This document shows positions 1-41,959 of a stretch of DNA of 41,959 nt, piece by piece. The notes under the pieces were generated by a model. That model was not told where the DNA came from and did not search any database. It was given only the letters and a program-made list of their open reading frames with translations. The DNA is from Allobrachymonas sp. GTDB taxonomy: Bacteria > Pseudomonadota > Gammaproteobacteria > Burkholderiales > Burkholderiaceae_C. A program made the translations under genes and the position numbers. The DNA is taken from positions 1 to 41,959 of the forward strand of contig JAUMWT010000016.1 of the NCBI GenBank assembly GCA_030529505.1, given 5' to 3'. How positions within the stretch are numbered: position 1 is the first letter of the stretch; each line of letters opens with the position of its first letter.

Positions 1-247
1 TGCGCAGCGGGGCCGAATCGCGCCCGGTGATGATGGCGGGCGTAATGCCCGCGCGCTGCAAGAGCTTTAAGCCGTGGCCGTCGAGCGTGTGAAAGCGCTT
101 GAGCGTTTCGCCCGCTTCGCTGTAAAGCAGGCTGCCATCGGTGAGCACGCCGTCCACATCGAAAAACACCACGCGCACATCCTGGGCGCGCAGCAGCAGT
201 TCGGGCGCAAAGCGCAGGGCGGGGCGGGTGTCGGGCGTGGCGGGCAT
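1..247 (-). CDS. kdsC: 3-deoxy-D-manno-octulosonate 8-phosphate phosphatase (KdsC), C-terminal part outside window
   Basis: HAD-superfamily phosphatase that removes phosphate from KDO 8-phosphate, giving KDO for the lipopolysaccharide inner core; cytoplasmic. Only the first 82 codons are in the window. The reverse-strand reading from the ATG at 247 gives [10 protein letters not shown], then the HAD motif [12 protein letters not shown] at about residues 28-38 and the following [17 protein letters not shown] and PAIITGRDS segments, all typical of KdsC (nucleophile Asp and general-acid Asp both present). The downstream neighbour on the same strand would normally be lptC. kdsD lies upstream, with an unusually long 409-bp gap. 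The start is the only ATG in a suitable place and has no strong Shine-Dalgarno sequence. Confidence 0.88.
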
Positions 248-656
248 GGTGGCGGGCTTGCAAGCGGTTGGGGCAGAAAAAGAAAACGGGCCGGGGTGCG
301 GTGATGGGGCGGGTCTTTGCACTGTGGCTCCGTGGCGCTGTTGCTGATCTTAGCGTGTGGCGCTTGGCCCTTGCCCAGTCCGGCGCATCTCCATGCAAGA
401 AGTGCAGCGCTTCAAACGCAGGCTTTGCAGATGAGGGGCCAAGGTGTTGGCTGCGGCACCGTGTTTGCGCTTTTGATGCGGGCGGGCGCCGCGTAGGGCG
501 CTACATGGGGCGTTATCGGCGTCGTTGGACTGTCAAATCGAGGCCGCCAGATGGGGCAGGTGCAGACAATGGAAACGGGGTTGGCCTGCATGCTTTTCCA
601 GCGCCCGTGGCCATTGTGCGCACTGCACGGTCGCTACAGCCGTAATGGGCGAACGA
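248..656. other. Gap between kdsC and kdsD, no gene recognised
   Basis: These 409 bases separate two genes that are often adjacent. Open frames here have no recognisable protein features, and I see no copy of the local MITE-like repeat, no hairpin with a T-run and no convincing promoter. Confidence 0.4.
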
Positions 657-1697
657 TCAAATCACCTTGGCGCGCATCAAGTCGTGCGTGTTGAGGGCGC
701 CTATCAGCACGCCCTGGGCATCAACCACGGGCAGGCTGTTGATGCGGTGTTCTTCCATCAGGCGGGCGGCGTCGGCGGCCAAGGCGTCTGCGCGGATGCT
801 GCGCGGCTGTGCGTGCATGAGGCTGGCCGCGGTTTGCGTGCGCAAGTCAGCGCCTGCTTCGATCAGGCGGCGCAAATCGCCATCGGTGAAGATGCCCTGC
901 AGCTGCCCTTTGGCATCCACCACCATGGTGGCGCCCAGGCCCTTGGCGCTCATCTCGCGCATCACCTCGCTGAAGTTGTCGTGCTCGCGCACGGCCGGTG
1001 CGGCGTCGCCTGCACGCATCACATCGGCCACGGTGGTGAGCAGGCGGCGGCCCAGCGCGCCACCGGGGTGGGACCGGGCAAAGTCTTCGGCGCGAAAACC
1101 GCGCGCATCGAGCAAAGCCACGGCCAGCGCATCGCCCAGCGCCATTTGCACCGTGGTGCTGGCCGTGGGGGCCAGGTTGAGCGGGCAGGCTTCTTTTTCC
1201 ACGCTGCTGTCGAGCACGATGTGGGCATGCCGCGCCAGGCTGGATTGGGGCTTGCCGGTGATGGCAATCAGCGGCACGCCCTGGCGCTTGAGCACGGGCA
1301 GCACGCGGGCCAGCTCCTCGCTTTCGCCGCTGTTGCTGATGGCCAGCACCACGTCGGCCGGCGTGACCATGCCCAGGTCGCCGTGGCCTGCCTCGGCCGG
1401 GTGCACGAAAAAAGCCGGCGTGCCGGTGGATGCCAGCGTGGCCGCGATCTTGCGGCCCACATGGCCGCTTTTGCCCATGCCCATGACGACCACGCGCCCC
1501 GTGGCGCGCAGCATGGTGACCACAGCTTGCTCCATTTGCGCAGCGGCCGCGGGTTGCTGAAAGCGTGCGGCGGCTTGTTGCAGTGCAGCGGCCTCAATGG
1601 CAAAGGTTTCTTGCACCCATTGCAGGGCGCGCGGCGAGTTGGGGGATGAAGGCTGGGCGGGCGCGGCTGGGCGCGTATCAGAGGCAGGGGCAGTCAT
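657..1697 (-). CDS. kdsD: Arabinose-5-phosphate isomerase (KdsD/KpsF/GutQ family)
   Basis: Interconverts ribulose 5-phosphate and arabinose 5-phosphate, the first step toward KDO in LPS synthesis; cytoplasmic. The protein has 346 residues, slightly longer than the usual 320-330 because of a Pro/Ala-rich N-terminus (residues 1-25). An SIS sugar-isomerase domain covers about 45-180, with the phosphosugar loop VVMGMGKSGHVG near 70-81 and the family block HPAEAGHGDLGM at 99-110. Two CBS domains follow at about 223-280 and 290-346 and include the GIFTDGDLRR and INSLPVVD segments. It lies on the same strand as kdsC and supplies the same pathway. The ATG at 1697 is used; no strong Shine-Dalgarno sequence precedes it. 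Confidence 0.93.
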   Translation of the reverse strand: MTAPASDTRPAAPAQPSSPNSPRALQWVQETFAIEAAALQQAAARFQQPAAAAQMEQAVVTMLRATGRVVVMGMGKSGHVGRKIAATLASTGTPAFFVHPAEAGHGDLGMVTPADVVLAISNSGESEELARVLPVLKRQGVPLIAITGKPQSSLARHAHIVLDSSVEKEACPLNLAPTASTTVQMALGDALAVALLDARGFRAEDFARSHPGGALGRRLLTTVADVMRAGDAAPAVREHDNFSEVMREMSAKGLGATMVVDAKGQLQGIFTDGDLRRLIEAGADLRTQTAASLMHAQPRSIRADALAADAARLMEEHRINSLPVVDAQGVLIGALNTHDLMRAKVI

Positions 1698-2227
1698 GCA
1701 CGAAATTGTAGCGAGGCGGGGTGTGGCGCGGGGTGCGCGACAGGGGGCCGTGGCGGGGCTTGGGGCGCTGGGTGAAGCAGCTTGCAGCCTGCGGGTTTGT
1801 GGGGGGGCTGCTTGGTGGCTGTGATGGGTGCGTGCGGTATTTGCAGCAGCGCAGCGGCTTGTTCTGCAATGGCTACAGCCATCTCATTCAAGTTGCGCCA
1901 CAGCTCCATGAACAAGATGGCCGAAGTGGGCGCTAACGCTGGGGTGTGGCGTGCGGTGCTTTGGGTTTGCCCGATGGAAGACGCCAAGGCAGCAGGCGGC
2001 CATGCGACGGCTGAAGCGTGATGGCTATCTGTCATTTGATCTATACAGGAGTGATAGGCCCTGAATATGCAGTGCCCGTTGCCATTCGCTCATGGTTTGG
2101 GCAATGGTCTATGAGCCTTGGTTTGCCTGTGAGGGGCAATGCTTGCTGGCGTTGCTTGGCGCGTGGATTCGAGCGGGGCGGGGGGCAGTGTTGCGATTGA
2201 TGATTCAACAGAGTCTCCGAGTTGCCC
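1698..2227. other. Gap between kdsD and yggS, no gene recognised
   Basis: About 530 bases. A minus-strand open frame of roughly 113 codons overlaps the kdsD start, but its Pro/Ala/His-rich composition resembles shadow translation of GC-rich DNA and matches no family I know. No repeat copy, terminator or RNA gene is evident. In related genomes a cation/proton antiporter gene often lies next to kdsD; none is visible here. Confidence 0.35.
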
Positions 2228-2959
2228 TCAGTCTCCCTTGGCTGGACGTTCGCCAAAAATGGCCGTGCCGACGCGCACCAGGGTGCTGCCCGCGCAAATG
2301 GCGGCCTCCAGATCGTGGCTCATGCCCATCGAGAGGGTATCCCACCGCGGCAGTTGCAGGGCCTGGCCCAGTTCATCGAACAAGGCGCGGGTGCGTTGGT
2401 GCACGGCCAGGGTGCGTGCCTCGTCGGCATAGGGTTCGGGAATGCTCATCAGGCCGCGCAGCTGCAGGCCGGGCAAATCGGCCACGGCGCGGGCCAAAGT
2501 CAGTGCTTGCTCGGGCGGCACGCCTGATTTGTTGGCGCCGCCATCCATATTCACTTGCAGGCAGACTTGCAGCGGCGGCAAGTCGGCCGGGCGCTGGCGG
2601 CTCAGGCGCTGGGCGATGTCGGGCCGATCCAGACTGTGCAGCCAATCGAAGTGCCTGGCCACCAATGCGGTTTTGCGGCTTTGCACAGGGCCAATGCAGT
2701 GCCATTCGATGCCGTGCAGCCCTTGCGCGCGCAGGGCGGTGATTTTGGCCACGGCCTCTTGCACGTAGTTTTCGCCAAAGGCGGTTTGGCCTGCGGCAAA
2801 GGCGGCGGCCACCGCCTCAGGCCCCTGGGTTTTGGAAACGGCCAGCAAGCGCACGCTGCCTGCAGGGCGCCGGGCCTGCTCCAGTGCGTGGGCGATGCGC
2901 TGTTGCACTTGTGCCAGTGCGAGGGCGATTTTGTGTGAAATTGCTGGCGATATTGGCAT
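2228..2959 (-). CDS. yggS: YggS-family pyridoxal phosphate homeostasis protein
   Basis: PLP-binding protein (PLPBP/YggS, alanine racemase-like fold type III barrel) that buffers intracellular pyridoxal phosphate; no catalytic activity is known. The ATG at 2959 gives 243 residues, close to the family norm; a GTG 21 bases upstream would add a short tail with no better ribosome site. The PLP-Lys motif LLAVSKTQ puts the Schiff-base Lys at about 43. GENYVQEA, HCIGPVQSRKT, GLMSIPEP, SMGMSHDLEAAI and the C-terminal VRVGTAIFGER are family signatures. It is divergent from pilT, an arrangement common in proteobacteria. Confidence 0.93.
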   Translation of the reverse strand: MPISPAISHKIALALAQVQQRIAHALEQARRPAGSVRLLAVSKTQGPEAVAAAFAAGQTAFGENYVQEAVAKITALRAQGLHGIEWHCIGPVQSRKTALVARHFDWLHSLDRPDIAQRLSRQRPADLPPLQVCLQVNMDGGANKSGVPPEQALTLARAVADLPGLQLRGLMSIPEPYADEARTLAVHQRTRALFDELGQALQLPRWDTLSMGMSHDLEAAICAGSTLVRVGTAIFGERPAKGD

Positions 2960-2975
2960 TTTGGCAACACAATAG

Positions 2976-3005
2976 TTCACAGCATTGTTACGATTGCAAC
3001 ATAAT
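2976..3005 (+). promoter_or_regulatory. Possible sigma-70 promoter for pilT
   Basis: TTCACA (2976-2981) and CATAAT (3000-3005) are separated by 18 bases in the short AT-rich region between the divergent yggS and pilT genes. The match is moderate and judged by eye only. Confidence 0.3.
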
Positions 3006-3117
3006 CAATCAACCGTTTGCAGGCAGAGGCAAGGGCAGGCTTGTTTCTTGGGTGTGCCCATCTCATTCTGTTTGCAGGCCCGGCAGCCAGGCTGCTCTCA
3101 CCAACAGGAACACGCTC

Positions 3118-4161
3118 GTGGATATTACCCAACTGCTGGCATTCAGCGTCAAGAACAAAGCTTCGGACTTGCACCTTTCGGCCGGCCTGCCGCCCATGCT
3201 GCGGGTGCACGGCGACGTGAAGCGCATCAACCTGCCCGTGATGGAGCACAAGGAAGTGCACGCCATGGTGTACGACATCATGAGCGATTCGCAGCGCAAG
3301 CAGTACGAAGAAAACTTCGAGTGCGACTTCTCGTTTGAAGTCAACGGTCTGGCCCGCTTCCGAGTCAACGCCTTCAACCAGAAGCGCGGGGCGGCCGCTG
3401 TGTTTCGTACCATTCCGAGCAAGGTGCTGACGCTGGAGCAATTGAACGCGCCCAAGATTTTTGCCGATCTGGCACTCAAGCCGCGCGGGCTGGTGCTGGT
3501 GACGGGCCCCACGGGTTCGGGCAAGTCCACCACGCTGGCGGCCATGATCAACCACCTGAACGAGACCGAGTTCGGCCACATCCTCACGGTGGAAGACCCG
3601 ATCGAATTCGTGCACGACTCCAAAAAATGCCTGATCAACCAGCGGGAAGTGGGGCCGATGACGCACAGCTTCTCCAACGCGTTGCGTTCGGCCCTGCGTG
3701 AAGACCCCGACGCCATTCTGGTGGGCGAGATGCGTGACCTGGAAACCATCCGCCTGGCCATGACGGCGGCCGAAACCGGCCACTTGGTGTTTGGCACCTT
3801 GCACACCAGCAGCGCGGCCAAAACGGTGGACCGTATCATCGACGTCTTTCCGGCCGAAGAAAAGGAAATGGTGCGCGCGATGCTGTCCGAATCGCTGGTG
3901 GCCGTGATCTCGCAAACGCTGTGCAAAACCAAAGACGGCCAGGGCCGCGTGGCCGCGCACGAAATCATGCTGGGCACGCCCGCCATCCGCAACCTCATCC
4001 GCGAGGCCAAGGTGGCGCAGATGTACTCCACCATCCAGACCAGCAACAATGTGGGCATGCAAACGCTGGACCAGAACCTCACGGAACTGGTCAAGCGCAA
4101 CATGATTTCGGTGGGCGAAGCACGCTCCAAAGCCAAGATTCCGGAAAACTTCCCGGGTTGA
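3118..4161 (+). CDS. pilT: Type IV pilus twitching motility ATPase PilT
   Basis: Hexameric secretion-superfamily ATPase that depolymerises pilin and powers pilus retraction (twitching, DNA uptake) at the cytoplasmic face of the inner membrane. A GTG start at 3118, preceded by AGGAA, gives 347 residues beginning MDITQLLAFSVKNKASDLHL, which matches the usual PilT N-terminus; longer in-frame upstream starts would read through the promoter region. Walker A GPTGSGKST is at 130-138, the Walker B region DAILVGEMRD at 198-207, followed by the His box ETGHLVFGTLHT. The diagnostic AIRNLIRE motif needed for retraction is intact at 289-296. pilU follows 149 bases downstream on the same strand. Confidence 0.96.
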   Translation: MDITQLLAFSVKNKASDLHLSAGLPPMLRVHGDVKRINLPVMEHKEVHAMVYDIMSDSQRKQYEENFECDFSFEVNGLARFRVNAFNQKRGAAAVFRTIPSKVLTLEQLNAPKIFADLALKPRGLVLVTGPTGSGKSTTLAAMINHLNETEFGHILTVEDPIEFVHDSKKCLINQREVGPMTHSFSNALRSALREDPDAILVGEMRDLETIRLAMTAAETGHLVFGTLHTSSAAKTVDRIIDVFPAEEKEMVRAMLSESLVAVISQTLCKTKDGQGRVAAHEIMLGTPAIRNLIREAKVAQMYSTIQTSNNVGMQTLDQNLTELVKRNMISVGEARSKAKIPENFPG

Positions 4162-4310
4162 TGCGCCTGTGAGCGGCGGTGGCCTGCTGGCAATGCTGGC
4201 AAACCGCTGGCTCGCCCGCCATGCCATCTGCGCTTCCCGGCTTTTTGCCGCTACGGTGCGGGGCCTCATCCGGCCTTTATGCCTTCAGTTAATCGTCAAA
4301 GGATCTTCTT

Positions 4311-5447
4311 ATGAATCGCGACCAGGCCAGTCAGTTCATTCACGAGCTGCTCAAACTCATGGTCAACCGCAATGGCAGTGACCTTTTCATCACTGCCGAC
4401 TTTCCGCCCGCCATCAAGGTCGATGGCAAGGTGAACAAGGTTTCGGCCCAGCCCCTGTCGGCCGCACATACGCTGGCGCTGGTGCGCTCCATCATGAACG
4501 ATCGGCAAATGTCCGAATTCGAAGCTACCAAGGAATGCAACTTCGCCGTGGCGCCGCCGGGCATTGGGCGCTTCCGCGTGAATGCCTTCATGCAAATGGG
4601 CAAGGTGGGCATGGTCATGCGGGTGATTCCGCAAAAGATTCCGACCATCGACGAGTTGAAGCTGCCGCAGATTCTCAAAGACATTGCCATGACCAAGCGC
4701 GGCCTGGTGATTCTGGTGGGCGCCACCGGCTCGGGCAAATCCACCACGCTGGCCTCGATGGTCGATTGGCGCAACGAAAACTCTTTCGGCCACATCATCA
4801 CGGTCGAAGACCCGGTGGAATTCGTGCATCCGCACAAGAACTGCATCGTCACGCAACGCGAAGTGGGGCTGGATACCGACGGCTGGGAAGTGGCGCTGAA
4901 AAACAGCCTGCGCCAGGCGCCCGACGTGATTCTGATGGGCGAGATTCGCGACCGCGAAACCATGGAACACGCCATCGCCTTTGCCGAAACCGGCCACCTG
5001 TGCTTGGCCACCTTGCACGCCAACAGCGCCAACCAGGCGCTGGACCGGATCATCAACTTCTTCCCCGACGAGCGCCGCGTGCAGTTGCTCATGGACTTGT
5101 CGCTCAACCTCAAGGCCACCATCTCGCAGCGCCTGCTGCCGCGTGAAAACGCCAAAGGCCGCATCGCGATGATGGAGATCCTGATCAACTCGCCGCTGAT
5201 TGCCGACCTGATCTTCAAGGGCGAAGTGGGCGAGATCAAGGAAGTGATGAAGCGCAGCCGCGACATTGGCATGCAAACCTTCGACCATGCCCTGTTCGAT
5301 GCATTTGAAGAAGGCTCCATCTCTTACGAAGACGCCCTGCGCAACGCCGATTCGCAAAACGATTTGCGCCTGCAGATCAAGCTGCACTCCAAGCGCGCGG
5401 CCACCACCGATCTGGCCGCTGGCACCGAGCATTTGGCGGTGATGTGA
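4311..5447 (+). CDS. pilU: PilT-dependent retraction ATPase PilU
   Basis: PilT paralogue that assists PilT-driven type IV pilus retraction; cytoplasmic, at the pilus base. It has 378 residues. The ATG at 4311 follows AAAGGA at a suitable spacing. Walker A (GATGSGKS) is at 137-144, with the Walker B region VILMGEIRDRETM and the His box ETGHLCLATLHANSA. Where PilT carries AIRNLIRE this protein has SPLIADLIFKGE, which with the longer C-terminal tail identifies PilU rather than a second PilT. A strong terminator lies 56 bases after the stop, closing a likely pilTU transcription unit. Confidence 0.95.
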   Translation: MNRDQASQFIHELLKLMVNRNGSDLFITADFPPAIKVDGKVNKVSAQPLSAAHTLALVRSIMNDRQMSEFEATKECNFAVAPPGIGRFRVNAFMQMGKVGMVMRVIPQKIPTIDELKLPQILKDIAMTKRGLVILVGATGSGKSTTLASMVDWRNENSFGHIITVEDPVEFVHPHKNCIVTQREVGLDTDGWEVALKNSLRQAPDVILMGEIRDRETMEHAIAFAETGHLCLATLHANSANQALDRIINFFPDERRVQLLMDLSLNLKATISQRLLPRENAKGRIAMMEILINSPLIADLIFKGEVGEIKEVMKRSRDIGMQTFDHALFDAFEEGSISYEDALRNADSQNDLRLQIKLHSKRAATTDLAAGTEHLAVM

Positions 5448-5502
5448 GTTGGGCGGCGGTGCAAGCCCGCGTTCAAGGCCCTTTGGGCGGCGAAGGCTCA
5501 GC

Positions 5503-5534
5503 AAAAAACGGCAGGAAAATTCCTGCCGTTTTTT
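5503..5534 (+). terminator. Intrinsic terminator after pilU
   Basis: A perfect 14-bp inverted repeat (AAAAAACGGCAGGA / TCCTGCCGTTTTTT) with a 4-base AAAT loop ends in six T residues. The A-tract on the left arm makes it potentially bidirectional. It lies 56 bases after the pilU stop. Confidence 0.9.
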
Positions 5535-5722
5535 CGTTTGTGAAAACCGGGTTGAAGGGGAGAGCCGTGTGCCGCCCTTGCTTGAATGAACGCTGATCGG
5601 CGTGATCGGGCGATGATGGCGGGGCATCAGGACGAAAACAAGCGGAAAAGCCTTTTGTTTCAGGGCAAGCCGCAACTGTCCCCTATACTGCGCTTTCGGC
5701 CTTTTTGAATCAAATGAGCTAA

Positions 5723-5897
5723 GAGCCTGTTCAAAATCTCCTCGCGGGCGCTTGAAAATGGAAGCGGGCGGTCTGCGGCGTTGCAAATCTTGTCAACCCT
5801 CTTGCACATGTCGCACGGGCCATGCACTGCAATTTGCGCCTTGCATCCCATCCCGCTTCATATCCAATCACCTCACGATAAGATCGTGAACAGGCTC
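5723..5897 (+). mobile_element. MITE-like element, copy A (175 bp, TSD TAA)
   Basis: Bounded by the inverted termini GAGCCTGTTCA (left) and TGAACAGGCTC (right), and flanked on both sides by TAA (5720-5722 and 5898-5900), a 3-bp target duplication. The internal core (CTCGCGGGCGCTTGAAAATG followed by GAAGCGGGCGGTCTG) recurs in other copies in the window; this orientation is taken as forward. No coding capacity. The right-hand TAA runs directly into AAGGAG, the ribosome site of the DUF4870 gene. Near the right end TCACGAT-AAG-ATCGTGA forms a 7-bp hairpin. Confidence 0.85.
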
Positions 5898-5910
5898 TAA
5901 GGAGTCAATC

Positions 5911-6246
5911 ATGCAAAGCCAAGTATCAAAAGAATCACGCCATGCAGCTGTTATGGGCTGGGTCGGCTCGATATTTTTCGGGTTTGTACCGGGGCTGATC
6001 ATTTACCTCAAGAAAGAGCATGATGCATACGTCAAGAATCAGGCCAAGGAGATGCTGAACTGGTCCATCACGGTGAGCCTCGTCTATTGTGTATGTGCGG
6101 CCCTTTCTTTTGCTCATTTTTGGACGGGCTTTTGGGCTTTTTCGCTTGCGGGCGTTGTTCATTTGGGGTTTTGCATCATGGGGGCGATGGCGGCCTCCAA
6201 CGGCAAGGATTTCAAAACCCCTTGTACCTTGCGCTTGATCCAATGA
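5911..6246 (+). CDS. DUF4870-family small membrane protein
   Basis: A 111-residue integral membrane protein with about three hydrophobic segments (roughly residues 14-33, 50-68 and 72-94). The segment LIIYLKKEHDAYVKNQAKEM followed by LNWSIT closely matches the DUF4870 (Tic20-like) pattern, in which a charged loop precedes an NW/NF helix. Its function is not established. The ATG at 5911 has a strong AAGGAG at -13 to -8 that begins within the target duplication of MITE copy A, so transcription must start inside the element or upstream of it. Copy B lies about 80 bases after the stop in the opposite orientation, so the gene is bracketed by two copies. Confidence 0.75.
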   Translation: MQSQVSKESRHAAVMGWVGSIFFGFVPGLIIYLKKEHDAYVKNQAKEMLNWSITVSLVYCVCAALSFAHFWTGFWAFSLAGVVHLGFCIMGAMAASNGKDFKTPCTLRLIQ

Positions 6247-6328
6247 AATTTCGAAATGGCAGGCGATCGTCCAGCCATTTTCTTGTCCGTTTGATTCTTG
6301 CAAGAGCGTCTGTTGCTGATGTTTTTGA

Positions 6329-6516
6329 GAAGTGGTTCGAGATCTCATCGCGAGGCGCTTTGGGTGGAGTGGGATGGGCTGCAAAGCGCACATCTTTGTA
6401 TGTGGCGCAGTGCATAGCCCCCGCGCCACATGGGCAAAATGGCCGACAGGATTTGCGAGGCCGCAAACCGCCCGCTTCCATTTTCAAGCGTCCGCGAGGC
6501 GGTTTTGAACAGATTC
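6329..6516 (-). mobile_element. MITE-like element, copy B (188 bp, TSD TGA)
   Basis: Reverse orientation relative to copy A. The termini GAAGTGGTTCGAGATCTC (left) and TTTTGAACAGATTC (right) are diverged versions of the family inverted repeat, and TGA flanks both sides (6326-6328, 6517-6519). It contains the reverse complement of the family core (CCGCTTCCATTTTCAAGCG) and the arm segment CATCTTTGTATGTGGCGCAG shared with copies C and E. It lies between the convergent DUF4870 gene and pyrC'. Confidence 0.8.
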
Positions 6517-6567
6517 TGAGAGTGCTGGGAGCGTGAGCAGAGACGAGCGCCAGCTTGCCCCAGGCGT

Positions 6568-7875
6568 TTAACCTGCGTGGCTGGCCTCTGCGGCAAAGGC
6601 AATGCGTCCGTCGATGAGGGTGTGCGTGACGCGGCCGGGCAAGGTGCTTCCCTCAAAGGGGGTGAATTGGCCGTGGCTGCGCAGCTGCGGCTCCTGCACT
6701 TGCCAGTGGGCATCGGGGTTGACGATGCACAAGTCGGCCACGCCGCCGGTCAGCAGCTGCCCGATGCCGCTGGGCAGTTCGGCTCTGCCAGCGGCCAGGA
6801 TGTGCGCAGGCCGCTGGGTGACGGCGGCCAGCGCCTGCGGCAGCGGGATTTGATCCTGCTGCGCCCAGTGCAAGGTGAGCGAGAGCAGCAGTTCCAGCCC
6901 GGAAGCGCCCGGGGTGGCATCGCTGAAAGGCAGGATTTTTTCATCGGCATCCACCGGGGTGTGGTCGCTCACCAGGGCGTCGATCACGCCGTCACGCAGG
7001 GCGGCGCGCAGGACGGCGCGGTCGCTGGCGCTGCGCAGCGGGGGATTGAGCCGTGCGCGGCTGTCGAAGTAGCCGATGTCGGTTTCGCACAGGTGCAGGC
7101 TGTTGATGCTCACGTCACAGGTCATAGGCAGGCCGCGCGCGCGCGCCTGGCGCACCAGCTCCACGCCTGCGGCGCTGGAGAGGCGGCAGATGTGCACCCG
7201 CGCGCCGGTGGCTTCCATCAGCTCTGTAATCGTCATGATGGCCAGCGTTTCGGCCAGCACGGGCACGCCGGCCAGGCCCATGCGGGTGGCCAGTGCGCCG
7301 CTGGCGGCCACGCCGCTGCCCAACCAGGGATCCAGCGGGCGCAGCCACACGGTGTAGCCGAAGGTGGCGGCGTATTGCATGGCGCGCTGCAGCACGCGCG
7401 TGTTCTGAATGGCCTGGTCGGCCTGGCCAAAGCCGATGCAGCCGGCATCGGCCAACTCCACCATGCCGGTGAGTGCCTCGCCCTGCAGTTGCTGCGTGAG
7501 CGCGCCCAGGGGAAACAGCCTGGCCTGTTGCAGGCGGGCCGAGCGGAATTTGAGCATTTCCACCAGGCCGGGTTCGTCCAGCACGGGGTCGGTATCGGGC
7601 GGGCACACCAGGCTGCTGATGCCGCCGCTGACGGCCGCGGCCATTTCGCTTTCGAGCATGTGGCCGTGCGGGCCAGGTTCGCGCAGGCGCGCGGCCAAGT
7701 CCACCAGGCCGGGCAGCACGAGGTGGCCTTGGGCGTTGAGGGTGGTGTCGGGCACAAAACCTGCGGGCGCTGGGCCCACGCTCAGAATGCGGCCGTTGGC
7801 AATGGCGATGTCGGCCGGGGCGTCAAAGCCGTTGGCGGGGTTGATGACTCGGCCGCCTTGGATCAGGATGTTCAT
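6568..7875 (-). CDS. pyrC': Dihydroorotase-like protein, probably non-catalytic (PyrC')
   Basis: Amidohydrolase of the class I dihydroorotase family, 435 residues. Active enzymes bind zinc through an HxH motif before LREPG; here that stretch reads DLAARLREPG (59-68), so both His are replaced (A61, R63). The usual TDDG metal-ligand loop reads GFGQAD (about 148-153), the second His of the HI-H-ST motif is Arg (VHICRLSS), and the downstream HH motif is absent. SDHTP retains its Asp. This loss pattern is that of the inactive PyrC' known in Pseudomonas, which is required structurally for the aspartate transcarbamoylase dodecamer. It follows pyrB by 31 bases on the same strand, so the two are almost certainly co-transcribed. 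A catalytic pyrC is expected elsewhere in the genome. Confidence 0.88.
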   Translation of the reverse strand: MNILIQGGRVINPANGFDAPADIAIANGRILSVGPAPAGFVPDTTLNAQGHLVLPGLVDLAARLREPGPHGHMLESEMAAAVSGGISSLVCPPDTDPVLDEPGLVEMLKFRSARLQQARLFPLGALTQQLQGEALTGMVELADAGCIGFGQADQAIQNTRVLQRAMQYAATFGYTVWLRPLDPWLGSGVAASGALATRMGLAGVPVLAETLAIMTITELMEATGARVHICRLSSAAGVELVRQARARGLPMTCDVSINSLHLCETDIGYFDSRARLNPPLRSASDRAVLRAALRDGVIDALVSDHTPVDADEKILPFSDATPGASGLELLLSLTLHWAQQDQIPLPQALAAVTQRPAHILAAGRAELPSGIGQLLTGGVADLCIVNPDAHWQVQEPQLRSHGQFTPFEGSTLPGRVTHTLIDGRIAFAAEASHAG

Positions 7876-7906
7876 GGGCTGGTTTCCCTTGGGGCGTGGC
7901 TCGCAG

Positions 7907-8869
7907 TCAGGCGTCGTGGCTGGCCACGATGCTCATGGCGGCCATGCGCACGGCAATGCCGAAGTTGACCTGTTGCAGGATGACGCTGTGCGGGCCATCG
8001 GCCACGGCCGAGTCGATTTCCACCCCGCGGTTGATGGGGCCGGGGTGCATCACGATGACGTTGGGCTTGGCGTATTGCAGCACCTGTGGCGTGAGGCCGA
8101 AGCGTTTGAAATACTCTTGTGACGAAGGCAGCAGCGCGCCGTTCATGCGCTCGTTTTGCAGGCGCAGGGCGATCACCACGTCGCAATCGCGAATGCCTTC
8201 TTGCAAGGTGTGGCAAACGCGCACGCCCATCTCGGCCAGATTGCCGGGCATCAGGGTTTTGGGGCCGACCACGCGCACGTCGGGGCAGCCCAGGGTGAGC
8301 AGGGCGTGGATGTCGCTACGCGCCACGCGCGAATGCAGCACATCGCCCACGATGGCCACGCTCAGATTGGAAAAATCGCCCTTGTGGTGGCGAATGGTGT
8401 ACATGTCGAGCAGGCCCTGCGTGGGGTGGGCGTGGCGCCCGTCGCCCGCGTTGATGACGTGCACGTGCGGCGCGACGTTGCGCGCAATCAGGTAGGGCGC
8501 GCCCGATTCGCTGTGGCGCACCACGAACACGTCGGCGGCCATGGCGCTGAGGTTGGCGATGGTGTCGAGCAGGGATTCGCCCTTGGAGGTGGAGGAGCGC
8601 GCAATGTCGAGGTTGAAAACGTCGGCGCTCAGGCGTTTGGCCGCGATTTCAAACGTGGTGCGCGTGCGCGTGCTGTTTTCAAAGAAGAGGTTGAAAATGC
8701 TTTTGCCGCGCAGCAGCGGCACTTTTTTGACCTCGCGCGTGTTGACGCTCACGAACTGGGCGGCCGTATCCAGAATGTGCACGATGATGTCGCGCGGCAG
8801 CCCTTCGGTAGAGAGCAAATGGATCAGTTCGCCATGCTGGTTGAGTTGCGGATGGGGTGTGGCGGGCAT
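7907..8869 (-). CDS. pyrB: Aspartate carbamoyltransferase catalytic subunit (PyrB)
   Basis: Condenses carbamoyl phosphate with aspartate to N-carbamoylaspartate, the committed step of pyrimidine synthesis; cytoplasmic. It has 320 residues. The carbamoyl-phosphate loop FENSTRT is at 63-69, HPTQ at 148-151, and the C-terminal motif [11 protein letters not shown] is intact, so it should be active. pyrC' follows 31 bases downstream. In related genomes pyrR and yqgF commonly sit upstream; here the upstream 280 bases hold a transposase remnant and MITE copy C instead. Confidence 0.96.
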
Positions 8870-8959
8870 GTGCGGCAGATGAAGAGACGTTGCGGTGCAG
8901 GCCGAAGTTTAGCGGCTGTTGGGCCTGCCGCAATGCTCTTTTTCAAAGGGGCCGCGAGC

Positions 8960-9144
8960 GATGGGGCTGCGCGGGCGCTGGCTTCAGCGCCTGCAGCGCA
9001 GGCAAGTGGCAATGCCGCTTGGCACCGCTTGGCCGCCGAAGGCGTATCCGGCCTGTTTGACCGCAGCTCGCGCCCGCGGCGCCCGCCCAGGCGCTGGAGG
9101 CAGGCCAAGTCAAACGCGCCGTGGCGCTGCACACGCGCCCGTTT
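8960..9144 (+). pseudogene. Possible remnant of an IS481-type transposase N-terminus
   Basis: In one plus-strand frame the translation contains AWHRLAAEGVSGLFDRSSRP followed by RRPPR, which resembles the RYRAEGxAGLxDRSSRPHRSP region after the helix-turn-helix of IS481-family transposases. A one-base shift would continue as APAQALEAGQVKRAVALHTR and then a stop at 9145-9147. There is no start codon, no downstream DDE domain and no paired inverted repeat. It lies upstream of pyrB, and MITE copy C begins directly after the stop triplet. The call rests on one short motif. Confidence 0.45.
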
Positions 9145-9147
9145 TAA

Positions 9148-9334
9148 GAGACTGTTCAAGATCTCAACGCGGGGCGATTGGACAGAGTGCGAGATGGGAT
9201 GCAAGGCACACATCTTTGTATGTGGCGCAGCGCATGACCCGTGTGACATATGCAAGACGGTTGACAAAATTTGCAACTAAGCAGGCCGCCCGCTTCTGTT
9301 TTCAAGCGTCCGCGAGGAGATTTTGAGCAGGCTC
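9148..9334 (-). mobile_element. MITE-like element, copy C (187 bp), abutting a stop codon
   Basis: Reverse orientation. Termini are GAGACTGTTCAAGATCTC (left) and TTTTGAGCAGGCTC (right), around the family core (TTTTCAAGCGTCCGCGAGG) and the shared arm CATCTTTGTATGTGGCGCAG. The flanks are TAA (9145-9147) and TCA (9335-9337); these fit the TNA pattern but are not identical, so the duplication has decayed or the ends recombined. The right flank TCA is the complement of the TGA stop codon of the minus-strand desulfhydrase gene, so the element sits exactly against that stop. Confidence 0.8.
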
Positions 9335-10519
9335 TCAGACCACCCTGGCGTGGGCCACAGCGGGTGGCGCAAAGATGTCGTGGGCAGGCTCCGCTTCGAT
9401 GATGGTGGGCGGGCCGTTGGCGTCGTTGGCGGCTGGCGCCCATTCGGGGTCCATGCGCACCAGGGGCAAGGGATCGGGGGCCTGCGGGGCAGGCGCTGCT
9501 GGCTGCGCTGGGGCAGGTTGCTGCAAATGCTCGGCCAATGCGTCGGCATAGGCATACAGGCCGGGTGTGCCGCCCGAGTGCACAAAGACCACGGTCGTTT
9601 GCTTGCTCCATTGCCCGGCGCGGGCGGCGGCCAGCAGGCCGGCGAAGGCTTTGCCGGTGTAAACGGGGTCGAGCATCACGCCTTCGGTGCGGCCGGCCAG
9701 GCTGATGGCCTCCAGCCCGGCAGAGGACGGCACACCGTAACCCGGGCCGATTTGGGCGCCGTCCACCCGCACGGCTTGGCTGCCCGGCGGCAGGGGCTTG
9801 CGGCCCATCAGCATCAAAATGCCGTTGGCCAAGCTGGCCACCACGGGCGCAATGCGTTCTTGCGGGTAGAGCACACTGATGCCGTGCACTTGCGTGTGCG
9901 CGCCCGATGCGGCAAAGCCCGCCACCAGGCCGGCCTGGGTGCCGCCGCTGCCTGTGGTGCAAAACACGTGATCGGCTTGCAGGTTTTGTGAAGCGAGCTG
10001 GCGTTCGATCTCGCGCGCGCAACCCACATAGCCCCAGGCGCCTTGCACGCTGGAGCCGCCAAACGGAATGAAATAGGGCTTGCGCCGGGCCGCGCGCAGC
10101 TCTTGCATCAGCTTGCGGGCGTAGTCGCGGGCGTCTGCTTCGGGTTCGAGCATGTGCAGCTTGGCGCCGAAATTGCGCATCAACAGCACATTGCCGTTGC
10201 TGGTGTAGCTCTCGCTGCTGCGTGGCACCAGTTTGCTCAGTACCAGCTCGCAGCCCAAGCCGAAACGCGCGGCCACGGCAGCCGTCAAGCGGGCGTGGTT
10301 GGATTGCAGGCAGCCGGTGGTGACCAGGGTATCGGCGCCTTGCTCGATGGCCTCAGCCACCAGATATTCCAGCTTGCGCAGCTTGTTGCCTGCACCGCCC
10401 AGCGGGGCCATGTCATCGCATTTGAGGAAGATTCTTGCCTGGCAGCCCAGATGCTGCGGCAGGCTGCGCAACTCCACCAAAGGGGTGGGGGTAGGTAGAA
10501 GAGAGATTTTGGAAAACAT
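9335..10519 (-). CDS. D-cysteine desulfhydrase / ACC deaminase family PLP enzyme
   Basis: PLP-dependent lyase of the tryptophan synthase beta superfamily. D-cysteine desulfhydrase converts D-cysteine to pyruvate, sulfide and ammonia; the related L-cysteate sulfo-lyase and ACC deaminase cannot be excluded. The ATG at 10519 gives 394 residues beginning MFSKISLLPTPTPLVELRSL. The PLP-Lys motif GGAGNKLRKLEYL is near 42-54, the LQSNHARL substrate loop near 73-80, CTTGSGGTQAG is the phosphate-binding loop, and VFVHSGGTPGLYAYA comes near the C-terminus. About 60 extra residues, rich in Pro and Ala (QQPAPAQPAAPAPQAPDPLP onward), extend beyond the usual length of about 330 and end at MITE copy C. Confidence 0.8.
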   Translation of the reverse strand: MFSKISLLPTPTPLVELRSLPQHLGCQARIFLKCDDMAPLGGAGNKLRKLEYLVAEAIEQGADTLVTTGCLQSNHARLTAAVAARFGLGCELVLSKLVPRSSESYTSNGNVLLMRNFGAKLHMLEPEADARDYARKLMQELRAARRKPYFIPFGGSSVQGAWGYVGCAREIERQLASQNLQADHVFCTTGSGGTQAGLVAGFAASGAHTQVHGISVLYPQERIAPVVASLANGILMLMGRKPLPPGSQAVRVDGAQIGPGYGVPSSAGLEAISLAGRTEGVMLDPVYTGKAFAGLLAAARAGQWSKQTTVVFVHSGGTPGLYAYADALAEHLQQPAPAQPAAPAPQAPDPLPLVRMDPEWAPAANDANGPPTIIEAEPAHDIFAPPAVAHARVV

Positions 10520-10538
10520 GGTACTGCTGGGGAAAGGG

Positions 10539-10561
10539 GCCGGGCGGTGAAGCCGCCCGGC
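10539..10561. other. GC-rich hairpin in the leader of the desulfhydrase gene
   Basis: Perfect 9-bp stem GCCGGGCGG / CCGCCCGGC with a 5-base loop, about 20 bases upstream of the start at 10519. On the plus strand it is followed only by CTTTC, so it is a weak terminator candidate. On the minus strand it would lie in the 5' leader close to the ribosome site. Confidence 0.4.
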
Positions 10562-10834
10562 TTTCAAAAAACGGCACGCAAGGCAGGAAGCGCCTGACAG
10601 CGCATTCCGGAGCTCAAGAGTCTGGATTTGAAGCCGGCGACTTTCCAGGCGAACAGAAGCCATTAATAGCGTAATTTTGTTACGCAAATTACAAAATTCT
10701 ATACCCCAATGGGCAGCAAGTTTCGTGCCAATAGCAATTGTTGATTGCTTGCATCATCAAATTACGTGGTGGTTGGAGAAAGATGTCGGGCCAAGACCAA
10801 AGCCGACTCAGGGCAGGGGCTTTGTTTTGTCTGA

Positions 10835-10995
10835 GAGCCTGTTCAAGATCTCCTCGCGGGCGCTTGAAAATGGAAGCGGGCGGTCTGTGGCGTTGCAAAT
10901 CTTGTCCATAGCACGGGCTATGCCCTTCGATTTGCGCCTTGCATCCCATCCCGATCCACTTCCAATCACTTCACGATGAGATCTTGAACAGGCTC
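10835..10995 (+). mobile_element. MITE-like element, copy D (161 bp, TSD TGA)
   Basis: Forward orientation. Termini are GAGCCTGTTCAAGATCTC and GAGATCTTGAACAGGCTC, an almost perfect 18-bp inverted pair, with TGA on both sides (10832-10834, 10996-10998). The core is nearly the same as copy A but the central part is shorter, making this the shortest copy. It lies in the region between the divergent desulfhydrase and M23 peptidase genes. Confidence 0.9.
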
Positions 10996-10998
10996 TGA

Positions 10999-11439
10999 AG
11001 GAAGGCCAAGGCGATGGAGGCCTCTGGTTTTTTGTAAATAAATGTGCGTGAATTGCGTCACGCATGACTGACAAATTTCGCTTTTTTTGATGAATGCTTA
11101 AGTGCTCATGAGGCGCATGGCTTGTCTCTGAAAAAGCGGCGAAAGGTGCGTACCAAAGCATGCGTTTTTTGGTTCGCTATCAGTCCGCCGTCAGCCTTCA
11201 GGTGCTGCGGGCCTGTTTCTATCTTATTGATTTCTAATGAAAATCTTGCAGTTTCCTGATGGGCGTGGCGTGACAAAGCGCCGTGCGGATGCTATTCTGC
11301 CGCCACTTTCCAAAGCCAGTCGCGTTGGCTTGATGTTGCCGCTGCCGTGAGCAGTTTGCTCATGTGAAGCGGACTGGCATTGTTCTTGCTTTTTCTTTTT
11401 TCGTTACAGAATAGTTACCGTTTTCAGGCTGGATCGTCC
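10999..11439. other. Leader region before the M23 peptidase gene, no gene recognised
   Basis: About 440 bases, more AT-rich than the genes around it, presumably carrying the promoter of the M23 peptidase gene. I see no protein family, tRNA or strong hairpin. Confidence 0.35.
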
Positions 11440-12333
11440 ATGTCCTCTTTCGATACCCCCACCGTGCTCGTGGTCAGTGCTGACCAGACGCAAACCGTTT
11501 CCATCAACCCTCGCTTGTTGTTTGCCATCAAACCCTTGCTGGCGGTGCTGGCCCTGTTGCTCGTGGCCTTGCTGGCGGCTTTGAGTCTGCTGGGCGTGCG
11601 CTATTTCAATGAGCGCCAGCAGTTCGCCACCACCACGCGCGAATTGCAGCAGCAGGTGCTGGATCTGCAGAATTTCACTTCGGCCGAAATCAATGCCAAG
11701 TTGAACGCCCTGCAAAAGTCCGAAAAACTGGTGCAAGACCTGCAGAATTACCTCAAGGATCGCGGGGTGTCGGTCAAGCCCGCCAAGATCGAAACCCAGC
11801 CGGGCAAGCCCATTGCTTCGGCGGGTGGCCCGGTGTTGTCGGTGCCTGTGCAGCAGATGCCCTTCAGCAGCGCCTTTTCCGAAGGGGCAGAGACCTTGTT
11901 GCAGGCCGTGCAGCGCACCCCCTTGGGCGCTCCGCACAAGGGGCCGTTGACATCACGCTTTGGCAACCGCCCCAATCCGTTCACGGGCCGTGGTTCAGAG
12001 TTTCATGGCGGCATCGATATCAAAGGCAAAACGGGTGAAGACATCCGCGTCACGGCCAATGGCAAGGTCAGCTTTGCCGGGGTGCAAAACGGTTATGGCA
12101 ATGTGGTGCGCGTCAAGCATGGCAACGGTTACGAAACCGTGTACGGCCACCTTTCGCGCATCGATGTCAAAGCCGGCCAAACGATCGAGGCCGGCCACGT
12201 CGTGGGGCTGCTGGGCTCCACCGGGCGCTCCACGGGCCCGCATCTGCATTACGAAGTGGTGCGCAATGGCGAGCGCCTGGATCCCGAGAACTACCTGAGC
12301 CTGGATGTTTCGCTGCTGAACCCGGCCAATTGA
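11440..12333 (+). CDS. M23-family (LytM) membrane-anchored peptidoglycan endopeptidase
   Basis: Zinc metallopeptidase expected to cut peptide cross-links of peptidoglycan in the periplasm. The ATG at 11440 gives 297 residues: a short cytoplasmic N-terminus, one membrane helix at about 29-52 (uncleaved anchor), a coiled coil at about 55-110, a linker, then the LytM domain from about 168. The zinc ligands H189 and D193 (HGGID) and the HxH pair H268/H270 (GPHLHYE) are present, as is H237 in YGHLS, so the domain should be active. An upstream in-frame ATG at 11380 would add 20 residues and is less likely. A bactofilin gene lies downstream on the same strand; M23 peptidase and bactofilin act together in cell-shape control in several bacteria. 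Confidence 0.88.
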   Translation: MSSFDTPTVLVVSADQTQTVSINPRLLFAIKPLLAVLALLLVALLAALSLLGVRYFNERQQFATTTRELQQQVLDLQNFTSAEINAKLNALQKSEKLVQDLQNYLKDRGVSVKPAKIETQPGKPIASAGGPVLSVPVQQMPFSSAFSEGAETLLQAVQRTPLGAPHKGPLTSRFGNRPNPFTGRGSEFHGGIDIKGKTGEDIRVTANGKVSFAGVQNGYGNVVRVKHGNGYETVYGHLSRIDVKAGQTIEAGHVVGLLGSTGRSTGPHLHYEVVRNGERLDPENYLSLDVSLLNPAN

Positions 12334-12381
12334 TACCAAGCGTGATGCCAAGCGCCGCTTGCGTTTGAGCGATGCGGCTGA

Positions 12382-12568
12382 GAGCCTGTTCACAGTCTCC
12401 TCACGGGCGCTTGAAGATGGAGTCGGGCGGTCTGCTGCGTTGCAAATCTCGTCATCCGTTTTGCTCATGTCGCACGGGGGCCATGCACTGCGCCACATAC
12501 AAAGATTTGTGCCTTGACCCCATCCTGCCCATATCCCATCGCCTCGCCTTGAGATCGTGAACAGGCTC
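12382..12568 (+). mobile_element. MITE-like element, copy E (187 bp)
   Basis: Forward orientation. Termini are GAGCCTGTTCACAGTCTC and GAGATCGTGAACAGGCTC, with the shared core (CACGGGCGCTTGAAGATGG) and arm (CTGCGCCACATACAAAGAT). The left flank is TGA (12379-12381). The right flank reads TTGA, which would be TGA after one inserted T. It lies 48 bases after the M23 peptidase stop, between that gene and the bactofilin gene. Confidence 0.85.
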
Positions 12569-13037
12569 TTGAAACAAGCAGCAAGAGCGGCCCTCCAATC
12601 CAGCCTTTGATCCAGAAGGGCTTGCCTTGCCCTTTTTGGATAAGCGTTTCGCGATCCAAGTCTTCGATCCGCTTTGAACGAGTGGCTTTGGCCCCTGCAT
12701 GGGCGGGCAGCCAATGTCGATCGCAGCCGCCGCAGATCAAACGGGCTGGTAGCAGGTAAGCAGACAAGAAAACAACACCCGACCGCTTCAATCTGCATTC
12801 GGGGCCTATCTTTTTGTAACTTCTCTTAAAAAACGTTATCCTTGCCGAACGCCGTGTGCAGCCGCATTTTTCTGCTGCATGCGGTGCGCTTTCAGGTCGG
12901 CAGAGGACGATGACGAAGCGCCCGATCCAGGGCGCTGCGTTTTTCAGCCATCTTGCCACACGGCTGCAAGCCATTGGTTGGCTTGCAATCGGCCGGGCCT
13001 GCCCCTTTGATGTTTCAGTTTTTTCATGGTGTAGCGC
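12569..13037. other. Gap before the bactofilin gene; imperfect hairpin at 12610-12641
   Basis: About 470 bases without a recognisable gene. ATCCAGAAGGGC and GCCCTTTTTGGAT (12610-12641) form an imperfect hairpin that could be a weak terminator. The 80 bases before 12850 are T-rich (CTTTTTGTAACTTCTCTTAA) and may carry the bactofilin promoter. Confidence 0.35.
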
Positions 13038-13463
13038 ATGTTTGGCAGCAAGAAGCAACAACCCTATCAACCCGCAGCCAACCAGCCGGTGGATACCCTC
13101 ATTTCGCGGCATTGCACGATCGAGGGCAATGTGGTGACGGAGCACTCGATCAAGATGGATGGGCGCATCCAGGGCAATTTGCAGGCCGAGGGGCAAGCCA
13201 TCATCGGCGAGCACGGCGTGGTGGTGGGCGATGTGCAGAGCACTGATCTGCTGGTATTTGGCCGCCTGGAAGGCAATGTGACGGCCAAGGCCGTGCAGCT
13301 CAAACCCACGGCCCGCATCCTGGGCAATATCGACACCGAAACCCTGCAGGTGGAACCGGGCGCCCTGTATCAGGGCAGCGTCGTCATGCGCGGAGCGCAA
13401 TCGTCCGATCCGGCCTTGCTCACGCATTCCGTGCTTGACGATGAGGACGAAGACAACGACTGA
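13038..13463 (+). CDS. Bactofilin (polymer-forming cytoskeletal protein)
   Basis: Nucleotide-independent filament-forming protein that scaffolds cell-wall enzymes at the inner face of the membrane. It has 141 residues: a short basic N-terminus (MFGSKKQQ), a right-handed beta-helix core at about 22-115 with the repeated small-hydrophobic-Gly pattern (GRIQGNLQAEGQAIIGEHG, GRLEGNVTAKAVQLKPTARI, LGNIDTETL), and an acidic C-terminal tail ending DDEDEDND. Length and repeat pattern fit the bactofilin/DUF583/CcmA family. The M23 peptidase upstream is its likely functional partner, although about 700 bases and a MITE copy separate them. Confidence 0.9.
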   Translation: MFGSKKQQPYQPAANQPVDTLISRHCTIEGNVVTEHSIKMDGRIQGNLQAEGQAIIGEHGVVVGDVQSTDLLVFGRLEGNVTAKAVQLKPTARILGNIDTETLQVEPGALYQGSVVMRGAQSSDPALLTHSVLDDEDEDND

Positions 13464-13850
13464 TCGTTGATTCGGGCGGGGCGGCTCCATTTCGCTTGCA
13501 TGCCTGCTTGCGTCGGCCAGTGCTCCAAAGGTAGGAGTGTTCCAAAGGCAGGGCTTGCCGCAGTCGGCCGTGCACCGGGCGTGCGGGGCTGTGGCGGGGC
13601 TTGAGCCTCCTTCTCCAATCTGTTGTGCAAGGGATGAGGCGGGATGGGCGTTGGGGGCTGCGTATGCCGCCTTGGCCCGGCGGGCGGCATCGGTGTGCAA
13701 CAAGTCGCAAGCGCCGGCCACGTGAGCCGCAAGACTTGCATCAGTTGCGCGGTGGCGCTGACCATGACGGCTGCGGGTGCGATACCCGGGCGGCCGTTGC
13801 GCACACGCACCGCCAGGCCTGCCTGATGCACACAAAGCCTGCGAGCGGCA
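13464..13850. other. Gap after the bactofilin gene, no gene recognised
   Basis: About 390 GC-rich bases. Frames on both strands have compositions typical of chance translation. I see no terminator or RNA gene. Confidence 0.35.
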
Positions 13851-14051
13851 GAGCTTGCGCAGTCTCCTCGCGATCGCTTGAACGATGGCGGCGAGCCGCT
13901 TTGCTGAGTTGCTTGTGGCGCGGCCAATCGTGTCATCCGCCTTGCCCCATGCTGCACGGGCGCCGCGCTGTGCCATCTCCTTTGACGGGCGTCTGGCGTT
14001 CCCATCCCATGCGCGCTCCGATCGCCTCGCCTTGAGATCATGAACGGGTTC
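13851..14051 (+). mobile_element. MITE-like element, copy F (about 201 bp, degenerate)
   Basis: Forward orientation and the most decayed copy. The left end reads GAGCTTGCGCAGTCTCCTCG and the right end GAGATCATGAACGGGTTC; the interior still aligns with the family (CTCGCGATCGCTTGAACGATGG near the left, CGCCTCGCCTTGAGATCATG near the right). No target duplication remains. It ends 31 bases before the ATG of the RNB exoribonuclease gene, so any promoter of that gene must lie in the element or before it. Confidence 0.65.
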
Positions 14052-14082
14052 CAAAAGAGCCGTGGGAGAATACCGCCCCATC

Positions 14083-16236
14083 ATGTATGCACTCTTTGAA
14101 GACAGCGGCAAATTTCTGGGCGGCCGCATCCTTTCCGAAGCCGAAACCACCGCGCAGATTGAGCTGGAATCGGGCAAGCGCGTCAAGGTCAAGCGCACGC
14201 AAATCGTGCTGAGTTTCGACAAGCCCGCGCCTGCCGGTTTGCTGCAAGCCGCAGGCCAGCTGGTCACAGAGATTGACGCGCAATTGCTGTGGGAGTTTGC
14301 GCCTGAAGACGAGTTTTCCTTCCAGGACGTGGCCAAGGATTATTTCCAGGACCCTGCCACGCTGGAGCAGCAGGCCGCCACCCTGTTGGCGCTGTTTCAG
14401 GCGCCGCACTATTTCCGCCGGGCCGGTGGGGCCAAGGGGCGCTTCAAGAAAGCCGCTGCCGAAGTGGTGCAGCAGGCGCTTGCCGCCATCGAGAAAAAAG
14501 CGCGCATCCAGGCGCAGATCGACGAATGGGCCGAGGCTCTGGCGCAAGGCCGCGCGCCGCAGCCGATTCAGGATCAGCTCTACAAAATCCTGTTCAAACC
14601 CGATAAAAACGCGCCCGAATACAAGGCCGTGGTGCAGGCCAGCAAGGCCACGCGCCTGCCGCCGCTGGATTTGTTGCAGCAGGCCGGCGCCATCCGCTCG
14701 CCTTATGAGTTTCACTGGCAGCGCTTCCTGTTCGAGTTTTTCCCCAAGGGTACGGACTTTCCGGCTTTGCAAGCGCCGCAGGCGGTGGATGACGCGAGCT
14801 TGCCGCTGGCCGTGGTGCAGGCCTTTTCGCTGGACGATTCCAGCACCACCGAGATTGACGATGCCCTGTCGGTGCAGGGCCTGGGCAGCGGCAGCGTCAC
14901 GCTGGGCATTCACATTGCCGCGCCGGGCCTGGCGCTGCAGCCAGGCGATGCGCTGGATGAGGTGGCGCGCCAGCGCCTCTCGACCGTGTACATGCCGGGC
15001 TACAAAATCACCATGCTGCCGCAAGAGGTGGTGCAGCACTACACGCTGGAAGCGGGCCTGCCGCGCCCGGCCCTGTCGCTCTACGCCACATTTGACGAGG
15101 CCACGCTGGCCCTGCAGAGCGTGCGCAACGTCATCGAGCGGGTAGAGGTGATGGACAACCTGCGCACCGATGCCTTGCAGGACATCGTGAGCCCCGATTG
15201 GCTGGAGGCAAGCCCCGCGGCCGATCCCGCAAGGGCGAGCGATGCAGCTGAGCAAGCGGCTGAAGCGGAGCTGCCCGCTGCCGTGCTGCGCCACCGCGGC
15301 GCGCTGGCCTTTTTGTGGCGGCTGGCGCAACAACTCAAGGCGCAGCGCGAAATCGTGCGCGGCAAGCCCGAAACCTTCACGCGGCCCGATTTCACCTTCC
15401 GCCTGCTGCGCGACGAGGCCCTGCAAGACACGCCGCCCGACGGCAGCGAAACCGTGCAGATCGGCATTCGCCAGCGTGGCGCGCCGCTGGACCTGATCGT
15501 TTCGGAGATGATGATCCTCGTCAACCACCACTGGGGCCAGTTGCTGGCCGATCAGGGCGTGCCGGGCATCTACCGCAGCCAGGCCGCACTGGCGCCCGGC
15601 GTGAAAGTGCGCATGGGCGCCAAGCCCTTGCCCCATGCGGGCATTGGCGTGCCCTGCTATGTGTGGAGCACGTCGCCGCTGCGGCGCTATGTGGACTTGC
15701 TCAACCAGTGGCAGGTGATTGCCGCCATCCGCCACGGGGCCGCTGCCGCGCTGGCAGCGCCCTTCAAGCCCAAGGATGCGGAACTGTTCGCTATCATCTC
15801 GGCTTTCGATAGCGCCTATTCGGGCTACGGCGCTTACCAGGCCAGCATGGAGCGGTTCTGGACGCTGCGCTATCTGCAAGAGCAGGGCATCACCGAGCTG
15901 GAAGGCGGCGTGATTCGCGAAGGGCTGGTGCGCGCCAACAGCCTGCCTTTGGTCGTGAACGTGCTGGGCGCCGACAAGCTGCCGCGCCAGGCCCGGGTGC
16001 GCATTCGGCTGGGCCAGATCAACCTCATGGCTTTGGACGTTACGGGTACCGTGGTGGCCGTGCTGGACGAAGCGGCAGCGTCTCAGGACGCAGCGGCCGA
16101 GGAAGCGGAAGAGGGTGAAGATGCGACCCTGGCCGCAGGCCCCTTGGTGCTGGCCGTGGATACCGAAGAAGCGCCGCAAGATGCGCCAAGAGATGCGCCG
16201 CAAGACACGGACGCAGCCGGATCAGCGCCCCAATAA
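14083..16236 (+). CDS. RNB-domain exoribonuclease (RNase II/R family)
   Basis: Predicted 3'-to-5' processive hydrolytic exoribonuclease; cytoplasmic RNA turnover. The ATG at 14083 gives 717 residues starting MYALFEDSGKFLGGRIL; a GTG seven codons upstream is in frame but less convincing. The RNB active-site block is DDSSTTEIDDAL (251-262), which keeps the clustered catalytic Asp residues. WSTSPLRRYVDLLNQWQ is the conserved RNB motif near the C-terminal side of the domain. The N-terminal 200 residues are a helical region unlike the cold-shock domains of E. coli RNase R, and the C-terminal 60 residues are acidic, low-complexity Glu/Asp/Ala sequence. This architecture is that of the shorter RNB proteins common in Burkholderiales, so I give no gene symbol. 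Confidence 0.88.
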   Translation: MYALFEDSGKFLGGRILSEAETTAQIELESGKRVKVKRTQIVLSFDKPAPAGLLQAAGQLVTEIDAQLLWEFAPEDEFSFQDVAKDYFQDPATLEQQAATLLALFQAPHYFRRAGGAKGRFKKAAAEVVQQALAAIEKKARIQAQIDEWAEALAQGRAPQPIQDQLYKILFKPDKNAPEYKAVVQASKATRLPPLDLLQQAGAIRSPYEFHWQRFLFEFFPKGTDFPALQAPQAVDDASLPLAVVQAFSLDDSSTTEIDDALSVQGLGSGSVTLGIHIAAPGLALQPGDALDEVARQRLSTVYMPGYKITMLPQEVVQHYTLEAGLPRPALSLYATFDEATLALQSVRNVIERVEVMDNLRTDALQDIVSPDWLEASPAADPARASDAAEQAAEAELPAAVLRHRGALAFLWRLAQQLKAQREIVRGKPETFTRPDFTFRLLRDEALQDTPPDGSETVQIGIRQRGAPLDLIVSEMMILVNHHWGQLLADQGVPGIYRSQAALAPGVKVRMGAKPLPHAGIGVPCYVWSTSPLRRYVDLLNQWQVIAAIRHGAAAALAAPFKPKDAELFAIISAFDSAYSGYGAYQASMERFWTLRYLQEQGITELEGGVIREGLVRANSLPLVVNVLGADKLPRQARVRIRLGQINLMALDVTGTVVAVLDEAAASQDAAAEEAEEGEDATLAAGPLVLAVDTEEAPQDAPRDAPQDTDAAGSAPQ

Positions 16237-16592
16237 CAAGAATCAGTGCCTCAGTGCGCTTGCACAAGCTGCGCGCCGGCCTTCTTTCAATGGCTGCTGG
16301 CGCGCTTCTGGCCTGGCTTGGCAAGAAGGTCGTGCGCAGGCGGGCCGTGGGCCTTGCCGCCAACGCCGCTTCGAACGGCAGCTCAAACAGCGCGCAGCAA
16401 ACGTGACGGATTGCACGCGGTTCACCAAGTGTTACCGTGAGCCGGGCCTGGGCGTGGCTTGAAACCAGGGCTTTTATGAAAGAATAGCCGCGCGAGATTG
16501 CCTGGCAATGTCGATACGGTCCGTTCTCTTGCCGTGTGGGTTTGAAACGCGAGAGGCCGGTTTCCATTCTCTGTAAAACAAGGAGTGAAGAG
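16237..16592. other. Gap before the MliC-like lipoprotein gene
   Basis: About 355 bases without a recognisable gene or repeat copy. It should contain the promoter for the downstream lipoprotein, but no clear -35/-10 pair stands out. Confidence 0.3.
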
Positions 16593-17003
16593 ATGAAAGT
16601 AGCCGCTTTGGGTGCTTCTTTGGCCGGTGCCTTGGTATTGAGCGCGTGCAGCGTCACCATGCCCTACACGCCGCCTCAACAACATCACCACCATCAGCAT
16701 CATCAACACCATCATCATGGGCATATGCACCAACATCAGCCCGCGATGGACAAACGCTTCGAATGCCAAAACGGCTTGAGCGTGAACATCCGTCACCTCG
16801 GTGGCAGTCAGATAGAGCTGCGCCTGGATGACAAGCGCGCCGTGCTCAAGCAAGCCGTATCCGGCTCGGGCGAGCGTTACGTTGCCACCAGCGGCCTGTT
16901 TGGCCGCGGCGCCGAATGGCACCAAAAAGGCAATCAAGGCCACTTCAGCTTCACCGATCCCTACGGCAATGCGGTGGAAACTTCCTGCCGTGCGACCCGT
17001 TGA
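16593..17003 (+). CDS. Lipoprotein with His-rich linker and MliC-like (lysozyme inhibitor) domain
   Basis: 136 residues; the ATG at 16593 lies 7 bases after AGGAG. The signal peptide MKVAALGASLAGALVLSAC ends in the lipobox LSAC (Cys19). Residues 31-49 are an unusual linker in which 13 of 19 positions are His. From about 53 the sequence follows the MliC/PF09864 pattern: FECQNGLSVNI, the Cys pair C58 and C133, LRLDDKRAVLKQAVSGSGER, and FGRGAEWHQKGNQGHF. MliC proteins are periplasmic or outer-membrane inhibitors of c-type lysozyme. The His tract is not part of that family and suggests metal binding. A strong terminator follows 20 bases after the stop, and a transport cluster with another His-rich protein lies next to it. 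Confidence 0.8.
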   Translation: MKVAALGASLAGALVLSACSVTMPYTPPQQHHHHQHHQHHHHGHMHQHQPAMDKRFECQNGLSVNIRHLGGSQIELRLDDKRAVLKQAVSGSGERYVATSGLFGRGAEWHQKGNQGHFSFTDPYGNAVETSCRATR

Positions 17004-17023
17004 TTGCCGCTCATCGGCCGACG

Positions 17024-17052
17024 AAGCCCGATCGCCTGATCGGGCTTTTTTT
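17024..17052 (+). terminator. Intrinsic terminator after the His-rich lipoprotein gene
   Basis: Perfect 10-bp stem AAGCCCGATC / GATCGGGCTT with a GCCT loop and a run of seven T residues (17046-17052). It separates the lipoprotein gene transcriptionally from the transporter genes. Confidence 0.92.
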
Positions 17053-17414
17053 ATGCTGGCCGGGCTGCATGGGCAGTGTCTGGCTGGAAGAAGCGCTTTG
17101 CCGGAACCCCGCCCCTTTGCGGTTGAAACGGTTGGCTTGTGCCTAGCCAATGCCAGCCGTGGCGCGGCGCTGCGGGCTTTTGCTGCCGGTAGCTGCTGGC
17201 CGCCATGTCTTTCGGCGCTGTGCCGATCCGCTTGAATGGGAAATGGCCCAGCAGGCGCAGAAGTCCGCTGAACTGCTTGGTAAGAGGCGGGCCGCTGCTC
17301 GTGGGTGAGCGGGGCTTGCATGGCGCTTGGGCGAGGAGGGCTGGGGAGGAAGGCTGGGCTTTGTGTGATGTAATAACAAGCCTTTGCAAATTAACACTGA
17401 AGAGGTGATTCGTC
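17053..17414. other. Leader region of the first substrate-binding protein gene
   Basis: About 360 bases without a gene. Near the 3' end, TTGCAAAT (17384-17391) occurs in an AT-rich stretch; the same octamer occurs at 19256-19263 before the paralogous gene and may be a shared promoter or operator element. GAAGAGGTGATTCGTC precedes the ATG at 17415 and supplies a GAGG ribosome site. Confidence 0.35.
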
Positions 17415-19094
17415 ATGCATGCAAGTCTTCCTTTCCGTCCTGTGGCGCTGGCTTCTCTTGTCAGCGCATTGGCGCTGGGCCTGTCGGCCTGCGGCCCGCA
17501 GAACCAGTCGGCTCCGGCCAAAGAATCAGCCCCTGCGACTGAGGCCGCCACACCTGCTTCTGCGGCTGCGGCCACGCCTGATCAGGCGGCGCCCGGCACG
17601 CGCCTGACCCTGGCGGTGAAGGGCGAACCGCAGCAGGGCTATGACCCGGTCAAGGGCTGGGGCAATTACGGCAATCCGCTGTTCCAGTCCACCCTGCTCA
17701 AGCGCGACGACAAGCTCAGCCTGGTGGGTGATCTGGCGACGCAATGGGGCCTGTCCAAAGACAGCAAAACCTGGACGATCACTATTCGCGACGATGCCAA
17801 GTTTGCCGATGGCCAGCCGCTCACGGCCGAAGACGTGGCTTTTACGTTCGAAACGGCGCAAAAGGCGGCATCCACCGTGGATCTGGGCAATCTGGCTGGC
17901 GTCAGGGTCGTTAACCCCACGACGGTGGAAATCACGCTGCACAAGCCGCAAGTCACCTTCACCCACCTGCTGGCGACCTTGGGCATCGTGCCCAAGCATG
18001 CCTATGCCGACGGCTATGGCGAAGCGCCGCTGGGCTCTGGGCCTTTCAGACTCGTGTCGTGGAGCAAAGGCCAGCAGATGATTGCGGAGCCCAATCCGCA
18101 CTACTACGGCAAAAAGCCCGAATTCGAGCGCATCACTTTCCTCTTCACCGAAGACGATGCCACCGTGGCCGCCGCCAATGCCGGCCAGGTGAATGTGGCC
18201 AGCGTGCCGCCGGCCCTGTCCAGGCAGGTGCCGGGCAATATGGTCAAGGTATCGGTCAAAACCGTGGACAACCGCGGCATCATGTTCCCCACCGTGCCGG
18301 CACAGGGCCAGCAGACCGAAGAAGGCTTTGACCTGGGCAACAGCGTCACGGCCGATCCGGCCATTCGCAAAGCCGTCAACATGGCCATCAACCGCCAGCA
18401 ATTGGTCGATGGCGTGCTGGGCGGCCACGGCGTGCCCGCCTGGGGCGTGGCCGACAACCTGCCCTGGGACAACCCCGAGCACCGCCTGAGCGACAACGAC
18501 ATGGCAGGCGCCGAGAAGCTGCTGCAAGCCGCTGGCTGGAAGAAAAACGCCAACGGCGTGCTGGAAAAGAACGGCGTGCAAGCGCGTATTCCGCTGCTGT
18601 ATTTCTCGAACGACAGCACGCGCCAGGCACTGGCCTTGGCTGTGGCCGATATGGTCAAGCCCCTGGGCATCGTGTTTGAGGTGGCGGGCAAAACGCGCGA
18701 AGAGGTCAAGCGCCTCAAGCACTCCAGCGCCGTGCTGTACGGCTGGGGCCAGCACAGCCCGATCGAGATGTACAACCTCTACCTCAGCTCCAAGGCTGGC
18801 AAGGGCAGCTACAACACGGGCTTCTACAAAAACCCGAAAGTGGACGCTTACCTGGAAGCCGCCGAGCGCGCCAACAGCTTCGATGAGTCGCTGCCGCACT
18901 GGAAAAACGCCCAGTGGGATGGCAAAACCGGCCTGGGCATGAAGGGCGATGCGCCCTGGGCCTGGCTGGTCAACCTCGACCACGTGTACTTCGTCGACAA
19001 ATGCCTGGACATCGGCCCGCGCCAGATTGAGCCGCACGGTCACGGCTACCCCATCACCTGGAACGTGCAAGACTGGAAGTGGATGTGCAAGTGA
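17415..19094 (+). CDS. ABC transporter substrate-binding lipoprotein, family 5 (peptide/nickel type), paralogue 1
   Basis: Periplasmic, lipid-anchored binding protein for a Dpp/Opp/Nik-type importer, 559 residues. The signal peptide ends in the lipobox LSAC (Cys26) and is followed by an Ala/Pro/Ser-rich linker to about residue 62. The SBP_bac_5 features are GDLATQWGLSKDSKTWTITI, the FADGQPLTAEDVAFTFE motif, GSGPFRLVSW and AIRKAVNMAINRQQLV. The C-terminus EPHGHGYPITWNVQDWKW carries a short His cluster also present in paralogue 2. It has its own terminator, so it is probably expressed separately from the following operon. The ligand cannot be deduced from sequence alone; peptide, nickel or another metal-chelate are possible. 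Confidence 0.9.
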   Translation: MHASLPFRPVALASLVSALALGLSACGPQNQSAPAKESAPATEAATPASAAAATPDQAAPGTRLTLAVKGEPQQGYDPVKGWGNYGNPLFQSTLLKRDDKLSLVGDLATQWGLSKDSKTWTITIRDDAKFADGQPLTAEDVAFTFETAQKAASTVDLGNLAGVRVVNPTTVEITLHKPQVTFTHLLATLGIVPKHAYADGYGEAPLGSGPFRLVSWSKGQQMIAEPNPHYYGKKPEFERITFLFTEDDATVAAANAGQVNVASVPPALSRQVPGNMVKVSVKTVDNRGIMFPTVPAQGQQTEEGFDLGNSVTADPAIRKAVNMAINRQQLVDGVLGGHGVPAWGVADNLPWDNPEHRLSDNDMAGAEKLLQAAGWKKNANGVLEKNGVQARIPLLYFSNDSTRQALALAVADMVKPLGIVFEVAGKTREEVKRLKHSSAVLYGWGQHSPIEMYNLYLSSKAGKGSYNTGFYKNPKVDAYLEAAERANSFDESLPHWKNAQWDGKTGLGMKGDAPWAWLVNLDHVYFVDKCLDIGPRQIEPHGHGYPITWNVQDWKWMCK

Positions 19095-19115
19095 TGGCGC
19101 ACTGACGCAATGGCG

Positions 19116-19158
19116 AAAAGATGCCCGGCTTTGCTGCGTCAACGCCGGGCGTCTTTTT
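19116..19158 (+). terminator. Intrinsic terminator between the two binding-protein genes
   Basis: GATGCCCGGC (19120-19129) and GCCGGGCGTC (19144-19153) form a 10-bp stem with one G-U pair and a 14-base loop, followed by five T residues and preceded by AAAA. It lies 25 bases after the stop of paralogue 1. Confidence 0.85.
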
Positions 19159-19255
19159 CACTGGTCTGCTGGCGATGCGCTTCTCGTGCATGAGCGATAT
19201 CTGAAGAAAAGCGGATTTTTCGCACGTATTTGTCGGGTGAACGGGCTTGAATAGC

Positions 19256-19283
19256 TTGCAAATATATGACTTCGTGTTAGCAT
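19256..19283 (+). promoter_or_regulatory. Candidate promoter of the transporter operon
   Basis: TTGCAA (19256-19261), 16 bases, then TAGCAT (19278-19283), ending 30 bases before the ATG of paralogue 2. The surrounding DNA is AT-rich compared with the genes. TTGCAAAT is shared with the leader of paralogue 1. Confidence 0.45.
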
Positions 19284-19313
19284 CCTCTCACTTCATAAAC
19301 GGAGAGAAACTTC

Positions 19314-20987
19314 ATGAAAACTTCTTTTTCCCAGTCTTCCCTGAGCAAGGCCTGCGCGGCCCTGTTTGCCGGTTCTTTGCTGGCGCTGGCGGGCTGCTCG
19401 CAGCAAGCCTCCGCGCCTGCCAAGCAGGATGCTTCGGCTCCCGTGGCCGATCAGACCACGGCTTCTGCGCCCGCGGCGGCCGCTGCAACGGGCAAACGTC
19501 TGGTATTGGCCATTCGGGGCGAGCCCGGCCAGGGTTTCGACCCCATCAAAGGCTGGGGCCACTATGGCAACCCGCTGTTCCAGTCCACCTTGCTCAAGCG
19601 CGACGACAAGCTCGATCTGCATGGCGATCTGGCCACCAAATGGGAACTGTCGCAAGACGCCAAAACCTGGACCGTCACCATCCGTGACGATGTGAAATTC
19701 TCCGACGGCCAGCCGCTCACGGCCGACGACGTGGTCTTCACCTACGAGCAGGGCGCCAAGTCTGCCGGCACGGTGGACATGGGTGAGTTCGAGAGCATCA
19801 AGGCCCTCAACCCCACCACGCTCGAAATCAAGCTGAAAAAGCCGCACATTACCTTCGTGAATACGCTGGTGACCTTGGGCATTGTGCCCAAGCATGCTTA
19901 CAACGACAGCTATGCCGAAAACCCCATGGGTTCTGGCCCCTTCAAATTCGTTTCGTGGAACAAGGGCCAGCAGATGATCGTGGAGCCCAATCCCAACTAC
20001 TACGGCAACAAGTCCGAGTTTGAGCGCATCACCTTCCTGTACACCAGCGAAGACGCCACGGTGGCCGCTGCGCGCGCCGGGCAAGTCAACATGGCCGTGG
20101 TCACGCCCGCTACGGCTGACAACGTGCCCGAAAAAATGCAGCGCATGGTGGTCGAATCGGTGGATAACCGCGGCATCATGTTCCCGACAGAGCCGGCTGG
20201 CAAGAAAACCGAATCGGGCCGCCCCATCGGCAACGATGTAACGTCCGACGTGGCCATCCGCAAGGCCATCAGCATTGCGGTCGATCGCAAGAAGCTGAGC
20301 GAGGGCGTGCTCAACGGCTATGGCACGCCCGCCTGGAGCGTGGCCGATGGCCTGCCTTGGGACAACACCGAGCAGCGCCTGGGCGACAACGACATGGAAG
20401 GCGCCAAGGCCATGCTGGATGCCGCTGGCTGGAAAGTGGGCGCCAACGGCGTGCGCGAGAAAAATGGCAAGCCCGCGCAGTTCACCGTGCTCTATCCGGC
20501 GCACGACAATGTGCGTCAGGCGCTGGCCGTGGCCGTGGCCGACATGCTCAAGCCGCTGGGCATACAGATGGACGTATCGGGCAAGAGCTGGGACGACATC
20601 GAGCGCGACATGCACAGCTCGGCCGTGCTGATGGGCTGGGGCTCGCATGATCCGATCGATCTGTACCGCGTCTATTCCTCCAGGTTTGCCGGCGTGGAGT
20701 TCTACAACCCCGGCTTCTACAAAAACGATGCGGTGGATCAGCACATGGATGCGGCGCAAGCGGCCAGCAGCTTCGAGGCCTCCATCCCGCACTGGAAAAA
20801 TGCTGCCTGGGACGGCAAAACCGGCTTTGGCATGAAGGGCGATGCCGCCTGGGCTTGGCTGGTGAACCTGCAGCATATCTATCTGGTCGATAAATGTCTG
20901 GAAATCGGTCCGCGCCAGATCGAGCCGCATGGCCACGGTTATCCCATCACCTGGAACATGCAAGACTGGAAGTGGACATGCCAGTAA
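19314..20987 (+). CDS. ABC transporter substrate-binding lipoprotein, family 5 (peptide/nickel type), paralogue 2
   Basis: 557-residue paralogue of the preceding gene, similar over its whole length (for example GWGHYGNPLFQSTLLKRDDK and SDGQPLTADDVVFTYE), so the pair arose by tandem duplication. The lipobox is LAGC (Cys28) with an Ala/Ser/Pro-rich linker. The ATG at 19314 follows GGAGAG at good spacing. It is the first gene of the transporter operon: the stop overlaps the start of the His-rich permease by 10 bases, which implies translational coupling. The C-terminus EPHGHGYPITWNMQDWKW repeats the His motif. Different ligand preferences for the two paralogues are plausible but unproven. Confidence 0.92.
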   Translation: MKTSFSQSSLSKACAALFAGSLLALAGCSQQASAPAKQDASAPVADQTTASAPAAAAATGKRLVLAIRGEPGQGFDPIKGWGHYGNPLFQSTLLKRDDKLDLHGDLATKWELSQDAKTWTVTIRDDVKFSDGQPLTADDVVFTYEQGAKSAGTVDMGEFESIKALNPTTLEIKLKKPHITFVNTLVTLGIVPKHAYNDSYAENPMGSGPFKFVSWNKGQQMIVEPNPNYYGNKSEFERITFLYTSEDATVAAARAGQVNMAVVTPATADNVPEKMQRMVVESVDNRGIMFPTEPAGKKTESGRPIGNDVTSDVAIRKAISIAVDRKKLSEGVLNGYGTPAWSVADGLPWDNTEQRLGDNDMEGAKAMLDAAGWKVGANGVREKNGKPAQFTVLYPAHDNVRQALAVAVADMLKPLGIQMDVSGKSWDDIERDMHSSAVLMGWGSHDPIDLYRVYSSRFAGVEFYNPGFYKNDAVDQHMDAAQAASSFEASIPHWKNAAWDGKTGFGMKGDAAWAWLVNLQHIYLVDKCLEIGPRQIEPHGHGYPITWNMQDWKWTCQ

Positions 20988-22210
20988 GTGGCGAAGACCA
21001 ACGCCAAAACCGCCATGACGGCCCCGCGCCGCATGGCGATGTGCCTGGCCCGCACGATCACGCCCACATCCATGGGGGCGACCACGATCACGGGCTGGCA
21101 CATGCCCATGTGCATCCGCAGGCCGAAGTGCCACAGCTTGTGCCTGCGGCCGTGCACACCCATGAACACGCGCATGACGATGGCTTGATGCACGGCCATG
21201 CCCATGTGCGCGGCCACTCCTGGCCCCAATTTTTCTGGAACCGGCTGCGCCGCTTTGTGGTGCTGATCACCCTGGTGGCCGTTTCCTCCTTTACCCTGGT
21301 TGCGGCTTCGCCGGTCGATCCGGTGGCGGCCCTCTTCAAGGCCGAGGTGCTGCGCCTGAGTCCCGAGCAGCGCGAACGCATCGCTGCCAAATGGGGGCTG
21401 AACGATCCGGCGCCCGTGCGTTTTGGCAAATGGGCGGCCAATGCGGTGCAAGGTGATCTGGGCCGCTCCATGGTGTATGACGCACCGGTGGCCAAAGTGA
21501 TCACCGAGCGTTTCACCAATTCTTTCATGCTCATGCTGTTGGCCTGGTTGCTGGCCGGCGCGCTGGGATTTGGCCTGGGCCTGCTGGCCGGTGCGCGCGA
21601 AGGCAGCTGGGTGGACAAAATCATCCGGGGCTATGCCATGGTGCTGGCATCGGCCCCCACCTTCTGGGTAGCCATCGTGCTGCTTTTGCTGTTTGCCGTG
21701 CGCCTGGGTTGGGCGCCGGTGTGCTGCTCGGCCCCGCCGGGTTATCTGCCGCATGAGGTGAGCTTCTGGCAGCGCCTGCATCATTTGGTGCTGCCGGTTG
21801 TCACTTTGTCGATGCTGGGCATTGCACAGGTGACCCTGCACACGCGCGACAAAGTGCGCGAAGTGATGCAAAGCGATTACGCCGTACTGGCGCAAGCACA
21901 GGGCCTGAGCAGATGGGGCCGTGCCTGGCGGCATGGCCTGCGCAACGGCGCCTTGCCCGCGCTGACGCTGCATTTTGCGCATGCGGGGGAACTGTTCGGC
22001 GGCTCGGTGCTGGCCGAAACCGTTTTTGCCTACCCCGGCCTGGGGCAGGCCACCGTAGAGGCCGGCACGCGGGGCGATGCCGCGCTGCTGTTGGGCATTT
22101 CGCTGTTTGCCGCCATTTTCGTTTTCGCAGGTAACACCTTGGCCGATGTTTGCGCCCGCCTGGTGGATCCGCGCATGGACCGCTTGGAGATGCACCATCA
22201 TGGACATTGA
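20978..22210 (+). CDS. ABC permease of DppB/NikB type with His-rich N-terminal extension
   Basis: Inner-membrane permease, 410 residues. The ATG at 20978 lies inside the end of the binding-protein gene, 6-10 bases after TGGAAG. No in-frame Met exists downstream until the end of the His-rich part, so the extension is part of the reading frame. Residues 13-80 contain 19 His, mostly as HxH (PHDHAHIHGGDHDHGLAHAH and THEHAHDDGLMHGHAH). A typical DppB/NikB permease starts near residue 81 (FFWNRLRRFVVLITL), with the large periplasmic loop at about 110-170 and the ATPase-coupling EAA-like loop AQGLSRWGRAWRHGLRNGALP. The C-terminus is MHHHGH. The His clusters are consistent with Ni, Co or Zn binding at the cytoplasmic face. 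It overlaps the next permease gene by 11 bases. Confidence 0.9.
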   Translation: MPVSGEDQRQNRHDGPAPHGDVPGPHDHAHIHGGDHDHGLAHAHVHPQAEVPQLVPAAVHTHEHAHDDGLMHGHAHVRGHSWPQFFWNRLRRFVVLITLVAVSSFTLVAASPVDPVAALFKAEVLRLSPEQRERIAAKWGLNDPAPVRFGKWAANAVQGDLGRSMVYDAPVAKVITERFTNSFMLMLLAWLLAGALGFGLGLLAGAREGSWVDKIIRGYAMVLASAPTFWVAIVLLLLFAVRLGWAPVCCSAPPGYLPHEVSFWQRLHHLVLPVVTLSMLGIAQVTLHTRDKVREVMQSDYAVLAQAQGLSRWGRAWRHGLRNGALPALTLHFAHAGELFGGSVLAETVFAYPGLGQATVEAGTRGDAALLLGISLFAAIFVFAGNTLADVCARLVDPRMDRLEMHHHGH

Positions 22211-23111
22211 GCCGTCTTCGCACGCAGGCGCAGCAGCGCCCCAGGCGCAGGCAGTCGCCATGCCCCAAACCCTGACGGAGCGCAGCGGCCTGCCGCTGAT
22301 CAGTTCGCGTTTGCTGACCCTGGTGGCTGCAGGCTTGGCACTGGCGGTGTTGGTGGCAATTCTGATCGCTGCGGCCCTTTTGCCTGAAAGCGGCTTGACC
22401 ACGCAGCTGGACGCCCGCATCCAGCCGCCTTCGGTGCAGCACATTTTCGGCACCGACACTTTGGGCCGCGACATGTTCACCCGCACCATCAAGGGGCTGG
22501 CCGTGAGCATGCGCGTGGGCATGCTGGCCTCCATCGGCGCTACCTTCATCGCCATTGCGCTGGGGGTGCTGTCGGCGCTGAGCAAAAAGCTGGACGCGAT
22601 CATCGGCGTGTTGATCGACTTGACCATGGCCCTGCCGCATCTGGTGCTGGTCATCATGATTTCGTTCGCGCTGGGCGGTGGTACCAAGGGCGTGATCATT
22701 GCCGTCTGCGTGTCGCACTGGCCAAGCTTGGCGCGGTTGGTGCGCGCTGAAGTGCGCCAGGTGCTCTCGGCAGACTACGTGCAGGTATCCCGTCTGCTGG
22801 GGCGCACGGGCTGGCAGGTGGTGGCCAAGCACGTGCTGCCGCATGTTTTGCCGCAGGCATTGGTGGGCGCGGTGCTGCTGTTTCCGCACGCCATCTTGCA
22901 TGAATCGGCGCTCACTTTCCTGGGCTTTGGGCTGGAGCCGCATTTGCCGGCCACGGGCGTGCTGCTGTCGGAGTCGATGCGCTACGTAACGGCGGGCTGG
23001 TGGTGGCTGGGCGTGCTGCCGGGCGTGTGCCTGCTGCTCATGGTGCTGACCTTCGAGCAGGTGGCGCTGGGCCTGCGGCTCATGCTGGATCCGCGCCGGG
23101 CTCAGGAATGA
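22200..23111 (+). CDS. ABC permease of DppC/NikC type
   Basis: Second membrane subunit of the importer, 303 residues. The ATG at 22200 overlaps the previous gene and is preceded by GGAG. A short hydrophilic N-terminus leads to a first helix at about 34-60 and the signature FGTDTLGRDMFTRTIKG of DppC/OppC/NikC proteins. The EAA-like coupling loop is YVQVSRLLGRTGWQVVAKHVLP. ESALTFLGFGLEPHLPATGV is a conserved C-terminal motif. No His-rich extension is present. The ATPase genes follow on the same strand, but after nearly 700 bases that include MITE copy G. Confidence 0.92.
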   Translation: MDIEPSSHAGAAAPQAQAVAMPQTLTERSGLPLISSRLLTLVAAGLALAVLVAILIAAALLPESGLTTQLDARIQPPSVQHIFGTDTLGRDMFTRTIKGLAVSMRVGMLASIGATFIAIALGVLSALSKKLDAIIGVLIDLTMALPHLVLVIMISFALGGGTKGVIIAVCVSHWPSLARLVRAEVRQVLSADYVQVSRLLGRTGWQVVAKHVLPHVLPQALVGAVLLFPHAILHESALTFLGFGLEPHLPATGVLLSESMRYVTAGWWWLGVLPGVCLLLMVLTFEQVALGLRLMLDPRRAQE

Positions 23112-23423
23112 AAGGATGATTTTTTCGCTGTTGGCAGCGGCATGCATCGCACAAGTCGATCATGCATGCCGCACAGCAGCGCACACAGGCACAGGGGGGC
23201 AATGCCGGTCGCGCAAGCGGCATGGCGGCAGCCTCTGGTGCATCAACAGCATGCCGCGCAACAGTTTTCGGCGTACGCCCGGTTTTGGCGGCATGGCACT
23301 TCCGGCAGAGGCTGCAAACCGGCGTTTGCACCCCACCCACGCGCTACCCGTGGGGCCTGGCCGGCTTGCGCTCCTGTGCCTGTGTGCGTTGTGGAATGGG
23401 CTTGAGCCGCAGCGGTGCGCTCA
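23112..23423. other. Gap inside the transporter operon, before MITE copy G
   Basis: About 310 bases after the second permease with no recognisable gene and no clear terminator. The first bases overlap chance frames only. Confidence 0.3.
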
Positions 23424-23686
23424 GAGCCTGTTCAAAGTCTTCTCGTTGTGTGCGTTACTTGGCAAAAGCAGTAGCTGCAAGGCGCAAAGCACGAAACACA
23501 GAGCACAAGCGGGCTAGCTGCCCGGCGAGCATTGGCAACGCAGCAGATGCAGCCTTTGCCGAGCAACCCTTTGTGCAAGGGGTGCAACAAATAACCATGC
23601 TCTTTGTTGCACCCCTTGCCAAGACAGCGAGTGATCCTGACCATTTGTTGCACTTGCCCACACATGGAAAGACTTTGAACAGGCGC
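23424..23686. mobile_element. MITE-like element, copy G (263 bp, TSD TCA), divergent interior
   Basis: Termini GAGCCTGTTCAAAGTCTT and AAGACTTTGAACAGGCGC match as inverted repeats at 17 of 18 positions, and TCA flanks both sides (23421-23423, 23687-23689). The ends match the family but the interior differs from all other copies, so this is a separate subfamily sharing the same terminal repeats. It contains a strong internal hairpin at 23575-23619. It sits between the permease and ATPase genes of one transporter. Confidence 0.85.
23575..23619. repeat. 17-bp perfect hairpin inside MITE copy G
   Basis: GCAAGGGGTGCAACAAA (23575-23591) and TTTGTTGCACCCCTTGC (23603-23619) are exact inverted repeats around an 11-base loop. 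No T-run follows, so it is not a standard terminator, but in mRNA it would make a stable stem between the permease and ATPase parts of the operon. Confidence 0.85.
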
Positions 23687-23802
23687 TCAGTGATCCGGGG
23701 ATGCCGTGCGTGCGGCGCTCGAGCCGCCTGCTCTTACTCTCTTATTGTTTGATGGCTTCAGGCCCGTTGCATTGATGGGGCTGGATGGAAGGAAACCGAT
23801 TG

Positions 23803-24621
23803 ATGCTTGAAGTGCAAGACATGCATCTGAGCTTTGCGCGCTACTGCAGCTTGTTGCGGCGCGAATGGCTGCCGGTGCTCAACGGCGTGAGCTGCAGCGT
23901 GCAGCGCGGCGAACTGGTGGCGCTGATCGGCGCCAGCGGCGCGGGCAAAAGCCTGCTGGCGCACGCGGTGCTGGGTATTTTGCCGCGCACGGCCAAGGTC
24001 AGTGCCAGCATGCGTTTTGACGGCCAGCCGCTCACGCCCGAGCGACAGGTCGCCTGGCGCGGCAAGCGCATCGCCCTGGTGCCGCAGGCCGTTACCTATC
24101 TGGACCCCACCGCCGTGGCGCAGCGTCAGGTGGCTTGGGCCGCCACGGCGGCGCGGCGTTTTCAAGGCAAGGCCGAAGCCAGCCAGGCCGCGCGCGAAGA
24201 ACTGCTGCGCTACGGCTTGCCCGAGGCGGCGCACGGGCGCTATCCGCATCAGCTTTCGGGCGGCATGGCGCGGCGCGTGCTCACGGCCATTGCAACCGTC
24301 TCGCAGGCCGATTTGCTGATCGCTGATGAGCCCACGTCGGGTCTGGATCCGGAAGTTTGCCGCATGGCCTTGCAGCACTTGCGCAGCCTGGCCGATGCGG
24401 GCAAGGCGGTGCTGGTCATCACGCACGATCTGGATGCGGTGCGCCACTTCACCGACCGCATCGTGGTCATGCAGGCCGGCCGCACGGTTGAAACGGTAGA
24501 TGCCGCCACCTTTGCCAGCGGCCAGGCGCGGCACCCCTTTACCCGGGCGCTGTATCACGCCTTGCCGCAAAACGGTTTTCATGATTACAGCGCAGCAGCA
24601 GCGGAGGCCGCCCATGCTTGA
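23803..24621 (+). CDS. ABC transporter ATP-binding protein (DppD/NikD type)
   Basis: Cytoplasmic ATPase of the importer. The ATG at 23803 (272 residues, MLEVQDMHLSF) is preceded by GGAAGGAAA at suitable spacing; an in-frame ATG at 23785 would add six residues. Walker A GASGAGKS is at 43-50; the signature LSGGM and Walker B LLIADEPTSGLD are intact, as is the H-loop VITHDLD. The C-terminal RHPFTRALYHALP matches the conserved tail of oligopeptide/nickel transporter ATPases. It overlaps the next ATPase gene by 8 bases, so the two are coupled. Confidence 0.92.
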   Translation: MLEVQDMHLSFARYCSLLRREWLPVLNGVSCSVQRGELVALIGASGAGKSLLAHAVLGILPRTAKVSASMRFDGQPLTPERQVAWRGKRIALVPQAVTYLDPTAVAQRQVAWAATAARRFQGKAEASQAAREELLRYGLPEAAHGRYPHQLSGGMARRVLTAIATVSQADLLIADEPTSGLDPEVCRMALQHLRSLADAGKAVLVITHDLDAVRHFTDRIVVMQAGRTVETVDAATFASGQARHPFTRALYHALPQNGFHDYSAAAAEAAHA

Positions 24622-25231
24622 GGTGAAAAACCTGCGTTTCCGCTGGCAGGCTGACGGGCCCTGGATGTTGAATGGCGTCAATCTGCGCGTGGCGCCGGGC
24701 GAAACGGTGGGCATCATGGGCCGTTCGGGTTGTGGCAAATCCACCATGGCGCGTCTGCTCACGGGGCATATGCCCATGCAGGGTGGCGAGGTGCTGCTGG
24801 ACGGCAAACCTTTGCCCAGCACGGGCGCACGGCCTGTGCAACTGGTGATGCAGCATGCCGAGCTGGCCCTGAACCCGCGCTGGCGCATTGGCGAATCGCT
24901 GCGCGAAGGCTGGCAGCCCGATGCGCAAACGCTGCACAGCTTCGGCATTCGCGAGGCTTGGCTCAAGCGCTTTCCGCACGAACTTTCGGGCGGCGAGATG
25001 CAGCGCATTTCCATCGTGCGCGCCCTGATCCCGCAATTGCGCGTGCTCGTGGCCGATGAGCTGACTACCATGCACGACCCCATCACCCAGGTGCAAATCT
25101 GGCGCGCTTTGCAAGAACAGGCGCGCACGCGCGGCGTGGGCTTGCTGGCCATCAGCCACGATGCCGCCTTGCTGCAAGCCCTGAATGCGCGCGTGCTGCA
25201 CATGCGCGACGGCGTGCTGCACGCAGGCTGA
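24614..25231 (+). CDS. ABC transporter ATP-binding protein (DppF/NikE type), short form
   Basis: Second ATPase, 205 residues; the ATG at 24614 overlaps the stop of the previous gene and is preceded by GGAGG. Walker A GRSGCGKS is at 36-43, the signature is LSGGEMQR, and Walker B reads VLVADELTTMHDP instead of the usual DEPTSALD, keeping the catalytic Glu but with an altered D-loop. The H-loop is AISHDA. It is about 50-60 residues shorter than DppF/NikE and ends after the H-loop region, lacking the C-terminal HPYTxxLL tail. It may still pair with the complete ATPase to form an asymmetric dimer. A terminator follows about 95 bases later. Confidence 0.9.
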   Translation: MLEVKNLRFRWQADGPWMLNGVNLRVAPGETVGIMGRSGCGKSTMARLLTGHMPMQGGEVLLDGKPLPSTGARPVQLVMQHAELALNPRWRIGESLREGWQPDAQTLHSFGIREAWLKRFPHELSGGEMQRISIVRALIPQLRVLVADELTTMHDPITQVQIWRALQEQARTRGVGLLAISHDAALLQALNARVLHMRDGVLHAG

Positions 25232-25325
25232 CTCTGCATCTGTGACTTTGTCACCGCCGCATCAAGCGGCGCGTGTGCGGCAGCGTTGTTCAATTGGAGG
25301 CGCGACCTTCATGTCGCTGCCATGA

Positions 25326-25354
25326 AAACGGCCTGCTGTGAGAGCAGGCCGTTT
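25326..25354 (+). terminator. Likely terminator of the transporter operon
   Basis: Perfect 12-bp stem AAACGGCCTGCT / AGCAGGCCGTTT with a 5-base loop. The T-tail is only three bases, but the A-tract opposite supports a bidirectional terminator shared with the convergent small gene downstream. Confidence 0.7.
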
Positions 25355-25518
25355 GGCAGGTGGTGGCTGGATATTGAGCCTTTGCGCCAAGCGCTTTGAT
25401 TGATCGGGGTGAATGATTTCAGCGACTGACGCGGATTGACGCCGCTGTGTACGGTTGATGTTGCAGGCGCAAGTGGCACAAACGGGGGCAGCAAGCGCAG
25501 CTGCTGTTTGGGCTCGGT

Positions 25519-25686
25519 TCAGTGCACGCCAGGAGCGAGGGTCTCGGGTGCCTGCATGTTGCTGTTGGGGGCAATGGCGGCGGCTTGGTGATCGGCGTCG
25601 GAACGGTCCCAGGCCCAGGCGGCCAGTACGCCAAAAGTCAGCAAAATCAACAGGGCGGCCAGCAGGCGCGTCAACATGGCAGTCAC
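25519..25686 (-). CDS. Small single-pass membrane protein, unknown function
   Basis: About 55 codons from a GTG at 25686 that follows AGG by 8 bases; an ATG three codons inside gives 52 residues beginning MLTRLLAALLILLTFGVL. One strongly hydrophobic helix (about residues 5-23) is followed by WAWDRSDADHQAAAIAPNSN and a short polar tail. No family is recognised. Codon bias and the helix followed by a polar tail favour a real gene, but the evidence is modest. It converges on the transporter operon. Confidence 0.45.
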   Translation of the reverse strand: MTAMLTRLLAALLILLTFGVLAAWAWDRSDADHQAAAIAPNSNMQAPETLAPGVH

Positions 25687-25846
25687 GATCGGAACCTCGT
25701 TTTTTTGAATCGCGGTATTGTTGCAGAGCGCTTGGGGCTGCCCTGTGTCAAATGTCACGGCACACGCGCTGAGCGCAGCACTTCTTACCTGCGTTTACAG
25801 AAAAAGGGCGGCTCGTGCGTGAATCGCGAAGGTTTTGTTGCTTTTA

Positions 25847-26033
25847 GGGCCTGTTCAAGATCTCGGCGTAAGTGGGCAAAAAGCGGTTTGGGATGGGATG
25901 CAGGGCGCAAAACGCAAAACGCAAAACGCGGCCAATGGTGCGTGAACAGTGCGTGCTATTGGCAAGTTTTGCAACACCGCAGACCGCCCCAATCCGCTTG
26001 ATGGCTCGCCGTGCAGGGATTTGGAACAGGCGC
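25847..26033 (-). mobile_element. MITE-like element, copy H (187 bp, TSD TTA)
   Basis: Reverse orientation. Termini are GGGCCTGTTCAAGATCTC (left) and TTTGGAACAGGCGC (right), with TTA on both sides (25844-25846, 26034-26036). The interior keeps GGGATGGGATGCAGGGCGCAAA and the CGCAGACCGCCC core end, but includes a local tandem expansion of AAAACGC (three units near 25910-25930). It lies between the small membrane protein gene and amn. Confidence 0.8.
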
Positions 26034-26036
26034 TTA

Positions 26037-26537
26037 GGCCATGCACTTATGCGACACGGCCGATGCATCGTTGCCACGCAGATGAAGCGCTCAGATCAGC
26101 CACGGCCTTGAAAGCACACAAGTTGCAAACGGCATCGGCTGGGGGCGCTGGCCTTGTTGGCTGCCGCTGCGCCGTGACTGCCCGTGCGGGCAGCTGTGGC
26201 AGGGGGGATGAAGGGCTTGTCTGCGAAGCCCCAGCCAGGTGGCGCGGCACAGGCATCTGGCTCAAGCATCGGGCTCAGGCATTCATCTTTGGGAGCGATG
26301 CAAGACGGGCAGCGCAGGTGATTGCTTGCGTTGGCTTCGTGGCGCCTGGCTTGGGCATGCAGCTGGGGCCTTGCAAGCAGGGTCTGGCCAAACGCCGCGC
26401 GCAAAAGGCGTGTACAGACGGCCCATACAAACAGGCAATCAGCGAAAGGGGCGCTCAGCGAAAAGTGCACTCAGCGAGTCGCGCAAGGCTGGCGCCCTTG
26501 CGCTGCTCATCGCCACCTCCACTGCCTGGCCCGGGCG
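26037..26537. other. Gap downstream of amn, no gene recognised
   Basis: About 500 bases. A short imperfect direct repeat of about 16 bases (CAGCGAAAGGGGCGCT, then CAGCGAAAAGTGCACT) occurs at about 26440-26475. No protein family, terminator with a T-run or RNA gene is evident. Confidence 0.35.
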
Positions 26538-28040
26538 TTATTGAAAGGCCACTTCCTGAAAGCTGCGCAGCTTGCGGCTATGGAGTTGTTCCACGCCGTT
26601 TTCGCGCAGCAGCTCCAGCGCGCGGATGCCGATGCGCAGGTGCTGATCGACCCGTTGGCGGTAGAAGTGGTCGGCCATGCCGGGCAGTTTGATTTCGCCA
26701 TGCATGGGCTTGTCGCTTACGCACAGCAGGGTGCCGTAGGGCACGCGAAAGCGCAGGCCGTTGGCGGCCACGGTGGCGCTTTCCATGTCGATGGCAATGG
26801 CCCGGCTTTGGCTGAAGCGGCGCACGGGCAGGTTGTTGTCTTGCAGCTCCCAGTTGCGGTTGTCGGTGGTGGCCACCGTGCCGGTGCGCAGCACGGCCTT
26901 GAGGTCGGCGTCGCGCAACTGTGTTACGTCGGCCACGGCCTGTTGCAGGGCCTGCTGGATTTCGGCCAGCGCGGGTACGGGCACCCACAGCGGCAGGTCG
27001 TCGTCGAGCACGTGGTCGTCGCGCACATAGCCGTGGGCCAGCACGTAGTCGCCCAGCCGCTGGCTGTTGCGCAGGCCTGCGCAGTGGCCCAGCATGATCC
27101 AGGCGTGCGGGCGCAGCACGGCCACATGGTCGCTCATGGTTTTGGCATTGCTCGGTCCCACGCCGATATTGATCATGGTGATGCCGCTGTGCCCCGGCCG
27201 CACCAGGTGGTAGGCGGGCATTTGCGGCGGGCGCGTGGGGTGCGTGCCTTGCACGAAATCTGCAGGGGCGCCGTGGCGCATGTGGTGGGTGACGACGTTG
27301 CCCGGCTCCACGAAGGCGGTGTAGCCGCTCGCGTCATCTTGCATGGCCTGCTGGCCCAGGCGGATGAATTCGTCGATGTAGAACTGGTAGTTGGTGAACA
27401 GCACGAAGTTCTGAAAGTGCTGCGCGTCGGTGCCGCTGTAATGGCGCAGGCGCTGCAGGGAGTAGTCCACTCGCGGCGCGGTGAACAGGGCCAGCGGCTG
27501 CGGTGCGCCAGGTGGCAGCTCCAGCGTGCCGTTGGCGATGCTGTCGTCCATGGCGTACAGATCGGGCCAGTCGAAGCGCATCTTCATGCGCTGGCGCTGT
27601 TCGGGCGTCAGGCTGCCTTCGTGGTGCACGCTGGGATCCAGCGCAAAGTGCAGGGCAATGGGCTGCTGGCTGGTGCCGACTTCCAGGCTCAGATCGGTCT
27701 GGGCCAGCAGCAGCTCGAATTGCTCGCGGTAGTAATCGGCAAACAGATCGGGGGCGGTGAGCGTGGTTTGGTGCACGCCGGGGCTGGAAACAAAACCGTA
27801 GGTGCGGTGGATCTCGCCACGCGGCACGTCCACGGCGGCCTGCGTATGTACACGCACTTGCGGATAAAAGGCGCGGGCCTTGTGCGGCAGATCGCCTGCG
27901 GCCATGAAGAGTGCCAGTTCATGCCGCAAATGCTCGACGGCTTGCTGGTAAATGGTTTGCACCTGCGCCAAGGCTGCATCGGCATCGCTGAATGGCTGCG
28001 GGGCGATGTAGGGGGGTGTGTTGTCGTGTGCGTGGCTCAT
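26538..28040 (-). CDS. amn: AMP nucleosidase
   Basis: Hydrolyses AMP to adenine and ribose 5-phosphate, controlling adenylate pools; cytoplasmic. The ATG at 28040 gives 500 residues (MSHAHDNTPPYIAPQPFSDA), close to the family length; in-frame upstream starts would add up to 18 residues. The N-terminal AMP_N domain covers about 20-190. The nucleoside-phosphorylase-like C-terminal domain includes ITMINIGVGPSNAKTMSDH, WIMLGHCAGLRNSQRLGDYV, the ribose/base-binding block AIDMESATVAANG, and VSDKPMHGEIKLPGMADHFY. It is divergent from gluQ with 130 bases between starts. Confidence 0.94.
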   Translation of the reverse strand: MSHAHDNTPPYIAPQPFSDADAALAQVQTIYQQAVEHLRHELALFMAAGDLPHKARAFYPQVRVHTQAAVDVPRGEIHRTYGFVSSPGVHQTTLTAPDLFADYYREQFELLLAQTDLSLEVGTSQQPIALHFALDPSVHHEGSLTPEQRQRMKMRFDWPDLYAMDDSIANGTLELPPGAPQPLALFTAPRVDYSLQRLRHYSGTDAQHFQNFVLFTNYQFYIDEFIRLGQQAMQDDASGYTAFVEPGNVVTHHMRHGAPADFVQGTHPTRPPQMPAYHLVRPGHSGITMINIGVGPSNAKTMSDHVAVLRPHAWIMLGHCAGLRNSQRLGDYVLAHGYVRDDHVLDDDLPLWVPVPALAEIQQALQQAVADVTQLRDADLKAVLRTGTVATTDNRNWELQDNNLPVRRFSQSRAIAIDMESATVAANGLRFRVPYGTLLCVSDKPMHGEIKLPGMADHFYRQRVDQHLRIGIRALELLRENGVEQLHSRKLRSFQEVAFQ

Positions 28041-28170
28041 GGGTCTCATCTGGCGGCTGTGCTGCTGCGGCCCATTGTAGGCAGGCGGCTGCAAGTGGTG
28101 GCTGTGCTGGGCCGAGGCGTCTGGCTTGGCACGAAACGGCCTCGGCTACCATGCAAGGCCCAGATACGTG

Positions 28171-29214
28171 ATGCACCACGCCTTTTTCACCATGCCGCCC
28201 GCCGCTGCTTCTTCGCCCCTTGCCACAGCGCCCTGCACCAATCGCTACGTGGGCCGCTTCGCGCCCTCGCCCACGGGGCCGTTGCATGCGGGCTCGCTGG
28301 TGGCGGCTTTGGCCAGCTGGCTCGATGCACGCGCGCACGGCGGCATCTGGCGCGTGCGCATTGAAGATGTGGACACCGCCCGCTGCAGCGCCCAGGCGCA
28401 CGCCGCCATCTTGCGACAGTTGCAGCAGCACGGCCTGCGGCCTGATGGCGAGGTGCTGGTGCAATCGCAGCGCAGCGCCGTGTACCAGCAGGCCTTGGAT
28501 GGCTTGCGGGCGAAGCATCTGGTGTACCCCTGCAGCTGCTCGCGCCGCCAGATTGCGCAGGCCCTGCAAGCACAGGGTGATGAGCGCGCGCGCCACGGTG
28601 AGTTGATCTATCCTGGAACGTGCAGGCCTGGTCGGGCTGCGTTGGGTGCGCCGGTGCTTGGGCGTGAGCCGAAAGCGGCCTGCGCATCTGCTCCTCCTGT
28701 CAATCGGGCATGCGCCTGGCGTTTGCACGTGGCAGCCTGCCTGCAACAGCAGGGTTTGGCGGCGGATGCCACCACGACTTGGCACGACCGGCGCCTGGGC
28801 ACGCAGCATCAAATCGTGGCGCAAGCCGTGGGCGACTTTGTGCTGCGCCGATCGGATGGCCTGTGGGCTTACCAGCTGGCCGTGGTGGTGGACGATGCCG
28901 CCCAGGGCATCACCCACGTGGTGCGCGGCGAAGACCTGGCCGACAACACCCCGCGCCAGATCGTGCTGCAGCAGGCGCTGGGCCTGCCCACGCCGCAATA
29001 CTTGCACACGCCGCTGGTGCGCGGTGCCGATGGCGACAAGCTTTCCAAGCAAAACGGTGCGGCGGCCTTGCCCGATGGCGATGCGGCTGGCTTGGTGCGC
29101 AATCTGCAAGCGTCCGCCCGGGTGCTGGGCTTGCCTGCCGTGGCAGCGGCCACGCCCGAGCAGGCCCTGGCGCAGTGGGTGGGGCCTTGGCGGCAGCGTT
29201 GGCTGGGCGGATAA
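28171..29214 (+). CDS. gluQ: Glutamyl-Q tRNA(Asp) synthetase
   Basis: Truncated glutamyl-tRNA-synthetase paralogue that attaches glutamate to queuosine at the wobble position of tRNA(Asp); cytoplasmic. From the ATG at 28171 it has 347 residues. The class I HIGH-equivalent [13 protein letters not shown] is at 30-42 and the KMSKS-equivalent KLSKQ begins at 290. Zinc-binding residues C121, C123 and Y147xxxC151 are present, as in E. coli YadB, and the anticodon-binding domain of GluRS is absent. The start is uncertain: an ATG seven codons later would also serve. It is longer than E. coli GluQ because of an insertion near 150-180. Confidence 0.92.
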
Positions 29215-29356
29215 GCGCAAGTGGCTGGCAAGCGATCGGCATTGGAATGCAATTGGGCTGGATACAAGCAGCCCTGGGCCGTTCGCAAGGGGAAGTGGGG
29301 CCTGCGCGTGCGCTGCAAGCTTGACTGCGATCAGGTCGCAGATAAGGCAGCGGTAA

Positions 29357-29543
29357 GAAGCGGTTCAAAGTTTCAACGTGAAGCGGTTGGACAGCGCGCG
29401 GAATGGAACGCTAGGCGCAAACCCGAGGGCATCGTGAAGCGCATGGCCCGAGTGACATGGGCAAGATGAACGCCAAGATTGGCAACGCCGCAAACCGCCT
29501 GCCTCCATTTCCAAGCACCCGTGAGGAAATTTCGGGCAGGTTT
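29357..29543 (-). mobile_element. MITE-like element, copy I (187 bp, degenerate ends)
   Basis: Reverse orientation. The left end GAAGCGGTTCAAAGTTTC and right end GGGCAGGTTT are diverged, but the interior keeps the family core (CGCAAACCGCCTGCCTCCAT, then TTCCAAGCACCCGTGAGG) and the canonical 187-bp length. The left flank is TAA (29354-29356) and the right flank CAA, so no duplication survives. It lies between gluQ and trmB. Confidence 0.7.
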
Positions 29544-29741
29544 CAAGCTGCCGCGGATGTGTTTCCTCATGAGGGCAAAGGTGTTTGTTTCGCTGCTGTG
29601 CGCTGCGCTGGAGGCTTTGTGGCTCACTGCGCCTGGGGCCATGTGTTGCAGCAGGCGCTTTGTAGAATGCGCTGCTTTTGTTTGGGTGCCAATTCCCCAG
29701 CCATTTTTGCAACTCATTGACTGCGCATTTGCGTCCCTGCC

Positions 29742-30470
29742 ATGTCCGAGCTCTCCACTCCCGAATCCGCCCCGCCCAGCGACGTGGCCCACCCGCGCAC
29801 GGTGCGCAGCTTCGTGCGCCGCGCAGGCCGCGTCACCAGCGGGCAGGCCAGGGCCTATGCCGCATGGGGCGATCAGTATCTGCTGCCTTTTGCGCAAAAG
29901 CCGCTGGATGTGGCGCAGGCTTTTGGCCGCGAAGCGCCGCTGGTGCTTGAGATCGGCTTTGGCATGGGCGAGGCCACGGCGCGCATTGCGGCGCTGATGC
30001 CGCAGCTCAACTTCTTGGGTTGCGAAGTGCACGATCCCGGCGTGGGCGCACTGCTCAAGCGCATTGGCGAGCAGGGGCTGGGCAACGTCCGCATCTGCGC
30101 GCACGATGCGGTAGAGGTGCTGCAGCACATGCTGCCACCGGCCAGCTTGCACGGCGTGCACATCTTCTTCCCGGACCCTTGGCACAAAAAGCGCCACCAC
30201 AAGCGCCGCCTGATACAAGCGCCGCTGGTGCACGCATTGGCGTTGCGCCTGCAGCCGGGCGGCTACATCCACTGCGCCACCGATTGGCAGCCCTATGCCG
30301 AGCAGATGCTGGAAGTGCTTGCGAGCGAGCCTTTGCTCGCCAACACGACGACCGCACCTGATGGTTATGCCGAGCGCCCGCACTACCGCCCGCTGACCAA
30401 GTTCGAGCAACGCGGCCTGCGCCTGGGCCACGGCGTTTGGGATCTGGTGTTTGTGCGCAAGCAGGCCTAG
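29742..30470 (+). CDS. trmB: tRNA (guanine-N7-)-methyltransferase
   Basis: SAM-dependent methyltransferase that makes m7G46 in tRNA; cytoplasmic. It has 242 residues. The SAM motif [17 protein letters not shown] is near 67-83, the tRNA-binding catalytic motif [17 protein letters not shown] is intact, and [19 protein letters not shown] is the typical C-terminus. The N-terminal 25 residues are variable. The start ATG at 29742 has a weak ribosome site. The upstream 200 bases separate it from MITE copy I. Confidence 0.95.
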
Positions 30471-30754
30471 CCCGCCTTTGTTGAAAATCTGCCGGGAGCG
30501 GCGGGTGCTGTCAAGTTTTGCGCGCGCTGAATGACTAAGCAGGTGTCATGCCGATGCGGCTGGCTTGGTGCTGAACGTGAAAGAGGCGCGTGCGACAATC
30601 GTGCGCCCCTTCCCGAAAGGAACAGGTGTTTTTCGGCCACCAATTCAGGCCAGCCTTGTACTTGGCGCTTTGCGCCCCATATGCTGGGGCATTGCGCCGC
30701 CACCGGCAACTTGGTTTTTTGATTTGTTTGTTTTGCATACAGAGGAGTCCACTC

Positions 30755-31090
30755 ATGGCCAGCGATCTCATCCTTCACACCACCGATGCCACCTTTGCCA
30801 ACGACGTTTTGCAGTCTGACCTGCCCGTGCTGGTGGACTTCTGGGCGGCTTGGTGCGGGCCGTGCAAGGCCATCGCCCCCGTGCTGGACGAGTTGGCCGG
30901 CACCTATCAGGGCAAAGTCAGGATTGCCAAGATGGATGTGGACGAAAACCAGGCCGTGCCGGCCCAGTTCGGCATCCGCAGTATTCCTACACTGATTCTG
31001 TTCAAGGGCGGCCAATCGGTCGCCACCATCAGCGGTGCACGCCCCAAGGCGCAGCTGGCGGCCTTCCTTGACCAGCACTTGGGCGCTTGA
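30755..31090 (+). CDS. trxA: Thioredoxin 1
   Basis: Cytoplasmic disulfide reductase, 111 residues, the standard length. The active site WCGPC is at 33-37, the cis-proline is in SIPTLILF, and DVDEN is present. The ATG at 30755 follows AGAGGAG. A perfect terminator lies 57 bases after the stop, so it is probably monocistronic. In many relatives rho lies next downstream; here metX follows. Confidence 0.96.
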
Positions 31091-31147
31091 GGCTTGAGTG
31101 GCGGGCTGCTTTGCCAGCAGCCTGAAACCATTCAGTCTGAATCAAAC

Positions 31148-31180
31148 AAAGGGCCAACACCGGCGGGTGTTGGCCCTTTT
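31148..31180 (+). terminator. Intrinsic terminator after trxA
   Basis: Perfect 13-bp stem AAAGGGCCAACAC / GTGTTGGCCCTTT with a 6-base loop, ending in TTTT. It separates trxA from the metX leader. Confidence 0.92.
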
Positions 31181-31232
31181 CTCATGGGATGGATCAGGGT
31201 CGCCGCCAGGGCCGGGCGCTATACTGCCAAGT

Positions 31233-31336
31233 CTTGCGCCGATTTGCTTCCAGCTTGCGGGCGCAGAGAAGCTGCCAGCCATGCTGCATTTGCGTGCACG
31301 GCGGATGCAGCTTCTGAACAAGTTCAGCTAAAACGG
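31233..31336 (+). ncRNA. SAM-II-like (SAM_alpha) riboswitch in the metX leader, with inserted hairpin
   Basis: P1 is TGCGCC (31235-31240) with GGCGCA (31260-31265), enclosing a 19-base loop that starts with GATTTG and contains CAGCTTGC, matching the GAUUU...CUUGC layout I recall for SAM-II. The pseudoknot partner is visible: AGCTTG (31252-31257) can pair with CAAGTT (31319-31324, one G-U), and the diagnostic 3' sequence GCTAAAA follows (31327-31333). Between P1 and the pseudoknot there is an extra 9-bp stem AGAAGCTGC (31267-31275) / GCAGCTTCT (31307-31315), longer than in compact SAM-II examples. SAM-II normally represses metX/metA-type genes when S-adenosylmethionine is abundant, consistent with the gene downstream. 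The call is by eye, without a covariance search. Confidence 0.75.
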
Positions 31337-31355
31337 ATGTCTGGCGCACACTCAC

Positions 31356-31391
31356 ACCCGGCTTTCCGTTTTTTGGGAAACCGGGTTTTTT
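31356..31391 (+). terminator. Attenuator-like terminator directly before metX
   Basis: ACCCGG-C-TTTCC (31356-31367) pairs with GGAAA-CCGGGT (31376-31386) with one bulged C, followed by a run of T residues to 31391. The metX ATG is only 7 bases further on. TCCGTTTT (31365-31372) within the left arm and loop is complementary to AAAACGGA (31330-31337), which overlaps the riboswitch core, so an antiterminator can be drawn. Confidence 0.8.
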
Positions 31392-31398
31392 CTTGTCC

Positions 31399-32559
31399 AT
31401 GTCTTTCATCGTCACCCCCCAAACCATGCGCTTTGCCGAGCCGCTGCGCCTGCAAAGCGGGGCCAGCCTGCGCGATTACACGCTGGCCTACGAAACCTAT
31501 GGCACCCTCAATGCCGACAAATCCAACGCCGTGCTGATCTGCCATGCGCTCAACGCCTCGCACCATGTGGCAGGCGTGTATGCCGACGACCCGCGCAACA
31601 CCGGCTGGTGGGACAACATGATCGGCCCCGGCAAACCGGTGGATACCGACCGTTTCTTCGTCATCGGCATCAACAACATCGGCTCCTGCTTTGGCAGCAC
31701 CGGCCCGCGCGATGCCAACCCCGATGCCGCGCCCGGCCAGCCGCGCCAGCAATACGGGGCAGACTTTCCGGTCGTCACGGTCGAAGACTGGGTCAACGCC
31801 CAGGCGCGTTTGATCGACGCACTGGGCATTGAGCAATTGGCTGCGGTCATGGGCGGCAGCCTGGGCGGCATGCAAACCTTGTCGTGGACCCTGCAATACC
31901 CCGAACGTATGCGCCACGCCATCGTGATTGCCAGCGCGCCCAACCTCTCGGCCGAGAACATCGCCTTCAACGAAGTGGCACGCCGCGCCATCACCACCGA
32001 TCCCGACTTTCACGGCGGCCACTTTTACGAGCACGGCGTGGTGCCCGCCCGCGGCTTGCGCATTGCGCGCATGATCGGGCACATCACCTACCTGTCGGAC
32101 GATGTGATGAACAGCAAGTTCGGCCGCGAGCTGCGCGAGGCCGTGGCCCACACCGCCACCGGCTACAAATACAGCACGCAAGACATCGAATTCCAGATCG
32201 AAAGCTATCTGCGCTACCAGGGCGACAAATTCAGCAGCTACTTCGATGCCAACACCTATCTGCTCATCACCCGCGCGCTCGATTATTTCGACCCCGCGCG
32301 CGCGTTTGATGGCAACCTCACGCGCACGCTGGCGCAGGCCAAAGCCAACTTTCTGCTCGTGAGCTTTACCACCGATTGGCGCTTTTCGCCCGCGCGCTCG
32401 CGCGAAATCGTCAAGGCCCTGATCGACAACCGCCACCGCGTGAGCTATGCCGAAATCGACGCATCCCACGGACACGATGCTTTCTTGCTCGACGACCCGC
32501 GCTACCACCAACTGATTCGCGCGCGCTTCAACAACATCTACAACGAGGTGGCCATATGA
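31399..32559 (+). CDS. metX: Homoserine O-acyltransferase (MetX)
   Basis: First committed step of methionine synthesis, acylating homoserine with acetyl-CoA or succinyl-CoA; the acyl donor cannot be decided by family alone, because many betaproteobacterial MetX are succinyltransferases. Cytoplasmic, alpha/beta-hydrolase fold, 386 residues. The nucleophile S154 is in GGSLGGMQ, Asp326 in TTDWRFSP, and the catalytic His359 in GHDAFLLD. The ATG at 31399 ([16 protein letters not shown]) fits the family start but lies right after the attenuator terminator, with no free purine-rich ribosome site. It overlaps metW by 4 bases (ATGA). Confidence 0.95.
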
Positions 32560-33143
32560 GCAAGGGCCTGGTCAATATCGAAGCCATTGCCGCCTTGGTG
32601 CCCGCGGGCGCCCGCGTGCTCGACCTGGGCTGTGGCGATGGCGCGCTGCTGGCGCATTTGCAGCAACACAAAGGGTGCAGCGGCTACGGCGTGGAGCTGA
32701 ACGACGCCCATGTGCTGGCCTGCGCGCAGCACGGGGTGGACGTGCTGCAACTCAATCTGGACGAGGGCCTGCAAGGCTTTGCCGACCAGAGCTTTGACGT
32801 GGTGCTGCAAATCGACACCTTTCAGCACCTGCACAACGCGCAAACCATGCTGCTTGAAACGGTGCGCGTGGGGCGCATGGGCATCATCGCCTTTCCCAAC
32901 TTCGCGCACTGGCGCAACCGTCTGTCGATTCTGCGCGGGCGCATGCCGGTCAACGCCCGCCTGCCTTACGAGTGGTACGACACGCCCAACATCCGCGTGG
33001 GCACCTTTGCCGACTTTGGCGTGCTCGCTGCGCGCAACGGCCTGCGCGTGCTTGACCGATTCGGCCTGAGCGAAACCGGCCAGGTCGTGCGCAGCCTGCC
33101 CAATCTGCTGGCCAACACGGCGGTGTATCGCGTGGCGAAATAA
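32556..33143 (+). CDS. metW: MetW methyltransferase-like protein
   Basis: MetX partner protein with a SAM-methyltransferase fold, 195 residues. The SAM motif is [16 protein letters not shown] at about 20-35; [20 protein letters not shown] and [17 protein letters not shown] are MetW signatures. The ATG at 32556 overlaps the metX stop as ATGA, with GAGG upstream, giving translational coupling. In other bacteria MetW is needed together with MetX for efficient homoserine acylation. No terminator is obvious before the convergent hydrolase gene. Confidence 0.95.
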
Positions 33144-33314
33144 GGCTGAAAAGGGCGGCAGCACGGCCAGCGCAGGCCCTGCGCGTCATGCAAGCGGCAT
33201 GGGCCGTGCATGCCGTGCTTGAATCCGCTTCGGATACTGTTCGGGGGCAAGCTGGCGTGCGGGCCTGCCGCGCAAGTGGCCAAGTGGCTTGGGGTGGCAG
33301 GCGTTTTCGTGGCA

Positions 33315-33908
33315 TCAATCCGCCAGCGGTGCGGCGGCTGGCAACACCTGTTGCAACACCTCTTCGGTGTCGATCACCTGGGCAAACTCGCCGTGCAAAT
33401 TGGCCAAGGCCGTGCGGTGAATGGTGTCGGCCGAAAACTGTTCGCCCAAGGCGCCGGCACGGTCGAAACAGGCGCAGGCATCGTGCACGCAATACACCGC
33501 AAAGCCGTAATTGCCCGCCATGCGCGTGGTGGTGGACACGCAGTGGTTGGTGGTGATGCCAGCGATCACCACGGTGCGAATGCCCGCTTGATCCAGCCGC
33601 TCTTTCAAATCGGTGCCGATGAAGGCGCTGTTGACCGTTTTGGTGATCACCGGCTCATCGCCCTGCGGTTGCACCGCCGGGTGAAACCGAAAACCGGCGT
33701 GGCTGGCATGCAGGGGCGACAGCGGGTTTTGCGAACTGTGGCGGATGTGAAAAACCGGCAGGCGCAACTGGCGCCAGGCCGCCAGCAACTGGCCGCAGCG
33801 CTGCTCGGCATCGGGGTTGTTGCGATGGCCGCCAAAAAAATCTTCGTGCGCAAAGCCTTGCTGCACATCAATCAGAATCAGTGCGGGGCGTGTGTGAGCG
33901 AGAGACAT
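33315..33908 (-). CDS. Isochorismatase-family cysteine hydrolase
   Basis: 197-residue cytoplasmic hydrolase of the isochorismatase/nicotinamidase superfamily. The catalytic triad is visible: D14 in LILIDVQQGF, K90 in VITKTVNSAFIGTDL and C123 in GITTNHCVSTTTRMA. The preceding Gly-Ile-Thr-Thr and the TTR motif place it with small cysteine hydrolases of unknown substrate rather than with nicotinamidase, whose metal-site motif I do not see. It converges on metW. The ATG at 33908 is used. Confidence 0.88.
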   Translation of the reverse strand: MSLAHTRPALILIDVQQGFAHEDFFGGHRNNPDAEQRCGQLLAAWRQLRLPVFHIRHSSQNPLSPLHASHAGFRFHPAVQPQGDEPVITKTVNSAFIGTDLKERLDQAGIRTVVIAGITTNHCVSTTTRMAGNYGFAVYCVHDACACFDRAGALGEQFSADTIHRTALANLHGEFAQVIDTEEVLQQVLPAAAPLAD

Positions 33909-34028
33909 GGTGGGTGGTGCTGTGTTCCGGTTGGTGATGAAAATGCCCCTGATCCATCAAGGCTGGGGCTTTGATCTGTTTTGAATGCCAGCGGTGCGTG
34001 GCAGAGCGCTTTTGCATGATTTGAAGCG

Positions 34029-34826
34029 TCATGCATCAAGCCCGGCTTGTTGGGCCGATTGCGGGGGCAATGGCTTTTTTTCTGTCAGGTATTTCCAGTA
34101 ACGCTGCGGCATCTGCTGCCGGTGCAGGCGCGGATTGCAGCGGGAAGCAATGGTGGCGCTGCGGAAATAACGCTGCCAAAGCTGCTGGTAGGCGCGTTCA
34201 TGCGCGCTGTAGCTGGCTTCCAGGCCGGATTCTTCCAAGTCGCTGATTCTGTGCAAGCCGCCTGAGTGATGGAAGACGCCATAGCCGCGCTGCATGTCGT
34301 AAATCGCCCATTGCTGCGCGGGGAAGCGCTGGCAGAAATGACGAATGATGAGTGGCAGTACGTCGTATAGCGGTTCAATCCGTGCGAAATACATGCCGTT
34401 TTCCATTTCCGCAAAGCGCACGAAGCCTTCCATGCGGTGCTTTTCGTGACTGACGCTTTTGACCCATTGCGCCCATTGCATCACATCGAAATGCCCGTAG
34501 TCGATGAGGATGTCGGCGCGTTGGGGTTGCGCCAGCGCCAGGCGCACGATGCGCAAAAAGGTGTCGGGCATTTCGGGCGCCGCCGACAAAAAACCGTACA
34601 GCAGTTTGACTGTGCCGCGCCGGCCGATTTGCTGCTCCAGCCGCTGGAATACGCGTTGCGCGTGTTCGGGGTTGGTGGCAACGGTTTCGTTTTGGCCAAA
34701 CAAATCGCTGTCGCCGGCGTCGCAGCTGATGTGCACCTCGTCCAGCGGATATTTGTGCGCGTAAGCATGAAAAACCGCGCTCAACAAGCCGTCGAAGCTG
34801 CCGTCGTATTGCAAGGTGAAGCGCAT
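34029..34826 (-). CDS. DUF4130 family protein, partner of the radical SAM DNA-repair-like protein
   Basis: 265 residues, TIGR03915/DUF4130 type. The N-terminus MRFTLQYDGSFDGLLSAVFH is the family hallmark, and GFVRFAEMENGMYFARIEP and YWKYLTEKKPLPP near the C-terminus are also conserved. Annotated in databases as a probable DNA metabolism protein; function is unproven. In other genomes the same domain is fused to a UdgX-type uracil-DNA glycosylase. It lies 27 bases after the radical SAM gene on the same strand, so the two form an operon. Confidence 0.88.
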   Translation of the reverse strand: MRFTLQYDGSFDGLLSAVFHAYAHKYPLDEVHISCDAGDSDLFGQNETVATNPEHAQRVFQRLEQQIGRRGTVKLLYGFLSAAPEMPDTFLRIVRLALAQPQRADILIDYGHFDVMQWAQWVKSVSHEKHRMEGFVRFAEMENGMYFARIEPLYDVLPLIIRHFCQRFPAQQWAIYDMQRGYGVFHHSGGLHRISDLEESGLEASYSAHERAYQQLWQRYFRSATIASRCNPRLHRQQMPQRYWKYLTEKKPLPPQSAQQAGLDA

Positions 34827-34853
34827 GGCCGGGGCGGTCCTTCGGGCGGAATT

Positions 34854-36116
34854 TCAGGCAAACAAATCGCCTTGCACCACCTGGTTGGAGTTGAACTTGG
34901 ATGGCGTGTTTTGCAGCAGCAAGCTGCGCAGCTGCGGGCTGTCGATCAGGTCGGCGTAGCGGTTGGGCTCGGGCAGGGTGATGAAATAGCGCGCGCGGTT
35001 CATGGCCACGCCCATTTTGATCAGCTGCGCGGCGGTGATGGCACGAAAACGTCGTCCCTGAGCGATGCGCTTGGCCGATTTCACGCCGATGCCGGGCACG
35101 CGCAAAATGGCCTCCAGCGGGGCGGTTTGCAGCGGCACCGGAAAAAACGCGCGGTGGCGCAGCGCCCAAGCCAGTTTGGGGTCCACGTCCAGATCGAGAA
35201 AAGGCTGGTTGTCGTCAAGGATTTCGTGCTCGCCAAAACCATAAAAGCGCATCAGCCAATCGGCTTGGTACAGCCGGTTTTCGCGCCGCAGCGGCACTTG
35301 CGTGGACAGGGGCGGCAGGCGCTGGTCTGCCAGCACGGGCACATAGCCCGAGTAGTACACGCGCTTGAGGCGGTAGTTGCGGTAGAACTGGCTGGCGGCG
35401 CGGATGATCTGGCGGTCGTTTTCGCCCGCGGCGCCGATGATGAACTGCGTGCTTTGCCCGGCCGGCGCGAACTTGGGCGTGGACTTGATGGTTTTGCGGC
35501 TGTCGTTCATGGCCACGATTTCATTACGCACAAAAGTCATCGGCTGCGTCATGTCGCTGTGCTTTTTTTCCGGCGCCAGCAGCTTCAGGCCTGAAACGGT
35601 GGGAATCTCCATATTCACGCTGAGCCGGTCGGCGTACAGCCCTGCTTCGTGCAGGATTTCGGGCGAGGCTTTGGGGATGGTTTTCAGGTGGATGTAGCCG
35701 TGGAAGTTGTGTTCCAGCCGCAGCTTTTTGGCGATGCGCACCAGGCGCTCCATCGTGTAGTCGGGGCTTTTGAAAATGCCCGAGCTTAGAAACAGCCCCT
35801 CGATGTAGTTGCGCCGATAAAAATTCATCGTCAAATCCACCACCTCGTCCACCGTGAACGCCGCGCGGGGGATGTCGTTGCTGCGGCGCGAAGCGCAATA
35901 GGCGCAGTCGTAAATGCAGTGGTTGGTGAGCAGGATTTTTAAAAGCGAAACGCAGCGGCCATCTTCGGTGAAGCTGTGGCAAATGCCCGCGCGCGAGGAA
36001 TTGCCCAGCCCCGCCCCGTCGTTGCGGCGCTTGCCACCGCTGGACGAGCACGACACATCGTACTTGGCTGCGTCGGCCAGGACCTCGAGTTTGCGGCTGA
36101 TTTTTTCGTAGTCCAT
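34854..36116 (-). CDS. Putative DNA modification/repair radical SAM protein
   Basis: 420-residue cytoplasmic protein of the TIGR03916 type. The 4Fe-4S cluster motif CxxxCxxC is at C67, C71 and C74 (CIYDCAYC), with additional conserved Cys at 23, 46 and 55. The C-terminal region carries a helix-hairpin-helix DNA-binding motif (VPGIGVKSAKRI). The ATG at 36116 gives the typical start MDYEKISRKLEVLADAAKYD. It is encoded with the DUF4130 gene, an association seen across many bacteria and suspected to act on DNA; the substrate is unknown. Confidence 0.9.
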   Translation of the reverse strand: MDYEKISRKLEVLADAAKYDVSCSSSGGKRRNDGAGLGNSSRAGICHSFTEDGRCVSLLKILLTNHCIYDCAYCASRRSNDIPRAAFTVDEVVDLTMNFYRRNYIEGLFLSSGIFKSPDYTMERLVRIAKKLRLEHNFHGYIHLKTIPKASPEILHEAGLYADRLSVNMEIPTVSGLKLLAPEKKHSDMTQPMTFVRNEIVAMNDSRKTIKSTPKFAPAGQSTQFIIGAAGENDRQIIRAASQFYRNYRLKRVYYSGYVPVLADQRLPPLSTQVPLRRENRLYQADWLMRFYGFGEHEILDDNQPFLDLDVDPKLAWALRHRAFFPVPLQTAPLEAILRVPGIGVKSAKRIAQGRRFRAITAAQLIKMGVAMNRARYFITLPEPNRYADLIDSPQLRSLLLQNTPSKFNSNQVVQGDLFA

Positions 36117-36218
36117 TGCGTGGCATCAAAAAACATGAAAACCACAGCTTTTCATCGCAGGTGTTTTCACGCAGGTTCCAAATTTCAGGCCGATGCGCCC
36201 GAGGCGGGGAGCAGGGTT

Positions 36219-37025
36219 TTACCCCTGTTCATGCGATGAAGCAAGAGGCGCTGCATTCAACTCCGCCAATCTTTGCGGGGTGCCCACGTCCGTCCAGCGG
36301 CCGGTGTAGAGGCTGGCGCTGATCAATCCCTGCTGCATGGCCGCACGCAGCACGGGGGCCAGCGGGGCGACGATGCCATCGGGGTTGCCCGCAGGGATAT
36401 TGCACCAGGGCGCGGCAAACAGCGCCTGCTTGAAAAGCCCGATGGTGCTGTAGGTGTAGCGCGGCCAGTGCGTGTTGGCGTTGCTGATGGGGTGGGCCAG
36501 GCCATCGGGCGCCAGGGCAAAGTCGCCCGCCGGGTGGTGCGCGGGGTTGGGCACCAGCCACAGGTGGGCCAGCGCCGGGCTGGCGGCAAAGCGCTCGTAA
36601 TCCGCGCGGGCAAAAGCAAAGTCGGGCGCAAACACATCGCCTGCGGCCAGCCAGAACACATCGGCCAAATGGGGCAAGGCACGGGCGATGCCGCCCGCCG
36701 TTTCCAGCGCCTGGGCAAAGTCCAGGTCTTCACGCGAATAGCGCAGGCGGCTGGCGGGCAGGGCTGTAGCGAGAGCGCCTTGGCCGTGCGTAAAGATTTC
36801 GCCAAAGTGGGCCGGAATTTGCGCGCCGAGCCAACCGGTGTTGATCAGCACTTCGGTAAAGCCTTGTGCGGCCAGGGCCTGCAAATGCCATTGCAGCAAA
36901 GGCTGACCTTGCACGGTGAGCAGGGGCTTGGGCGTGTTGTCGGTGAGCGGGCGCATGCGCTGGCCGCGGCCAGCAGCCAGCAGCATGGCCTGGGCCGGTG
37001 GGGTGGCGGGGAGAGAGGTGGGCAT
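36219..37025 (-). CDS. murU: Nucleotidyltransferase, MurU-like (N-acetylmuramate 1-phosphate uridylyltransferase)
   Basis: Sugar-1-phosphate nucleotidyltransferase that in cell-wall recycling converts MurNAc 1-phosphate to UDP-MurNAc; cytoplasmic. 268 residues from the ATG at 37025. The signature AMLLAAGRGQRMRPLTDNTP is at about 13-32 followed by KPLL, with the metal-binding GD at LAAGDVFAPDF and RWTDVGTPQRLAEL at the C-terminus. These fit MurU, though other NDP-sugar pyrophosphorylases share the fold. In many proteobacteria the kinase gene amgK sits immediately upstream; here the upstream neighbour is a TSUP permease instead. Confidence 0.8.
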   Translation of the reverse strand: MPTSLPATPPAQAMLLAAGRGQRMRPLTDNTPKPLLTVQGQPLLQWHLQALAAQGFTEVLINTGWLGAQIPAHFGEIFTHGQGALATALPASRLRYSREDLDFAQALETAGGIARALPHLADVFWLAAGDVFAPDFAFARADYERFAASPALAHLWLVPNPAHHPAGDFALAPDGLAHPISNANTHWPRYTYSTIGLFKQALFAAPWCNIPAGNPDGIVAPLAPVLRAAMQQGLISASLYTGRWTDVGTPQRLAELNAAPLASSHEQG

Positions 37026-37349
37026 AGGCAAGGAAAGCAAGGAGGCAAGTTCGAGGTGGCAACTGAATCAGCCAATCAGGCGGCCATGCTAACCGCCTTG
37101 CCAGCGGGTGTGCTGAGTATGTATGGAGTTCCCTTTTAGCCACGAGGCGACACAGCGCTCCAAGCTTTGTTGGATGCCTCAATTGGCAGCGATGCGACTG
37201 ACATTCATTGAAAACTGCATCCGTCGAGAGAAGGATGGCCGCCAGACTGCGCCAAGTATGCACGCTGCGGTCATGGGCAGGGGTGTCCCTGCGGCAGGGG
37301 CTGGCTGGCGCTCCGCATCAGATGATGCTCAAGCGCCTGATGGACTGGG
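37026..37349. other. Gap between murU and the TSUP permease gene
   Basis: About 320 bases without a recognisable gene, terminator or repeat copy. It presumably carries the murU promoter. Confidence 0.3.
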
Positions 37350-38108
37350 CTATTTCAGCAAAGCGCCTGCGGCAGCGATCAGGGTCATGACAAACAAGAT
37401 CCAGCGCATCACCTGGGGCGGCAATTGCAGCGAAATGCGCACGCCGATCATGGCGCCCAAGGTGTTGCCCGCTGCCAGCGCCAGGCCCACGCCCCACCAG
37501 ATCTTGCCCTGCTGCACGAAAACGGCCAGCGCCACGATGGTGAACATGAGCGTGCACAGCACTTTGAGCGCATTGGCGCGAACCAGGTCGTAATGCAGCA
37601 GGCCGCTGAACAGGGGCAGCAGCAAAAAGCCGGCTCCCGCTTGCACGAAGCCGCCGTACACGCCCGTTAGAAACAAGAGCAGGCGCGCGCCGCGCGTGTG
37701 GCCTACGAATCGAACGCTGGCGTCTGGCGGCACCAGCAGCAACTGCGGCTTGAAAAACGTGAGCGCTGCCACCCCCAGCATGCTGATCAGCAAGGCGGGC
37801 TTGAGCACCGTGTTGGGCAGCAGCGAGGCCAGCACGGCCCCGGCCAGGCCACCCAGCATCACGGGCGGCAAGATGCCGCGCAAATCCTGCGTGGGCAAAC
37901 GGTCGGCGCGATGGAAGCTGCGAACACCTGCCAGCGATTGAAACAGAATGCCCACGCGGTTGCTGCCATTGGCGATGTCGGGCGGTATGCCAAACACCAT
38001 CATCAGCGGCAGGATCAGGTTGGAGCCGCCGCCGGCCATCATGTTGATGATGCTGGCAACAACGCCCAGCAAGGCAATGGCCAGATAGTGCCAGAGGGTT
38101 AAATCCAT
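37350..38108 (-). CDS. TSUP (TauE/SafE) family permease
   Basis: 252-residue integral membrane protein with about eight hydrophobic helices. The first TSUP repeat has ASIINMMAGGGSNLILPLMM, and the second has the related GVYGGFVQAGAGFLLLPLF, both typical of PF01925. Family members move organosulfur compounds, sulfite or organic anions; no substrate can be assigned here. The ATG at 38108 (MDLTLWHYLAIALLG) is preferred over an in-frame start 30 bases upstream. It is divergent from the nitroreductase-like gene. Confidence 0.88.
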   Translation of the reverse strand: MDLTLWHYLAIALLGVVASIINMMAGGGSNLILPLMMVFGIPPDIANGSNRVGILFQSLAGVRSFHRADRLPTQDLRGILPPVMLGGLAGAVLASLLPNTVLKPALLISMLGVAALTFFKPQLLLVPPDASVRFVGHTRGARLLLFLTGVYGGFVQAGAGFLLLPLFSGLLHYDLVRANALKVLCTLMFTIVALAVFVQQGKIWWGVGLALAAGNTLGAMIGVRISLQLPPQVMRWILFVMTLIAAAGALLK

Positions 38109-38214
38109 GATGTGAGCGTGTAGCCGAACAGTGGCCAAGGATTGTATTTGTGATGTTCTGGCTGCGTGCTATGCTGAAACGCATGCTTCGTGCGAGATAG
38201 CTGGAGGCGTGCCA

Positions 38215-39192
38215 ATGTCGAATGCCTGGAATGCTGATTTTCTTTTCATGCTTGAAGCTGCGGTTCAAGCGCCATCTGGCCACAATACGCAACCTTGGCG
38301 GTTTGCCGTTGATGGCAGTTGCCTGTTCATCTATCCGGATTTGACACGGCGCTTGCCGGTGGTGGATGCGGATGACCGGGAATTGTTCGTCAGCCTGGGC
38401 TGTGCCGCAGAAAACTTGTGCCTGGCCGCTTCGCAGCGGGGCTATGCTGCGGACGTGGTGGCGGACAAGGGCATTGTCTCTGTTCACTTGAAAAAATCAG
38501 ATGCGATGGATGCCAGCCCGCTTTTTGAGAATATCGGCCAGCGCCAAACCAATCGCTCTGTTTACAGTGGCAAAGAAATACCTGAGCAGGTGTTGAATGG
38601 CATTTTTCAGGCGTTGAAAAAAGAAAACGCCGTGCATATGGGGGCTTGGCGTCGAAAAAGCCGCGAATTTGATCGGCTCACCCAATACGTCATGGAAGGC
38701 AACAGCCTGCAGATGAATGACGCCGCTTTCAAGGCCGAGTTGCTCTCGTGGATCCGCTTCAACAAAAAACAGGCCGAGCAAACACGGGATGGCTTGAGCT
38801 ATGCTGCTTTGGGCGCGCCGAGCCTGCCTGCCTGGATGGCGCGCCCGATCGTGCAAGCCATGCTCAACAGCAAGCGGCAAAACGCTGCGGATCTGCAAAA
38901 AATCCAATCTTCTTCGCATCTGGTCTTGCTGGCCAGCCCGGCCAACACCGTTGCCGCCTGGGTCGAAACGGGGCGCGTTTTGCAGCGGCTTTTGCTGCGC
39001 CTGACGCAAGCAGGCGTTGCCCACGCCTATCTGAACCAGCCGTGCGAAGTGCCTGCGCTCAATCAAAAGCTGCGGGCCGAGTTGCTGGGCAGCCGGGCTT
39101 TTCCGCAGATTCTCTTGCGCATTGGCTACGGCCAGCGGCTGCCGCCATCCAAGCGCAGGCCGGTGTCTGCAGTCATCCGCGCATGCGCTTGA
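38215..39192 (+). CDS. Nitroreductase-family protein (Acg-like)
   Basis: 325 residues; the ATG at 38215 has GGAGG 7-8 bases upstream. The N-terminal motif EAAVQAPSGHNTQPWRFAV (about 14-32) is the FMN-binding start of nitroreductase-like proteins, and a second conserved region (AAWVETGRVLQRLLLRLTQAGVAHAYLNQP) is typical of the larger Acg-like subgroup. Whether it reduces nitro compounds, or like Acg lacks such activity and sequesters flavin, is not known. No partner gene is evident. Confidence 0.8.
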   Translation: MSNAWNADFLFMLEAAVQAPSGHNTQPWRFAVDGSCLFIYPDLTRRLPVVDADDRELFVSLGCAAENLCLAASQRGYAADVVADKGIVSVHLKKSDAMDASPLFENIGQRQTNRSVYSGKEIPEQVLNGIFQALKKENAVHMGAWRRKSREFDRLTQYVMEGNSLQMNDAAFKAELLSWIRFNKKQAEQTRDGLSYAALGAPSLPAWMARPIVQAMLNSKRQNAADLQKIQSSSHLVLLASPANTVAAWVETGRVLQRLLLRLTQAGVAHAYLNQPCEVPALNQKLRAELLGSRAFPQILLRIGYGQRLPPSKRRPVSAVIRACA

Positions 39193-39603
39193 GGCCAATG
39201 AGCCGAGCCAAAGGAGCGCTGCACGCGCGCCGCTTTCGATCCACGCGGCTTGGTGATGGCGTGTGTTTCCTCGTTTTCCGTTGGCGTACTGCTTGGTGGT
39301 TAGGCAGGCTGCACATGCATTGGCTGCAAGCGGCAGGGCAGATGCCTGCGTGCCAACACCTGCAAGCATCGGGGCGACGCGGCGGCCGCGCTTGCGGCGC
39401 AACTGTTTTGGGGAAGCTCCCCGGGCATATCACGGGAGGCGGGCAGAGAAGGCGAGGCGCGCCAAGCAGCGCGCAGTGTGGGCGACAAGGGGGCCAGGGC
39501 TGGGTGTGCCCTTGGCGCAAAGGCGCGCCGTTAAAATGCGCGGGTTCTTGCTTGGCGACCCCATTCCCTCTCATCTTTTCTCTTTTTCAGCACGGAGCTT
39601 TCC
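39193..39603. other. Leader region of tkt, no gene recognised
   Basis: About 410 bases. TTTTCTCTTTTTCAGCACGGAGCTTTCC precedes tkt and supplies GGAG as ribosome site. No repeat copy or hairpin terminator is evident after the nitroreductase-like gene. Confidence 0.35.
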
Positions 39604-41685
39604 ATGACCCCAGCCCAATCCACCCTCATGGCCAATGCCATTCGCGTGCTCAGCATCGATGCCGTCGAGCAGGCCAAATCCGGCCACCCGGGCGCGCCCA
39701 TGGGCATGGCAGACATGGCCGTGGCCCTGTGGGGGCGGCACTTGCGCCACAACCCGGCCAACCCGCAGTGGATCAACCGCGACCGCTTCGTGCTCTCCAA
39801 CGGCCACGCCTCGATGCTGCAGTACGCCCTGCTGCATTTCACGGGCTACGACTTGCCGATGGATGAAATCAAGCGCTTTCGCCAACTGGGCAGCAAAACC
39901 GCTGGCCACCCCGAAGTGGGCCTGACGCCTGGCGTGGAAACCACCACCGGCCCGCTGGGCCAGGGCTTGGCCAATGCCGTGGGCATGGCGCTGGCCGAAA
40001 AGCTGCTGGCCGCCGAATTCAACCGCCCCGGCTTCGACGTGGTGGATCACCACACTTACGTGATGCTGGGCGACGGCTGCCTGATGGAAGGCATCAGCCA
40101 CGAAGCTTGCGCGCTGGCCGGCGCCTGGAAGCTGAACAAGCTCGTTGCCTTGTACGACGACAACGGCATCAGCATCGACGGCCAGGTGCAGCCTTGGTTT
40201 GCCGATGACACGGCCAAGCGTTTCGAGGCCTACCAATGGAATGTGATCGGCCCGATTGACGGGCATGACGCCAATGCCGTGGATCAGGCCCTTGCGCAGG
40301 CCAAGCAATCGGCCACCCAGCCCACCCTCATCATCTGCAAAACGCATATTGGCAAAGGCAGCCCCAATCGCGCCGACACGGCCAAGGCGCACGGTGAACC
40401 CTTGGGTGCCGAAGAAATCGCGCTGGTGCGCAAAGAGCTGGGCTGGCCGCACGCCCCCTTTGAGATGCCCCAAGAGGTGTATCGGGCTTGGGATGCCAAG
40501 GCGCAAGGCGCCCAAGACGAGGCCGAGTGGGAAACGCTGTATGCGGCGTACATGAAGCAATTCCCGCTGCTCGCTGCCGAACTGCGCCGCCGCATGAACG
40601 GGGCCGTTTCCCCCATGGTGGAGCAACTGGCCGAGCGCATGCCGCGCGTGTACCAGCCGCATGCGCCAGCTGCGGCCACGCGCAAGGCCAGCCAGATGGC
40701 GCTGGAAAGCTTCACCGCCCATATGCCCGAACTGCTGGGCGGCAGCGCGGACCTGACTGGCTCCAACCTGACCATGACGCAAAACACGCCGCCGCTGCGC
40801 TTTGCCGACGATGGCTCGGTCGTCAAGGTCGATGACGGCTTTGTCGTCTTGACCGACAAATCGCGCCACAGCGAAAGCGCCAAGCCCGGCCGCCACATCA
40901 ACTACGGCGTGCGCGAGTTCGGCATGGCCGCCATCATGAACGGCATTGCCCTGCACGGCGGCTACATTCCTTACGGCGGCACCTTCCTCACCTTCAGCGA
41001 CTACAGCCGCAACGCCATCCGCATGGCCGCGCTGATGAAGTTGCGCGTGATCCACGTCTTCACGCACGACAGCATCGGCCTGGGCGAAGATGGCCCCACG
41101 CACCAATCCATCGAGCACGCGGCCAGCCTGCGACTGATTCCGAACCTGGACGTGTGGCGCCCCTGCGATGTGGTGGAGGCGGCCATTGCCTGGGCCACGG
41201 CGCTGCAAAACGACAAGCGCCCGTCAGCCATGCTTCTGAGCCGCCAAAACGTGCCCTACATGCACAAAGACGACGCCAGCTTGATCGCGCGCGGCGCCTA
41301 CGTGCTGGCTGGCCCGAGCCGAGCCGGCTTGAGCAAGGCGGCGCAAGCCGTCATCATCGCCACCGGCAGCGAGGTGCAATTGGCCATGCAGGCGCAGGAA
41401 TTGCTGGCCCAGCGCGGTGTGGCCGTGCGCGTGGTTTCCATGCCCAGCACCACCGTGTTCGATCGCCAAACGCCCGAGTACAAGCAAGCCGTGCTGCCGC
41501 CCGAACTGCCGCGCATCGCGGTGGAAATGGGCAGCAGCGATTTCTGGTGGAAGTACGGCTGCGCGGCTGTGGTGGGCATCGACACCTTTGGTGAATCTGC
41601 CCCGGCCAAAGACTTGTTCGCGCACTTCGGCTTCACGCCCGAGAACGTGGCCGCCACCGTGGAAGCGGTGCTGGCAAGCGCCTGA
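39604..41685 (+). CDS. tkt: Transketolase
   Basis: Thiamine-diphosphate enzyme that transfers two-carbon units between sugar phosphates in the pentose phosphate (or Calvin) pathway; cytoplasmic homodimer, 693 residues. The ThDP/Mg motif is GDGCLMEGISHEACALAG near 158-175 with YDDNGISIDG. The N-terminal block QAKSGHPGAPMGMADMAVAL and the pyrimidine-domain motif GVREFGMAAIMNG, HDSIGLGEDGPTHQ and LSRQNVP are all present. The ATG at 39604 is used. gap begins 220 bases downstream on the same strand, a common arrangement in betaproteobacteria. Confidence 0.97.
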   Translation: MTPAQSTLMANAIRVLSIDAVEQAKSGHPGAPMGMADMAVALWGRHLRHNPANPQWINRDRFVLSNGHASMLQYALLHFTGYDLPMDEIKRFRQLGSKTAGHPEVGLTPGVETTTGPLGQGLANAVGMALAEKLLAAEFNRPGFDVVDHHTYVMLGDGCLMEGISHEACALAGAWKLNKLVALYDDNGISIDGQVQPWFADDTAKRFEAYQWNVIGPIDGHDANAVDQALAQAKQSATQPTLIICKTHIGKGSPNRADTAKAHGEPLGAEEIALVRKELGWPHAPFEMPQEVYRAWDAKAQGAQDEAEWETLYAAYMKQFPLLAAELRRRMNGAVSPMVEQLAERMPRVYQPHAPAAATRKASQMALESFTAHMPELLGGSADLTGSNLTMTQNTPPLRFADDGSVVKVDDGFVVLTDKSRHSESAKPGRHINYGVREFGMAAIMNGIALHGGYIPYGGTFLTFSDYSRNAIRMAALMKLRVIHVFTHDSIGLGEDGPTHQSIEHAASLRLIPNLDVWRPCDVVEAAIAWATALQNDKRPSAMLLSRQNVPYMHKDDASLIARGAYVLAGPSRAGLSKAAQAVIIATGSEVQLAMQAQELLAQRGVAVRVVSMPSTTVFDRQTPEYKQAVLPPELPRIAVEMGSSDFWWKYGCAAVVGIDTFGESAPAKDLFAHFGFTPENVAATVEAVLASA

Positions 41686-41905
41686 GAGCCTGCCAGTGGC
41701 GGCGGGCCGCGCTCGGCTTTGCAGGCAAAGAAGTGAGCAAGGCAGGGTGTGCTCTGGCCTGGTCTTTTGAAGCAGTTGCCGTGCCGTACAAACAGCTAAC
41801 AGGCACCGCATTCAAAAAGCGCGCTCAAAGCGCGCATGAGGAATGCGCCCCGGCGGCCGCAACACAACCCCAATCCCTTTTCCATTCAACATCAGGAGAA
41901 CAGAC

Positions 41906-41959
41906 ATGGCAATCAAAGTAGGCATCAACGGTTTTGGCCGCATCGGGCGCTGCGTGTTT
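41906..41959 (+). CDS. gap: Glyceraldehyde-3-phosphate dehydrogenase, N-terminal fragment at window edge
   Basis: Only 18 codons are in the window: MAIKVGINGFGRIGRCVF, the NAD-binding Rossmann start of type I GAPDH. AGGAG at 41894-41898 precedes the ATG at 41906. The position directly after tkt supports the call. Confidence 0.93.
   Translation, partial: MAIKVGINGFGRIGRCVF

Follow-up and report, generated by a model that had tools for sequence, protein, structure and literature searches.

A conserved hairpin core inside high-copy MITEs with IS5-type ends in an Allobrachymonas sp.

The stretch analysed here (contig JAUMWT010000016.1 of assembly GCA_030529505.1, 41,959 nucleotides, hereafter the window) carries nine units of 161-263 bp that have GAGCCTGTTCA-type inverted ends and no transposase gene (Table 1). 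These units are MITEs, i.e. non-autonomous transposable elements. A preliminary description of this DNA had listed nine units, most of them 187-188 bp long, five having an exact TNA duplication. All nine were found again at the same coordinates, five of them have this length and the five duplications were confirmed. Moreover, a profile was seeded with eight window copies and refined by iteration over the window and 400 kb of sampled stretches; it returned the same nine places and no tenth one in the window at E<1e-4. The units had also been placed only between genes, and this holds: the long alignment blocks between the window and its congeners end before all nine. The sole congener alignments that reach into the elements are short, namely a core-bearing element with other ends (G007:C295) and two end matches of 34-35 bp in G007. 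Copy 7 lies inside a transporter gene cluster. Copy 4 is a compact form, whose length of 161 bp recurs in other genera.

Table 1. MITE copies of the window and the clearest hairpin core
Feature	Position	Strand	Length	Flanking triplets	Core
MITE copy 1	5723..5897	+	175 bp	TAA/TAA, duplication	5766-5854 (+)
MITE copy 2	6329..6516	-	188 bp	TGA/TGA, duplication	6371-6473 (-)
MITE copy 3	9148..9334	-	187 bp	TAA/TCA	9191-9291 (-)
MITE copy 4	10835..10995	+	161 bp	TGA/TGA, duplication	10878-10952 (+)
MITE copy 5	12382..12568	+	187 bp	TGA/TTG	12425-12526 (+)
MITE copy 6	13851..14051	+	201 bp	GCA/CAA, no duplication; degenerate ends	unrecognisable (best 12.7 bits)
MITE copy 7	23424..23686	-	263 bp (long size class)	TCA/TCA, duplication	weak match 23468-23552 (-)
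MITE copy 8	25847..26033	-	187 bp	TTA/TTA, duplication	25890-25989 (-)
MITE copy 9	29357..29543	-	187 bp	TAA/CAA	29400-29500 (-)
Hairpin core, clearest window copy (in MITE copy 4)	10878..10952	+	75 bp		85.6 bits with model R1 (itself one of the 31 sequences behind the model)

Allowing two mismatches at most, the end motif GAGCCTGTTCANNNTCTC occurs 188+202 times in the host genome and its reversed pattern 0+1 times, and the motif is therefore not due to chance. By extrapolation, this genome harbors about 180 MITE copies. In the sample plus the window, 58 merged places were obtained, 41 of which have both ends within three mismatches. Identical 3-mers flank 17 of these 41 places (16 being TNA); 2000 re-pairings gave 5.1 such places on average and at most 14. 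Two long contigs, picked for their length and totalling 340 kb, contain 26 copies at E<1e-10, which predicts 3.2 copies per 42 kb. The window holds nine (Poisson P 0.006, uncorrected for the choice of the window). The preliminary description had judged such a density very high for bacterial MITEs; it is high but has precedents, since a review (PMC10969869) mentions Neisseria gonorrhoeae with more than 120 Correia elements and Photorhabdus with 711 copies of ERIC. The other full-length copies listed (40 of 247 first-look candidates scored) share 76-84% identity with copy 5, and the set is thus not one very recent burst.

At one locus (L017), a MITE adjoining a TCA duplication interrupts the transposase gene of the IS5-type IS with matching ends that is described below; other copies of this gene (L013 and L047) are uninterrupted. 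This single paralogous case thus provides a filled site with two empty counterparts, which differ from it by one base (TCA in L017, TCT in L013 and TCG in L047). The nested MITE has a weak match to the hairpin core described below (22.6 bits). The preliminary description had proposed looking for empty TNA sites in the orthologous gaps of relatives. Absence of the element was found for seven of the nine window sites in at least one congener, but no single TNA is readable there, the intergenic DNA being too diverged. The remaining two sites (5723 and 6329) share one gap that is filled by another sequence in G007 and G008 and hence is not comparable. Copy 5 finds no full-length counterpart in any of the eight congeners.

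TNA duplication is a mark of the IS1031 subgroup of the IS5 family. The units had accordingly been linked, tentatively, to an IS5-family IS, with no such transposase in the window, and the partner IS was indeed located elsewhere in the host genome. Matches to PF01609 (DDE_Tnp_1) occur at 11 places of this genome. At ten of them, a terminal motif, mostly GARCCTGTTCACGATCTT, starts at most 3 bp from the transposase match, the eleventh being a left-end fragment. A 172-residue fragment of the partner transposase scores 105.7 bits with PF01609, and no intact full-length partner IS was seen in the draft assembly. Related IS loci (80 kept of 401) yielded both ends in 69 cases, 61 of which span 840-850 bp. 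An exact 3-bp flanking duplication is found in 43 of these 69 and is TNA in all 43. The inverted ends of the MITEs (GAGCCTGTTCA..TCTC) match those of the IS5-type IS of the same genome. This IS probably mobilises the MITEs in trans: its transposase, a DDE enzyme, would bind the common ends and move the elements. As in other IS5-family MITEs, ends and TNA duplication are thus those of an IS of the same genome. However, the interior of the elements contains no IS remnant. The proposal that the unit derives from such an IS is not supported, since the alignment of the nested MITE of L017 with the IS L047 is limited to 17-18 terminal bp. An internal-deletion derivative of the IS was rejected on this ground.

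Instead of IS sequence, the interior is a conserved hairpin module. This core of about 74 bp is clear in seven of the nine window copies (E<=1.1e-4 with model R1) and weak in an eighth (copy 7, 24.8 bits, E 0.003, 44 bp from the left end). A regular expression for the core misses copies with a longer inner loop, and model R1 was used in its place. The elements consist, in order, of an end, an arm of about 25 bp that is paired but variable in sequence, the core, the other paired arm and an end. Searches with the model found the core in other genomes of the order and class of the host, within elements of two size classes, about 162 bp and about 267 bp, the longer one often with a second, inverted core. 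The core usually lies about 44 bp from an element end. Inverted repeats (at least 14/15) flank it at 42 of 48 loci, versus one of 90 control windows. Conversely, when the ends were taken as the starting point, the core was found inside 15 of 16 hand-picked pairs of facing ends 170-298 bp apart, and in seven of eight facing pairs from genomes without an earlier core search. Three mini elements of 46-49 bp have no core. Two of them have exact TNA duplications, and the core is therefore not needed for insertion. No description of the core was found in the literature searched; an earlier report is possible in the work on MITEs of Polaromonas JS666, to which PMC10969869 refers.

The stems of the core covary, with 35 double-changed cells against 10.5 in shuffles. 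In 38 further cores (alignment A4), 142 double-changed cells were counted against 42 in shuffles, and 16 of the 18 pairs are concerned; these distant cores were found by a structure-scoring model that favours paired stems. The cores of the first alignment (n=31) were found by sequence only. A measure of further pair types gave no excess over shuffles in A4 (141/500). Cells of A4 comprise 588 Watson-Crick, 10 G-T and 47 mismatched ones, one nearly-always-G-T pair being excluded. Those of A1 comprise 528 Watson-Crick, five G-T and 23 mismatched ones, three mostly G-T pairs (77 cells), one of them also varying, being set aside. This near-exclusive Watson-Crick covariation suggests a structure at the DNA level. 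By analogy, the core can be likened to the attC sites of integrons, in which folded DNA combines unpaired bases with Watson-Crick stems whose sequence varies freely. However, attC sites lie in cassette arrays whereas the core sits in MITEs, and the attC boxes (RYYYAAC / GTTRRRY) were not seen by eye in the consensus of the 38 cores.

Furthermore, the same core is bounded by different ends. Judged by eye, the terminal repeats around it are of some fifteen clearly distinct types, IS630-type ones among them; strict clustering gave 22 classes, some of which are shifted variants of one another. A search for partners in plasmids showed a DDE_3 transposase in an element delimited by the end TAGTGTAGTGTTTCAC and gave a DDE_Tnp_1 fragment as partner candidate for GGCAACGCTGAACAAG. 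No partner IS was found in plasmids for GGGACCCTCTGCACGAATC and AGGGCCTGTTCACACTA, some records being almost without annotation. Between single-core elements with different ends, identity is 0.46 in the arms (shuffled 0.42) and 0.74 in the core (shuffled 0.43), a contrast that partly results from selection since the core served as the search key.

Several known repeats share some of these properties. Correia elements (CREE/NEMIS) of Neisseria are linked to IS5-family transposases but have other ends and duplicate TA, not TNA. They are likewise short and non-autonomous, with inverted ends and more than 100 copies in a small genome, but no core common to differently ended elements, as present here, is described in the accessible part of PMC10969869. 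ERIC and other high-copy enterobacterial repeats are, according to this review, also intergenic and present in tens to hundreds of copies; the present elements carry the ends of an IS and have TNA duplications. REP/REPIN repeats, for which the transposase is a RAYT (Y1), are palindromic and of high copy number as well, and Y1_Tnp matches occur in eight of 11 core-bearing genomes. However, three such genomes with many copies (G284, G346 and G109, 99% completeness) have no Y1_Tnp match, the host genome (G000) has only a Y1_Tnp fragment with stops, and the elements described here are bounded by IS ends with duplications. REP repeats are not known to have IS ends or to duplicate TNA. REPINs were thus rejected, and we regard them as a very improbable explanation.

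Other explanations concern the core itself. All the elements could descend from one old MITE, the core being common by descent and horizontal spread and devoid of any role, while the ends drifted with related transposases. The likeness of several end types (GGAACCTCTGATTAAATC, GGGAAGCTCTGAACAAGTCC and GGCAACGCTGAACAAGTCC) and the core-less mini elements agree with such ordinary descent. However, further ends are unlike those, among them the one associated with DDE_3, and the arms are near background whereas the core is not. This explanation is possible but somewhat unlikely. Alternatively, template switching during replication could keep the stems matched, in which case covariation would be no sign of function. 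It would yield Watson-Crick changes, as observed, and changes in A4 are mostly two-sided (142 cells versus seven one-sided). Nevertheless, such correction would erase the unpaired T-T positions and the G-T pair of GCGTTGC / GCGCCTTGC, which are both retained throughout the sampled class; we consider this process possible but rather unlikely. The core could also function at the RNA level: transcripts that run through the MITE would fold and act as terminators or RNase III sites, so that the structure is preserved. Whole elements do fold far better as RNA than shuffles (z -12.7 for L141 and -9.5 for copy 4), and RNase III is reported to cut Correia-containing transcripts (PMC10969869). However, RNA under selection normally has more wobble than the few G-T cells observed. 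Moreover, Rfam gave no match in the window at gathering scores and none in six core-bearing loci at E<=1; a known RNA family was rejected on this basis. We view a role as RNA as improbable.

Taken as a whole, the account of MITEs with IS5-type ends and TNA duplications, mobilised in trans and containing a conserved folded core found under many ends, is very likely correct. The core would be a conserved folded-DNA module that came to be associated with ends belonging to several transposases, and it would help the element to persist. A bolder reading, which we propose only tentatively and consider rather unlikely as formulated, is a transposase-agnostic parasite: a single core of folded DNA, maintained because of its structure and unpaired bases in one- or two-core elements across the class of the host, would borrow its ends from the IS family active in the cell, be it IS5-type, IS630-type or another, and a putative protein would recognise this core when folded, as a single strand or a cruciform.

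A MITE is usually seen as a reduced copy of a single IS. In the present elements, it is the interior that is conserved and the ends that vary, within one order and outside it, and two sizes are preferred. This suggests either that selection can act on MITE interiors as units or that a MITE can change from one transposase to another. Model R1 provides a searchable model for this repeat without Rfam match.

The nine units of the window belong to a genuine family of MITEs, and the genome also has an IS5-type transposon with the same ends. The preliminary description had listed nine related units, five of them with exact TNA duplications; all are present as stated (see table) and a profile search of the window revealed no tenth. 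In the host's own assembly, whose 100 contigs add up to 2.39 Mb at a completeness of 83.5%, the end motif has 390 matches versus one for the reversed pattern, and 268 at 1 mismatch. Copy 5, used as DNA query, gave 247 first-look candidates, 40 of which were scored. Two contigs picked for their length (340 kb) hold 26 copies at E<1e-10, which extrapolates to about 183 in the assembly; three more 20-kb stretches, picked for holding matches, were left out of this rate. Both ends were recovered within 3 mismatches at 41 of 58 merged places (sample and window), a few being fragments. The 3-mers on the two sides are the same at seventeen of the 41 (TNA at 16), versus a mean of 5.1 and a maximum of 14 when flanks were re-paired (2000 rounds). 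Some elements lie only 3 bp apart, as if one had entered the target duplication of the other.

Positions of the elements and other features in the window and in extracted loci (L)
Feature	Position	Remark
Copy 1	5723-5897	
Copy 2	6329-6516	
Copy 3	9148-9334	
Copy 4	10835-10995	
Copy 5	12382-12568	
Copy 6	13851-14051	
Copy 7	23424-23686	263 bp
Copy 8	25847-26033	
Copy 9	29357-29543	
Region of copy 1	5723-5911	copy 1 ends 13 bp upstream of the ATG of a DUF4870 gene; GGAG directly after the TAA duplication, a possible ribosome-binding site
Gap holding copy 7	23113-23802	in transporter gene cluster
Tandem pair of similar genes	17415-20987	
Tandem pair of similar genes	2887-5447	
Abutting elements	L019:351-552	3 bp between
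Abutting elements	L015:1303-1498	3 bp between
Abutting elements	L042:4956-5261	3 bp between
Nested element	L017:2630-2911	143 bp, GGGCCTGTTCACACTATT-type ends, within decayed GARCCTGTTC-type element
Core-bearing stretch	L092:2875-2947	Xenophilus sp. Marseille-Q4582; in place of the expected left portion of an IS copy

The partner insertion sequence was recognized by 11 PF01609 (DDE_Tnp_1) matches in the same genome. At ten of them a terminal motif, mostly GARCCTGTTCACGATCTT, starts at most 3 bp from the transposase match; the remaining one is a fragment of the left end. For eight of the 11 places (L013-L023) a contig end is no more than 300 bp away, as would be expected of repeats that break assemblies, and the draft therefore probably lacks intact copies or has collapsed them. 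Among the best 80 of 401 related loci in named genomes (Allofranklinella, Vandammella, Lampropedia, Xenophilus, Nitrosomonas and others), both ends were obtained for 69, of which 61 are 840-850 bp long. Identical 3-bp flanks were found in 43 of these 69, all of them TNA. The partner IS and the MITEs agree in ends and target rule, their alignment being confined to 17-18 terminal bp. At the Xenophilus locus L092, the IS seems to have been replaced or truncated by a core-bearing element.

An interrupted target was found in L017, where a 173-bp MITE flanked by TCA on either side lies within the partner transposase gene. The same codons are uninterrupted in L013 (same genome) and in the related IS L047; since the site reads TCT and TCG there, this empty site is paralogous, not identical. 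The search for empty sites thus succeeded through this nested copy only: comparison with other genomes of the genus, based on long aligned blocks of about 68-88% identity, shows sites without the element, single TNA sites being unreadable. Recent transposition had been deemed unlikely if relatives carried the same sequence at all nine sites. The element is instead missing at seven of the nine in at least one congener having both flanks. Absence was read directly in the gap at 9148, 10835, 12382, 13851 and 23424; sites 25847 and 29357 were scored element-free because the space available in congener G001 is only about 95 and 113 bp, and the other two share one gap that is not comparable in congeners. 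None of eight congeners has a full-length match to copy 5; one (G007) carries a core-bearing element with other ends (L006, GAGGCTGTTTGCAAAAT) and two 34-35 bp matches to element ends. More widely, the end motif is very patchy across the family, with 42-210 matches at 1 mismatch in each of G109, G210, G284, G346, G379 and G408 and none in 197 of 399 sampled genomes.

The gap holding copy 7 measures 690 bp, whereas the aligned blocks of three congeners are 6, 12 and 143 bp apart, which leaves about 430 bp of additional DNA that copy 7 does not account for. The tandem gene pairs of the window encode family 5 solute-binding proteins (the first recognized by Pfam, the second by DNA similarity to it) and two T2SSE ATPases, presumably PilT/PilU-like.

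Apart from its copy number, a MITE family with the ends of a partner IS is ordinary. What is unexpected is the same folded core within elements of many different ends. Copy 4 folds into one hairpin (z -5.6 as DNA, -9.5 as RNA) and its middle (74-75 bp) was found again in other genera of the family and within elements bearing other ends. At the level of the order, a covariance model built from 31 cores (E<=1e-5) detected it in 39 of 200 genomes (34 of the 182 good ones); at that of the class, in 29 of 274 (24 of 235). Just 24 or 17 candidates were scored per genome, and own and same-family genomes are included in both counts. Locus L141, used as query, matched 3 of 72,556 plasmid records, all from Burkholderiales (Cupriavidus, Mitsuaria, Comamonas), and none of 50,697 phage records. 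The three plasmids are a lower bound, since this query missed a fourth element (Diaphorobacter) that was found through its ends and has a core match of 78.4 bits. The named relatives of the IS and of the plasmid elements are consistent with the Comamonadaceae, the family taken in the preliminary description. In the window, seven of nine copies match the model at E<=1.1e-4; copy 7 does so at 24.8 bits (E 0.003) and copy 6 has no core match.

Inverted repeats of at least 14/15 flank the core within 260 bp on both sides in 42 of 48 order and class loci, versus 1 of 90 for the same search centred 900 bp off; some may be the arms between ends and core, which pair too. In a wider set of 108 loci (many from G283, G042 and G088, one site entered twice, four of the 48 omitted because of position or contig ends), inverted ends at 13/15 bound 93 elements: 39 single (152-171 bp), 47 double (44 of them 260-290 bp) and 7 other. 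In 91 of the 93, the distance between the core and at least one end is 38-54 bp. A second, oppositely oriented core was recognized in ten and five long elements of two element sets, with start-to-start spacings mostly of 105-110 bp (91-138 overall), and was not recognized in others (L252, L260, L262). The 82 elements with 14/15 ends fall into 22 end classes, about fifteen visibly unlike. Among these ends, TAGTGTAGTGTTTCAC also bounds a 1174-bp element of a Polaromonas plasmid encoding a 359-aa DDE_3 protein, which we take to be IS630-type from this domain, and GGCAACGCTGAACAAG an element of 841 bp that carries a DDE_Tnp_1 fragment.

Conversely, 20 regions with two close ends were hand-picked among listed end-motif places. 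In sixteen, the ends face each other at a distance of 170-298 bp, and 15 of these facing pairs contain the core, with its inner part deleted in L259; L253 lacks it. Five regions, including four facing pairs, came from the host genome and four further pairs from genomes previously searched for the core; in newly examined genomes (G345, G316, G371, G218, G165), seven of eight pairs contain it. Three other regions (L264, L265 and L266; G216, G408) are core-less 46-49 bp hairpins in which 10-13 bp separate two 18-bp ends that face each other, two of these hairpins having exact TNA duplications (TTA, TAA). The core is therefore not required for insertion. L270 is not an element.

The paired positions of the core covary. 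In the alignment of the 31 cores, found by sequence alone, 35 cells changed on both sides versus 10.5 in shuffles and 2-7 in slid controls. Another 38 distant cores were aligned without structure but retrieved by a pair-scoring model; double changes occur at 16 of 18 pairs, in 142 cells versus 42.0 (sd 5.0) in shuffles, none of 500 reaching it, and 24-37 in slid controls. Further pair types were not above control (141 of 500) in this set. The structure used was predicted from each alignment itself. Once one nearly-always-G-T pair is set aside, the distant set has 588 Watson-Crick, 10 G-T and 47 mismatched cells; the first has 528, 5 and 23, with three mostly-G-T pairs (77 such cells) set aside. 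This scarcity of wobbles suggests DNA structure or template-switching correction rather than RNA, and the lasting unpaired bases in GCGTTGC / GCGCCTTGC argue against pure correction. Across 592 pairs drawn from 38 single elements, the two members of a pair differing in their ends, identity is 0.74 in the core (0.43 shuffled) and 0.46 in the arms (0.42 shuffled), the arms pairing at 0.62 inside one element versus 0.46 between elements.

Taken as a whole, MITEs with the ends of a partner IS and a folded-DNA core combined with several end types are very probably the right explanation, some doubt coming from the second core being recognized in only part of the long elements and from the weak match of copy 7. 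Our best guess is that the core is a structural DNA module that aids the persistence of the elements.
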